Shown here: positions 1 through 49,990 of the stretch, one piece after another
Position numbering within the stretch: position 1 is the stretch's first letter
Layout: every line of letters begins with the position of its first letter
Assembly: GCF_009865215.1 (NCBI RefSeq)
Contig: NZ_WWJX01001420.1
Span: 1-49,990 of the forward strand
Length of the DNA stretch: 49,990 nt
Reading direction: 5' to 3'
From: Streptomyces sp. SID3343
GTDB lineage: Bacteria > Actinomycetota > Actinomycetes > Streptomycetales > Streptomycetaceae
The notes under the pieces: generated by a model
What the model saw: only the letters and a program-made list of their open reading frames with translations
What the model was told of the DNA's origin: nothing
Database searches by the model: none
Position numbers and translations under genes: made by a program

Positions 1-80
1 GCGGTGGTGTGATGCGGCGGTGGCGGGGTGGTCGGTGGGTGGAGTTGTCGGGTGACGGTCCGGGGTGTGTCGGATGCCAT
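1..80 (-). CDS. Possible 5' end of a divergent gene, cut by the window start
   Basis: Reading the minus strand from an ATG at 80-78, the frame stays open for all 26 codons to the window edge. A GGAG lies upstream at 87-84, but only three bases from the start, which is closer than usual. The peptide is rich in proline, threonine and histidine and shows no recognisable domain. The placement, divergent from the aldehyde dehydrogenase with a perfect palindrome between them, would suit a local regulator, but that is inference only. It may equally be non-coding; the open frame is short and the DNA is very GC-rich. Confidence 0.2.
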   Translation of the reverse strand, partial: MASDTPRTVTRQLHPPTTPPPPHHTT

Positions 81-95
81 GCTCTCCAGGTATCG

Positions 96-110
96 CTTGA
101 CCTAGTCAAG
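96..110. promoter_or_regulatory. Perfect palindrome CTTGAC-CTA-GTCAAG, candidate operator
   Basis: Six-base arms at 96-101 and 105-110 are perfect inverted repeats with a three-base spacer. The site lies 105 bases before the aldehyde dehydrogenase start and just upstream of a possible divergent gene. The left arm contains TTGACC, which could also act as a -35 for the dehydrogenase, although no good -10 follows. The size and symmetry suit a dimeric repressor or MerR-type site; the protein is unknown. Confidence 0.4.
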
Positions 111-214
111 TGCAGCGTTTGTGGTTAGCCTCCCGCCGATGCCGCGTGATGCGACACGTGTCGCCCGGCGGTGGAGCAGAGACCTTGTCTCGCGGCGGAA
201 ACGGAGTGCCGGCC

Positions 215-1669
215 ATGACGTTGGACATACGAACGGTGGCCCGGGCCGGGCTGTTGATCGGCGGCAAGTGGCGGGCCGGGGGGCTCGGCCGGTTCGACGA
301 CGTATCGCCCGTGGACGGGTCGGTGGTGGCGGCCGTGGCCGACGGTGACGTCACGGACATGCGGGACGCGGTCCGCGCGGCGCGGGTCGCGTTCGACTCG
401 GGTCCGTGGCCGAGGCTGAGCGCCGCCGAACGGTCGGCGTGCCTGGGCGAGTTGGCCGCGGCGCTGACTCGGCATCAGGGCTTCTTCGACGCCCTGGCGA
501 GGATCGAGTGGGGCGTGGCCAACGACCGGCCCGGGCAGGTGATGGCGGCGGCATCGATCGCGGCGGGGGCCGCGCAACTCGCGCTCGTCCCGGCCGAGGA
601 GCCGCTGTCGGGCCCCGGCGCGACCGGCACGCTCGTCCACGAACCGCACGGCGTGGTCGCGGCGATCACGCCGTGGAACTACCCGCACACGCTCAACCTG
701 ACCAAGGTCGCGAACGCGATCGCGGCGGGCAACACCGTCGTGCTCAAGCCGTCGCCGCTGAGCCCACTGGCCGCTCTCGCGCTCGCGTGGATCGTCGACA
801 CCGAGACGAACATCCCACCGGGCGTGGTCAACGTGGTGTCCACGACATCGCTCGACGCGGCCCGCGCGCTGACTCGCGACGACCGCGTCGACATGATCAG
901 TTTCACCGGCAGCACCGCGGTCGGCAAGGGCATCGCCGCGGACGCGGCCGGCACGCTGAAGCGCGTCGTGCTCGAACTCGGTGGCAAGTCCGCCTCGATC
1001 CACCTCGACGACCTCGGCTCCGACGCGTACGAAACCCTGGCCGCGCAGGCCCTGTTCGACGGGTGTACGCGGCACGCGGGCCAGGTGTGCGTGCTCCAGA
1101 GCAGGTTGTTCGTCCCGGCCGCGCGCGAGCGGGAGATCGTCGAGCGCCTGGTGGCACTGGCGGCGGCGGTACGGGTCGGCGACCCGCGCGACGACGCGAC
1201 CGACATGGGCCCGCTGATCAGCGGGACGCAGGCCGGCCGGGTACTGGCCGACATCGAGGGCGCGGTGGCCGACGGCGCGGTGATCGCGCACGGCGGCGGC
1301 CTCGTCGAGGGCCCCGGCACCGGCCACTATGTCGCGCCGACCGTACTCACCGGCGTCGCCAACACGATGCGGATCGCCCGCGAGGAGGTCTTCGGGCCGG
1401 TCCTGGCAGTGATCCCCTACCGCGACGTGGACGAGGCCGTGGCGATGGCCAACGACTCCCGGTTCGGGCTGGTGGGCGCGGTACACGGCGCCGACGTGGA
1501 CCGTGCGGGCGCCGTCGCGCGGCGGATCCGGGCGGGCCAGGTCACCGTGAACGGCGCACGGGCACTCGGGCCGTTCGGCGGCTTCCGGGAAAGCGGCCTG
1601 GGACGCGAGCAAGGGCTCGCCGGACTCCGCGAGTTCACCGAGACCAAGGGCGTCAGCCGCCCGGCGTAG
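215..1669 (+). CDS. NAD(P)-dependent aldehyde dehydrogenase
   Basis: A 484-residue member of the aldehyde dehydrogenase superfamily, which oxidises aldehydes to carboxylic acids with NAD(P)+; the substrate cannot be told from sequence. Visible landmarks are the NPH/NPW-like cofactor region (PWNYPHT near residue 155), the FTGSTAVGKGIA Rossmann segment, the general-base glutamate in LELGGKSAS near 253 and the nucleophilic cysteine in AGQVCV near 290. EEVFGPVL and PFGGFRESGLGRE complete the family signature. Full length. The ATG at 215 is preferred over upstream in-frame starts because GGAG sits eight bases before it and the family fold begins there. It is followed by an alcohol dehydrogenase 106 bases downstream on the same strand, so the pair may convert an alcohol to an acid. 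These genes lie outside the defence region. Confidence 0.93.
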   Translation: MTLDIRTVARAGLLIGGKWRAGGLGRFDDVSPVDGSVVAAVADGDVTDMRDAVRAARVAFDSGPWPRLSAAERSACLGELAAALTRHQGFFDALARIEWGVANDRPGQVMAAASIAAGAAQLALVPAEEPLSGPGATGTLVHEPHGVVAAITPWNYPHTLNLTKVANAIAAGNTVVLKPSPLSPLAALALAWIVDTETNIPPGVVNVVSTTSLDAARALTRDDRVDMISFTGSTAVGKGIAADAAGTLKRVVLELGGKSASIHLDDLGSDAYETLAAQALFDGCTRHAGQVCVLQSRLFVPAAREREIVERLVALAAAVRVGDPRDDATDMGPLISGTQAGRVLADIEGAVADGAVIAHGGGLVEGPGTGHYVAPTVLTGVANTMRIAREEVFGPVLAVIPYRDVDEAVAMANDSRFGLVGAVHGADVDRAGAVARRIRAGQVTVNGARALGPFGGFRESGLGREQGLAGLREFTETKGVSRPA

Positions 1670-1688
1670 GCACCAAGCGACCACACGA

Positions 1689-1736
1689 CCCGGCAACCCG
1701 GCAACCCGGCTCCGGTGACCGGCGACCCGGCGACCC
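1689..1736. repeat. Short imperfect tandem repeat in the ALDH-ADH gap
   Basis: The gap between the two dehydrogenases contains CCCGGCAA twice in tandem (1689-1704) and GGCGACCC twice in tandem (1721-1736), giving a run of near-identical octamers. It is probably simple slippage in GC-rich spacer DNA; no hairpin or operator is apparent. Confidence 0.5.
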
Positions 1737-1775
1737 GGGCGCAGGCTCCCGCCCCCGACCCCCGAAAGGCCCCCC

Positions 1776-2864
1776 ATGCGCGCGGCCATCCTGACCACCC
1801 AACCCGGCACCCTCGACATAGCCGACGTCGACATCGACTCCCCCGGCCCCGGCGAGGTGCTGATCCGCACCGCGGCGTGCGGCCTGTGCCACTCCGACAT
1901 CCACATCCTCGACGGCGCGATCCCACACCAGCGCCCCGCCGTACTCGGCCACGAGGCGTCCGGGACCGTACTCGCGGTCGGCGCGGGCGTCACCCGCGTC
2001 GCGCCGGGCGACCACGTGATCGCGTGCCTGTCGGTGTTCTGCGGCCGCTGCCCGCAGTGCGCGCGCGGCCGGACCTGGCTGTGCTCGAACAAGGCGGCCA
2101 CCATGCGCGGCGCCGACGAGCGCCCCCGCCTGTCGATGAACGGGCAAGCCGTCAACGCCAGTTCCTGGATCGGTGGGCTTGCCGAGCAGATGCTGGTGCA
2201 CCAGAACGCGGTGGTGGCGATCGATCCCGAGATGCCGCTGGACGTGGCCGCGGTGATCGGCTGCGCGGTGACCACCGGAGTGGGCGCGGCATGGCGCAGC
2301 GCCGATATCCGAGCCGGCGAGACGGTCGCGGTGCTCGGGTGTGGCGGGATCGGACTCAACATCGTGCAGGGCGCGCGGCTGCGCGGCGCGGGCCGGGTGA
2401 TCGCGGTGGACCTGCAACCGGCCAAGCGCGACCTCGCGCTGACCCTGGGCGCCACCGACGTCGTGGACGCCGCGAACACCGACGCGGTCGCCGAAGTCCT
2501 CGGACTCACCGACGGGTTCGGCGTCGACCACGCCTTCGAGGCGATCGGTCTGGCCGCAACGATCGCCCAGTCGCTCGCGATGACGTGCGCCGGTGGCACG
2601 GCGTACGTGGTCGGGGTGACACCGATGACGGCGACCGTGGACGTCCCGGGTTACGCCCTGTGGGGCCAGGGCAAGACGGTGCGCGGCGTGCACATGGGCT
2701 CCAACACGTTCACCACCGACATGCCGCGCTACGTCGATCTCTACCTGCAAGGTCGGTTGCGGATCGACGAGTTGATCAGCCGGCGGATCGACCTGACCGA
2801 GGCCAACGACGCGTACGACGCGCTGCGCAAGGGCGAGATCGCCCGCTCGGTGGTGGTGTTCTGA
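1776..2864 (+). CDS. Zinc-dependent alcohol dehydrogenase (MDR family)
   Basis: A 362-residue medium-chain dehydrogenase. The catalytic zinc ligands are visible as Cys38 in CGLCHSD and His59 in GHEASG. The structural zinc lobe is complete, with Cys89, Cys92, Cys95 and Cys103 in the C-x2-C-x2-C-x7-C arrangement. The Rossmann NAD motif GCGGIGLNIV follows in the middle, and an acidic residue after the second strand (AVDLQ) favours NAD(H) over NADP(H). Length is typical. AAAGG six bases before the ATG is the ribosome site. Its neighbour is an aldehyde dehydrogenase, so the two could act consecutively on an alcohol. The family resembles mycobacterial class III-like alcohol dehydrogenases; the substrate is unknown. 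Confidence 0.93.
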   Translation: MRAAILTTQPGTLDIADVDIDSPGPGEVLIRTAACGLCHSDIHILDGAIPHQRPAVLGHEASGTVLAVGAGVTRVAPGDHVIACLSVFCGRCPQCARGRTWLCSNKAATMRGADERPRLSMNGQAVNASSWIGGLAEQMLVHQNAVVAIDPEMPLDVAAVIGCAVTTGVGAAWRSADIRAGETVAVLGCGGIGLNIVQGARLRGAGRVIAVDLQPAKRDLALTLGATDVVDAANTDAVAEVLGLTDGFGVDHAFEAIGLAATIAQSLAMTCAGGTAYVVGVTPMTATVDVPGYALWGQGKTVRGVHMGSNTFTTDMPRYVDLYLQGRLRIDELISRRIDLTEANDAYDALRKGEIARSVVVF

Positions 2865-2979
2865 GTCGACCGATCGGCGGCCACTCGTTCGGGTGGCGCG
2901 CCGGCCGCGATGTACACGTCGCGTAGCCGACCCACTACAAAGAGATCGACCGTGTCTCGGCGATCTTGAGGGCTACGTG

Positions 2980-3663
2980 ATGACGAAGACGACAATGGGG
3001 CGGCGCTTCGCCGCAGTACTGATCGCGACGGCCGGCACGGGCGCGCTGCTCGCGGCGCCCGCGACCGCAGCGCCGGGCACCGACACCGCGGCGAACGCCC
3101 GGACGCCGCTGCGGGACGCGATCGCGGCGCTGCGCGTGGCCGACGAGAACCGCGCCGGCTACGACCGCGACGCTTTCCGGCACTGGATCGACGCGGACAA
3201 GAACGGCTGCAACACCCGGGCCGAAGTGCTCATTTCCGAGGCCGTGGATCCCCCCGCGGTCGGCACCCGCTGCGCCCTCACCGGCGGCCGCTGGTACTCG
3301 TACTACGAGAACGCCTACGTAGACAGCGCCGGCGCCCTCGACGTCGACCACATGGTCCCGCTCGCCGAAGCCTGGGACTCCGGCGCGTCCGCGTGGACCC
3401 CGCAGCAACGCCAGGACTACGCCAACGACCTGACCCAACCCCGCGCCCTGGTCGCGGTGACCGCCAAGTGGAACCGCCAGAAGGCGGACCAGGACCCGAG
3501 CACCTGGATGCCCCCGTACGAGGGCGCCCGCTGCACCTACCTCACCGACTGGGTCACCGTGAAAACCAAGTACGACCTGACCGTCGACCCCACCGAACGA
3601 ACCACCCTGCAAAACCTCGCGGCCGACTGCCCCAACACCCCGGTGGAGCCGGACATCCGCTAG
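2980..3663 (+). CDS. Secreted HNH endonuclease (GmrSD C-terminal/DUF1524-like)
   Basis: A 227-residue protein with a clear signal peptide: basic start, hydrophobic core (AAVLIATAGTGALLAAPA) and an AxA-type cleavage site near residue 27. The mature part carries the HNH-type motif LDVDHMVPLAEAWDSG and, after a gap, AKWNRQKADQDPSTWMPP, typical of secreted actinobacterial HNH nucleases. It probably degrades nucleic acid outside the cell or at the wall; nutrient recovery and defence at entry are both possible. The ATG at 2980 is chosen because it begins the signal peptide. It ends at a strong hairpin shared with the convergent pPIWI-RE operon, so it is a separate unit and not part of that system by transcription. 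Confidence 0.88.
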   Translation: MTKTTMGRRFAAVLIATAGTGALLAAPATAAPGTDTAANARTPLRDAIAALRVADENRAGYDRDAFRHWIDADKNGCNTRAEVLISEAVDPPAVGTRCALTGGRWYSYYENAYVDSAGALDVDHMVPLAEAWDSGASAWTPQQRQDYANDLTQPRALVAVTAKWNRQKADQDPSTWMPPYEGARCTYLTDWVTVKTKYDLTVDPTERTTLQNLAADCPNTPVEPDIR

Positions 3664-3688
3664 CGGGCCCGTCGCAAGACGGCCCCGA

Positions 3689-3711
3689 GGCCGGCCCCGG
3701 AGGGGCCGGCC
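3689..3711. terminator. Bidirectional hairpin terminator between convergent genes
   Basis: Perfect ten-base arms GGCCGGCCCC (3689-3698) and GGGGCCGGCC (3702-3711) flank a three-base loop between the HNH nuclease stop and the pPIWI-RE stop. There is no U-tract, as is common for actinomycete terminators. Confidence 0.75.
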
Positions 3712-3731
3712 GGTTCCTACTGCCCCACCAC

Positions 3732-6665
3732 TCAGCCGAAGCCCGGCAGTTCGAGCTGTTCCGAGTCCGGGTCGCCGGTCGGTCCGGATTCGAGCAGAGC
3801 CTCGTCGGCGGCTTCGCCGGAAGACTCGCCTTCGGTCTCGGTCGGCAGGACGTACTCCTGTGCTCGCGCCGCCAAGTGCAGGGGCAAGGGCAACGCCAGC
3901 GCGTCCGGAAAGTCCGGCGCATACCTGAGTTGATGCACGGCGAGGGCCAACGCTTCCGCGTCGTCGGCAGCGTCCTCGTGACAACCGAGCACGGCGATTT
4001 CGACCAGGCCCGAATTCCAGGCAGGAGTACCGGTGTCGATCGTCGCCTCGCCCTTGCGAGCCCCGAGTTCCATCGTGCGGGGCGCCAACTTGTCGGCCTT
4101 GACGGCGGACGCCTTGAACTGCGGTGGCTTCTCGGTCGTGCTGTAAAACACCCGGGCTTCGCCGGCCGAGCCATCCTCGGCCGGGGGTTCGGTCCACATC
4201 CCCGACGACAGGCCGTTGATGCCGGTCGGCGCGCCGGTTCCCCACCACTGCGGTGTCTCCGCGCCGACCGTGGCGCGTACCCGAACCAATCGTAGGTCGC
4301 GATCAAGCCGACCGGCCGGGGCGTGACCGGTCTTGATCAGGTCCCGGACCACCTGGCCGTCCTGCAGCCAAGGCCAGTGCGATCGACTGTTCTGGGCGTG
4401 TGTCAACAACACCGTCGGTTCTCCTCGCAACGAACGGATCACGTGCTGCATGAACCGGGCCGTCTCTTTGCGTTGTTCGTCCCTGCTCCGCTGCCGCTCC
4501 CGAAAGGTCGGTTTCGGCGAAACGGTTGCCTCGATCTCGTCCGGCGCGGCCGGGTTACTACCGTCGTCGAGTTCCGCCTCGTCGCCGGGCAGTTCGGCAC
4601 ATTGCGCCAGCCGCAAAAGCAGCTCCGGATACGGAATCCAGCACTTGGCGTCCCTGTCCCAGCCCTGCACCGTGGCCCGGCCTGCCACCCCTCGGTCCGG
4701 CGTCACCAAGACGGCCACCGGCATGTGCAGGGCCATTCGCGTCGGGCCGTCCGAACGACGCTTGACCATCCACACGGCGGCGAACCGCAGGCCCTCGGGC
4801 AGTTGGTTCCCCAGCGAGTGCTCAGGGTGCACGCGAAGTCCCAACTGGCGTAGCCCGTCCGACCATCCCTGCCACGCGCGGTAGTCGGCGGTGTTCTCGG
4901 AGTCGTAGCCCTTGACCTTCTTGGGCACCGACACGAATTGGGTGAGTACACCTGCGTCCGCGCAGCCGAGCCGCAAGGCGTACTTCGGGTCGTGCGCGCC
5001 CGAGCTGAAATCCGCGCGTCGATCGAGTTCGACCAACGCCAGGCTCGGAACCGACGGCGAAGCGCCGTCCGCCGTCAGAAAACTCGACACCTTCTTGCGT
5101 CGTTCGTCGAGCGCATGCGCAAACGCACGGCGGCGCGGGCGCACCTGCGGGTCGATGCCCAAATCGTCGGCAAGTCCACCGGTCAGCCGCAGACTGCGCA
5201 AGCGAACAGTGAGTCCCGGCATGTTCCATTGGCGCAGATCCACCTCGCCGGTAGTACCAACGCGGCTGTCTCCCTTCAAAGCCAACAGCCGCTCGAGCGC
5301 CGCCACCGCTTCGTCCCTCATCCGCTCGGTCTGCCACAGCAGCCGAACCTCGACCACCGAGGTCTCGGCACCGGCGATATCGTTGATCGAGGCGGTCCAG
5401 GCGGCCCTTCGTTCCTCGGCCGCCCGAATCTCCTCGGCTTCCCTCTCGGGTTTCGCCGGCTTGGGCCGAGGGTTGAGGGGCAGCCCGGAAGCCCGACGGC
5501 TGCGCGTCAGCTCGGGCGCGGGACGCAATCCGGCCGGCAACGCCTGCTCCAGCCATGCGACGAGTTGCGACCGCTGATGGGACATCAGCCCGGCACCGAC
5601 CGCGTGCGCCCCCATCCGAGTGCTGTACACGACGGCCGCACGCACACCGGGGCCGTCGCCGATCCATTGCTCGGGAGCTGTCAACACATCGACAGGGTCG
5701 GGGAATCGCCCGCTCAAGGTAAGCGCCTGCAACAGCCCGGCCGGATCTCCGCCGCGCCATGAGTGCTGTCGCCGCGAACGATCCCAGGCCACCCTGGCAA
5801 TCGCGTAGCGCTCACTGGTCGGAGCACCCGGCAGCCACGGGATGGTCGGGCGCAAGTAGACGGAGGTCCGCACACCATGGGGCAGATGCAGCCGGCCGCC
5901 GCTGCCGGTTCGCGTGGCCCAACGGCGGATCGACGAGTGCACGTGCAGGCGTGGGACCGGTGAGAACGGGACTGTGTGCAGGGTGAATCCGAGGACCACC
6001 GAGAACCACCACGTGCCTCGCTTCGCTTCGTAGGGAAGCGGCTGCGACATCAGTTCCGCCCCCTGCTGACGCGGCCCCCGCGGCACCGCACGAAACCTCA
6101 GCGTTCCGGCCCCCGTCTCGAACGGCGGCAACGCCGCCACCCGGCGCGCCAAGTAGTCGGCGGTCAACTGGAATTGCCGGTGATCCGGGCTCGCGGTCCC
6201 GCCCTCGGTAACCGGGCAGGCCAGCAGATCGACGTCGACGGCGCGCCACGTGGGAGGTTCGGCGGCGAACGACCGCAGAATCTCACCGACCCGCGACGCA
6301 TGCTCCGGCTCGGGCCGCAGCCCCTTGACCCAGACGTTCAGCAACCCCTCCAGCGCGATATCCGGCAAGGGGTTGGGCAGGTCGGCCGGCCGGTACAGCC
6401 AGTGATCGATGCCTTCCCGCTGAGGGCCGACCACGCGCGGGCGAACGATCAGGTCCGGAGCGAGGGTCTGGAGGACCCCGTCCAAGTGGTAGGTCGGCAC
6501 GGTGCGAAGGGGCTCGGCGGCGTCGGACCGGCCGACGTTGCACAGATCGAGCAAGGTCGTGCGCCACTGCTCCGGGAAGCCCAAGACGTGGTAGGAAGCG
6601 CTCAGCGGCTCCCCTTCGACGGGGAGGTATGCGGCGCGGCGGATGCGATCGTAAGTGAATCCCAT
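3732..6665 (-). CDS. pPIWI-RE family PIWI/RNase H-fold protein
   Basis: A 977-residue protein, last gene of a leftward operon. I assign it to the pPIWI-RE family (prokaryotic PIWI with conserved Arg and Glu, described by Burroughs, Iyer and Aravind) from its layout and its partners. The N-terminal region is rich in beta strands (YRPADLPNP, TWWFSVVLGFTLHTVPF), a basic middle follows, then a C-terminal RNase H-like part with VLLTHAQNSRSHWPWL, LRLVRVR, TGTPAWNSGLVEIAVLG and LPLPLHLAARAQEY. The Arg in LRLVRVR and Glu in LVEIAVLG are my candidates for the signature pair. The family lacks the usual Argonaute catalytic tetrad and is predicted to bind a guide or target duplex, possibly R-loops, and to direct its helicase and REase partners. 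Start at 6665 lies 27 bases past the helicase stop. Annotation is by pattern; a profile search was not possible. Confidence 0.85.
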   Translation of the reverse strand: MGFTYDRIRRAAYLPVEGEPLSASYHVLGFPEQWRTTLLDLCNVGRSDAAEPLRTVPTYHLDGVLQTLAPDLIVRPRVVGPQREGIDHWLYRPADLPNPLPDIALEGLLNVWVKGLRPEPEHASRVGEILRSFAAEPPTWRAVDVDLLACPVTEGGTASPDHRQFQLTADYLARRVAALPPFETGAGTLRFRAVPRGPRQQGAELMSQPLPYEAKRGTWWFSVVLGFTLHTVPFSPVPRLHVHSSIRRWATRTGSGGRLHLPHGVRTSVYLRPTIPWLPGAPTSERYAIARVAWDRSRRQHSWRGGDPAGLLQALTLSGRFPDPVDVLTAPEQWIGDGPGVRAAVVYSTRMGAHAVGAGLMSHQRSQLVAWLEQALPAGLRPAPELTRSRRASGLPLNPRPKPAKPEREAEEIRAAEERRAAWTASINDIAGAETSVVEVRLLWQTERMRDEAVAALERLLALKGDSRVGTTGEVDLRQWNMPGLTVRLRSLRLTGGLADDLGIDPQVRPRRRAFAHALDERRKKVSSFLTADGASPSVPSLALVELDRRADFSSGAHDPKYALRLGCADAGVLTQFVSVPKKVKGYDSENTADYRAWQGWSDGLRQLGLRVHPEHSLGNQLPEGLRFAAVWMVKRRSDGPTRMALHMPVAVLVTPDRGVAGRATVQGWDRDAKCWIPYPELLLRLAQCAELPGDEAELDDGSNPAAPDEIEATVSPKPTFRERQRSRDEQRKETARFMQHVIRSLRGEPTVLLTHAQNSRSHWPWLQDGQVVRDLIKTGHAPAGRLDRDLRLVRVRATVGAETPQWWGTGAPTGINGLSSGMWTEPPAEDGSAGEARVFYSTTEKPPQFKASAVKADKLAPRTMELGARKGEATIDTGTPAWNSGLVEIAVLGCHEDAADDAEALALAVHQLRYAPDFPDALALPLPLHLAARAQEYVLPTETEGESSGEAADEALLESGPTGDPDSEQLELPGFG

Positions 6666-6692
6666 GGTGGCTCCAGCCCGGGAAGGAGGGTG

Positions 6693-9600
6693 TCAGGCAA
6701 GCGGTCGGCCGTGAAGCTCACGCAGAGCGGCGTACAGCGGCGCGTAGAGCATGCGAACCAACACCGGGTCCGCAGGGTCGGCGAATCCGTTGGGATCCGC
6801 GTGTGGATCGAAGTAGGGTTCCAGGACGCCTTGCATGCGAGCCAGGAGCCCTTCGTCGGCTCGTCCGGGCCGACCGGGCGATCCACCCGGGGCGAGGCTC
6901 GCCGCCAGGGCCGGCGCGAAGCGCGCGTCGACGAAGACCACCCGTGCGGGAACTCCGCCTCGCACCAGTCGGCCGATGACCTGCCACACCGTTACCAATT
7001 GATCCCAGGCGAAGGATTCCTTCTCGCGTTTGTCGAGCCGGGAATACATGTATCGCCGCGAAAGCAGTCGTCGCCATTCCCGGCGCGAGGTCTGCCGAAA
7101 GGCCAGACCGGCGGCATCGAGGTCGACGGCCTCGGTGACAAGGTTGCCGAACGTCCCCTGCGGAAGATTCGGGTGGTCACGGACGAATCTGGCCGCCCAA
7201 TCGTTGATCGCGAAGATCGCCAGCGACAGGTCATCGGGCCGGGGATGCGGCCGGACCAGGAAGAGCACGCTTCCGAAGGCCGCCTTGCGTTCGTGGTTGA
7301 GAATGTTGTGCCCGCGTTCCACGGCGAGCAGCGGTGCGATCAGCAGTTCGGCCTCGGGATCCTCGGCGAAGGTGGCGACGTCACCGCGTCTCACCGCCGC
7401 GGCGGGGCCGAACGTCTCCGCCCCGAGCCCGGCGTCGTGGACACCGTGGTTGAGATCCGCGTCGTCGGCGCTGAGTACGCGTACTCGGCCGTTCCAACGG
7501 TCCATCGACTGCAACTGGTCCGCGACAGATGTGGCTTCCTTGTAGCTGCCGACGAGCAACAGGGCTCGCTTGCGTTCGGGGTCCTCGATCAGGCCGAGTT
7601 CCTCTTCCAACGGGCTGAGCGCGCCGGAGGGGCGAGGTCCCGCGAGACGCGTGACCACCGTTGCGAGCACGGGTCCTCGCAACTTCGGGGGCCGGCCGGA
7701 AACGCTGAGCGCACGGTTGTTCTCGTCATAGAGGAACGCGGTTCGAAAGACCGTCCGCCGAATGGCGTCCAGTGACCCTTGATCCGGCTTGAGGACCATG
7801 TCGACGGGGGCCAACACATGGGCCCGAGTGGACGCGCCTGCCCAACTGGTGCCGGACATCAGCAGCACGTGCGGCCCGGGTCGCCCCGCCGCGGCATCGG
7901 CACCGAGTTCCGGCAGCGTCAGCAACAGTTCCCTACCGATGCCCGCGCAACGAAAGAACCGCAACGTGCCACTGCGCAGACCGTCCGGGTCGGCGTCGGT
8001 TCCCCATTCGTCCGGTAGGTACTGGAATCCGAGCACGTTACCCATGGGCGCTTCCGGAACCAGCGGCGCGTAATCCAGTGGCGGGCGGCGCGACAGCTCG
8101 TTGCCGGTGGCCTCCAGGTGCAGGGCCGCTTCGACCATCGGCCACAGCCAGACAAGCCGATCCAGCCGTTGGTGCAGCGCCGCGAGCAGCAGCGTGAACG
8201 TGAGCCGTCGGGCGGTCCGTTCATACCATTGTGGACTTCCGTGCGTGTCCGCCGGATCCTCCGATCGCCCGTCACCACGCATGTGCTGCGCCTGGTTCGG
8301 ATGATCGGATGGCCCGGCCTCGGCGGCCGGCGAGCCGGCCAGGAGATGATCCAAAACGACTCGCAGTCGCTGTCGGGACCCGGGCTCGTTGAGGGTGTGC
8401 ATGAGGTCCTGGGTGCTGCGCACCAGGAGATCGGTGGTGGAGTCGTACGGACCGTGATCCCCGAGGGGATCATCACGGAAGATGTCGAACAGGCCCCTGA
8501 CCTCGGCTCGTCGCGCCGACCAGGGCTGACCGCCGTCGTTGCCCGTCGAATCTCGGCAGAGGACCGCTTCCGCCTCCTCGACTTCGTCGTCCTGCTCGTA
8601 CAACTCTCGCTCGTCCAGCGCGCCTTCGCCGAGGTCGTCGGTCGTTCGCCGGCTGGGGTACCAGTCTTCCAACAGCTTTTCCTGGAGTGTCCAAGCGCTG
8701 AAGTAGTCGGTATCGACCCAGGTGCCCAGATCCGGGTCGGCGATCAACATCGCGTAGAGCCGATTCGTGGCGATACCGACGACATCCAGACACGCCGCCC
8801 AGCGCTCGATCTCGCGTTCGGTGAGCGGTAGCCGTCCCTGGTTGGAGAGTTCGCCGATCTTGTGGGTGTGCAGCTGATCCAGCCACGACTCGGGGCCACG
8901 AGTCACGAGCGTCGCGGCCGGCGCGAAGAGGTCGTCCAGTTGCATCTGCACTCGGTCGACCTCGTCGACGATCACGATATCGCTGCGCAGGCACGCCAGT
9001 TCGAGATGACGAAGCCGTTCCTCGTTCAGCTGGTTGGGCACCGCACTCAGCACGAGGGCCGCCGGGTTGGCTACCCAGATCAACGAATCGACGAGTTCGC
9101 GAGCGGACTTGTGCCGAGGGCAGACACTCCAGAGTGGGCAACCGTGTCGCTTACCCAGCCGCGGCGTATCGTCGCCGCGCCGGGGGCGTCGCACCGAGCC
9201 TTCGCGTGGTCGGTAGGGTCCGGGCGGGAGCAGGTTCGCTTCCGACCCGGTGTCGGGTTCGACGTCGGCTTCGGGGTACAGCTGGTCACACGGCGCGTCC
9301 GCGTACCGCAGCGGTTCGGCCGCTTCCGTTCCGCGCAGCGCGTCGGCGACACACACCGTGCTCATGTCGTCGAAACCGGGGTCGTCGTGCCGAAGTAGAT
9401 TGTCGTCGCCCCGCCCCGCGAGACGACGATGCAGCCGCTGGACGTGGGTCTGCCGGGTGGTCGGACCGACCATGGGCGTCGCGGGCAGCCCCAGCGAGCG
9501 AAAGAGCGCGGCCAGTCGGAGCTGTTCGGCGACATCCCCGACCACCAGCGTGGTCCGCAGGCCGCGGCGTGCCGCCCATACCGAGACCAGGATCATCAGC

Positions 9601-10409
9601 GTGCTCTTGCCCGCTCCCACCATGCCGACGAGGTGGACGAGGCGATCGAGGGTCAGTTCCTCGGTGTCGTCGAAGCCCCGTCCGTCGGCACTACGTGTGG
9701 ACAAGTGCAGGTCCGCGAGCCGACGGACCCAGTCGCCGCCGGTGGCGCCACGCTCGGCCTCGCACTTCTCCATCCACTGTGCGGTTTCGCCCAGTTCCGC
9801 CTTCGGGATGGTCAGACGTGCACCGGTCCCGGGTGATCCGCCGGCGAGATCGTGCCCGGTGGCCGGTTCCGGGGTCAGGTCCGACGGGAAGGTGACAGAG
9901 GTGGGTCGACGGCGTTCGTAGAAGGTGCTCGGCCCCGGCGCCGCGAGCGGCAGCGGCCGGCGCACGAAGGCGGGCGGCGCGGCGAGCGCGGCGTCGTAGA
10001 CATCGAACCGCGCGGCGAGGATCGCCGGCTCGTATCGTCGAGCCGGGCCGGCGCCCGGCGGGACGAGATAGCCGCGCAGTCGTTGGGGCACGTCGCGGTA
10101 GGTGTCCAGGGCCTGGAACCACGCGCGGCGCCGCCGCAGGGGCCACAACAGGTGGCGGCCGACCGCCAGGAGTCGTTCGTCGTCCGTCGTGCGCGCGATA
10201 GCCGCCGCACGGGCGAACGGGTAGCCACCGAGCAGGGTCCACACGCCCTCGGCCGAGTGCTCGGGAGCAAGCTTCTCCAACAGCCTGAGCCCCAGTTCCA
10301 CTTGGCACAGTTGGGATGCCTGCGGGGTGCTTCCGGGTCTGTGCTCCTCGTCGAGGAGCCGCGTCAAAGGCCCACTGACCGGCATGTGCCAGCTCTCGCG
10401 ATCACGCAT
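6693..10409 (-). CDS. DinG-like SF2 helicase of the pPIWI-RE system (pPIWI_RE_Z type N-terminus)
   Basis: A 1238-residue protein. About 240 N-terminal residues form a separate domain that I match to pPIWI_RE_Z. Then comes Walker A GMVGAGKST near residue 262, a cysteine-containing insert (CPLWSVCPRHKSA plus an upstream Cys) placed where XPD/DinG helicases carry an Fe-S cluster, Walker B VIVDEVDR near 482 (DEVD in place of DEAH), and motif VI QVIGRLVRGG near 1146. This arrangement fits a 5'-3' DinG-type DNA helicase. In pPIWI-RE loci this helicase is an obligate partner and presumably opens duplex DNA or R-loops for PIWI-guided cutting. Its start overlaps the end of the upstream REase gene by eight bases, and the pPIWI-RE gene starts 27 bases after its stop, so the genes are translationally linked. 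Confidence 0.85.
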   Translation of the reverse strand: MRDRESWHMPVSGPLTRLLDEEHRPGSTPQASQLCQVELGLRLLEKLAPEHSAEGVWTLLGGYPFARAAAIARTTDDERLLAVGRHLLWPLRRRRAWFQALDTYRDVPQRLRGYLVPPGAGPARRYEPAILAARFDVYDAALAAPPAFVRRPLPLAAPGPSTFYERRRPTSVTFPSDLTPEPATGHDLAGGSPGTGARLTIPKAELGETAQWMEKCEAERGATGGDWVRRLADLHLSTRSADGRGFDDTEELTLDRLVHLVGMVGAGKSTLMILVSVWAARRGLRTTLVVGDVAEQLRLAALFRSLGLPATPMVGPTTRQTHVQRLHRRLAGRGDDNLLRHDDPGFDDMSTVCVADALRGTEAAEPLRYADAPCDQLYPEADVEPDTGSEANLLPPGPYRPREGSVRRPRRGDDTPRLGKRHGCPLWSVCPRHKSARELVDSLIWVANPAALVLSAVPNQLNEERLRHLELACLRSDIVIVDEVDRVQMQLDDLFAPAATLVTRGPESWLDQLHTHKIGELSNQGRLPLTEREIERWAACLDVVGIATNRLYAMLIADPDLGTWVDTDYFSAWTLQEKLLEDWYPSRRTTDDLGEGALDERELYEQDDEVEEAEAVLCRDSTGNDGGQPWSARRAEVRGLFDIFRDDPLGDHGPYDSTTDLLVRSTQDLMHTLNEPGSRQRLRVVLDHLLAGSPAAEAGPSDHPNQAQHMRGDGRSEDPADTHGSPQWYERTARRLTFTLLLAALHQRLDRLVWLWPMVEAALHLEATGNELSRRPPLDYAPLVPEAPMGNVLGFQYLPDEWGTDADPDGLRSGTLRFFRCAGIGRELLLTLPELGADAAAGRPGPHVLLMSGTSWAGASTRAHVLAPVDMVLKPDQGSLDAIRRTVFRTAFLYDENNRALSVSGRPPKLRGPVLATVVTRLAGPRPSGALSPLEEELGLIEDPERKRALLLVGSYKEATSVADQLQSMDRWNGRVRVLSADDADLNHGVHDAGLGAETFGPAAAVRRGDVATFAEDPEAELLIAPLLAVERGHNILNHERKAAFGSVLFLVRPHPRPDDLSLAIFAINDWAARFVRDHPNLPQGTFGNLVTEAVDLDAAGLAFRQTSRREWRRLLSRRYMYSRLDKREKESFAWDQLVTVWQVIGRLVRGGVPARVVFVDARFAPALAASLAPGGSPGRPGRADEGLLARMQGVLEPYFDPHADPNGFADPADPVLVRMLYAPLYAALRELHGRPLA

Positions 10410-11568
10410 CCGGGTCGTCCTCTCGGTTCCGGCAGCGACCTGCGCGCAGGCGTTGTCGAGCCGTGTCCATCACTTGACGGTCCGTCAGCAGAACGAGGTC
10501 TTCGGCGTGCTCGGGCCGGTTGCGGTTGTAGACGTCGATGTAGTCGGGGCGATCACGGATCCGATGGGTCGGTACGACCCAGAAGGCTTCGTCGTAGGGA
10601 GGTTCGCGTCGCACCGCGGTCGCATTCGTGCCGAGCAGCCCAGGATGAGCCCAATCCTTGACGTCGATCGCCCACACCCAGCCGTCGGGGAAGGTCACCC
10701 GCAGGTCGTAGGCGTCGTAACCGGGCCACATCTGCACGGACAGGCCCGCAGCGAGGAGGATCCGCTCCAGCTCGATTTCGGCGCGTCCGGGCCATGTGAC
10801 GAACTGCCGCAACGGTCGGGCGAGTTGGACGAGCCCGCCGGTTTCCGCGACCGGCAACCGACGGTCGATCGGCGCGCTTCCCTGACGCCGGCATGCATCG
10901 CGCTCGCACCACCACCCCCCACCGACGAGTGGAATCAGCAACGTCGCGCATCGACCACACACGGCATAGCCCTCGCCGTCGGCGCCACGGTGACTCGCGG
11001 GAACCGGCAAGTAGATCAGGCCCAAGAGGTCTCGCACGGGGGCAAGTTGCCAATCGGTGCGGTCTGTGAAGAATTCGGCGGACGTACGCACGGGCCGCTC
11101 GACCAGCAGCCGGCGAAAGCTCGTGTAGGAATCCGGCTCACCACTCTCCCGGCAGCGGGTGAACGCTTCGTGGATGATGTCGCGGTCGTAACGTCTCGTC
11201 GCACTGTCGCGCGTCTTCAGATACCACTCGTGGCACAGTTCGGTGGGCAGGCCCGAGCGCGGATCCAGCAGCCGATCGGTGTCGCCGACCGCATCCGGTG
11301 GTAGGTCCAACGGCCAGTTGGCGATCGGCCGCGACCGGCACCACGAGACCAGCTCCGGAATGCTGTGTGGTGGCGCCGCACCGCGTCGCAGGCACGCGAG
11401 GGCGGTTCGGTCGAGCGCTCGTTGCGCCTCGGGCGGGTACGGCAGGGTGAACGCGTCGAGGCCGGTGGTCTCGGCCAGGGCGATGATCGCGCCGGCCAGG
11501 GTGTGCATCAGCGGCACGCCGGCGTCCGCGAGCCACGCGCCGGACGCGCGTGCGGGCTCCTCGCTCAC
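10402..11568 (-). CDS. Restriction endonuclease-fold protein of the pPIWI-RE system (pPIWI_RE_Y type)
   Basis: A 388-residue protein. Around residues 203-230 a zinc ribbon is visible (CGRC followed by CERDAC). Downstream, a PD-(D/E)xK-like nuclease core reads YDLRVTFPDGWVWAIDVKD: an Asp, about ten residues, then D-V-K, the expected catalytic spacing. The combination matches the REase that accompanies pPIWI-RE and DinG in the published system. It probably supplies DNA cleavage that the PIWI protein lacks. Its ATG overlaps the stop of the upstream RecB-like gene by four bases, and its own end overlaps the helicase start by eight. The first ~190 residues show no motif I recognise. Confidence 0.82.
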   Translation of the reverse strand: MSEEPARASGAWLADAGVPLMHTLAGAIIALAETTGLDAFTLPYPPEAQRALDRTALACLRRGAAPPHSIPELVSWCRSRPIANWPLDLPPDAVGDTDRLLDPRSGLPTELCHEWYLKTRDSATRRYDRDIIHEAFTRCRESGEPDSYTSFRRLLVERPVRTSAEFFTDRTDWQLAPVRDLLGLIYLPVPASHRGADGEGYAVCGRCATLLIPLVGGGWWCERDACRRQGSAPIDRRLPVAETGGLVQLARPLRQFVTWPGRAEIELERILLAAGLSVQMWPGYDAYDLRVTFPDGWVWAIDVKDWAHPGLLGTNATAVRREPPYDEAFWVVPTHRIRDRPDYIDVYNRNRPEHAEDLVLLTDRQVMDTARQRLRAGRCRNREDDPDA

Positions 11569-13292
11569 GAACTCCCCCGAGGAGCCTCGACCCCGCCGGC
11601 GGCGATGTGTTCACGGCCTGCGGAGCACCATTCCACGACCTCGCAGTGTGAGCACTGCCGGCCGACACGTGGCTCGTGCGTCTCGTCGCCGGCCCACGGC
11701 GCGGCCAACTCGCGCACGGCAGCCCGGGCCTCCTCGACGACACTGTCGCGTCCCGGATCGATCTCCTCGAGGCTGCTGTCATCCGGGTAGAGGATCTCCA
11801 GCTCGATCCGTGCCCTCGTCGAGTCGCCACCGAGCACCCCCGCAGCCATCAACAGCACGGCCAACGCCAGTTGCGGATAGCTGCCCAGCAGTGGCTTGCC
11901 CTCGTAGAGGTAGTGCGCGGCGGTCTTCGTCTCCCGCCAGATCCACCCGCCGTCGCGGGTGTACAGCAGGTCGGGCTTCGCGATGATCACGGCGTCGAGT
12001 TCGGGGTCGTAGGCGGTGACCTGTTTCTGGACTTCGACGACCTCCCGTCCGGCAAGCCCGTCGAGCGGACACAACGTGCGGTGTTCGGCGATCATGCGGG
12101 CGGCGGTCCGGGCCGGCGCACCGACCAGGTGCAGAGCACCAACGGTCAGTTCCTCGCCGTCGGGCGGGAGTTCGACGTCTCGGCAGCCTCGGGGATGCCG
12201 AACGAGATGCCACTGGTTGAGCCAGGCGTCGACGGCCCGGCCGCGCTGGATCGCATCGTTCTCCGGACGCGGTGAGCGTACGTGCAGGACCCTCGTCAAG
12301 TGGAACTTCGTGGGACATTCGGCATGAGTGCGCAGATCACTGGCGGACACGCTGCGTCGGCGCCGCCGCCGGGGCGGCGCGGGCACGCCGAGCAGGACCG
12401 GCGTACGGGGCAACTCGGCGCACCCGGCGAGCGCTTTGCAATCGACACACGCGGACCCCGGCGACTTCCCGTCTCCGTCCACCGATTCGGCCAGCACGGG
12501 TACGGCGTGCTCGGCGAAGGCGTCCCGAGCCTGCTCGGGCGTACAGTCGACCAACTCCGTGGCGGTGTCGTCGCCGCACCCGAAGTCCAGGACTCGGACG
12601 CGATCCGGCACCCGGGTCGCCTGCGCCGGCAGATCGGGCACCGGCAGATATGCCTTGCCCCATTCGTTGTACGCGGGCAGGCCGAAGGCCACGATGTACG
12701 CGGCCGCCGCCTTCTCGGATGCCGGTCGGTCTTCCTTCGAGTCGCCGACCGAAAGCAGGCGCAGTTCGCGCAGGCTGCCATCGGCCGTGGCGTAGCGCCG
12801 TCCCCAGGCGGTGCGTTCGTATATCAGCGCGCCGCGCCGATCGGCGACCGTGAGTTCGTCGCGCACGATCCACTCGTGGCGCACGGGATAGGTGGGAGGT
12901 GCCCCCGAGGCCGCCCGGGCGGCCTCGTCGGCCGCTCGACTGTCGAGATAGCGCTCGACGGCTTCGGCCACCCACGCGATGTGGCCGGGGTGGGCGGGAG
13001 CTCCGCGCTTCCCGAACCTCCCTCGGGTCACGCGCAGTTGCTCCAGTACGGAGTCCACGGACCTCGAGTCGTCGAACTCGATCAGATCCAGTGCCGCCAT
13101 GAACGGGCCGGGCGTGAAGGTCTCGTAGATCGGTTTGCCACGAGTTCCCGCCCCTGTCTCGCGCACACCGGGTCGGACCTTCACGGCTCGGGCCGTGGGA
13201 CAGTCCCGCGAATCAGCGCGGGCCATGGGCAATCCGGTACGCACGAGCGAGATGTCTCCGCGGGTTCCGGGCGGAGGCGACCAAGCACTCAT
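11565..13292 (-). CDS. Cas4/RecB-like PD-(D/E)xK nuclease with Fe-S cysteines
   Basis: A 575-residue protein, first gene of the pPIWI-RE operon. The C-terminal half is RecB/Cas4-like: a first cysteine in HAECPTKFHL, the active-site region AVIIAKPDLLY followed by WIWRETKTAAHYL (D...ExK), the helical SYPQLALAVLLM segment with the conserved Gln, and a terminal cysteine cluster CSHCEVVEWC. A cysteine before the core and a terminal cysteine triplet is the Cas4/AddB iron-sulphur pattern. The N-terminal ~270 residues are unfamiliar, with an additional CVDC pair. The start is supported by AGGAG four bases upstream. It overlaps the REase gene by ATGA. This fourth gene adds a likely single-strand exonuclease to the usual pPIWI-RE trio. 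Confidence 0.82.
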   Translation of the reverse strand: MSAWSPPPGTRGDISLVRTGLPMARADSRDCPTARAVKVRPGVRETGAGTRGKPIYETFTPGPFMAALDLIEFDDSRSVDSVLEQLRVTRGRFGKRGAPAHPGHIAWVAEAVERYLDSRAADEAARAASGAPPTYPVRHEWIVRDELTVADRRGALIYERTAWGRRYATADGSLRELRLLSVGDSKEDRPASEKAAAAYIVAFGLPAYNEWGKAYLPVPDLPAQATRVPDRVRVLDFGCGDDTATELVDCTPEQARDAFAEHAVPVLAESVDGDGKSPGSACVDCKALAGCAELPRTPVLLGVPAPPRRRRRRSVSASDLRTHAECPTKFHLTRVLHVRSPRPENDAIQRGRAVDAWLNQWHLVRHPRGCRDVELPPDGEELTVGALHLVGAPARTAARMIAEHRTLCPLDGLAGREVVEVQKQVTAYDPELDAVIIAKPDLLYTRDGGWIWRETKTAAHYLYEGKPLLGSYPQLALAVLLMAAGVLGGDSTRARIELEILYPDDSSLEEIDPGRDSVVEEARAAVRELAAPWAGDETHEPRVGRQCSHCEVVEWCSAGREHIAAGGVEAPRGSS

Positions 13293-13340
13293 AGGCTCCT
13301 CGGCTCCTCAAGAGGTGCGAGTCCGATGATGTCGGAATCG

Positions 13341-13371
13341 ACGATAGTCATGTCCTGTGTACTGAGTCAAG
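13341..13371 (-). promoter_or_regulatory. Promoter of the pPIWI-RE operon, carrying the shared island element
   Basis: On the minus strand, -35 TTGACT (13370-13365), 18-base spacer and -10 TATCGT (13346-13341) form a good housekeeping-sigma promoter about 40 bases before the RecB-like gene. The -35 and spacer read CTTGACTCAGTACAC, which closely matches sequences upstream of drmA (34974) and the kinase pair (17231). Confidence 0.65.
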
Positions 13372-13462
13372 GCGCATAGCATTGGGCATGTGCGTATCGG
13401 TTTAGAGTGGGAGTCCGCCGAAAACCGGTCGTCCGATCTGCCGATACCGACTGTGAACAGCC

Positions 13463-15010
13463 ATGAAGAAGGCGAACATGAACGCTGGTGAAGTACTGGG
13501 CGGTCGATACCGCCTTGACGTGGTCCACGGGTTGGGGGGCGTCGCCACGCTCTACGCGGCCTACGACCTGCGCGAGAATCGCAAGGTCGCGGTCAAGATG
13601 CTCCGACCGGTCGACGATCTGATCGGAACCTGGATCGACCCGGACCATCCACATACGGGGGCCACCCAGCTTCGCAACCGGTTCCGCCGCGAAGGAAAAC
13701 TACTCAGGGAACTCGACTTCCCCGGCATCCCCGAGTTCTACGACCAGGGCGAGCATCAAGGCCGTCCGTACCTGGTCATGCGCTTCGTCGAAGGAAGCTC
13801 GCTGCGCGACCTGCTGAACCGGCGCCGCCCGCTGCCCGTGATCGCCGCTGTCGCGATCGCGGTCGGGGTCGGTGAAGCACTTGACTGTGCTCACACGATT
13901 CCTGTCGTGCACCGCGACGTGAAGCCGGAGAACATCATCATCGGCCCGGACGGCTGGGTCTTTCTGGTCGACTTCGGCATCGCGCTCCCGCTGCGCCCCG
14001 GTGCGACCCGCTACACCACGCACGGAACGACTCCGGGCAGTCTCGGCTACATGGCACCTGAGCAGATCCTCAACGGGCTGATCACGCCCCGGACCGACTG
14101 GTACGGGTTCGGCTGCCTGCTCTACGAACTCCTCCACGGCGACAAACCGTTCGCTCACGTACAGGGAGGACTGAGCATCGTTCAGGAGTACTTGACCGCG
14201 GAGCCCCGACCGCTGCCCGCGTCCGTACCGACCGAACTCGCTTCGCTGGCCATGCATTTGCTTGCCAAGGATCCGAACGATCGGCCGGCCGACGCCGGTC
14301 CCGTGCTGGCTGTGCTGCGCGGCTTTCTGCCCAGGGCAGGCGCTCTCGCGCCCAATCCCGGTCTCGTTCCCGATCCCACGTTGCGTTACCGGGAACCAAA
14401 TCGCCGGCTCGAAGCCGCAGCTCGCCCACGGGCCGGAGCAAGTGGCCGCGCGCCGGCACACCGGCGCACGACGTGGCTCAGCCGGCGAGAGGTCGAAGCA
14501 ATCGTGGTCGCCGCCGAAAAGGAGCTCGTGGTCGAGGAGCCGGGGCCGAGTACCCGCCGGGTGATCGAGATTCTCCCCGACGCCCGCCAGGACTGGGGTC
14601 TGCGCGAGCCGATCGTGGCCCGAGCACAGCTGGTCGCGGCCGACGGATCCCTGGTGGAAGGTGACCATCGGCGAGCCCCGGCCTGGTACGCGCAGCTGAT
14701 CGCCGAATTCGGTCGAGACCCGTCACCCTTCGGACGGGACATCGCGCTACGCGCCCGGGTAGGCGCCGCCGATTGCCTGCCGATGTTCGGCAAAGTGACG
14801 GAATCCTTCGAGCAGTGGACCCACATCGTGCACGACACCGCGGCGCTACCACAGCCGGCGTCGGTGGAGTTGCGGCGCCGAGTACACGCGCTCGGACACC
14901 ATTTCCGCGAACTCCGCGACCTGGGCTGTGCGAGCGAGGTCGACGAACTGCTCACGCTCGTGCCGCTCGACGATGACGACGCGTCCCGCGAGGATGCTCT
15001 CACCGAGTAG
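13463..15010 (+). CDS. Soluble serine/threonine protein kinase with C-terminal helical domain
   Basis: A 515-residue PknB-type kinase. The catalytic domain (residues 10-290) has the glycine loop GLGGVATLY, the VAIK lysine in VAVKML, catalytic HRD in VVHRDVKPENI, DFG in LVDFGIA and APE in YMAPEQ, so it should be active. No transmembrane segment follows, unlike membrane PASTA kinases. The C-terminal ~200 residues are helical and TPR-like, related in style to the third kinase at 18353. The ATG at 13463 has little ribosome site, while the in-frame ATG at 13478 has AAGAAGG five bases upstream and may be the true start. It is divergent from the pPIWI-RE operon and convergent with the methylase, placing it inside a kinase-methylase-kinase-kinase block. 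Confidence 0.92.
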   Translation: MKKANMNAGEVLGGRYRLDVVHGLGGVATLYAAYDLRENRKVAVKMLRPVDDLIGTWIDPDHPHTGATQLRNRFRREGKLLRELDFPGIPEFYDQGEHQGRPYLVMRFVEGSSLRDLLNRRRPLPVIAAVAIAVGVGEALDCAHTIPVVHRDVKPENIIIGPDGWVFLVDFGIALPLRPGATRYTTHGTTPGSLGYMAPEQILNGLITPRTDWYGFGCLLYELLHGDKPFAHVQGGLSIVQEYLTAEPRPLPASVPTELASLAMHLLAKDPNDRPADAGPVLAVLRGFLPRAGALAPNPGLVPDPTLRYREPNRRLEAAARPRAGASGRAPAHRRTTWLSRREVEAIVVAAEKELVVEEPGPSTRRVIEILPDARQDWGLREPIVARAQLVAADGSLVEGDHRRAPAWYAQLIAEFGRDPSPFGRDIALRARVGAADCLPMFGKVTESFEQWTHIVHDTAALPQPASVELRRRVHALGHHFRELRDLGCASEVDELLTLVPLDDDDASREDALTE

Positions 15011-15016
15011 CCGACC

Positions 15017-15064
15017 CGGGCGGGCTGCCGCGGGGCCACGGTCACGCGCGCGGCAGCCCGCCCG
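15017..15064. terminator. Long bidirectional hairpin between kinase and methylase
   Basis: Sixteen-base perfect arms, 15017-15032 and 15049-15064, surround a 16-base loop. The stem starts six bases after the kinase stop and runs into the last codons of the convergent methylase, whose stop at 15042 lies in the loop. It can stop transcription from both sides. Confidence 0.8.
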
Positions 15065-17126
15065 CCGACAACCCGTCGCTCAAGCCGCCGACCAGCTCAC
15101 GGCCGAGGCCGTCGACCTCGGCGAGTGTCCGCTCGAACGTCGCGAGTCGCCGAAACGCATCACCGTATCGACGCTGCTCGTCGAGCGGGAGACGAAGCAC
15201 GTGCAACCGGCGGACGTTGATCCGCGACGCCGTCGAGGCATGGGATCCCGCTTGCCGCCCGTTCGCCGGCGCCCGCAGACAACCGGCCACGAACCATGGA
15301 TCGAGTACCGACGGATCGGTACGCAGAGCGAACAGTTGCGGCCCCAACACGGTCGGAGCGTTCGTGTCCACCCACGCGTCGAAGGCGCGAGCGACACCCA
15401 CGACAATCACCTCGTCCGGCGCCGTCACCGTCAGCTTCTCGGCCGCTGCCGACACCTCGCCGATCGGCAACCATCCGGTCGATTTCCCGCGCTGCAGCAC
15501 ATCCTGGGCCGTGAGCACCGGTACGCCACCCGCCACGACGCCGCCGCCTCGGATGCTGCCCTCGGCCGGTGCCTGACCGGCCCGCAACTGCACCGCCGAG
15601 GCCCGCACGAGTTCGTCGATCGTGGTGGTCTGGGCAGACCCTCGCTCGAAGTCCAATTCGAGCCGGGCCAGCACCGAGGTAAGGTCCTGGAGCTCGTGCA
15701 GCAGCGAACCGAATCGACTCCACGACCGGCGCAGCCGCAGTCCCACCACCGCGGCTGCGGCCGGGACGTGCCGCGCGGGGGTGAGATCGACCTGTTCGTC
15801 GAGCAGATCGATGATCGGCACGGTCCTGGTGCCGATCGGCGCGTCGCTCTCGTTCCCTCGGCCACCGGCGGACGCCATCCCGGCCAGCACGACCTCGCGC
15901 AGGGCCGCCCAATCCATGCCGGCCTTGCCACCGCCCGAATGCTCGATGCGCACCTGTGTGGTGTCGACGAGCGTCAAGGTGGCGGCCTCCGGCGCCATCC
16001 GACCGTCATCCACCGGTTTGCGCAGTACCCACAGATGCAGCGAGACACCGTGCGGCGGCGCGGCGCCGGGCGGCAACGACACGACCGCGCGCAACGCCCC
16101 GGCGCGCAGCAACGCGGCCCTGACCCGGCGGCCCGCCCGACGGGAGGCCACCCCGGGAGGAAGCAGCAGCACCGCCGTCCCACCCGGGACGAGATGCGCC
16201 AGCGCGTGCTGAACCCAGGCCAACTCCGGTTCGGTGCGGGGCGGATGACCGTAGGTCCAGCGTGGGTCGGTGGCCAGTTCCTCGTGGCCCCAGTCCCGCT
16301 CGTTCGACGGAGGGTTGCTCAGCACCACATCGACGGCAGCGCCCGCCCAACGATCATCGCGCAGCGTGTCACCGACCCGGACATCCACACTCGGCACACC
16401 ACCGTCGAGCGTCGCGGCCGGCGCCACTCGCGCCGCCGCGAGCGCGGCGAGCACCGGATCGTTGTCCTGACCGAGCAATCGCAGCCGCCCACCATGGCTC
16501 TCCCGTTGTGCGGCGGCCAACAGCAGACTGCCGGTGCCGCAGGCCGGGTCCAGCACGGTCCGGGTTGCTCCTGTCGGAGGGCCTTGCCCCTCACTCTCGG
16601 CGCGCGCACGAACGTCGGCCTCCGCGATCTCGGCCATCAGGTCCGCGAGGGGCGCCGGGGTCGTGACGATCTGCCGCACATGCGCCCGCAGCCACCGATC
16701 CAAGAGGAAGCGGAACGTCTCGGCGCGTCCTTCGTCCTCCGCCAGTTGCAGCGCCTGCCGTACCAACCGCCGCGCGCCTTCGGGCAGCGGTACGGCGGAC
16801 GTGCCCCGATCCACATCGCCCTCGGGAAGGGAAGACGTGCCGACAGCGGCAATGGCCGCCCCCATGACGTCCCGGTCACCCAGCGCCTCGAACTGGGGCC
16901 ACAGCCAGTCCAGGTCACGCGCTTCCTCGCGGAGTTTTCCTTGGGCTCTCAACCAATCCTGCACGTCGTCGAGCGAGAAGAGCGGACTTATGTCCGTGCC
17001 CCCGGTCGGTGCGGGGAAGTTCGGGTGTCGACGACGCCAGTTGCTTACGGCCGCGCGGGTGACGCCCGCAATGCGCGCGATCTCCGCGAGTGTCACGGTG
17101 ACCGACGAATCGGCGGGGTCGGGCAT
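15042..17126 (-). CDS. N6-adenine DNA methyltransferase with N-terminal HTH and S-like C-terminus
   Basis: A 694-residue type I-like methylase. Residues 8-65 form a helix-turn-helix (LAEIARIAGVTRAAVSNWRR) of the MerR/AlpA style. SAM-binding motif I VLDPACGTGSLLL lies near 190 and motif IV VVLSNPPSNERDWG near 271. NPPS is unusual, since type I enzymes normally have NPPF or NPPY and the aromatic residue stacks on the flipped adenine. The C-terminal ~220 residues (LPIGEVSAAAEKLTV, LRLPLDEQRRYG) resemble an HsdS half-subunit target-recognition domain. No HsdR lies adjacent. GGAG six bases before the ATG supports the start. It faces the first kinase and diverges from the second, so it sits in the middle of a kinase cluster. 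It could methylate DNA as a self-mark or act as a sequence-specific sensor. Confidence 0.88.
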   Translation of the reverse strand: MPDPADSSVTVTLAEIARIAGVTRAAVSNWRRRHPNFPAPTGGTDISPLFSLDDVQDWLRAQGKLREEARDLDWLWPQFEALGDRDVMGAAIAAVGTSSLPEGDVDRGTSAVPLPEGARRLVRQALQLAEDEGRAETFRFLLDRWLRAHVRQIVTTPAPLADLMAEIAEADVRARAESEGQGPPTGATRTVLDPACGTGSLLLAAAQRESHGGRLRLLGQDNDPVLAALAAARVAPAATLDGGVPSVDVRVGDTLRDDRWAGAAVDVVLSNPPSNERDWGHEELATDPRWTYGHPPRTEPELAWVQHALAHLVPGGTAVLLLPPGVASRRAGRRVRAALLRAGALRAVVSLPPGAAPPHGVSLHLWVLRKPVDDGRMAPEAATLTLVDTTQVRIEHSGGGKAGMDWAALREVVLAGMASAGGRGNESDAPIGTRTVPIIDLLDEQVDLTPARHVPAAAAVVGLRLRRSWSRFGSLLHELQDLTSVLARLELDFERGSAQTTTIDELVRASAVQLRAGQAPAEGSIRGGGVVAGGVPVLTAQDVLQRGKSTGWLPIGEVSAAAEKLTVTAPDEVIVVGVARAFDAWVDTNAPTVLGPQLFALRTDPSVLDPWFVAGCLRAPANGRQAGSHASTASRINVRRLHVLRLPLDEQRRYGDAFRRLATFERTLAEVDGLGRELVGGLSDGLSAGGLPRA

Positions 17127-17230
17127 GAGGTACTCCCGGCGTCAGGTCTCGAATGGCCCGAACGAAGGGATGTCAGACCCTCCGGCGGCGGCCACAGTAC
17201 TAGTCGAACAAGATCCACACCAGTATGTCA

Positions 17231-17250
17231 CTTGACTCAGTTCACGGGGG
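17231..17250 (+). promoter_or_regulatory. Shared island element upstream of the kinase pair
   Basis: The sequence CTTGACTCAGTTCACGGGGG contains a good -35 (TTGACT, 17232-17237) and matches the element before the pPIWI-RE operon at 13 of its first 14 positions. A convincing -10 is not evident; TATTGC lies somewhat too far downstream. The kinase start is about 95 bases downstream. Confidence 0.5.
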
Positions 17251-17332
17251 ATTGGGGTATTGCGGTCGCATCGAACACTCACTTAAAGTCACACCATTAC
17301 TGCATGGAATAACGATCGGGGTGGGCCGAAGG

Positions 17333-18262
17333 ATGCTCAAGGCCAAAGATCTTCTCCAGCATCGATACCGCCTCGACCAACCCCTCGCACGCGGATCCAT
17401 GGGCATGGTCTGGCAGGGCACCGACCAACACCTGGGACGCCCGATCGCGATCAAGGTGGTGCACACGTCCGAGTCCGGCGACGACGGTTCGCGGCTGCTC
17501 GCGCGCTTTCGCCGCGAGGCGGCGACGGCGGCCCTGCTGAATCACCCGAACATCGCCGGCGTGCACGATGCCGGCGCAACCGCAGACGGGATCTGCTGGT
17601 TGGTCATGCAGTTGATCGAGGGGGCGACCGTCGACTGTCTCTTGTCGGAACGCGGACCCTTCACCGTGGCCGCCGCCGCGGCAGTGGCCAGCCAGGTATG
17701 CGCCGGCTTGGCCGAGGCGCACAAACAGCAACTCGTCCACCGGGATCTCAAGCTCGCGAATCTCATGGTCGACCGGGCCGGATTGGTCAAGATCCTCGAC
17801 TTCGGGCTCGTCAAGCTGCTCGCCGAGCAGGCCACCCGACTCACCGTGACCGGCGAGAACGTCGGCAACGTGCTGTACGCGTCACCGGAACTCATCCGCG
17901 GCGACGACGCCCTCGACGGACGAAGCGACCTGTACGCGGTCGGCTGCCTGCTGCATCACCTGCTGACCGGGTCCGCGCCCTTCGCGCCCGAACCGCTGCC
18001 CCTGCTCGCGGGGCAGCACTTGCTCCGGGAACCGCCGACCCTCGCCGACTGCGGCATCGAGGTGCCGCCGCGACTTCAGGATTTGGTCCTCGCGCTCCTG
18101 GCCAAAGAACCCGGCGGACGTCCGGATTCGGCCGCGGCTGTGCATGCCGCGTTGGCCGAGTACGTGCCCTCCCCTCGCGTGGGGGGCGCCGCCTCCGGTA
18201 TCGCAGCCTCGGAAGACCCCTGCCGCCCGTTCCTGTTCCCTTTTGCCCCGCTGCCTGGTTGA
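17333..18262 (+). CDS. Minimal soluble serine/threonine protein kinase
   Basis: A 309-residue protein that is almost only a kinase domain. Glycine loop ARGSMGMVW, IAIKVV lysine, catalytic loop LVHRDLKLANLMV, ILDFGLV and YASPELI are all visible. The catalytic-loop proline is replaced by Leu (HRDLKLAN) and APE reads SPE; neither should abolish activity. No membrane segment, PASTA or TPR region follows, so it is shorter than its two neighbours. The ATG at 17333 directly precedes the fold; the ORF extends upstream through promoter-like sequence. It ends 90 bases before the next kinase and is probably co-transcribed with it. It may phosphorylate the neighbouring kinase or methylase, which is inference from context. 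Confidence 0.9.
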   Translation: MLKAKDLLQHRYRLDQPLARGSMGMVWQGTDQHLGRPIAIKVVHTSESGDDGSRLLARFRREAATAALLNHPNIAGVHDAGATADGICWLVMQLIEGATVDCLLSERGPFTVAAAAAVASQVCAGLAEAHKQQLVHRDLKLANLMVDRAGLVKILDFGLVKLLAEQATRLTVTGENVGNVLYASPELIRGDDALDGRSDLYAVGCLLHHLLTGSAPFAPEPLPLLAGQHLLREPPTLADCGIEVPPRLQDLVLALLAKEPGGRPDSAAAVHAALAEYVPSPRVGGAASGIAASEDPCRPFLFPFAPLPG

Positions 18263-18352
18263 TCGCTCGCTCGCGAGGCCACGCCGATCGCCGATCCATG
18301 CATCGATGCGAGGATCAGGCGCGAGAACGGACCGTAAGGGCGGGGTGACAGC

Positions 18353-19942
18353 GTGGCAAAAGCGCATGAACAGTACGAGCTGACCAACCAACTCGGCAAA
18401 GGTGGCATGGGGGAGGTCTGGCTCGCCTTCGACAAGCACTTGGACCGCAAGGTCGCCGTCAAGTTCATGTCCTCCCCGGCGACGGCCCGTTCCCTGCCCA
18501 CCGCTCAGGCACGATTTCGGCGCGAGGCACGTACGACCGCGCGTCTCGAACACCCGGGCGTTCCGACGGTGTACGACGTCGGGATCGACGGCGAGAGCCG
18601 GATGTTCGTGGTGATGCAGTACGTGCCGGGTCGCACCCTGGCCAAGGTCCTCAAGAAGCACGGCCGCTTCCCGGTGAGTTGGGCCGCCTCCGCCGCCGCC
18701 CAGATCTGTGAGGTGTTGACCTACGCCCACGGGCTCGGCGTGATCCACCGTGACCTCAAGCCCGCCAACCTGATGCTCACCCCGACCGGCAGCATCAAGG
18801 TGCTCGACTTCGGCATCGCGGCAGCGCTCGAACCCGAACCCGGGCCCGCGCTCACCGGGACGGGCGTGGTGACAGGCACTCCCGGCTTCGTGGCGCCCGA
18901 GCAGGTCATCTCCCAACAGGCGAGCCCCCGCAGCGACTTGTACGCCCTCGGCTGCGTCCTGTACGAACTCCTCGCCGGAGTACCGCCGTTCACGTCGGAG
19001 ACGCCGATGGGACTGCTGTACCTACATGCCAAGGAGAAACCGCAGCCGTTGTCCGAGCGCTGCCCGCATCTGCCGTCCGAACTCGCCGACCTGGTCATGC
19101 GACTCTTGGCCAAACTTCCGGCGGATCGTCCCGAGAGCGCCGAAGAGGTCAGCGCACTCGTAGCGGCCTGGATCGATTGGCCGGAGGCCCACCCGGGCGT
19201 AGCGGTCGAGTCCGCCCCCGCACCCGACGAGTACAACCCGACCATGCCGTACACGCGGAAATTCGCGGCCCGCCATCGGGTCGTGGCGGCGGAGCCGGAG
19301 CAGCCACACGTCGCGCCACCCGCTGATGTCATCGCGGCAGCGCCCGCAACGGCCGAGCCGGGGGCCGGGTCGGGGGCGGGGTCGGGGGCCGACCCCCGCC
19401 GAGCCCGGATCGATGAACTCGCGAGCAACGGCCGTTTCACCCAGGCTGCCGAGTTGTTGGGCGAGTTGCTGCTCGAACGCGGTGAAGGCCTCGATCCGGT
19501 CGACCCGACCTACGTCGCAGATCGACTGACCCTCCTCGGGTACCACCGGGCGGCCGGGCAGCTGCGGCCGGCGCTGGAGGGCTACACACGGCTCGGCGCC
19601 GAGCTGGCTGCCGTACGGCCGGCCACCGACTCGCAGGCGCTCGCGTGTCGCCTGGGTATCGCCCGATGCCTTCGCGAGTCGGGTCGAACCACCGAGGCCC
19701 TGGTGGCTTACGAGGAGCTGCTGCCGCTCCAGCGCCGGGCCTTCGGTCCGGCGGCACAGGACACGTTGAGCACTCGCTACGAGATCGCCGTCCTGCACGC
19801 GGGCGCCGGCTCGGTGGCGCTCGCCCGGCAACAGCTGGCTACCCTACGTGATGATCAGCACGCGGCGCTTGCATCGGGTGATCCCGCGCACGAACTCGTG
19901 GCCAGGCTCCTGGTCCGCCTGGAGCGACTGTCGCCCAACTGA
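18353..19942 (+). CDS. Soluble serine/threonine protein kinase with TPR-like C-terminus
   Basis: A 529-residue kinase starting at GTG with a GGGG-rich ribosome site. Catalytic features are textbook: LGKGGMGEVW, VAVKFM, VIHRDLKPANLML, VLDFGIA and FVAPEQ. After the kinase domain (about 1-270) comes a low-complexity linker with a PGAGSGAGSGAD run near 345, encoded by a short G-rich repeat, then about 180 residues of TPR-like helical repeats (FTQAAELLGELLLERG, ALVAYEELLPLQRRAFG). TPR domains usually bind proteins, so this kinase may sense a complex. No transmembrane helix. It lies 147 bases before drmD and downstream of a smaller kinase. Both share the pattern of kinase plus TPR with the gene at 13463. 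Confidence 0.92.
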   Translation: MAKAHEQYELTNQLGKGGMGEVWLAFDKHLDRKVAVKFMSSPATARSLPTAQARFRREARTTARLEHPGVPTVYDVGIDGESRMFVVMQYVPGRTLAKVLKKHGRFPVSWAASAAAQICEVLTYAHGLGVIHRDLKPANLMLTPTGSIKVLDFGIAAALEPEPGPALTGTGVVTGTPGFVAPEQVISQQASPRSDLYALGCVLYELLAGVPPFTSETPMGLLYLHAKEKPQPLSERCPHLPSELADLVMRLLAKLPADRPESAEEVSALVAAWIDWPEAHPGVAVESAPAPDEYNPTMPYTRKFAARHRVVAAEPEQPHVAPPADVIAAAPATAEPGAGSGAGSGADPRRARIDELASNGRFTQAAELLGELLLERGEGLDPVDPTYVADRLTLLGYHRAAGQLRPALEGYTRLGAELAAVRPATDSQALACRLGIARCLRESGRTTEALVAYEELLPLQRRAFGPAAQDTLSTRYEIAVLHAGAGSVALARQQLATLRDDQHAALASGDPAHELVARLLVRLERLSPN

Positions 19943-19963
19943 AAAGTCATCCGCCGATTCTAT

Positions 19964-19999
19964 GTGAACTATGTAAACGATATGAGCGGCTGATATCGT
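19964..19999 (+). promoter_or_regulatory. Regulatory region of drmD: shared element plus 23-base palindrome
   Basis: GTGAACTATGTAAACGATAT at 19964-19983 matches the element before drmA and the dndB-like gene. The bases around it also read as nine-base direct repeats, TATGTGAAC then TATGTAAAC (19961-19978). Overlapping its end is the perfect palindrome ACGATAT (19977-19983), nine-base spacer, ATATCGT (19993-19999), a plausible repressor site. Confidence 0.5.
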
Positions 20000-20089
20000 C
20001 TCCCTACCCGGCCGGTTGCTGCGGAACCGCTCGTGCGGCCGACGGCAGGTGGGATACAACGCCCGTGCGGATCACCGGAGGACGAAAAC

Positions 20090-23000
20090 GTGGCAAGGGT
20101 GCGAACGGCACGGCGCAGCGGTGCGACCGCCGACGCGGAGGCGTTGCCGGCGGAAGGCCAACTGGTCGAGGTCCGCGGACAGCATTGGGTGGTCTCCGGC
20201 GTCCAGGAATCCCCGGGGCCGGAAGCAGCCGACCCTGAAGCAGCCGAGTCCGAAGCGGCCGAGTCAGACGACTACTTCGGCACCATGGTTCAGCTGCAAT
20301 CCGTGGCCGACGGCCGCTATGGCGACACCTTGAGCGTCATCTGGGAAATCGAACCGGGCCGCCGCGTACTGCCGGCCGGTTCGCTGCCCGACGCGAGCAC
20401 CGGCCGCTTCGATCCCGCCGAGCGCGTCGCCGCGTTCCTGGACGCGATCCGCTGGTCGGCCGTCACCTCCGCCGACGTCCGTACCCTCCAGTCCCCGTTC
20501 CGCTCGGGCGTCGCCGTCGAGCCTTACCAACTGGAACCGGTGGACCGCGCCGTCAACGCCCCCCGGGTGAACCTCCTGCTTGCCGACGACGTCGGCCTGG
20601 GCAAGACCATCGAGGCCGGCCTGGTCGCCCAGGAACTGCTGCTCCGCGGCCGGGTCCGCCGCATCATGGTGGTCAGCCCGGCCGGCTTGACCCTCAAGTG
20701 GCGCGACGAGTTCGCGGAGAAATTCGGCCTCGACTTCACGATCGTCGACTCGGCCCGCTGCGCCGAGCTGCGCCGGACGCACGGCACCGCGGCGAACCCG
20801 TTCCGGGTGTACCCGCACACGATCGTGTCCCTGCCGTGGCTGCGCGGGGCGAAAGCCCAGCGCCTGCTCGACGAGGTCATTCCGGCCGGTGCGGGTGCGC
20901 ACGAGGACGGCGAACGCCGTCGCTTCTTCGACCTGCTCATCCTGGACGAGGCGCACCACGTCGCGCCGGCCGCCCCCAAGCAGGTGTACGCGGTCGACTC
21001 CCAGCAGACCAGGCTGATCCGTCGCATGGTCCCGCACTTCGAGCACCGGCTGTTCCTCTCCGCGACCCCGCACAACGGCTATTCCGAGTCCTATACCGCG
21101 CTGCTCGAACTCATCGACGACCAGCGCTTTACCCGCGGTATGGAACCCGACAAGGAAGCGCTCAAGGAAACGGTCGTCCGACGACTGAAGTCGGCGATCC
21201 GCAACCGGGACGAGAGTGAGCGCTTCCCGAAACGCCGGACCTTCGAGATGGAGGTCGAGTACACCGACCGCGAGCGCGAGATCCACGCCCTTCTCGGCCG
21301 CTTCGCACAGATGCGCCGCGCCAAGATGGCCCCCCAGGCGCGGGGTGGGCGTCGCGCGGCCGACCTGGTGACCCTGCTGCTCAAAAAGCGCCTGTTCTCC
21401 TCCCCCGCCGCTTTCGCCCGGACTCTGCGGGTCTACCTGGACGGTCTGGAGGAGGCGGGCCACGCTCGAAAGCCCCGGGTCGCCGCGACCGACGTACCGG
21501 ACTGGTTGGACGAGTTCTCCGACTTCGTCGCCGACTTGGACGACGAGGAGCTTGCCCGTGAAGAGGAGACGGCTCTCGGGATGAGCACCCGTCTCACCCC
21601 CGCCACGAGCGACGACGAGGTGGGCGTACTTCAGGACATGGAGCGCTGGGCCCTCACCCACGAGGCCACGGCCGATTCCAAGGCTCGAAAACTGCTGTCG
21701 TATATCAAGGCGATCTGCCATCCGGGCGCGCATTGGACCAACGAGCGCATCGTCGTCTTCACCGAGTACCGCGACACACAGAAGTGGCTGCTCGAACTGC
21801 TGCGTCAGGAAGGTCTCGCCGGCGGCGGCCGGATCGAACTGCTGCACGGCAGCCTCACGGCCGACGAGCGCGAACACGTGCGACTTGGCTTCCAGGCAGA
21901 GCCCAGTCGGCGAGAAGGCGTCGTCCGCATTCTGATCGCGACGGATGCGGCGAGCGAGGGCATCGACCTTCAGAAGTATTGTTGGCGGCTGGTCAATTAC
22001 GACATCCCGTTCAACCCGAACAAGCTCGAACAACGCATCGGCCGCATCGACCGCTGGGGTCAGCGCAACAACCCTGAGATCCGACACTTCGTGGGCTCCG
22101 GGTGGAAACAGGCTGCGGCGGGCTCCTACGAGGCCGACCTCGAATTCCTCTCCCGGGTGGCCAAGAAGGTCACGCAGATGGAGGCCGACCTCGGCTCGGT
22201 CAACGCGGTCCTGGCCGATGCCGTCCAGCGCCGGATGACCGACCCGCTGTACAACGTGGACATCGAGAACGCCACACCGAAGGCGATCCCGGGACGCAGA
22301 ACGGGTGGGACGGTAGCCCCCGAACAGAACGTCACCGCGCAGGTGAAGCGACTCGCCGACCAGTACGACTGGACGGTGGAAGCGCTCAGGCTGACCCCGG
22401 ACAACATCAAGCGCGTCGTGGACACGGCGTTGGCTCTGGACAATCAGCAGCCGTTGCGGCCGGCTGTGTTGTCGGACGCACTCTTCGACGGCCTGGACGA
22501 CAACCTCGACAGTGTCGACCCGACCGGGGCGCTGTTCGAGATCCCGCGGCTCACCGGCTCGTGGGAACGCGCCTCGCGCGGGTTGGTACACAAGCTCCGG
22601 CCGGACGAGCAGCGTCCGATCACCTTCACCCCGGCGATCGTGGCGGAGGGACGCGACGACGTGGTACTCGCTCACCTCAATCACCCACTCGTCGCGATGT
22701 CCACCCGCCTGCTTCGCGCGGCCGTATGGAGTTCCGACGCCGTCGGGCTGAGTCGAGTGTGTGCGGTGGTCAGCGACGATCCGGCGCTGGAGACGACTCT
22801 CGTCAGTGCGTACGCACGCTACGTCCTGGTCGGCGGCGACGGGATAAGGCTGCACGAGGAGATCCTGTACGCGGGCGGGTGGGTCCCGAAGGCGGGCAGC
22901 CGCTTCCGCCGGTGGGCAAGCGTGAACGAGCAGGGCCGTACGTTGGAAAAGGCATTGTCGTCGACGGGCCGGCCCGTGGCCGAACATCTGCGCAACGCCT

Positions 23001-23410
23001 TGGTGGAGGCCTGGCCCCGGGTACAGCAGCCGTTGTACGACTCGCTGCAAGCTCGCGCGAGGGAACGTCGAGACAGCCTGGTCACGGCCCTCGCGCAACG
23101 GCAGGAGCGGGAGGAGGCCCGGATGAACCACGCCTTCGACCGATTCGAGACGAACCTACGAAAGAAGTTGCGCGAGGAGGGCGAGGCCGAGGGCGAACAG
23201 TTCGCCCTGTTCCACACGCGCGAGATCACGACCGCCGAACAGCGTCAGTACCATGACGACCGGACTCGTTGGCAGCAGCGGCTCGACGCGAGCCCGGGGG
23301 AACGCGCTCGCGAAGCCGCAGTGATCACCGACCGCTATCACGAGCCTCGTGACCACGTCTTCCCCGTCGCTGTCGTCTTTGTCATCCCCCGTAAGGAGGC
23401 CATCCGATGA
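20090..23410 (+). CDS. drmD: DISARM SNF2-like helicase DrmD
   Basis: A 1106-residue SNF2-family DNA translocase. Walker A ADDVGLGKTIEAGL lies near residue 165, motif Ia VVSPAGLTLKW follows, DEAH box LILDEAHHV near 283, motif III LFLSATPHNGYSE near 320, and the C-terminal RecA lobe has VVFTEYRDTQKWL, IATDAASEGIDLQ and motif VI EQRIGRIDRWGQ near 648. A coiled, charged tail (about 1000-1080) follows. With drmMI, drmA, drmB and drmC on the same strand this is the helicase that defines class 1 DISARM. GTG at 20090 is chosen because GGAG lies nine bases upstream, although the frame opens earlier. Its TGA overlaps the drmMI ATG (ATGA). It has its own regulatory region upstream. Confidence 0.93.
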   Translation: MARVRTARRSGATADAEALPAEGQLVEVRGQHWVVSGVQESPGPEAADPEAAESEAAESDDYFGTMVQLQSVADGRYGDTLSVIWEIEPGRRVLPAGSLPDASTGRFDPAERVAAFLDAIRWSAVTSADVRTLQSPFRSGVAVEPYQLEPVDRAVNAPRVNLLLADDVGLGKTIEAGLVAQELLLRGRVRRIMVVSPAGLTLKWRDEFAEKFGLDFTIVDSARCAELRRTHGTAANPFRVYPHTIVSLPWLRGAKAQRLLDEVIPAGAGAHEDGERRRFFDLLILDEAHHVAPAAPKQVYAVDSQQTRLIRRMVPHFEHRLFLSATPHNGYSESYTALLELIDDQRFTRGMEPDKEALKETVVRRLKSAIRNRDESERFPKRRTFEMEVEYTDREREIHALLGRFAQMRRAKMAPQARGGRRAADLVTLLLKKRLFSSPAAFARTLRVYLDGLEEAGHARKPRVAATDVPDWLDEFSDFVADLDDEELAREEETALGMSTRLTPATSDDEVGVLQDMERWALTHEATADSKARKLLSYIKAICHPGAHWTNERIVVFTEYRDTQKWLLELLRQEGLAGGGRIELLHGSLTADEREHVRLGFQAEPSRREGVVRILIATDAASEGIDLQKYCWRLVNYDIPFNPNKLEQRIGRIDRWGQRNNPEIRHFVGSGWKQAAAGSYEADLEFLSRVAKKVTQMEADLGSVNAVLADAVQRRMTDPLYNVDIENATPKAIPGRRTGGTVAPEQNVTAQVKRLADQYDWTVEALRLTPDNIKRVVDTALALDNQQPLRPAVLSDALFDGLDDNLDSVDPTGALFEIPRLTGSWERASRGLVHKLRPDEQRPITFTPAIVAEGRDDVVLAHLNHPLVAMSTRLLRAAVWSSDAVGLSRVCAVVSDDPALETTLVSAYARYVLVGGDGIRLHEEILYAGGWVPKAGSRFRRWASVNEQGRTLEKALSSTGRPVAEHLRNALVEAWPRVQQPLYDSLQARARERRDSLVTALAQRQEREEARMNHAFDRFETNLRKKLREEGEAEGEQFALFHTREITTAEQRQYHDDRTRWQQRLDASPGERAREAAVITDRYHEPRDHVFPVAVVFVIPRKEAIR

Positions 23411-26400
23411 GCCAGTCCCCCGCCGCCGCAGGGCCCCGGCGCAATTTCGGCATGGCCGCGGCCATCGCCAAGGCCTCCGATGGGCGCAGTCAGCATTTGG
23501 ATTGGCTCAATCTGGCCGAGATCTCCGGGCCGTTCCTGACCTTGCCGGTGTTGTTGGGGGCTTGGCCACAGCTCGATTCGCTCGACAAGGAGCAGCGCCA
23601 ACTGCTGCGGCGGCGGCACGGCATGTGGCAGGCCGATCAGGTGGCCGGGCATGCGGAGTGGGTCGAGTACGTCCTCGGTGACCTGCTGGAATGGGGCGAC
23701 CGGCTGGCGCTGCGGGGTGCGGCTGCGGAGGGCGCCGATGCCGACGCGCCTTCGACCGATGCGCTTCTCGATCGGTTCACCCTGCCGGTGCCCGAGCACG
23801 ACACGGAGTTGCGAGCCGATTTCGCGCTGGTGGCGCCGGGCATCGAATTCGGCGAGTTGAAGGATGAGCCGGACGCCATTGCGGCGGCCAAGCACATCCC
23901 CCTTCTTGGCATGGTGCTGCCGCCGGGGACCCCGCCGACGGCTCGCCTGAAGACCGACGCATGGGCGGCGACGCCGGCCGACCGGCTCGCCAAGCTGTTG
24001 CGCCACCACCACGTGGACCTCGGCGTGCTCACCGACGGCCGCTGGTGGTGCCTGGTCTGGGCGCCGGTGGGCGGTGTCACCACGACGGTGGTCCTCGACG
24101 CGATCGACTGGAACCAGGTCGCGGACCGAAACGTGGTCCGCGCCTGGCTCTCGATGCTGCGCCGCGACCGTTTCTTTGCGGTGCCCGACGAGGAAACCCT
24201 GATCCCGCTGCTCAAGCGGAGCCTGGACAACCAGGAAGAGGTCACCGACGCACTCGGCGTCCAGGTCCGCCAGGCCGTCGAGCTGCTGGTGGACGCGATC
24301 CATCGCGCCGACCGGCGCGGTATGGAACAGGGTCGGCCGGGCCTGCACGCGCAGGGAGTGTCCGCGGCCGAGGTCTACCGGGGCGCGGTCGCGGTGATGA
24401 TGCGCGTCATCTTCCTGCTGGTCGCGGAAGAGCGTGGCCTGTTGCCGGCGGACAACGAGGTGTACGCGAAGTCCTATTCCGCGGGTCGCCTGGGCGCCGA
24501 GCTGGAGGCACACGCCGACGCGGAGGGCGAGAGCTCCCTCGACTACAGCAACGCGGCATGGCACCGCCTGATCGCGCTGTTCCACGCGGTCTACGGCGGC
24601 GTGAACCACCCGGAGCTACGGCTCCCGGCGTATGGCGGCTCGATCTTCGACCCACAGACTTACTGGTGGCTGGAGGGCAAAGCCGAGCCGGGCACGGAGT
24701 CGGCCGGCCGCGTCCCGTTGCTGGCGATCGACGACCGCACGGTGTTGCACATGCTGGCGTCGGTCCAGTACGTCACGATCGGCGGCGACCGAAAGGCCAA
24801 GTCCGCACGGCAGTTGGTGGCCGAGCAGAAGAAGAAGTCAAAGAAGACGGGCGAGCGCCGCAAACTGACGTTCCGGACGCTGGACGTCGAACAGATCGGC
24901 TACGTCTACGAGGGCCTGCTCTCCTACGACGCCCAACGGGCCGAGGACACGATGGTCGGTCTGATTGGCCCGCTGGGCAAGGAAAACGAGGTCGAGCTGG
25001 CCGAGTTGGAGCACTTGGCAGCTCCCTTCGGCGTCGGCTCGTTGGCGGCGCCGGGGGCAGCGGCGGACCTGAAGGGCTTGGCGAAAAAGATCGCCGAGAC
25101 CTTCAAGGAACCAAAGCCCGGCATCGGCTCAGCCGGTGCCATCGAGAAGGCCATCAGCCCTCTCCCCGACGACGAGGTAATCGACGCCGAACGCCGCCTC
25201 TACGCGAGCTGCCACGACCGCGACCTGGCGGACCGGTTGATGCCGTTCTACGGCATCATTCGGGCTGACTTGCGGGGATACCCAACAGTCATGGCCGGAG
25301 GCGCACTCTATGTAGCCGAGTCGTCTCTGCGTAAGAACACGGGCGCTCACTATACGCCGCGCTTCCTGGCAGAAGAGGTCGTCGAAGGCGCCCTTGAACC
25401 CTTGGTCTATGAACCGGGGCCCCTCCAAACGAAACACCAAGAAAAGTGGGTTCCGAAAACCGCCGATCAAATTCTGAGCCTCAAGGTCGCTGATATCGCT
25501 ATGGGCTCAGCAGCATTTTTGGTTGCTGCTTGTCGCTTTTTGGCGGACCGGCTCATCGAAGCTTGGGCGCGCGAGGGCTCAGCGGAAGCAGTCTCGTACC
25601 ATTCGACCCGCGACGTAGTGGACGAGGTAACCGCGGTCGATGCGGAAGCCGATCCAGTGCTGATTCACGCCCGCCGTCAGATCATCGAACACTGTCTATA
25701 CGGTGTGGATATCAACCCGCTTGCGGTCGAGATGGCGAAGTTGTCTCTGTGGCTGGTATCGATGGATCCGAAGCGCCCATTTAGCTTTCTCGACGACAGG
25801 CTGGTAGCGGGGGACTCGCTGTTGGGGATCTTTTCGTTGGAACAGCTAGAAACTGTACATATGCATGTTAGAGAAGGGCGTGCGCTACACGCAGGTGACC
25901 TGTTCGAATGGACGCAAGGAGCACGGACACGAGTCTCAGAAGTAGCCAAAGAGCGGAGGGCTATCACGGGAATAGAAGGAGACGATCTCGCCCGAGTGGA
26001 CGAGAAACGACGGCGTCTCGAATTGGCTCACCAACATATGGCACGGCTTGGATTGGTGGCAGACTTGGTCGCGGGTGCAGCCTTGGCTGCAACTGGAGTC
26101 AGCGAGGTGCAGCGTTCGCAGATACACACAAAGGCCGCCAGCATCGCGAATGACATCGCCGGTGAAGACCTGCTAGAAAGTTTCTCAGCCCTCGGAGAAG
26201 CACGGAAGCAAGCCATTGAATGGCTGGGCCAAGATCTCCCGGAGGGCAGTTTCCGTCGAGCCCCCGTTCACTGGCCACTCGAATTTCCGGAGGTTTTCGA
26301 ACAAGGCGGATTCGATGCCGTAATCGGTAACCCCCCATTTCTCGGAGGCCAAAAGCTTACAGGCGCAATGGGCGACGCCTACCGTGAATATTTGGTGAAG

Positions 26401-27831
26401 TCAATCGGACGTGGAAAACGCGGCAGCGCCGACCTAGTCGCCTATTTCGAACTCCGAGCTCATCAGGTGCTAAGCAAGAGAGGTCAAACTGGCCTTATTG
26501 CAACCAATACTCTCGCCCAAGGCGATAGCAGAGAGGTTGGGCTCGATCAGCTGGTTGCAGATGGCGTAGAGATCCGACAGGCCATTAAGAGCGCACCTTG
26601 GCCATCAAAATCCGCAGTGCTGGAATATTGTGCAGTATGGACCAGCGTACCAATTCTTTCGAAAGATGCCGGCCGGTATATTTCCGGCATTCCGACACTT
26701 TCCGGAATCTCGTCATCACTTGCACCAAAGTCGCGGATTTCCAGCTGGGCAGAGCCACTGAAGGAATTCGGGCGAACCTCGTTTATCGGATCCTACGTTC
26801 TCGGCATGGGGTTCATTCTGACGGAAGCCGAAGCGCTTTCGTGGATCGCCAAGGAACCGCGATATTCGGATATCCTTTTTCCATATTTCAACGGCTATGA
26901 TATCAACAATAGTGCTGACTATTCGAGCGATCGCTGGGTTATTGACTTCGGCGACCGGTGCGAAAAATGTGCTCAACGTTATCCGTTGGCGTACGAACGA
27001 GTCCTTGAGAAAGTTAAGCCGGAGCGTAATGCCAATAACCGCAAGGTTTACCGGGATTATTGGTGGCAATTCGGAGAAAAGAGGCCTGCCCTGACGCAGG
27101 CTTTGACCGGCCTAGACTCTTGTATCGTGATGGCCCTGGTAAGCAAGGCTGCCATGCCTGCATTGATGCCGACCGGTCGAGTATTCTCACACATGCTTGC
27201 CGTGTTCGCGTCTGATGATCGCGCCTTGCTGGCATATCTCAGCAGCGCCCTCCACTATTGGTGGGCGCTCGATCGAGCATCAACCATGAAGGGCGATCTC
27301 CGATACACCCCGTCTGACGTCTTTGAGACACTTGTGCGCCCCGGAATGAATGCAGATCTTCGAGACGCCGGGCGACGCTTGGATACCCATCGTCATCAGA
27401 TTCAAGAAAGTCGAAACATTGGACTTACTTCTGTATGTAACCTGATACACAGCAACGATTGCAGCGACGCCGATATCGTCGCCCTTCGTGCAATTCATCG
27501 TGATATCGACATTGCGACGGTCGAAGCGTACGGATGGGACGACCTTCTAGACACTCGTGGTGGTTTGGGGCACGGGTTTCACACCACCGATCAAGGGGTG
27601 CGGTATACTATCGACCTTGTTTCCCGAACAGAGATCGTCGACCGGCTTCGAGAAATGAACCACCAGCAATATGCTAATGAAGTCTATCTGGGTATGCATA
27701 AAAAGCCGACACGTCACGCGGATATGCCCTCCCCGTCGCTCGCCGCTCTCGATAAGGCGAAAAAAAGACCGACCATAGAGGTCGATTTTGAGGACGATGG
27801 ACTTTTTCGACCCGAGAATTCTCTCTTCTAG
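23407..27831 (+). CDS. drmMI: DISARM class 1 N6-adenine methyltransferase DrmMI
   Basis: A 1474-residue methyltransferase. The N-terminal ~640 residues include an REase-like region (FALVAPGIEFGELKDE near 140) and helical parts as in PglX-type enzymes. SAM motif I is VADIAMGSAAFLVAA near 695 (AMGSAAF in place of PACGSGAF), and motif IV is AVIGNPPFLGG near 973. A long target-recognition region follows. AAGGAGG eight bases before the ATG and ATGA overlap with drmD make the start firm. In DISARM this enzyme marks host DNA. Odd: from about 25440 to the end, base composition falls to roughly 50% G+C (hand counts 28/60 at 27001 and 30/60 at 26581, against 39/60 at 25141). The catalytic and recognition half thus looks recombined from another source. 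Confidence 0.92.
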   Translation: MSQSPAAAGPRRNFGMAAAIAKASDGRSQHLDWLNLAEISGPFLTLPVLLGAWPQLDSLDKEQRQLLRRRHGMWQADQVAGHAEWVEYVLGDLLEWGDRLALRGAAAEGADADAPSTDALLDRFTLPVPEHDTELRADFALVAPGIEFGELKDEPDAIAAAKHIPLLGMVLPPGTPPTARLKTDAWAATPADRLAKLLRHHHVDLGVLTDGRWWCLVWAPVGGVTTTVVLDAIDWNQVADRNVVRAWLSMLRRDRFFAVPDEETLIPLLKRSLDNQEEVTDALGVQVRQAVELLVDAIHRADRRGMEQGRPGLHAQGVSAAEVYRGAVAVMMRVIFLLVAEERGLLPADNEVYAKSYSAGRLGAELEAHADAEGESSLDYSNAAWHRLIALFHAVYGGVNHPELRLPAYGGSIFDPQTYWWLEGKAEPGTESAGRVPLLAIDDRTVLHMLASVQYVTIGGDRKAKSARQLVAEQKKKSKKTGERRKLTFRTLDVEQIGYVYEGLLSYDAQRAEDTMVGLIGPLGKENEVELAELEHLAAPFGVGSLAAPGAAADLKGLAKKIAETFKEPKPGIGSAGAIEKAISPLPDDEVIDAERRLYASCHDRDLADRLMPFYGIIRADLRGYPTVMAGGALYVAESSLRKNTGAHYTPRFLAEEVVEGALEPLVYEPGPLQTKHQEKWVPKTADQILSLKVADIAMGSAAFLVAACRFLADRLIEAWAREGSAEAVSYHSTRDVVDEVTAVDAEADPVLIHARRQIIEHCLYGVDINPLAVEMAKLSLWLVSMDPKRPFSFLDDRLVAGDSLLGIFSLEQLETVHMHVREGRALHAGDLFEWTQGARTRVSEVAKERRAITGIEGDDLARVDEKRRRLELAHQHMARLGLVADLVAGAALAATGVSEVQRSQIHTKAASIANDIAGEDLLESFSALGEARKQAIEWLGQDLPEGSFRRAPVHWPLEFPEVFEQGGFDAVIGNPPFLGGQKLTGAMGDAYREYLVKSIGRGKRGSADLVAYFELRAHQVLSKRGQTGLIATNTLAQGDSREVGLDQLVADGVEIRQAIKSAPWPSKSAVLEYCAVWTSVPILSKDAGRYISGIPTLSGISSSLAPKSRISSWAEPLKEFGRTSFIGSYVLGMGFILTEAEALSWIAKEPRYSDILFPYFNGYDINNSADYSSDRWVIDFGDRCEKCAQRYPLAYERVLEKVKPERNANNRKVYRDYWWQFGEKRPALTQALTGLDSCIVMALVSKAAMPALMPTGRVFSHMLAVFASDDRALLAYLSSALHYWWALDRASTMKGDLRYTPSDVFETLVRPGMNADLRDAGRRLDTHRHQIQESRNIGLTSVCNLIHSNDCSDADIVALRAIHRDIDIATVEAYGWDDLLDTRGGLGHGFHTTDQGVRYTIDLVSRTEIVDRLREMNHQQYANEVYLGMHKKPTRHADMPSPSLAALDKAKKRPTIEVDFEDDGLFRPENSLF

Positions 27832-27870
27832 AAGACCGCATTCTCACTCATTCGATCCCGTTTGCTTAAC

Positions 27871-27895
27871 GGGGCATCGCATCATCCAATGCCCC
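27871..27895. terminator. Hairpin between convergent drmMI and DUF397 genes
   Basis: Seven-base perfect arms GGGGCAT (27871-27877) and ATGCCCC (27889-27895) with an 11-base loop lie 40 bases after the drmMI stop. A modest bidirectional terminator, implying that drmMI transcription ends here rather than running on to drmA. Confidence 0.5.
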
Positions 27896-27912
27896 GAGCA
27901 CGAGACATCATT

Positions 27913-28110
27913 CTAGAGGCGAGACAAGAAACCCTCCCAAATGTGAGGTTGGAGACGGAGAGCGGCAGCCGTTTGGACCTTCGAGTCCCGCACGCAGAGA
28001 GTTTGGTCATCAATGGCAACCTCCACGCAGTCACCGCCTCCCGTCCCACTGTGACTGCTCGTGCGCCACGCCATATGGAGTCCGGCGTTCATCCGTTGTT
28101 CAGTACTCAC
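27913..28110 (-). CDS. DUF397 family small protein
   Basis: A 65-residue protein with the family hallmarks WRTSSHSGTGGGDCVEVA and VRDSKV and a Trp-containing end (IWEGFLSRL). DUF397 proteins are abundant in Streptomyces and nearly always follow a DUF5753-type XRE regulator; the pair has been described as toxin-antitoxin-like (Scr1 family) and as a developmental switch. It starts at GTG overlapping the regulator stop (GTGA), so the two are translationally coupled. Its presence between drmMI and drmA splits the DISARM locus. Function here is unproven. Confidence 0.85.
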   Translation of the reverse strand: MSTEQRMNAGLHMAWRTSSHSGTGGGDCVEVAIDDQTLCVRDSKVQTAAALRLQPHIWEGFLSRL

Positions 28111-28940
28111 AGTTCTCCCGCCACCCGCTCGATGAGACGTGCTGACTCCGATACGTTAAGAGCCTGCGACCGGAGCTTGCCATAGCGGAGTTCGTGCCGA
28201 CTGACTCTGTCGGGATCGGAGATGACCATGCTCTCGTCCTGGGACTCAATGTAGGTGACGCGACGGTGATCAATCGTCTCCACGAGCACCATCGGGCCGT
28301 TCAACCCTGCGTGGGCTCCGAATGACATGGGCATGATCTGAACCTCGACGTTGCTCAGCTGCGCTGCTTCGAGGAGCCGATGAAACTGGGCTTTCAGCAC
28401 GGCTCGACCACCGACAGGGCAGTGCAGGACGGCCTCACCAATCAGAAACGACAACTCCACTGCTGGCACGCGGGTCAGCAGTGTCTGCCTGTCCATCCGG
28501 GCTTCGAGATGCTGCTCGAAGGTCTCCTCGTCGAATGGCGGACAGTTGGCCCTGAGCAGCGCTTCGGCGTACTGCTTGGTCTGCAGTAGGCCCGGTACAA
28601 GCAACGGTTCGTAGGCGAAGCGGCTCAGAGCCTCCGTCTCCAAGAGCGCGAAGTCCCGGAAGAACGCCGGTAGCTTGGCCAAGTCGACGTCCTCCTGTAG
28701 GGCCTGCAAGACGCCCAGCGCGCTCAGCGTCGTTTCAGCTGCCAAGGTGAAGGCCTCCTTCGCAGGCCTTCGGCCCTGCTCGATCGAGGCGACCTGCTCG
28801 ACCGAGTAGCCGACCGCATCGGCCAACTCAGCCTGGGTCAACCCGGCACGCTCCCGGAACAGTTGGACCAACTTGCCATACGCGCGCCACGTGGGCGGCC
28901 TGTCGTCATCGTTCTTGCGCTTCCTCGGCGGACGGGCCAT
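28107..28940 (-). CDS. XRE-family regulator with DUF5753 (Scr1-type)
   Basis: A 277-residue protein. An N-terminal Cro/C1-type helix-turn-helix (residues 20-75; LFRERAGLTQAELADAVGYSVEQVASIEQGRR) precedes the DUF5753 domain (PGLLQTKQYAEALL, MDRQTLL, FLIGEAVLH, VQIMPMSFGAHAGLNGPMVLVE). The ATG at 28940 has GGAG eight bases upstream; the longer frame lacks this. The gene heads a minus-strand pair with DUF397 and diverges from an RsbW-like ATPase, the standard three-gene Streptomyces set. It could repress neighbouring units, such as the RAMA/ABC-3C operon whose promoter carries a palindrome, or it may simply be an inserted cassette. Confidence 0.9.
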   Translation of the reverse strand: MARPPRKRKNDDDRPPTWRAYGKLVQLFRERAGLTQAELADAVGYSVEQVASIEQGRRPAKEAFTLAAETTLSALGVLQALQEDVDLAKLPAFFRDFALLETEALSRFAYEPLLVPGLLQTKQYAEALLRANCPPFDEETFEQHLEARMDRQTLLTRVPAVELSFLIGEAVLHCPVGGRAVLKAQFHRLLEAAQLSNVEVQIMPMSFGAHAGLNGPMVLVETIDHRRVTYIESQDESMVISDPDRVSRHELRYGKLRSQALNVSESARLIERVAGEL

Positions 28941-29096
28941 GGGCGTCACTCCTCGCGAATCGTCTTGATACCAACGCCTTCTGCTCGCCCCGGTTACCGT
29001 GGCCCGCTCGTACAACGCCGCCGACCACCCGTACGTCCAGGCTCCGTACCTTCGACGCACCTGGTCAGGCTATCTGCGTGAGCCGATGGTCACGGT

Positions 29097-29570
29097 ATGA
29101 AACCGAAAACTCTCATTCCGGATGCCCACAGACCGCAATTGCCGCCACCCACGGCCACCTTCGGCATCGTGCTCAGTTCGACCCCGCGAGGTGCCCGCCT
29201 CGCCCGGCTGGTCATCGCCGAGCGGCTTGCGGACTGGAACGTCCACCGTGACAGCAACGGCTTCAACGCCGCCATCCTGGTCGTCGCCGAATTGGCCGGC
29301 AATGCGGTCCGGCACTGCGCCGATGCCGGATGGGACTTCAGCGTTCAGGTCTCGATGCATCCGACTCCATCCGACCCCGTGGCGCCCGCAACCCTCCGCA
29401 TCCAGGTCACCGACGCGTGCCCCGAGCGACCCGTGCGAATCGCCCCGCCACCACCCCAGGACTCCGAGTCCGGCCGCGGCCTCTCTCTGGTCATCGGGCT
29501 CGCCGTGCGCTGGGGCTGCCTCTCGCTCGACAGAGGTACGAAATCTGTGTGGGCCGACGTAGTGCTGTGA
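29097..29570 (+). CDS. RsbW/SpoIIAB-like ATP-binding protein
   Basis: A 157-residue GHKL-fold ATPase. The N box VVAELAGNAVRHC, G1 box LRIQVTDACPE and G2 box ESGRGLSLVIGLA are all present. Such proteins are anti-sigma-factor kinases or stand-alone ATP-binding partners of the XRE-DUF5753/DUF397 pair. Length is typical. It diverges from the regulator by 156 bases. I see no clear Shine-Dalgarno before the ATG, so translation may be weak or leaderless. It precedes the RAMA gene by about 100 bases that hold a separate promoter. Confidence 0.87.
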   Translation: MKPKTLIPDAHRPQLPPPTATFGIVLSSTPRGARLARLVIAERLADWNVHRDSNGFNAAILVVAELAGNAVRHCADAGWDFSVQVSMHPTPSDPVAPATLRIQVTDACPERPVRIAPPPPQDSESGRGLSLVIGLAVRWGCLSLDRGTKSVWADVVL

Positions 29571-29629
29571 GGCGCCTCGATCGCGGCGCGACATCCACTC
29601 GCCCGGAGGCCTGGACAGACGACCACGCT

Positions 29630-29661
29630 TTGACTATTCTCTCGACTATCACTCGGATAGT
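29630..29661 (+). promoter_or_regulatory. Promoter with embedded palindrome for the RAMA / ABC-3C unit
   Basis: TTGACT (29630-29635) is a good -35, followed 17 bases later by TCGGAT. The spacer and -10 contain the perfect palindrome ACTATC (29645-29650), five-base gap, GATAGT (29656-29661), a likely repressor site that would block RNA polymerase. The first RAMA gene starts 14 bases further on, with AAAGGTGGG between. Confidence 0.5.
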
Positions 29662-29674
29662 GAAAGGTGGGCAC

Positions 29675-30040
29675 GTGAACATCCGTATCCTCAACCTCGC
29701 CGGAAACGTCACCTGCGTACTCATAGCCCCGTCGAGCGCCAAGTCCAAGGTCTCCCCCGCGCCGCCGGCACGGCGGCCCGCTCGGCGCCGAACCGTCTGG
29801 GGAGACCTGGCCCCCTACCTGGCCGACGGCCGCCTGCACGTCGGGCAGCGTCTCCAGTGGCTCCGGGAGCAGTTGGGGCAGTTGCACCACACCACCGTGC
29901 TGGCTACCGGCTGCGTACGCCTTGACGACGGCCGTGTGTTCAGGTCCTTGTCCGGGGCAGCCCGCGCGGTCTCGGGCATATCCGAGAGCGGCCCCCGAGT
30001 CTGGAGGACCGAGAAGGGCATCGCCGTGCGTGACCTGTGA
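29675..30040 (+). CDS. RAMA-domain protein (short form)
   Basis: A 121-residue protein starting at GTG with AAAGGTGGG upstream. Its C-terminal half (about 45-121) reads LAPYLADGRLHVGQRLQWL, HHTTVLATGCVRLDDGRVF, LSGAARAVSG and RVWRTEKG, which I match to RAMA, the domain predicted to read modified bases and found fused to restriction enzymes and methylases. The N-terminal ~40 residues are basic and proline-rich with no fold I recognise. It lacks the ribbon-helix-helix found in the next gene, of which it may be a diverged duplicate. A role in recognising methylated or modified DNA next to DISARM is plausible. Confidence 0.75.
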   Translation: MNIRILNLAGNVTCVLIAPSSAKSKVSPAPPARRPARRRTVWGDLAPYLADGRLHVGQRLQWLREQLGQLHHTTVLATGCVRLDDGRVFRSLSGAARAVSGISESGPRVWRTEKGIAVRDL

Positions 30041-30068
30041 CGGCACGCGTCGTTGATCGCCTGCGGGG

Positions 30069-30098
30069 TTGTGCGCTCGCCGCGCAACCTCGTAGGCT
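30069..30098 (+). promoter_or_regulatory. Possible promoter between the two RAMA genes
   Basis: TTGTGC (30069-30074), an 18-base spacer and TAGGCT (30093-30098) could allow separate transcription of the second RAMA gene and the ABC-3C genes. The match to consensus is only moderate. Confidence 0.3.
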
Positions 30099-30133
30099 TT
30101 CGACTGTCACGATGTCGCACTGGGAGTCAAGGC

Positions 30134-30574
30134 ATGTCGAGTCGCACCATTCGCGTAGATGACGAGGTGTACGCCGCCCTTCAGCGTCGCGCCGAGCCGT
30201 TCGTAGACACGCCCAACAGCACCCTGCGCAAGCTCCTCGGGCTGACCCCCGGGTCCGGCAGACCCGAGGCGTCGGACGAGGCGCCCACCGATGACCTGGG
30301 TACCGAGTCGGCCGGTGGTACATCCCCCCGCGAGCAGCGGCTCGCGCCCTTCCTCAACGACGGGCGCCTCGAAGCCGGCCAACGCCTCGTGTGGCACCGC
30401 CGCAATCTCAAGCAGACGCATCACGCCACCGTCCTCGCCAACGGCAACCTCCGGCTCGACGACGGGCGGGAATTCGGGTCACCGTCCGGGGCCGCGACCG
30501 AGATCGCGGGCAACCCGCAGAACGGGCTGAAGTGCTGGGCGACCGAGGATGGCAAGCGGCTCTCGGAGCTGTGA
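30134..30574 (+). CDS. RHH-RAMA modified-DNA reader protein
   Basis: A 146-residue protein. Residues 3-36 (TIRVDDEVYAALQRRAEPF, STLRKLLGL) look like the SeqA/ribbon-helix-helix DNA-binding N-terminus. A linker follows, then a canonical RAMA domain (LAPFLNDGRLEAGQRLVW, HHATVLANGNLRLDDGREF, SPSGAATEIAGNP). SeqA itself binds hemimethylated GATC, so an RHH plus modification-reader layout strongly suggests binding of modified DNA. The ATG at 30134 has GGGAG seven bases upstream. The ABC-3C effector starts 40 bases downstream on the same strand, so this may be the DNA sensor of that system or of DISARM. Partner assignment is inference. Confidence 0.82.
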   Translation: MSSRTIRVDDEVYAALQRRAEPFVDTPNSTLRKLLGLTPGSGRPEASDEAPTDDLGTESAGGTSPREQRLAPFLNDGRLEAGQRLVWHRRNLKQTHHATVLANGNLRLDDGREFGSPSGAATEIAGNPQNGLKCWATEDGKRLSEL

Positions 30575-30614
30575 GGATCGCCGGCCTCGGCTGGCGGTGG
30601 GGGCGGGGGGGATC

Positions 30615-31556
30615 ATGCGCTTCGCGCACTGGATGTACGCCAACATCAAGTTCCGGGAAATGCTGGGCGACCTGCACACGGAGGCGTTCGAGGACTTCTT
30701 CCACGACCTGATGTGCCTGCGTCACCCCGACTTCGTCGACGTGCGCACGCACGGAAACATCGGTGACCAAGGTGCGGACGGCCTCGGACTGCACTCCAGG
30801 AAGCTGTACGCCTGCTATGCACCACGCTCCTTCAATGCATCGGCCGTCCGGGTGAAGTTCACGTCCGACCTGGAGAAGGCGCTGGAAAAGCGTCTCGATC
30901 AGTTCGGTACGTTCGTCTTCGTGCACAACGACCTTCGGGGCGTCCATCCCGAGGTTTCTTCGATGCTGGCGGACGCCCGTACCGCGCATCCCGACCTCGA
31001 TTTCGAGGTGATGGGGCGGAGGGGGCTGTGGCGTGAAATCAGGCGGCTTGAACGCGGCGATGTCGAACACGTGCTGGGCTGCGAGATCCCGATCGATGAG
31101 CTCGTCTACGGCGTCGGTCTGGAGGATCTGGCGCCCTTGCTCGCCAGGCTCAGGGAACACCGTGAGACTGCCGATCCCCTGATGAGCCTCGCGGCCGTCA
31201 GCGAGCTGAAGCTCGACTTCAACGACCTGCGCGACGATGTGCGCGGAGAGTTGGTCAAGGGCATGCGGCACACGCGTCTCGTGGACGAGTACTACGCCGG
31301 TGTTCTCGATCCGTTCGAGCACGACGACGTGGCTGCCGGCTTCAAGGCGCATTTCGCGCTGGCTCGGCAGGACTCCGCGGACCCCGAAGACATCCTGTAC
31401 GACCTCCAACAGTACGTGCACGGCAACAAGAGTCAGCATCCGCGCGATCACCGCGCGACGATGGTCGTCATCGCCCACTTCTTCGAGCGCTGCGACATCT
31501 TCGATGCTCCGCCGCCCGGCTGGTCGCCCAACGGCACACCGGCGGGGAGGCCCTGA
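30615..31556 (+). CDS. ABC-3C effector component with REase-like N-terminus
   Basis: A 313-residue protein. The N-terminal ~150 residues (FEDFFHDLMCLRHPDFVDV, HGNIGDQGADGLGL, KLYACYAPR) resemble a restriction-endonuclease-fold module with a G-D-x-G-x-D motif. The C-terminal part (DELVYGVGLEDLAPLL, LVDEYYAGVLDPFE, DILYDLQQYVHG) resembles the C-terminal domain of ABC-three-component effectors. The next two genes are a tiny middle component and a DUF2326 ATPase, which completes the ABC-3C set predicted by Krishnan and colleagues. Probably cuts DNA when the ATPase is triggered. Start chosen at ATG 30615 with a G-rich ribosome site. Its stop lies one base before the next start. Confidence 0.75.
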   Translation: MRFAHWMYANIKFREMLGDLHTEAFEDFFHDLMCLRHPDFVDVRTHGNIGDQGADGLGLHSRKLYACYAPRSFNASAVRVKFTSDLEKALEKRLDQFGTFVFVHNDLRGVHPEVSSMLADARTAHPDLDFEVMGRRGLWREIRRLERGDVEHVLGCEIPIDELVYGVGLEDLAPLLARLREHRETADPLMSLAAVSELKLDFNDLRDDVRGELVKGMRHTRLVDEYYAGVLDPFEHDDVAAGFKAHFALARQDSADPEDILYDLQQYVHGNKSQHPRDHRATMVVIAHFFERCDIFDAPPPGWSPNGTPAGRP

Positions 31557-31557
31557 G

Positions 31558-31824
31558 ATGCTCACCCCCACCAAAGGCATCGCCCCCGACCGAGCCCTCC
31601 TGGCCGTCGGTGCGCAAATCCTCATGGAACTCGACGGTCCTGTGACGGTCAGTCAGGCATTCGCCCGACTCAAGACGCGCCGGGTCGAACTCGGCCACCG
31701 CTCCCCCGTTTCGTTCGGCTGGTTCGTGCTTGCGCTCGACGTGCTGCACGCCCTGGGAGCCGTGGAGCTGCAAGACCAACTGCTGATCCCGAGGAGGGGC
31801 GATGCTGCGGCAGCTGAGCGCTGA
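31558..31824 (+). CDS. ABC-3C middle component (small)
   Basis: An 88-residue protein with regions GIAPDRALLAVGAQILMEL and SFGWFVLALDVLHALGAVEL, a small helical/winged fold seen in ABC-three-component middle subunits. GGGGAGG about seven bases before the ATG is a strong ribosome site. It starts one base after the effector stop, and its end overlaps the DUF2326 ATPase gene by 23 bases, so the three are tightly coupled. It probably bridges the ATPase to the effector. Family assignment rests mostly on context. Confidence 0.75.
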   Translation: MLTPTKGIAPDRALLAVGAQILMELDGPVTVSQAFARLKTRRVELGHRSPVSFGWFVLALDVLHALGAVELQDQLLIPRRGDAAAAER

Positions 31825-33550
31825 CGATGCACGGTTTCGCACCGTCGACTTCAAGCCGGGCGTGAACCTCCTCGTCGCCGACACGACCGAGACCTCCACC
31901 GACGAGGACAGCCGTAACAGCACCGGCAAGTCCAGCCTGATCGAGTTGCTGCACTTCCTGCTCGGCGCGCGGGCGGACGTCAAAAGCCTGCCCACACGCA
32001 AAGCACTGCGCCGAACCGCGTTCACCCTCGAACTCGACTGGTCGCAGACGCCGGACGGACGACTCGCGGTCACCCGCTCCGGCGCACGTCCCGAGGTCGT
32101 CCGGCTGAACCACGACATCGATCCCGACCACGACGTCCTTTTCGACATGGACGGGCCGGTGGATGTTCCGAACCCTCGCTGGCAGCAACTGATCGACCGT
32201 GAGCTGTTCGGACTGCGCGCCGACCATCAGGGCCTGACCGGGCGAGCCATGCTGAGCTTCCTGATCCGCCGCGTCGCCAGCCATTCCTTCAACCAGGCGA
32301 CCCGCACGCACAACCAACAGTCCGAGGCGGATGCCGCGGCGAACCTCGCGTATCTGCTCGGCCTGGACTGGAAGTTGGCGGCCGGTTACCGCGAGATCGC
32401 CGCCCGTGAGGCGACCCGTCGTCAGCTGCGGCAGGCCGTCAGCGATCCGGTCTGGGGCAGGATCGTCGGCAATACGGCGGATCTACGCGGTCAGATCACG
32501 TTGGCTGAGGACGAGTTGCGGCGGATCTCGCAACAGATCACCGAATTTCGTGTCGTTCCCCAGTACGAGGAACTACAGCGGCGCGCGGACGAGATCGATC
32601 ACCGGATTCGCAGCCTCAACAGTCAAGACGCGATCGACCTCCGCAACCTCGGCGACCTCAAGGCCGCCGTGGAGGAGACCACCGACACAGCGGTGCGCTA
32701 CCTGGAGCCGGTCTACCGGGAACTCGACATCCTCCTCGGCGAACAGGTTCGGCGCCGTTTCGACGACGTGCGCGGATTCCACGAGTCGGTCGTACGCAAT
32801 CGCCGGCGATACCTGGCTGACGAAATCCGCTCGACCGAGGCCGCCTTGGTCGAGCGGAAGGCCGAACGGGGCCGGCTCGGCGTCGAGTTGCAGACCGTGC
32901 TGCGCATACTCGCCGAGGGCGGCGCCCTCGACGCACTCACGGCCCTGCAACAGGCCCTCGCCCACAAGCAGGCGGCGGTCCAAGCCCTGCGGCACCGCTA
33001 CGACGCCGCCCAGACGCTGGAGAGCAGCGCCTTGGAGATCAAGGCCAAGAAGGTGGAGTTGCAGCGATCCCTCGCGGCCGACCTCGGCGAGCGGCGCATG
33101 CAGACCGAAGAAGCCACGCTGCTGTTCTCGGAGTACGCCCAGCGACTCTACGGCCACGGCCGCAGCGCGTACCTGGCCATCGAAGCCGGGCCGTCGAGCC
33201 TCAAGATCACTCCTCGGATCGACAGCGACGACAGTCGCGGCATCGGCAACATGGTGATCTTCTGCTTCGACCTCACACTCGCCGTGCTCGCCCATCGGCA
33301 CGGCCGAGGCCCGGACTTCCTCGTGCACGACAGCCACCTGTTCGACGGTGTCGACGACCGGCAGCTGTTCGCCGCCCTCACCTTGGCCAGCGAAGTGAGC
33401 GCGCGTGAGGGGTTGCAGTACATCGCGAGCCTCAATTCGGACGACCTTGCGAAGATCGAGCGGCGCGGTTATGACGCGTCCGAGGTGGTCCTGACTCCCC
33501 GCCTGACGGACGCCTACGAGGCGGGTGGCCTGTTCGGGTTCCGATTCTGA
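31802..33550 (+). CDS. DUF2326 ABC/SMC-like ATPase of the ABC-3C system
   Basis: A 582-residue ATPase. Walker A NSTGKSSLIE lies near residue 39, preceded by a disordered acidic turn (TTETSTDEDSR). A long coiled coil covers about 210-440 (ITLAEDELRRISQQITEF, AALVERKAERGRLGVEL). The C-terminal half carries GIGNMVIFCFDLTLAVLA and a Walker B-like strand DFLVHDSHLFDG near 505 with His in place of the usual catalytic Glu, typical of this family as I know it. GAGGAGG before the ATG is an excellent ribosome site. SMC-like ATPases of conflict systems act as DNA-bound sensors, so this would activate the REase-like effector at 30615. Confidence 0.85.
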   Translation: MLRQLSADDARFRTVDFKPGVNLLVADTTETSTDEDSRNSTGKSSLIELLHFLLGARADVKSLPTRKALRRTAFTLELDWSQTPDGRLAVTRSGARPEVVRLNHDIDPDHDVLFDMDGPVDVPNPRWQQLIDRELFGLRADHQGLTGRAMLSFLIRRVASHSFNQATRTHNQQSEADAAANLAYLLGLDWKLAAGYREIAAREATRRQLRQAVSDPVWGRIVGNTADLRGQITLAEDELRRISQQITEFRVVPQYEELQRRADEIDHRIRSLNSQDAIDLRNLGDLKAAVEETTDTAVRYLEPVYRELDILLGEQVRRRFDDVRGFHESVVRNRRRYLADEIRSTEAALVERKAERGRLGVELQTVLRILAEGGALDALTALQQALAHKQAAVQALRHRYDAAQTLESSALEIKAKKVELQRSLAADLGERRMQTEEATLLFSEYAQRLYGHGRSAYLAIEAGPSSLKITPRIDSDDSRGIGNMVIFCFDLTLAVLAHRHGRGPDFLVHDSHLFDGVDDRQLFAALTLASEVSAREGLQYIASLNSDDLAKIERRGYDASEVVLTPRLTDAYEAGGLFGFRF

Positions 33551-33556
33551 TGGTCA

Positions 33557-33606
33557 GGGAGCCATCTCGATTGCTGTGAACTTAGATAACGCATACGATG
33601 GCTCCC
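33557..33606 (+). promoter_or_regulatory. Inverted repeat enclosing the shared island element, before the dndB-like gene
   Basis: Perfect ten-base arms GGGAGCCATC (33557-33566) and GATGGCTCCC (33597-33606) enclose a 30-base AT-richer spacer holding GTGAACTTAGATAACGCATA (33576-33595), the element also found before drmD and drmA. As RNA the arms form a stem-loop that could end the ABC-3C transcript; as DNA they flank a promoter-like site. Confidence 0.55.
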
Positions 33607-33665
33607 GGCGCAGACCGCGTTCCTCGAAGTGAGGCCGCGACAGCTCGCACGAACAGGGGAACTCC

Positions 33666-34865
33666 ATGTCCACCTCCACGCCCGTACGCACCGGCCTCCC
33701 GGTCAACGTCAAGAAGCTTCGGGAGAAGGTGGCGATCGGCGTACTCGACTGGGAAAACCTGCTGGCGATCGTGAACGATCCCGAGGTCGTGGAGAAGTCC
33801 ACGTCCAGCAAGGTCGATCTTGGCCTGGAGGAGTACGCGGCGCTGCGCGCCGAAGTCCAGCGGCTGATCGGCAACAAGAGCAGCGCGAAGGCGAAGAACG
33901 TCGGTCCGTACGCGGACTACATCGCCGCCGGCTTGCGTGGGGAGTTCGGCGACGCGTGGTCGACCCCGCCGCTGACGCTGTGGTGCCCGCGCACGTTGAT
34001 CCTCAACGAGCAGGGCGACACGATGTTGCCGCTGCGCGACCAGATCATCGCGGTGGACGCGGAGACGCAGCTCACCGCGATGCACCGGATCCGGAAGAAC
34101 CGTCGGATCTACGGCCTCGAAGACACCGACTTCGCGGAGGTGTTGGTGGCCTTCGAGATCTACTGGGGCATCGGCACCGAGGACGCCCGTCAGATCTTCC
34201 ACGACCGCAACCTCAAGGGCGTCGCCGTCGACAAGAGCCTTGCCCTGTCCATGGACCAGCGCGACCTCGCCACCGTCATCACGCGGACGCTGGTCGACAA
34301 CACCATCGTCAGCACCGACGACGGAGACGCCCCGCTCGCCCGATTCGTCAACTCCAGCAAGCGTCAGCTCAGCGTCAACGCGACCGAGTGGGTCACGCTG
34401 TCGGCGGTCCGTTCGATGGTCGTCACCACGATGCTCGGCAAGTCCGGGATCGGCGCGACCTCGGGCACCGTGGACTTGGACAACCTGCCGGATGGGCTCA
34501 GTGAGCAGGAGGTCACCCAGGAGGTCGTCGGCGCACTGTCCGCGATCGTGCGTACGCTGACCGATGCGTTCGAGACCCGTTCCGCGATCACCGCTCCCGC
34601 CGTACTCGCGGGCTTGGGCGCGGCAGCGCACCGAACGATGCCGTGGGCCGAGGACCTGCTTCCCCCGCACCTCGATTTCCTGGGGTTGCTGTCCGAGATC
34701 CACTGGGAGCGGGAGGCGAAGTACTGGGATGGCGTGGCCGCCAAGGTGAGCGCCGCCAAGGGGTTGTCGTTCGCCGGTGGCGCCAAGGACTCCGGCTACC
34801 GCGTCTGCGAGGCCCTCCTGAACCCCCAGTCCGAGGCCGGCCGAAAGATCCGCGGTCGCAGCTGA
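33666..34865 (+). CDS. DndB-like DGQHR-family protein
   Basis: A 399-residue protein related to DndB and the DGQHR-domain family. The motif region reads IIAVDAETQLTAMHRI with Asp131; compared with DGQHRLEA, the Gly is Ala and the QHR is altered. The following AFEIYWGIGTEDARQIFHDRN and GVAVDKSLALSMDQRDL match the family's second half (EARQLF, D.N, KGKPVSKSL, D.RD). DndB normally regulates phosphorothioation in dnd clusters, but no dndC, dndD or dndE is in this window. GGGGAA five bases before the ATG is the ribosome site. Its own terminator and the shared island element mark it as a separate unit controlled like drmA. Probably a DNA-binding regulator or a DISARM accessory. Confidence 0.75.
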   Translation: MSTSTPVRTGLPVNVKKLREKVAIGVLDWENLLAIVNDPEVVEKSTSSKVDLGLEEYAALRAEVQRLIGNKSSAKAKNVGPYADYIAAGLRGEFGDAWSTPPLTLWCPRTLILNEQGDTMLPLRDQIIAVDAETQLTAMHRIRKNRRIYGLEDTDFAEVLVAFEIYWGIGTEDARQIFHDRNLKGVAVDKSLALSMDQRDLATVITRTLVDNTIVSTDDGDAPLARFVNSSKRQLSVNATEWVTLSAVRSMVVTTMLGKSGIGATSGTVDLDNLPDGLSEQEVTQEVVGALSAIVRTLTDAFETRSAITAPAVLAGLGAAAHRTMPWAEDLLPPHLDFLGLLSEIHWEREAKYWDGVAAKVSAAKGLSFAGGAKDSGYRVCEALLNPQSEAGRKIRGRS

Positions 34866-34877
34866 GTGGTGGATGCC

Positions 34878-34930
34878 GCGCAGCCACGTGTCTTCACCCC
34901 CGATTCGGTGGCGAAGACACGCGGCTGCGC
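34878..34930. terminator. Strong hairpin terminator after the dndB-like gene
   Basis: Eighteen-base arms (34878-34895 and 34913-34930) pair at 17 of 18 positions with a 17-base loop, starting 12 bases after the dndB-like stop. There is no U-tract. It separates that gene from drmA. Confidence 0.8.
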
Positions 34931-34973
34931 CGGTTCCGAGGCACATCTGCGGACGACAGCACATCTGAGACTT

Positions 34974-35003
34974 GTGAACTCAGTACACGAATGTCATGAT
35001 AGT
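34974..35003 (+). promoter_or_regulatory. drmA promoter with the shared island element
   Basis: GTGAACTCAGTACACGAATG (34974-34993) shares CTCAGTACAC exactly with the pPIWI-RE promoter. TGAACT (34975-34980) as -35, a 17-base spacer and GATAGT (34998-35003) as -10 make a plausible promoter. Transcription would start near 35010, leaving about 90 bases of leader before drmA. Confidence 0.6.
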
Positions 35004-35102
35004 GCTTGTTGAAGCCGCGCGTTGGTCGTCTTGCCGCATCGAGGTCGTCGCCGGCCCGTATCCGCCGCGCCGCGCACGCGTCCCGAAGGGAACCTTTCGC
35101 CC

Positions 35103-38100
35103 ATGCCCCAGCCGCCCGCCGTGTCCGCCGGCGGATCGTCCGCCCTCCCGCCCCACCCGTTCGACGACGTCCCACAGGCTTTCACCCCGGGCACCTCGCA
35201 CACGGTGCGCGACGGACTCCAGGACTTCATCGAGCGCGACCTGCTCGGCCCGTGGGACGGCGAGACGGAGGAACTGCGGAAGTCCGCCGGCCCCCGCGAC
35301 CGATATCTGGTCGGGATGCTCGGCCCCAAGCCCGCACCGTCCAAGCCGGGTGACGTGGCCCGGGATGCCGCCCAGGCGGGCGAGGCGGAGCCGGAAGGGG
35401 AAGGCGACGCGCACGAGGCGGAGCTGATCGAGCAGGTCACCCCGCACGCGGCCGGGCGGATCTGGGCCTCCTCGATGGGGTTGTCCTTCGTCGTCCCGGC
35501 CGCCATCGGCACGCTGACGGTCGAGGTGACCTGGGGCCGCTACGACCGCAGCGAGGCGTTGACCGAGGCGGGCCTCGCGGAGCGTATCTGGGCTCGCGAG
35601 CCGTTTTCCCAGGTATGTGACATCAACGTCGCGGCAGCCGGCGACAAGCAGCCGTGCTACCTCGAAGGCGACGAGAGCAGCCCGCACGTCAAGCTCAACG
35701 TGCACGTGCGCGAGCGGGCCGCCGGCCCCGGCGGCGAGGAACTCCGCGTCGTCGAGGTCGCCCTCGTCAACGCGCTGGAGGACTCGGCCGAACTTCGCGA
35801 CCGAAACTGGTTGTTCCAGACCCGGTTGGAGGTGAACGCCTTCCCGGACGCGTCCGCGGCGGTGTTTTTGCCGATCGACGACCCGATGGCCCCGCACGGG
35901 GTGACGGGCGCCCCCGAGGACCCCGAAGAGAGGCGGCTGCGCCTGCTGTATCGCGACGAGCTTCGGCATGCGATCGGGCGCAACGTCGCTGTGCACACGG
36001 ACGTTCGCCCCGGGGAGCGACGCGCGCATCGGCTCACCACCACGTGGCTGCCTGCCTACGACGTCCCGATGACCACCGCGCCCACCATCGAGCAGCAGAC
36101 GCTCCTTGAGGGCCTGGAACTGTCCATGGACGACCTCGCCGAGCTGGCCGTGCCGGCCCGGCGTGGTGAGCTCGCCACCGCTTTGCTGCCGTTGGCCGAG
36201 GGGTACGGCCGTTGGCTGGTCGAACAGCGCGCCCGAGCCGCCGAGTTGCCCGAGGACCTGGGCAAGTGCGCCGACGTGGCGATCGACCACGCCGACGAAA
36301 TCCGGCTGCGTATCGGCGCCGGCATCGAGGTCTTGACCAACGACCCGATCGCCCTCGAAGCGTTCCGTTTCGCCAACCGGACCATGGCGTTGCAACGACG
36401 CAACACCGCGATCGCCGAGCTTCGTGCCGCGGCCGAGGACGGTTCGGTGTCCTACGACCGAGCCAAGGCCGTCGTCGACGAACGCGGCAAGGCTGCGGCG
36501 ACGTGGCGGCCCTTCCAGCTCGCCTTCGTACTCCTCAACCTCCAGTCCCTGACCGAGCCGACCCACCCGCATCGGGGTACCGGTCACAAGGCCCTGGTCG
36601 ACCTGCTGTTCTTCCCGACGGGTGGCGGCAAGACCGAGGCCTATCTCGGCCTCGCCGCCTACACGTTCGCGCTGCGTCGCTTGCAGGGGACCATCGGTAC
36701 CGGGCTCGATGCGCGCCGCGGTGACGACGGCGTGGGCGTGCTGATGCGCTACACGCTGCGGCTCCTCACCGCTCAACAGTTCCAGCGAGCAGCCGCCCTC
36801 GTGTGTGCCGCCGAAGTGCTGCGTCGAGAGGCATACGCGCAGGGTGACACCCGCTGGGGCCGGGTACCCTTCCGGATCGGCCTGTGGGTGGGCGGCACCG
36901 TCTCGCCGAATCGGTTCGAGGAGGCGCAGGAACAGATCGCGATGGCGAAGGAGAGCGGCGACGGCCGCTACGCCGGCGTCATCCAGGTGGCGAGCTGCCC
37001 GTGGTGCGGGGAACCCATCCGGCCACAGAAGGACGTCGTGGCGGACGAGGACCGTCGGCGGATCCTGGTCTACTGCCCGCGCGGTGAAGGAGCAGACGTC
37101 TGCCCGTTCGCGAAGAAGGGGTTCGCGGAGAAGCCCGAAGCCGTCGACACTCCGGGCTTTCGGCCGGGCCTGCCGGTGGTCACCGTGGACGAGGAGATCT
37201 ACCGGCTCGTTCCGAGCCTGCTCATCGCCACTGTGGACAAACTCGCGCAGCTTCCCTCGAACGGGGCGGCGGGCCTGCTCTTCGGCGATACGACCACGCT
37301 GTGCCCACGGCACGGTTACCGGCACGAAGACCTCGACGCGCAGGCCAAGTGCGGCAGCCGCCATCTGCGCAAGGGCTCGCTCCCGGCCGTCACTTCCCTG
37401 GGCGTGGGCGCGGTGCGCCCACCGGATCTGATCATCCAGGACGAGCTGCACCTGATCTCGGGCGCGCTCGGCACGATCGTCGGCCTTTTCGAGGCGGCCG
37501 TGGACCAGTTGTGCAGTTGGCCCGTCGTCACCGCCGATGGCAGCAGGCATCTCGTCGGCCCCAAGATCATCGCGTCCACGGCAACCACGAAGCGCGCGGC
37601 CGAACAGGTGCGCGGCGTCTTCGGGCGTGACGTCGCGGTGTTCCCGCCGCAGGTCGTCGACCACACCGACACCTTCTTCTCCCGGCAGGTGCCGGTCACC
37701 GAAGCCACTCCGGGACGGCGCTACCTCGGCGTGTGTGCCCACGGCACCCGGCTCAAGTCCGCCGAGATCCGCCTCGCGGAGATCCTGTTGCGGGCCGGGC
37801 AGCAGCAATTCGACACGTACGGAGCCCCGGCGGATCCCTACATGACCCTGGTCGGCTACTTCAACGCGACCCGCGAACTCGCCGGTATGCGGCGCTATCT
37901 CGACGACGACGTGACAACCCGGCTTCGGCACAATCCCCATCGGGACAGCAGCCGGCTCGCGGATCGGATTCCCACGAAGAGCGGGATGTTGATCATCGAG
38001 GAACTGACCTCACGGATCTCGTCGAACCAGATCGGCGCGGCGCTGACCCGGTTGCAGGGCAGGTTCGATCCCGAACGCGACACCAGCCTGCGGGCCAGGG

Positions 38101-38936
38101 CAATCGGCACCGAAGTCGGTCACGCGTTGGGCAGCAAGCCACCACGCGTGCCCCGCATCGGCAACAAGCGCGTCCCGCCCGTCGACGTCGTGCTCGCCAC
38201 GTCGATGCTGCAAGTGGGCGTGGACGTCCCCCGGTTCGGGCTGATGCTGGTCGTCGGACAGCCGAAGAACACCGCCGAATACATCCAGGCGTCCTCCCGA
38301 GTCGGCCGTGACACGGCCCGTCCCGGTCTGGTTGTCACGCTCTACAACTGGTCGCGCCCGCGCGACCTCGCGCACTTCGAGGACTTCGAGCACTATCACG
38401 CGACGTTCTACCGCCAGGTGGAAGCGTTGTCCGTGACGCCGTTCACGCGCAGGGCCCTCGACCGCGGGACGACAGCCACATACGTCACCGCCCTACGGCA
38501 CGCACAGCACACGCACTCCCGCAACACCGACGCGCAGGACCTGGACTTGGACGGCGAGGAGGCCCGACAGGTCGAGGCTCGATTGCTGGACCGCGCCGAG
38601 GCCGTCGGAGGCACGACTGCGCGCGATTACCTGGACGAGCGCATCCGGGCACTGAAGGACCTGTGGCGCCAACGACGCGAGGGCAGCGCAAAGCTCGGGT
38701 TCCGCTCCGGTAGCAAGAGCAAGAAGAGTGACGAACTCGTGGTGGGGCTGTTGCGTCCGGCGAACGGATCGCGCTGGGATTCGCTGACGGTCCCGCAGTC
38801 CATGCGCGAGACGGAGAACGAAATCAATTTGCTGCTGCCCGGCAGTGACGGATTCGGCTCGATGGCCGGTCCCAGCCCGCAATGGGACTTCAGCGCCGCC
38901 CAGGCAAGTCGAGAGACCGAGGAGAGCCCGGCATGA
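35103..38936 (+). CDS. drmA: DISARM helicase DrmA
   Basis: A 1277-residue SF2 helicase. Walker A FFPTGGGKTEAYLGLAAY lies near residue 503, zinc-type cysteine pairs (SCPWCGEPI near 628 and others up to 760) form an insert, the DExH box IIQDELHLISGALG is near 776, and the C-terminal lobe has VVLATSMLQVGVDVPRFG near 1028 and motif VI QASSRVGRD near 1060. This is the DISARM DrmA pattern. The ATG at 35103 is preferred: an upstream in-frame TTG at 35022 has no ribosome site, while AAGGGAA precedes 35103 by about ten bases. Its TGA overlaps the drmB ATG. With DrmB it forms the DNA-loading core that in published work binds ssDNA and is triggered by 5' overhangs. Confidence 0.93.
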   Translation: MPQPPAVSAGGSSALPPHPFDDVPQAFTPGTSHTVRDGLQDFIERDLLGPWDGETEELRKSAGPRDRYLVGMLGPKPAPSKPGDVARDAAQAGEAEPEGEGDAHEAELIEQVTPHAAGRIWASSMGLSFVVPAAIGTLTVEVTWGRYDRSEALTEAGLAERIWAREPFSQVCDINVAAAGDKQPCYLEGDESSPHVKLNVHVRERAAGPGGEELRVVEVALVNALEDSAELRDRNWLFQTRLEVNAFPDASAAVFLPIDDPMAPHGVTGAPEDPEERRLRLLYRDELRHAIGRNVAVHTDVRPGERRAHRLTTTWLPAYDVPMTTAPTIEQQTLLEGLELSMDDLAELAVPARRGELATALLPLAEGYGRWLVEQRARAAELPEDLGKCADVAIDHADEIRLRIGAGIEVLTNDPIALEAFRFANRTMALQRRNTAIAELRAAAEDGSVSYDRAKAVVDERGKAAATWRPFQLAFVLLNLQSLTEPTHPHRGTGHKALVDLLFFPTGGGKTEAYLGLAAYTFALRRLQGTIGTGLDARRGDDGVGVLMRYTLRLLTAQQFQRAAALVCAAEVLRREAYAQGDTRWGRVPFRIGLWVGGTVSPNRFEEAQEQIAMAKESGDGRYAGVIQVASCPWCGEPIRPQKDVVADEDRRRILVYCPRGEGADVCPFAKKGFAEKPEAVDTPGFRPGLPVVTVDEEIYRLVPSLLIATVDKLAQLPSNGAAGLLFGDTTTLCPRHGYRHEDLDAQAKCGSRHLRKGSLPAVTSLGVGAVRPPDLIIQDELHLISGALGTIVGLFEAAVDQLCSWPVVTADGSRHLVGPKIIASTATTKRAAEQVRGVFGRDVAVFPPQVVDHTDTFFSRQVPVTEATPGRRYLGVCAHGTRLKSAEIRLAEILLRAGQQQFDTYGAPADPYMTLVGYFNATRELAGMRRYLDDDVTTRLRHNPHRDSSRLADRIPTKSGMLIIEELTSRISSNQIGAALTRLQGRFDPERDTSLRARAIGTEVGHALGSKPPRVPRIGNKRVPPVDVVLATSMLQVGVDVPRFGLMLVVGQPKNTAEYIQASSRVGRDTARPGLVVTLYNWSRPRDLAHFEDFEHYHATFYRQVEALSVTPFTRRALDRGTTATYVTALRHAQHTHSRNTDAQDLDLDGEEARQVEARLLDRAEAVGGTTARDYLDERIRALKDLWRQRREGSAKLGFRSGSKSKKSDELVVGLLRPANGSRWDSLTVPQSMRETENEINLLLPGSDGFGSMAGPSPQWDFSAAQASRETEESPA

Positions 38937-40840
38937 ACGACGACTACTTTCCCCGCGTCGGCGCCGCGCGGCCGAGTCACCTCATGTTCTCGGGTGGGGT
39001 CGGCGCCTTGGTCGATCTGCCGAACTTCTCCGTCCTCGTCCGAGGCCTGGAATCGTGGAACTACACCGGGCTGACCGGGAACTACCTGGTCGACGAGCCG
39101 CGACTGCGCGAGGCCGTCAACCGGGCGCTGCGCCGATACACCCCCGGGGAGAAGGTCACCGAGCTGCGCTCGGCGCCGTGGGCGGACGGTGGTGACAGCA
39201 ACCCGAAGGGCATCGAGGCCCAACGGATCGGCGTTCCCGTCATGCCCTTTCCCCAGTGGTTGCGGTGTACTGCCTGCAATGAACTGGCGGGCATCGACGC
39301 GGGCACGTTCAAGTTCGTCAACCAGAACCCGCGTACACCGCACGAGGCCAAGTTCATTCACGACTGCAAGCCGAAGGCTCGGCGCAAGCCCCTCGCCGTC
39401 GCGGCGCGCTTCACGCTCGTGTGTACCGACGGCCATCTCGACGAGTTCCCGTACCAGGCGTTCGTTCACCACGGTGGCGTCTGCCCCGAGGTGCCGCGAC
39501 CGCGGATGCGGATGATCGACCACGGCGGCAATCAAGCCGCGAACGTGACGATCAGGTGCCTTGCGTGCCCGGCGACACGCAACATCCGTGAGGCCATGGG
39601 CGAGGCAGGGCAACGGAATCTGCCCGCGTGTCGGGGCCGGCACCCGCACCTGGGGACGTTCGCGGCCGGTGGCTGCGGACTCGCGGCGATCGTCCTCGTG
39701 GCGGGCGCGTCCAATCAGTGGTTCCCGATCACGCTCAACGCCCTTGCGCTGCCGCCTTCCAAGACGGAGGACATCCACCGGGTCGTCGAGGAGCGGTGGA
39801 CCGAGCTCCAGATGATCACCAACGCGGTCATCCATACCGCGATGTCACAGTCTCCGTCGTACCGCTATCTGGAGCAGTACGACGCCGCCGAACTGATCGC
39901 GGCCGTCAACGCCCGGCATGCCGGTGTCGTCGTCGCTGCCGGCCCCACGGACGCCAGAGTCGACCTGCTCACGCCCGAGTGGGATCTGTTCACGTGCAAG
40001 CAACTTCCCCAGCCCACCGAGGACTTCGCGCTGGTGGAAGCCGCCGTCCCCACAGCGCTCCAGGGCCTTTTCGCGGACGTTCGACAGGTCGAGCGGTTGC
40101 GCGAAGCGCGCGCGCTGATCGGTTTCACGCGCTTGGATGCTCCGGATCCGGAAGACCCGGCGCTGGTCAAGCAGGTCGAGCTGAGTTCACGTCCGCGCAA
40201 CTGGGTACCGGCGAGTGAGGTGCGGGGAGAGGGAATCTTTTTGCGCGTACAGGACGAGTTGATGGCCGATTGGGTGGCACACGCCGAACAGTCCGACGTA
40301 CTGGCCGGGCACCGCAGGGCCTATGTCCAGTTCCGCACCAACCGCCACTCGGACCGCCTGGCCGGGGACTTCGACCCGATGAAGCACTGGCCGGGCGCAC
40401 GCTACATCGCTCTGCACACCCTGTCCCACCTGCTGATCCGCACGATCGCGCTGGAGTGCGGCTACAACTCCGCCAGCCTCGCCGAGCGCATCTATGCGGG
40501 CGACGACGACGATCCCCGAACCGGAATCCTGCTGTACACGGCGGTACCGGACGCGGAGGGCACGCTCGGCGGGCTCGTTTCGCTCGCGGAGAAGGCGCAC
40601 TTCGAGCGGATCGTGCGACGGGCACTGACCGATGCCCGACACTGCTCGCAAGATCCGTTGTGTTCCGAACGCTTGCCGCAGGCGCCCTACGACTACCTGC
40701 ACGGGGCGGCGTGCCACGTCTGCCTGTTCCTGTCCGAGACGACATGTGAGCGCGGCAACCGCTTCCTCGACCGCCGGTTCCTCGTGCCGCTCGACGACGA
40801 TCCCAAGTTGCTGCTCACGCCGGCCGAACTGGTCTCGTGA
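38933..40840 (+). CDS. drmB: DISARM DUF1998 protein DrmB
   Basis: A 635-residue protein. Zinc-ribbon-like pairs are seen in LRCTACNEL, HDCKPKA, IRCLACPATRN and ACRGRH in the first half. The C-terminal DUF1998 signature has clustered cysteines CSQDPLCSE, GAACHVCLFLSETTCERGNRFLDR, preceded by HTLSHLLIRTIALECGY. DrmB is the obligate partner of DrmA. ATGA overlap with drmA upstream and GTGA overlap with drmC downstream make a tight three-gene operon. No oddities seen. Confidence 0.93.
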   Translation: MNDDYFPRVGAARPSHLMFSGGVGALVDLPNFSVLVRGLESWNYTGLTGNYLVDEPRLREAVNRALRRYTPGEKVTELRSAPWADGGDSNPKGIEAQRIGVPVMPFPQWLRCTACNELAGIDAGTFKFVNQNPRTPHEAKFIHDCKPKARRKPLAVAARFTLVCTDGHLDEFPYQAFVHHGGVCPEVPRPRMRMIDHGGNQAANVTIRCLACPATRNIREAMGEAGQRNLPACRGRHPHLGTFAAGGCGLAAIVLVAGASNQWFPITLNALALPPSKTEDIHRVVEERWTELQMITNAVIHTAMSQSPSYRYLEQYDAAELIAAVNARHAGVVVAAGPTDARVDLLTPEWDLFTCKQLPQPTEDFALVEAAVPTALQGLFADVRQVERLREARALIGFTRLDAPDPEDPALVKQVELSSRPRNWVPASEVRGEGIFLRVQDELMADWVAHAEQSDVLAGHRRAYVQFRTNRHSDRLAGDFDPMKHWPGARYIALHTLSHLLIRTIALECGYNSASLAERIYAGDDDDPRTGILLYTAVPDAEGTLGGLVSLAEKAHFERIVRRALTDARHCSQDPLCSERLPQAPYDYLHGAACHVCLFLSETTCERGNRFLDRRFLVPLDDDPKLLLTPAELVS

Positions 40841-41610
40841 GCCGGCGCGAATTCGAGTCCGCCGCGGCCTCGATCGTCGATGCGTTGGGCCCCACCAGGG
40901 CCAAGGACCTGGTGGGGCTGCTCGCTCGCGAGCGCAGCCGCGAGTATGTGTTGACGACCATGCACGTCCCGGCAGCGCAGGAACTATTGACCGTGTTCCT
41001 CGACGCCAAGGACCGAGCCGGCGTGGCCGACCAGGAGGCCGCCGCCTATGTGCGCGGCTACATCGCCGGCTGGACTCGGCATCGGGATGCGGTGAGCGTA
41101 CAAACGGTGTGGAGCGGGCCGCCCACGGCCGGGGTTCCGGTGCGGGCCACCGCCCAGGTTCTCGTCGAGGTGGTGCACGAGGCCACCGAGGAATTCGTGG
41201 CGATGACCTATTCGGCACGCGTTTATGGGCCACTGGTGAGCGCCTTGCGTGCTGCTGTCGCGCGGGGGGTTCGGGTGGACGTGGTGGTGGAGACCCACGC
41301 CGGCGCGGGCGGTCTGTTGTCCGGCCCCGAACCGGCGCGTGCTTTCGCCGGCGTTGCCGGGGTCCGAATCTGGCACTGGCCCAAGGAGCAACGTTCGGCT
41401 CCCGGCGCTCGGCAGCACGCGAAGATCGCCGTCGCCGACGGACGGGTGCTCTTCCTGGGCAGTGCCAATCTCACCGCGTCGGGAGCAAGCCGCAACATGG
41501 AGGCCGGGCTCGTCGTACGAGGTGGCACTGCACCGCAGCGAGCGTTGGAGCATGTCCGCGAACTCCAGCGCCGAGGGCTTCTGCAACGATTCACCGACTC
41601 GGGCAGTTGA
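40837..41610 (+). CDS. drmC: DISARM phospholipase D-like nuclease DrmC
   Basis: A 257-residue PLD-superfamily protein with one HKD motif, HAKIAVADGRVLFLGSANLTASG near residue 196, and a core strand pattern VRVDVVVETHAG before it. With only one HKD it should act as a dimer. DrmC is dispensable in some tested DISARM systems. It starts at GTG overlapping the drmB stop (GTGA). Its length is typical. It ends the drmABC operon; the giant helicase follows after 223 bases. Confidence 0.92.
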   Translation: MSRREFESAAASIVDALGPTRAKDLVGLLARERSREYVLTTMHVPAAQELLTVFLDAKDRAGVADQEAAAYVRGYIAGWTRHRDAVSVQTVWSGPPTAGVPVRATAQVLVEVVHEATEEFVAMTYSARVYGPLVSALRAAVARGVRVDVVVETHAGAGGLLSGPEPARAFAGVAGVRIWHWPKEQRSAPGARQHAKIAVADGRVLFLGSANLTASGASRNMEAGLVVRGGTAPQRALEHVRELQRRGLLQRFTDSGS

Positions 41611-41744
41611 CCCACGACGACTGCGGTCGACAGTGGTGCGGCCCATCCGGATCCGGTCACTCCGCCACCGGTCTGCTCGGCTGAGTCTGCGTCAGTTCCC
41701 CTTTGCCTCAAGTCCGTTGCTCACCCGGTAGCAGCCGACTGGCT

Positions 41745-41765
41745 CACGTGTCACGACCACACGTG
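41745..41765. promoter_or_regulatory. Palindrome upstream of the giant helicase
   Basis: Perfect seven-base arms CACGTGT (41745-41751) and ACACGTG (41759-41765) with a seven-base spacer lie about 70 bases before the helicase start, in a 223-base gap. Candidate operator; the island element seen upstream of five other units is absent here. Confidence 0.5.
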
Positions 41766-41833
41766 GATAGGCTCTGCGCACTTTCGGTCCCGATCACTTG
41801 CTAGACGGATCATCGCGATTGGAGCACGACCAC

Positions 41834-44800
41834 ATGACTGCTCGTCACCGGGCGGCGAAAGGCGACCGTGCGCGGTTGGCCATGCTGGTGGACTCCTGGC
41901 GGGAGTCGCTGATCGATCTCAGTTTCCGCAACCGGCTCCTCAACTACCAGCGCCGGGCGACGTCGGTGGGCATGGATGTGTCGGATCCCGGGGTGCTCGA
42001 CCTCCTGGAGGCGTTGGGCCGCGGTTGCCTGTTCGCCGCGATACCGGACGCCGACGCGCCCTCCGCCCCTCGCACGGTGGCCCTTGCCAAACCGGCCGGG
42101 GATCAGCGGGGTGGCCGCCCCATCGACACCCCCGCGTCGCGTTCCGGCGTCGGGCGCGGAGGGCCCTCGGTCGAGTTGGTGACGTCCAAGACCTCGCAGG
42201 TCGAGCTGGAACGGCACCTGCGCCGCCTGGCGTCGGTCACTCGCGAGAAGTTCAACGATTACGGCTTGTGGGTGCTGCACCTGGGCGTCGGTTTCGTGGA
42301 CTGGACTCCTGCGGCTTCGGCGGAGAAGGCGTTCAGCTCGCCGTTGGTCATGGTTCCGGTCGTACTGGAGCGCCGCCGTGGTGGGAACGGTGTCTACGTG
42401 CTCAAGGCGCAGGCCGGCGAGGAGCCGACGCTCAATCCGGCGCTGAAGATCAAGATGGACGAACTCGGCGTCGATTGGCCGCGAGACGAGCAGGTGGAAC
42501 TCGCCCATGTCCCCGACCTGATCAACCGAATACGGCGGGCCGTGGGGACCGGGCGCAGGGGTTGGAAAGTCACCGATCGGGTCGTCCTGGACACGTTCAA
42601 TTCCAGCAAGGAAGTGATGTACAACGACCTGACGGACAATATGGATCGCATCCTCGACAGCGACCTGGTCCGCGCGGTCGGTTTGGGTCCCGCGTCCGGA
42701 GTGTCGCCGGGTACGTTCGCGTTCACGCCCGCGGACCCGAGTCGCATCGACATCCTCCAGCCTCCCGAACAGGCGCCGCTGGTGCTGGATGCGGACACGT
42801 CGCAACGCCAGTGCGTCGCGGCCGCCCTCGACGGCCGCAGTTTCGTGATGGACGGCCCGCCGGGCACGGGCAAGAGTCAGACCATCACCAACATCATCGC
42901 GGGCCTGTTGGAGCAGGGCCGCACCGTGCTGTTCGTCAGCGAAAAGGCGGCGGCCCTCGATGTGGTGCGCAATCGCCTGCGCGATGTCGGACTGGACGAC
43001 TTCGTGCTCGCGCTGCACAGCAACAGCGCGGGCCGCAAGCAGGTGGCGCAGGAACTCGGCCGAGCTTTCTCGGCCGACCGGCGCACCGTGTCCGCGGGCG
43101 CCACGGTGGAAGTCGCCCGGGCCCGGGAACTGCGCGAGGAACTGTCGGGCTACGCGGACGCGATGAACGACATCGACCCGCACTTGGGCAGTTCGTTGCA
43201 CGATGTGCTCGGCAGGATCGCCCTGCTCGACGGCGACGACCTGCTGCCCGCGGATCGCGCGTTCGACGCGGCACACCTGACGGCGGCGGCCCTGGACGAA
43301 ATCCTCGACGCGGCGGGTCGAGTGGCCCGCTCGTGGCGGCCGGCCCTGGAAGGACGGGAGTTCGCGTGGTACGGCCTCACCGCCAAGGGTGATCCGCTGC
43401 GCTCGCTGGACCTGGCCCGCGAAAGTCTGCGACGCCTGAACGGCGCCCTGGGCCCGCACCGGACATTGTTGTCCGCGCTCGGGTGGGAGGGTGTGGGCAA
43501 CGCGGCCCGGCTCGTCGAGCTCTTGGGTACAGCCGAGCGCAGGCCCGATCTGCCCAGGCATTGGTTGACCGCGGATCAGGCCGAACTGGTCTCCCGGGTC
43601 GACGAGTTCTGGTTCCGTTGGGCCGCGCTCGCGCCGGCCGAGGCGCGCGCGGCCGGCCTCCTCGGAGCGGACTGGATCCGGCTTCCGGAAGGGCCCACGT
43701 CGGAACCGGACACGGCCGAGACGGCGTTGGCCGACCTCGTCCCCAAGGGTCTCCATCCGACGGCCCTTACCGCGCCGGAAGCCCAACGCATCGCGGACGC
43801 CCTCGACGCCGACGCGAACACCCTCACTCAGGCCGCGCAATCGCTCGCGGGCGTGGCCGGCCTGTACGGGTTGCCGGCCCCGACGACCTACGCCGACGCG
43901 TTGCGGCTCAACGAGGTCACCGAGTTCTCCTCCCGGCCCGACCACGCCAAGCCGCTGCCCGGTTGGCTCTCCCCCGTAGGCGCCGTGCAGGTCCGCACCG
44001 CCGTGGACGCACTGCGCGGCGTCACGGTCGGTGTGCGATCCGCCCGCGCCAAAGCCGGCTCGCAGTTCACCGAAAAGGTGCTGGAGGAACCGGAATTGGA
44101 GTCGGTGGCCGAGCGTTTCGCGACGGTACACCGCTCGTTCATGGGACGAATGTCGGGTGCCTGTCGCAGTGACCGCAAGCTCGTCCGCGGGTTGCTCCCC
44201 GACGGCCGCAAGTGCTCCCGCGCGGTCGTGGCCGCGCTGCCGGACGCAGTGGCCTGGCAGCGGGCCCAGCGCGAGTTCGAGGCCACGGCCCACCGGTATC
44301 GCGACCTCTTGGGTCCGTATTGGCGGGGCGAGGACACCGACTTCCCCGCCCTGGAAGCCGCCGCCGCACGCGGTGCGCGGATCGTTGCGCTCGCCCCGGT
44401 GGTCCTCGACCCGGCTGCACTCGCCCGCGAGGTGGCGCGCGGTGGCGCCCCGCGCGAGGCGGCCCGCCTCATCACCGAGACGACGACCGCCGCATTGACC
44501 GCCTGGAACGCTTCGCTCGTCTTCCCGCCGACGCCCGGTCCGACGTTCGAGCTGGCGTCGATCGGCCTGCTTTCGGCCGCCGCGTGGAGCCGCGCGCACG
44601 TGGAGCCGCTGCGGACCGCGGAGCGGCTGATTCGAGTCGTCGCCGAGACGGCCTCCCCGACGGCCGTTCCTCCCGGGGGCAGTTGGACCTTGGGGACGGC
44701 GCGCGACGCGATTCGCGCGGTGCACGCCGCCCGCGCGGTCGTCGCCGCGTTCACCGCGACGGCCGACCGCGACCGGGCACTTTTGGGGAACCTCTACACG

Positions 44801-47413
44801 GGCAGGGCCACCGACCGGGCGGCGGTATCGGCCGCCCTGCGCTGGAACCTGGATCTTCGGCGCGCCTGCGGGCTCACCGCGGCCGGTGCGCCCACGGATG
44901 CCGTCGCGGACCGGCTGTACGCAGCCGGCACCGACGAGGAGTTGGCGAACGCGCAGCGGTCCTGGTGGGCGGACGCGGGCGCCTTGGCCGCGATGTTTCG
45001 CCCCGAACGCGCGGCCGAGGTGAGTGCGTACCTGTTCCTGGACGCGAAGTCGGCCGGGCTGACGCTCCAACGGCTGAACGACGATCGCAGTGGCCCGAGC
45101 GAATGGCACGCCTACTACCGGGGTCGGTGGGTGCTGGACGAGAAGCATCTCGGTGACCTCGTGGACCGCGCGGTACGCAACGCGATCCCGCACGACCGAT
45201 TCGAGGGACTGGTCGAGCGATCCGCTTTGCACGCTTGGGCGGATGGGCGCTTGGACCGCGATCCGCGGCTGGGCATGTCGCGGTCCGGCGATCGCGATGC
45301 GGCCGTCGTGCGTTTCCAGGCGGTCGACACCGCCTTGGCCGAGCATGCCAGGGCGCGGATCGTCCGGATCTGTGACGGACGCCGACCGCGTTCCGCGACG
45401 ACCGAGGCGGCCGTGCTGATTCATCGGCAAGGGGAGCTCAAAAGCCGACACAAGCGGGTGCGCGACCTCTTGGACCAAGGCCGACAGGTCGTCCGGCTGA
45501 TCAAGCCGTGCTTCATGATGAGCCCGCTGACAGTCAGTCGATTCCTGCCGCCCGACCTGACCTTCGACGTCGTGATCTTCGACGAGGCGTCCCAGGTTTT
45601 GCCGCAGGACGCGGTCAACTCCATCTACCGGGGCAAGGCATTGATCGTCGCGGGAGACCAGAAACAGCTCCCACCCACGACGTTCTTCAGCTCCGCCGGT
45701 GGCGACGAGGAAGACCAGGAAGACGAGGAGACACCGGAACGCTTCGAGTCGCTCCTGGACCTGTGCAAGGCGAGCGGCCTGATCCCGAGCCTGTCCCTGC
45801 GCTGGCACTACCGCAGCCGTCACGAAGACCTGATCGCCTTCAGCAACCGCGAGTTCTACGGCGAGTCGATGACCACCTTCCCCGGCGCGCACGCCGAGGG
45901 TGACGACGTGGGTGTCGCCTTCTTCCATGCCGCCGAGGGCGTGTATCGCTCGGGTGCGGCGGCCCGCAACAACCCGGGCGAGGCCGCGGCGGTCGCTGAA
46001 CGCGTCATCCGGCACTTCAGCACGCGCAAGGGCAAATCGCTGGGTGTGGTGGCGCTTTCGCAGCAACAGGCCCTGGCCATCCAGGACGCGGTCGACGTGG
46101 CCCGACGCGGGCGACCGGACTTGGACGACTGCTTCTCCGAGGGCCGACTCGACGGATTCTTCGTCAAGAACCTGGAGACCGTGCAGGGTGACGAGCGCGA
46201 CGTCATGATCATGTCCGTCGGCTACGGTCCCGACGCCTACGGCAAGTTCTCGATGAACTTCGGCCCGATGAACAAGGCCGACGGGTGGCGCCGGCTCAAC
46301 GTCGCGGCCACTCGGGCGCGGTTTCGGATGGAGGTCGTCGCGTCGTTCGATCCCGACGAGATGCGCCTCACCGACAGCCGCGGCCTGCGGCACTTCCACA
46401 ACTACCTGCGCTACGTGCGAAGCGGTCACGCGGTGCTCGCCCACGAACCGGACGACGCGAACGCCGGGCCGGAAAGCCCGTTCGAGGAATCGGTGCTCGC
46501 CGTGCTGCGCGGGTGGGGCTACGACGTACAGCCCCAGGTCGGAGTCGCCCGCTACCGCATCGACCTCGGCATCCGGCACCCGCAGCGGCCCGGGTTGTAC
46601 GTCCTGGGCGTGGAGTGCGACGGCGCGATGTACCACTCGTCCAAGGCCGCCCGCGAGCGCGACCGGCTGCGCGAGAGCGTGCTGAGCGGACTCGGTTGGC
46701 GGCTGTACCGCATCTGGGGCACCGACTGGTATCGCGACCGAAGCACCGCCGAGGCACGACTTCGAGCCGCCGTCGAGGCTGCGGTCCGCACCGCTCCGGC
46801 GCCTGCCGGAGCGGCATCGCCGGTGGTCCCCACCGAGTCGACGCCGGCGCCGCCTCGCACAGCCGCGAAGCCTCCCGTGTCCTCGGGCGCGACTCGCCCG
46901 GAGCGGCCGACCGCCCGCGCGGCCAACCCACAGGCCGGGAAAGCGACTCCCGCCGCTTACCCCATCCACACCCTTGGCCACACCGCTCGGGAACGAGTGC
47001 AGCATGAACTGCGGCAGATCCAGGCTGCGTTGACCGGCCCCGCGCTCGACGACTCCGCAGCGGATGCCCGGGTTCGCGCGGACAACCGGCGGCGCCGGGA
47101 ACGGCTGCGACCGCAGTTGGAGGAACGAGCGGCCTTTCTGCGGGAACTCGTCGACAACGTGCCTGCCGCCGGCCGCACCACGGGGACCGCGCCGTTGGTC
47201 GCCCCGGGCCGACTCGTCAGCCTGATCTTCGGGGACGAGGCCGAGGAGTTCGAGATCTCGTCTCAGCAACCGATGTCGCACGACACCCAGGCACTCAGTC
47301 CGTTCACCCCACTCGGCGCTGCCCTGCTGTGGCGCCAAGCCGGCACCTCGGTGGAATATGCCGACGGATCAGGCACGACACGCACGGTCCGGATCAGGAG
47401 CGTCCGGGACTGA
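41834..47413 (+). CDS. Giant SF1 helicase with DUF4011-type N-terminus and Vsr-like nuclease
   Basis: An 1859-residue protein. The N-terminus has the DUF4011 signature WRESLIDLSFRNRLLN. The helicase core is split: Walker A DGPPGTGKSQTI near 340, then a ~850-residue insertion, Walker B VIFDEASQVLPQDA near 1246, motif III GDQKQLPPT, LRWHYRSRHEDLIAFSN, VQGDERDVMIMSVGY, and motif VI RRLNVAATRAR near 1487. It belongs to the COG1112/Upf1-like superfamily 1. Residues about 1545-1650 (SPFEESVLAVLRGWGYDV, YRIDLGI, VLGVECDGAMYHS) form a Vsr/MTES_1575-like nuclease with the D...ExD core. Proline-rich linker and a helical tail follow. GGAG nine bases before ATG 41834 supports the start over an upstream TTG. 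Similar helicase-nucleases occur in defence islands, such as Mokosh; here it likely adds an independent system. Confidence 0.87.
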   Translation: MTARHRAAKGDRARLAMLVDSWRESLIDLSFRNRLLNYQRRATSVGMDVSDPGVLDLLEALGRGCLFAAIPDADAPSAPRTVALAKPAGDQRGGRPIDTPASRSGVGRGGPSVELVTSKTSQVELERHLRRLASVTREKFNDYGLWVLHLGVGFVDWTPAASAEKAFSSPLVMVPVVLERRRGGNGVYVLKAQAGEEPTLNPALKIKMDELGVDWPRDEQVELAHVPDLINRIRRAVGTGRRGWKVTDRVVLDTFNSSKEVMYNDLTDNMDRILDSDLVRAVGLGPASGVSPGTFAFTPADPSRIDILQPPEQAPLVLDADTSQRQCVAAALDGRSFVMDGPPGTGKSQTITNIIAGLLEQGRTVLFVSEKAAALDVVRNRLRDVGLDDFVLALHSNSAGRKQVAQELGRAFSADRRTVSAGATVEVARARELREELSGYADAMNDIDPHLGSSLHDVLGRIALLDGDDLLPADRAFDAAHLTAAALDEILDAAGRVARSWRPALEGREFAWYGLTAKGDPLRSLDLARESLRRLNGALGPHRTLLSALGWEGVGNAARLVELLGTAERRPDLPRHWLTADQAELVSRVDEFWFRWAALAPAEARAAGLLGADWIRLPEGPTSEPDTAETALADLVPKGLHPTALTAPEAQRIADALDADANTLTQAAQSLAGVAGLYGLPAPTTYADALRLNEVTEFSSRPDHAKPLPGWLSPVGAVQVRTAVDALRGVTVGVRSARAKAGSQFTEKVLEEPELESVAERFATVHRSFMGRMSGACRSDRKLVRGLLPDGRKCSRAVVAALPDAVAWQRAQREFEATAHRYRDLLGPYWRGEDTDFPALEAAAARGARIVALAPVVLDPAALAREVARGGAPREAARLITETTTAALTAWNASLVFPPTPGPTFELASIGLLSAAAWSRAHVEPLRTAERLIRVVAETASPTAVPPGGSWTLGTARDAIRAVHAARAVVAAFTATADRDRALLGNLYTGRATDRAAVSAALRWNLDLRRACGLTAAGAPTDAVADRLYAAGTDEELANAQRSWWADAGALAAMFRPERAAEVSAYLFLDAKSAGLTLQRLNDDRSGPSEWHAYYRGRWVLDEKHLGDLVDRAVRNAIPHDRFEGLVERSALHAWADGRLDRDPRLGMSRSGDRDAAVVRFQAVDTALAEHARARIVRICDGRRPRSATTEAAVLIHRQGELKSRHKRVRDLLDQGRQVVRLIKPCFMMSPLTVSRFLPPDLTFDVVIFDEASQVLPQDAVNSIYRGKALIVAGDQKQLPPTTFFSSAGGDEEDQEDEETPERFESLLDLCKASGLIPSLSLRWHYRSRHEDLIAFSNREFYGESMTTFPGAHAEGDDVGVAFFHAAEGVYRSGAAARNNPGEAAAVAERVIRHFSTRKGKSLGVVALSQQQALAIQDAVDVARRGRPDLDDCFSEGRLDGFFVKNLETVQGDERDVMIMSVGYGPDAYGKFSMNFGPMNKADGWRRLNVAATRARFRMEVVASFDPDEMRLTDSRGLRHFHNYLRYVRSGHAVLAHEPDDANAGPESPFEESVLAVLRGWGYDVQPQVGVARYRIDLGIRHPQRPGLYVLGVECDGAMYHSSKAARERDRLRESVLSGLGWRLYRIWGTDWYRDRSTAEARLRAAVEAAVRTAPAPAGAASPVVPTESTPAPPRTAAKPPVSSGATRPERPTARAANPQAGKATPAAYPIHTLGHTARERVQHELRQIQAALTGPALDDSAADARVRADNRRRRERLRPQLEERAAFLRELVDNVPAAGRTTGTAPLVAPGRLVSLIFGDEAEEFEISSQQPMSHDTQALSPFTPLGAALLWRQAGTSVEYADGSGTTRTVRIRSVRD

Positions 47414-47525
47414 CCGCCCACCGGTGCTTCAGCGGCCGGTCACAGTGAGGTCGGCGAACGTCTCGGCGTTTCGACGGGCAGGCAGTTTGCGAGAAGTCGG
47501 CTCTGTGGTGCCCCCTCGCGCGGCC

Positions 47526-48194
47526 TCACGGCGTGCGGCCGGGGTGGTTCGTCTGTGCCTCGGCGGCTTCCTGGCGTAGCCGCCAGCGTTCCATGATGCC
47601 GATCAGTTCCTCTTGCAGGAAGGCGAAGAACTCGGCCGACTGTTCGGCTCGCACACCCGCGGGGGTGTCCGGGCCGAGGACGCGCGCGCCCTCGCGCAGC
47701 GTCTTCTCGAAGCGGTCCAGGAACTTGTCGCGGCTGGCGTACATCTCGAACCAGAGCTCGTTGTGCAGCCGGTAGCGGTCGCGCCGCGAACCGGGCTCGC
47801 GCTCGCGGTTGACCATGTGGATCTGGGCCAGGTAGGCGATCGCGCCCGACACCGCGGCCGGGCTGATGCGTAGGCTCTCGGCGAGTTCGGCCGACGTGAG
47901 CGCGGCCGAGTCGGACGCGAGCAGGGCGCTGAACACGCGTGAGCTCATCCGTTGCATGCCGGCTTCGGTCAGTTCGGCGGCGAAGCGTTCCACGAAGCGG
48001 GACACGGCCTCCCGGTCGCGCGCGGGCACGTCCTGATCCGGTGGGGTCGGATCGCCCGGGGCGGGGTCGGGGCGGGTCGGGTCGAGCCCGTCGCCGTGCG
48101 CCTTGGCCTGGTCACGCGGGGTCGCGTCGGGTGCCGCCGCAGAGCGGTCGGCGGGGGAATCGATCTTTCCGGTCACCGTCTCATCATCCCTCAT
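47526..48194 (-). CDS. GbsR/MarR-type winged-helix regulator
   Basis: A 222-residue regulator. After a low-complexity, acidic and proline-rich N-terminal stretch (about 1-60), the winged HTH reads LTSAELAESLRISPAAVSGAIAYLAQIHMVNR with the wing EPGSRRDRYRL. The C-terminal helices (DKFLDRFEKTLREGARVLG, FFAFLQEELIGIMERW) suit dimerisation as in GbsR/MarR proteins. It diverges from an ABC exporter by 56 bases with a palindrome over the start region, so it probably represses the exporter and itself. The N-terminal extension is unusually long; a GTG at codon 7 is another possible start. Confidence 0.88.
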   Translation of the reverse strand: MRDDETVTGKIDSPADRSAAAPDATPRDQAKAHGDGLDPTRPDPAPGDPTPPDQDVPARDREAVSRFVERFAAELTEAGMQRMSSRVFSALLASDSAALTSAELAESLRISPAAVSGAIAYLAQIHMVNREREPGSRRDRYRLHNELWFEMYASRDKFLDRFEKTLREGARVLGPDTPAGVRAEQSAEFFAFLQEELIGIMERWRLRQEAAEAQTNHPGRTP

Positions 48195-48205
48195 ACTTCT
48201 TATGA
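48191..48205. promoter_or_regulatory. Candidate operator TCATA-CTTCT-TATGA
   Basis: Perfect five-base arms (48191-48195 and 48201-48205) span the regulator's start codon in the AT-rich divergent gap. The position suits autoregulation by the winged-helix protein. Confidence 0.45.
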
Positions 48206-48214
48206 TTTCTTAAC

Positions 48215-48243
48215 TTCACAAATTTCTGAAACCAGCGTAGTTT
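48215..48243 (+). promoter_or_regulatory. Promoter of the ABC exporter, probably giving a leaderless mRNA
   Basis: TTCACA (48215-48220), a 17-base spacer and TAGTTT (48238-48243) form a good promoter. The ATG follows the -10 by only seven bases, so transcription should start on or next to the start codon. No Shine-Dalgarno is present. Confidence 0.6.
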
Positions 48244-48250
48244 ACCGGTC

Positions 48251-49177
48251 ATGAATACGGCCATCTCCGTGTCCGGTCTGCACAAGTCCTTCGGGCACAC
48301 TCACGCCCTCGACGGCCTCGACCTGACCGTCACCACCGGCGAGGTACACGGCTTCCTGGGCCCCAACGGCGCCGGCAAGTCGACCGCGATCCGGGTCCTG
48401 CTCGGCCTGCTGCGCGCCGACCGGGGCGAGGTGCGCATGCTCGACGCCGACCCCTGGCACGACGCGGTCGACCTGCACCGGCGCGTCGCCTACGTACCGG
48501 GAGACGTCACCCTGTGGCGCAATCTCAGCGGCGGCGAAGTGATCGACCTGTACGGCAGGTTACGCGGCGGTTTGGACGCCGCACGGCGGGCCGATCTGCT
48601 GGAACGGTTCGAGCTCGACCCGACCAAAAAGGGCCGGGCCTACTCCAAGGGCAATCGGCAAAAGGTCGCCCTGGTGGCCGCGTTCGCGTCCGACGTCGAC
48701 GTGCTGATCCTGGACGAGCCCACGTCGGGTCTGGACCCGCTGATGGAGGAGGTCTTCCGCGAGTGCGTCCGCGAGGAGCACGATCGCGGCCGTACCGTGT
48801 TGTTGTCGAGCCACATCCTCGACGAGGTCGAGGCGCTGTGCGAACGGGTCAGCATCATCCGCAAGGGCCGCACCGTCGAGTCCGGCAGCCTCGCCGATCT
48901 GCGTCACCTCAGCCGTACCACGGTCCGCGCCGAACTCGACCGGCCCGCCTCGGGCCTGGCCGGCCTGCCGGGCGTGCACGACCTGGACGCGCGCGAGCGA
49001 CACATCGCGCTGCAGGTCGACAACGAGCACCTCGACGCGGTCCTGCGGGTGCTGTCCGAGGCGGGCGTGCGCAGCCTCTCCAGCAGTCCGCCGACCCTGG
49101 AGGAGCTGTTCATGCGGCACTACCAGGACGACTCCACGACGGCCGAGACCCAGCCGAGCGAGGCGACGTCGCGATGA
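48251..49177 (+). CDS. ABC transporter ATP-binding protein (drug/antibiotic export type)
   Basis: A 308-residue ATPase. Walker [10 protein letters not shown] is at residues 37-45, the signature [12 protein letters not shown] replaces the usual LSGGQ (common in this DrrA-like branch), Walker [14 protein letters not shown] follows and the H-loop is [11 protein letters not shown]. The C-terminal 90 residues are a regulatory extension as in DrrA-type exporters. It overlaps the permease gene by ATGA, forming a two-component ABC-2 exporter controlled by the divergent winged-helix regulator. The promoter places transcription start at the ATG, suggesting leaderless translation. The substrate may be an antibiotic or lipid. 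Confidence 0.93.
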
Positions 49178-49990
49178 CCGCCGTACTGGAGGCCGCACCC
49201 GCCGCCACGCGCCCACGCACCGGGTCGCGCGACCTCGCGGGCACCGGCATCCTGCTCCGTCTGGCGCTGCGCCGAGACCGCGTACTGCTGCCGTCGTGGC
49301 TGCTCGGCCTGGTCGTCATGGTGGCGAGTGTCGAGAACTCGCTGCACAAGGTGTACAAAACGGCCGCCGAGCGCGCCGACGTGGCCAAGGACACGAACGC
49401 CGGTTCGTCGATGCGGGCACTGTACGGGCCGATCTTCGACGACTCCTACGGCGGCCTGACCATGTGGCGCGTCGGCGGCTACGTCGCCCTTCTGGCCGCG
49501 ATCATGAGCGCGCTCGTGGTCGTGCGGCACACCCGCGAGGAGGAGGAGACGGGCCGTCAGGAGGCGTTGTCCTCCGGCATGGTGGGCCGGCGCGCGCCGC
49601 TCACCGCCGCACTCGTGACGGTGGGCATCGCCAACGCGATCGTGTTCGTGCTGTACACCGCGCTCTTGATCAAGGCCGACCAACCGGCCGCCGGCTCGGC
49701 CGCGTTCGGCGCGGGCGTCGCGCTCACCGGGGCCGCCTTCGGCGCGCTCACCGCCGTGGTTGCCCAGGTCACCGAGAACACCCGGGTGGCCAAGGGCAGC
49801 GCGATCACGCTCGTGGGCCTCTCGTTCGTACTGCGCGGCGCGGGCAACGCGGCCTCGGCCACGGGCGATCACGCGCTGGTGTGGATGTCCCCGTTGGGCT
49901 GGCCCCAGCAGGCACGGCCGTTCGCCGACGAACGCTGGTGGGTCCTGCTCCTGCCGATCGCGCTGACCGCCGCCGGCGTCGCCGTGGCCT
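49174..49990 (+). CDS. ABC-2 transporter permease, cut by the window end
   Basis: The frame runs from ATG 49174 to the window edge without a stop, 272 codons. It starts with a cytoplasmic, Pro/Arg-rich segment, then hydrophobic helices around residues 38-55 ([15 protein letters not shown]), 98-115 ([15 protein letters not shown]), 145-165, 175-195 and at the end ([14 protein letters not shown]). The charged segment [15 protein letters not shown] after the second helix is typical of tetronasin-type exporter permeases. ATGA overlap with the ATPase gene couples the two. The C-terminal half lies outside the window; members of this family are usually over 500 residues. Confidence 0.88.

Follow-up and report, generated by a model that had tools for sequence, protein, structure and literature searches.

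The regulators of defense loci known to us (C proteins, BrxR/CapW, RptR) are for the most part dedicated to a single system or a single promoter, and the joint switch-on of separate anti-phage systems in one island is largely an open question. In the case of M.SsoII, a 15-bp palindrome is bound by the N-terminal domain of the protein (PMC6100179). For DISARM, a structure paper reports constitutive expression of DrmAB (PMC9142583). Here we analyze a window of 49,990 nucleotides from Streptomyces sp. SID3343 (contig NZ_WWJX01001420.1, positions 1 to 49,990), in which one short element precedes separate anti-phage operons and a methyltransferase-like gene. This arrangement suggests that the whole island is under joint control of the encoded protein.

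Defense island and its intergenic elements

The window holds a pPIWI-RE three-gene island (PF13111, PF13032, PF18157, PF18155, PF18156, PF18154; PADLOC agrees) and a class 1 DISARM system in which drmD, drmMI, drmA, drmB, and drmC are all present. The genes are as follows.

3732..13292, minus: pPIWI-RE operon (Pfam and PADLOC), comprising the next four genes
11565-13292, minus: PprPDDEXK
10402-11568, minus: Y/REase
6693-10409, minus: Z
3732-6665, minus: pPIWI-RE
13463..15010, plus: Ser/Thr kinase 1
15042..17126, minus: HTH-methyltransferase, the proposed regulator (HTH at residues ~10-62, N6_Mtase at 156-374, specificity-like C-terminus)
17333..19942, plus: kinase pair (kinase 2, 17333-18262; kinase 3 with TPR, 18353-19942)
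20090..27831, plus: DISARM class 1, part 1 (drmD, 20090-23410; drmMI, 23407-27831)
28107-29060: XRE-DUF5753 (WhiJ-like) gene with a clear HTH
33666..34865, plus: DndB/DGQHR-like gene
35103..41610, plus: DISARM, part 2 (drmA, 35103-38936; drmB, 38882-40840; drmC, 40837-41610)

A nearly palindromic, GTGnACTnAGTnnAC-like element occurs here in five intergenic copies at core-promoter positions, the copy at 33576 being the weakest.

13357..13371, plus: O-kin1, GTGTACTGAGTCAAG toward the kinase at 13463, 91 nt before it
17231..17245, minus: O-MT, GTGAACTGAGTCAAG (minus-strand reading), 104 nt before the HTH-methyltransferase gene
19964..19978, plus: O-drmD, GTGAACTATGTAAAC, 111 nt before drmD
33576..33590, plus: weaker putative operator, GTGAACTTAGATAAC, before the DndB-like gene; scores 12.9 (drmA-only matrix) and 14.3 (second matrix)
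34974..34988, plus: O-drmA, GTGAACTCAGTACAC, 114 nt before drmA

The preliminary description had aligned five sequences at these positions and called them intergenic. Both statements hold, the latter given gene starts of our own choice (17333 instead of 17225 for the kinase ORF, 20090 for drmD, and 35103 for drmA). With at most three mismatches, GTGAACTNAGTANAC matches the window 10 times (six places, both strands) against 3.28 expected, and none of 100 shuffles reaches 10 matches, the pattern being derived from the sites themselves. The sixth place is 2856.

A matrix trained solely on nine drmA promoters from other genomes (the drmA-only matrix) gives the five sites scores of 26.8, 22.7, 21.6, 19.9, and 12.9, the last for 33576. 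Orthologues of the site at 34974 are part of this matrix, so only the other four sites count as independent recoveries. Two hundred dinucleotide shuffles of the window yield a mean of 0.04 matches of at least 19 and 0.6 of at least 12.9. For the 1,984 bases of the 16 intergenic regions used, 60 shuffles predict 0.03 matches of at least 12.9, so the site at 33576 is plausible even though it is the weakest. The place at 2856 (13.4), which outscores it with the same matrix, lies on the adh stop codon and was rejected as an operator and ascribed to chance. A match at 13880 (15.5 with the second matrix), inside kinase 1, was likewise discarded as a chance match.

Promoter geometry and orientation

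O-drmA covers a -35 box, TTGTGA (34972-34977), which is followed by a -10-like CATGAT (34995-35000) with a spacer of 17. In the drmA class, nATnnT stands at equal distance in 11 of 13 aligned rows. The -10 differs between promoter classes and keeps a similar distance within some of them. Both half-sites are conserved, with the right half lying in the promoter spacer; some drmD promoters carry the perfect dyad GTGAACTATGTTCAC, and GTGAACTAAGTTCAC is another perfect dyad. At kinase 1, the distance between the sites and a conserved TTCACGCTACTCTG box exceeds that expected of a simple -35 operator, which leaves room for activation at some promoters.

Since the site is nearly palindromic, the earlier claim that all copies are correctly oriented carries little weight. 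The asymmetry points from 13357 to the kinase at 13463 and from 17231 to the gene at 15042-17126; these divergent sites cannot be assigned to the pPIWI-RE operon and the kinase pair alone, as had been proposed. That O-kin1 might serve only kinase 1, as its asymmetry would indicate, was an idea dropped because its minus strand carries CTTGACT, -35-like for the pPIWI-RE operon and 64 nt before 13292. On its other side, O-MT faces the divergent kinase pair at a distance of 87 nt, with CTTGACT on the plus strand.

Occurrence in the source genome and in syntenic islands

In the source genome (11.06 Mb), GTGWACNNWGTMMAN has nine matches against six for the reversed control. The total is not enriched, yet four of the nine matches fall in the 50-kb window; two precede other HTH-methyltransferase genes, two are in a repeat, and one is at C499. 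All three HTH-methyltransferase genes found in this genome have the element upstream. With one mismatch, the count (40 against 37 in the control) is dominated by chance and was left out of the enrichment analysis. A candidate double operator at C749:2351/2410 was rejected as a tandem repeat, and the sites on C1138, C1519, C1256, and C887, which lie within called ORFs, were taken as chance. Exact GTGWACTNAGTWCAC occurs in one of four genomes of the genus; this pattern is too strict.

Syntenic islands carry the sites in the corresponding gaps. The element precedes drmA in 9 of 12 Streptomyces and Streptacidiphilus loci. For O-drmD, the orthologous gap contains it in five of the eight Streptomycetaceae islands having kin3/drmD in view, and a related drmD element is present in four of six Streptosporangiales loci. 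The divergent gap of O-kin1 is occupied in all eight relatives whose visible region includes the kin1/PprPDDEXK pair, and the place of O-MT is occupied in relatives as well. Syntenic islands were scored with the second matrix, which contains no kinase 1 or drmD sites. Before drmD in G298, G106, and L169 there is no site scoring at least 14, and for the element at 33576 no orthologous promoter was found in the islands mapped. As far as checked, the motif is conserved upstream of orthologous units and is not equally frequent elsewhere, which agrees with the preliminary description.

Three drmA genes lack the site (L015, L017, L022); in the corresponding genomes (G304, G306, G311), relatives of the HTH-methyltransferase are standalone-like or absent. 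G304 and G306 count against the proposed regulon, as they have a standalone-like HTH-methyltransferase with the operator but have lost the drmA site.

Association with the HTH-methyltransferase family

The element is linked to a family of HTH-methyltransferase genes. With the drmA-only matrix, 43 of 54 distinct genes fetched by protein similarity have a site scoring at least 14 in the 300 nt before them (0.4% in shuffles), and the remaining 11 lack one. The fraction is 24/27 in a family-wide sample (L096-L122) and 19/27 in genomes chosen for a drmA or motif match (L036-L065). In the search behind the latter set, G013 and G300 appear to be the same genome entered twice. The 54 regions derive from 57 protein-fetched loci, two of which are duplicates (L048, L063) and one of which has no recognized HTH start (L053). 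Pattern-fetched loci (L066-L095) were excluded because their use would be circular; the broader count of 67 of 77 members with an upstream site includes them and is not taken as evidence of enrichment. The drmA-only scores in G299 (10.3) and G301 (11.4) are under 14, and the second matrix is partly circular for methyltransferase promoters.

In the reverse direction, TGTGAACYNNGTCAACNNG, modeled on sites before HTH-methyltransferase genes, has 32 matches across the family (121 genomes), against none for the reversed control. After 26 of the 31 matches examined (all but G024:C11), the HTH signature follows on the same strand within 700 nt, and drmA follows two more (L077, L093). Relatives of the protein at E ≤ 1e-40 occur in 97 of the 121 genomes, a count that covers hits whether or not the HTH is present. 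Beyond the family, most relatives have only variant elements or none. Outside Streptomycetaceae, variant elements appear, by eye, to change together with the HTH. At nine pattern-picked loci (L152-L160), a kinase-TPR gene adjoins the methyltransferase gene in eight cases.

The candidate regulator

The protein encoded at 15042-17126 matches N6_Mtase (PF02384, E 7.8e-30) and PDB chains resembling type I M subunits, with motif I DPACGTG and motif IV NPPS. Its HTH is the best conserved part of the family (mean pairwise identity 0.73 vs 0.60 and 0.52 elsewhere). RAAVSNWRRR is intact in 60 of 62 members, a count inflated by selection of proteins with an AVSNWR-like expression. The model of the HTH is similar to DNA-binding proteins of the MerR type; CarA/CarH, RdfS, and BldC are among its first 25 Foldseek matches, of which the best has E 0.023 and probability 0.97 and none is below E 0.001. 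The HTH_17 match (E 0.0099) is below the cut-off. The full-length AlphaFold model (mean pLDDT 51) was used only for the order of HTH elements. In MerR-family sites, the -35 and -10 boxes are separated by a 19-20 bp spacer; the drmA class has 17 bp, from a TTGTGA-like -35 to nATnnT.

Active N6-adenine methyltransferases have the motif IV consensus [DNS]PP[YFW]. The NPPS of the window protein deviates from it, with Asn kept and the aromatic residue lost. Motif IV fits [ND]PP in 26 of 62 members, of which seven were picked by pattern and none of these fits, raising the broken-motif count; among protein-fetched loci alone it is 26 of 51. Many family members look catalytically dead from their sequences, and the data suggest that this common Streptomycetaceae methyltransferase family is largely regulatory.

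Regulatory model and alternative explanations

Given that the sites lie in promoter position, return in equivalent gaps of other islands, and go with the family both with and without DISARM, we consider it quite probable that the element is the operator of the HTH-methyltransferase family, whose members would regulate themselves and control island promoters as a regulon. The likely regulator, absent from the preliminary description, is the minus-strand product of 15042-17126. Its N-terminal MerR/excisionase-like winged helix-turn-helix would bind the element directly, probably in dimeric form, each half-site taking one head. The protein would regulate its own promoter; where a DISARM/pPIWI-RE island is present, it would also act at the promoters serving kinase 1/pPIWI-RE, drmD-drmMI, drmA-B-C, and some cargo genes. 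At the drmA promoter, the operator spans the -35 together with the upstream segment of the spacer, so the protein would most likely repress, by blocking RNA polymerase. Release may follow a signal linked to phage, with the methyltransferase domain, the partner Ser/Thr kinase, or both as its reader.

The preliminary description had proposed one regulator or sigma factor for pPIWI-RE, the kinases, and DISARM. A single trans-acting factor is supported by the four of nine own-genome matches in the window and by conservation before orthologous units. An alternative sigma factor reading the element as a promoter class, with no dedicated operator protein, would account for the -35-like overlap and for the -10-like box at similar distance within some classes. 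We nevertheless find it very improbable, since both half-sites are conserved, the right one in the spacer, and perfect dyads occur (GTGAACTATGTTCAC in some drmD promoters, GTGAACTAAGTTCAC); in addition, the -10 varies between classes, and the pattern has only nine matches in 11 Mb. The factor could be another DNA-binding protein of the island, such as XRE-DUF5753 (28107-29060), with the HTH-methyltransferase merely one of its targets. This gene, with its clear HTH, lies in the drmMI-drmA part of five of eight DISARM islands (G020, G218, G303, G298, G106; weakly G299), but the gap directly before it has no site scoring at least 14 in those five. BLAST with the window proteins did not find it in 11-12 kb around the nine standalone operator loci L152-L160 or in the four Streptosporangiales loci with a drmD site, and we regard its role as quite unlikely.

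Two further readings keep the HTH-methyltransferase as the acting protein. Bipartite sites are recognized by type I-like methyltransferases, the element contains adenines, and motif IV of the window protein retains Asn, so that the element might be a methylation target, with any regulation exerted through promoter adenine methylation. This is hardly probable, because the operator also precedes members with motif IV HPPF, and methylation targets are expected to be frequent in a genome, while the element is rare. Alternatively, the protein might bind as a MerR-type activator and not as a repressor. MerR activators sit in the -35/-10 spacer, the HTH is MerR-like, and at kinase 1 a conserved -10-like box follows the sites; the drmA site, however, covers the -35 itself, and the 17-bp spacing needs no MerR-type distortion. 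We consider activation unlikely.

An extension of the repressor model, which we hold to be unlikely, is that the island is guarded by a transcription factor that arose from a type I methyltransferase. Its HTH would repress DISARM, pPIWI-RE, and the kinases, and its degenerate body would be a decoy sensor; phage DNA-mimic anti-restriction proteins, loss of AdoMet, or phosphorylation by the partner kinase would free the DNA and switch all systems on.

The HTH-methyltransferase model names a specific candidate protein, a 15-bp site, and a proposed multi-system regulon, and the question of co-regulation thereby becomes directly testable. The arrangement recurs in Streptomycetaceae, with the related drmD element in Streptosporangiales. 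The data also suggest that the kinase/HTH-methyltransferase module is part of an extended DISARM, and constitutive DrmAB expression may not hold here.

Comparison with known systems

In MADS systems, mad1 is an HTH protein, mad2 a methyltransferase, and mad6 a kinase. The PADLOC mad1 and mad2 profiles match the HTH and methyltransferase parts of our protein, and mad6 matches the kinases; here, however, the mad1- and mad2-like parts form one polypeptide. Among 13 window proteins, PADLOC gives an incomplete mad1-mad8 set (only mad1, mad2, mad6, and weak mad8 matches), and we found no paper on the MADS system itself in the open-licence literature. CarH couples a MerR-type HTH to a ligand-binding domain. 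CarA/CarH and BldC, which have such an HTH, are among the first 25 folds listed for our HTH model, but the C-terminal domain differs, and no sequence family matches the HTH here above the cut-off. This operator and regulator are not described among the matches listed for DISARM or defense-island regulation and for pPIWI-RE (open-licence titles and beginnings of abstracts), and may be in print elsewhere.

BrxR and CapW are also HTH regulators dedicated to defense loci, but they contain a WYL domain and are reported for BREX and CBASS (PMC9122589, PMC12255303). RptR is similar in being an autoregulating repressor of a multi-system defense island with a conserved binding site (PMC12255303). It differs in being a small all-helical protein without a methyltransferase domain that acts on TAGCTA repeats at an E. 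coli island promoter.

In M.SsoII and M.Ecl18kI, a DNA methyltransferase carries a regulatory domain at its N-terminus (PMC6100179; also PMC3978073, PMC3695355); a 15-bp (near-)palindromic site lies in the promoter or divergent gap of its gene, and partner defense genes are controlled as well (PMC6100179). The locus studied here likewise has an N-terminal HTH-methyltransferase fusion and a (near-)palindromic site in the promoter of its gene. M.SsoII is a C5-cytosine enzyme with the site AGGACAAATTGTCCT in a two-gene RM system, whereas the domain of 15042-17126 is N6_Mtase and not a C5-cytosine methyltransferase. The present family is type I-like and has a MerR-like HTH; motif IV is broken in many members, and as many as five promoters belonging to several systems carry the site. 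By this comparison, the HTH-methyltransferase would work like M.SsoII while standing outside the M.SsoII family, and it is probably an autoregulatory repressor.

The proposed operator and its setting

The preliminary description proposed that one upstream element joins the pPIWI-RE operon, a kinase pair, drmD, a dndB-like gene and drmA. All five sequences were found in place in the window, all intergenic (34974 at drmA, 19964 at drmD, 17231, 13357, and 33576 at the DndB-like gene), and they have in common an imperfect dyad, GTGAACT-n-AGTnnAC. Contig C633 is the window, entire at 49,990 bases, from a genome of 11.06 Mb; the units concerned are:

pPIWI-RE operon, minus strand
13463-15010, kinase 1, between the pPIWI-RE operon and the methyltransferase gene
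15042-17126, minus strand, methyltransferase gene
17333-19942, kinase pair (kinases 2 and 3), between the methyltransferase gene and drmD-drmMI
drmD-drmMI, after the kinase pair
XRE-DUF5753/HATPase pair, after drmD-drmMI
RAMA and ABC-3C cargo, before the DndB-like gene
DndB-like gene, before drmABC
drmABC, after the DndB-like gene
Hhe/MTES-like helicase, listed after drmABC

A drmA search of genome contigs gave 18 loci. In nine of the 12 from Streptomyces and Streptacidiphilus, the same element precedes drmA at approximately 70-110 nt; drmA stands without it in the other three (L015, L017, L022). With a matrix built from these nine drmA sites alone, the window sites score 26.8, 22.7, 21.6, 19.9 and 12.9, and shuffled windows yield 0.04 matches at ≥19. 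The DndB-like gene has the weakest of the five sites, yet one that is likely real, because it scores 12.9 and only 0.03 matches at ≥12.9 are expected in the 16 intergenic regions taken together.

Between drmMI and drmA lies a WhiJ-like trio: an XRE-DUF5753 gene (28107-29060, minus), a small ORF (~27900-28110, minus), which we take to resemble DUF397, and a HATPase gene (29097-29570, plus). XRE-DUF5753 occurs there in five of eight mapped DISARM islands, and weakly in a sixth. The same slot is filled in the window (29330-33550) by RAMA-domain genes and a two-gene ABC-3C set; in some relatives it holds different cargo with an operator-like site ahead, examples of other cargo being 526-aa and 570-aa genes without a Pfam match and a GajB-like UvrD helicase. 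One DISARM island (L139:17007-18158) encodes a DNA polymerase III beta-clamp-like protein with a fused MerR-type HTH.

Conservation in related islands

Nine stretches around methyltransferase relatives were mapped, plus six more (L166-L171). DISARM genes are present in eight of the nine, G302 having none in view, and the gene order is kept in whole or part: kinase 1 | pPIWI-RE cluster, methyltransferase | kinase 2-kinase 3, drmD-drmMI, drmABC. The proposed common element is borne out here, as it recurs ahead of orthologous units in the same gaps. It occupies the kinase 1/PprPDDEXK gap in all eight relatives showing that gap (G218, G303, G297, G298, G301, L168, L169, L170) and the kinase 3/drmD gap in five of eight (G020, G218, G299, G297, G301; perfect dyads among them), and was not found in the latter gap in G298, G106 and L169; owing to shared ancestry, such counts over orthologous promoters are not independent events. 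The drmA element is additionally seen in G020, G218 and G106. A second matrix, partly trained on such sites, detects the methyltransferase's own promoter element in 9/9 mapped stretches and 6/6 of L166-L171; those of G299 and G301 score <14 with the drmA-only matrix. In six Streptosporangiales loci drmA sits inside an operon, and a related element precedes drmD in four (L016, L020, L024, L025; scores 14.1-19.1), L016 and L025 being closely related; inspection by eye shows a weaker element in L019 and no more than half of one in L021.

Link to the HTH-methyltransferase family

The proposed regulator is the 694-residue product of 15042-17126. Its short HTH is joined to an N6_Mtase domain (PF02384, E 7.8e-30), and its C-terminus is specificity-like. 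Of 22 genomes searched, which were chosen for drmA or a motif match, 21 contain a relative at E ≤ 1e-20. Of 54 distinct protein-fetched relatives, 43 are preceded within 300 nt by the drmA-type motif at ≥14 (24/27 in the family-wide sample, 19/27 in chosen genomes), against a shuffle rate of 0.4%. In the reverse test, TGTGAACYNNGTCAACNNG, a pattern modelled on sites upstream of methyltransferase relatives, gave 32 matches in 121 genomes, and its reversed control gave 0. The HTH signature lies downstream on the same strand at 26 of 31 examined matches, and two further ones (L077, L093) precede drmA. The remaining three (L078, L079, L163) were assigned to neither; two of these places, visible in L163 and L164, overlap called ORFs. 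In the genome that the window comes from, three HTH-methyltransferase genes were identified, each with the element.

Both the standalone loci and the variety of gene settings speak against mere hitch-hiking as the source of this association between element and methyltransferase. In nine standalone loci picked from TGTGAACYNNGTCAACNNG matches (L152-L160), a kinase-TPR gene adjoins the methyltransferase in eight. Outside Streptomycetaceae, relatives mostly have variant elements, or none was found.

Several other occurrences were observed. The standalone loci with the operator (L152-L160, Streptomycetaceae) often contain a GmrSD_C gene resembling the one at 2893-3663 of the window. Elsewhere in the genome of the window, contig C749 (2351-2424, L026) has tandem GTGAACCGAGTACAC-like repeats, operator mimics, and contig C499 (6381; L143:1500) has an operator-like GTGAACCATGTCAAC adjoining genes related to standalone-locus neighbours, with no HTH-methyltransferase recognised within the 3 kb examined. 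The relatives L065, L055, L195 and L198, outside Streptomycetaceae, share a different upstream element, approximately CTTGTGAAGTnnnTCAACCAATGnTTTAC, on the opposite strand.

Promoter architecture and the probable role of the protein

The drmA dyad spans the -35, which reads TTGTGA in the window, and reaches into the spacer; a -10-like nATnnT follows with 17-bp spacing in 11 of the 13 rows. The methyltransferase's own promoters have a TAGnnT/TAATCT-like box after the dyad in 9/15 rows, the window being without it. Such positions would suit a repressor. Kinase 1 promoters are unlike these, and activation is possible there, since a TTCACGCTACTCTG-like box lies ~37 nt beyond the element. We infer the sign of control, dimerisation, the signal and kinase input alike.

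The consensus of an active motif IV is [DNS]PP[YFW]. In a set of 62 proteins, 18 carry NPPF as motif IV, five NPPS (including the window), three DPPF, 24 HPPF and 12 other forms; [ND]PP occurs in 26 of 51 protein-fetched loci, and Streptosporangiales DISARM forms have VPPF, IPPF or IPPY. Because of these departures from the consensus, many family members should be catalytically inactive. The helix RAAVSNWRRR is whole in 60/62, partly through selection, as proteins were picked with an AVSNWR-like expression; the HTH start went unrecognised in only 1/57 protein-fetched loci. Mean identity is highest in the HTH (0.73 vs 0.60 and 0.52 for the other domains; 62 proteins). The first 25 structural matches of the HTH model (mean pLDDT 80) include CarA/CarH, MerR-family regulators, RdfS and BldC, with probabilities 0.87-1.0 and no E-value <0.001. 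Sequence and model together suggest that the HTH-methyltransferase is a regulator more than an enzyme.

Comparison with known systems

PADLOC profiles point to a likeness with MADS (mad1 to the HTH, mad2 to the methyltransferase, mad6 to the kinases), but they did not find the full gene set among the 13 window proteins scanned. Among the open-licence papers listed, the nearest known island regulator is RptR, whose form is unrelated to the HTH-methyltransferase (PMC12255303). In M.SsoII, the N-terminal domain binds to a 15-bp palindrome within the divergent promoter region of its own gene, repressing that gene and stimulating its partner (PMC6100179). By its anatomy the window protein would work in a similar way, yet it falls outside that family, being N6/type I-like and having another HTH, another site and several systems as predicted targets.
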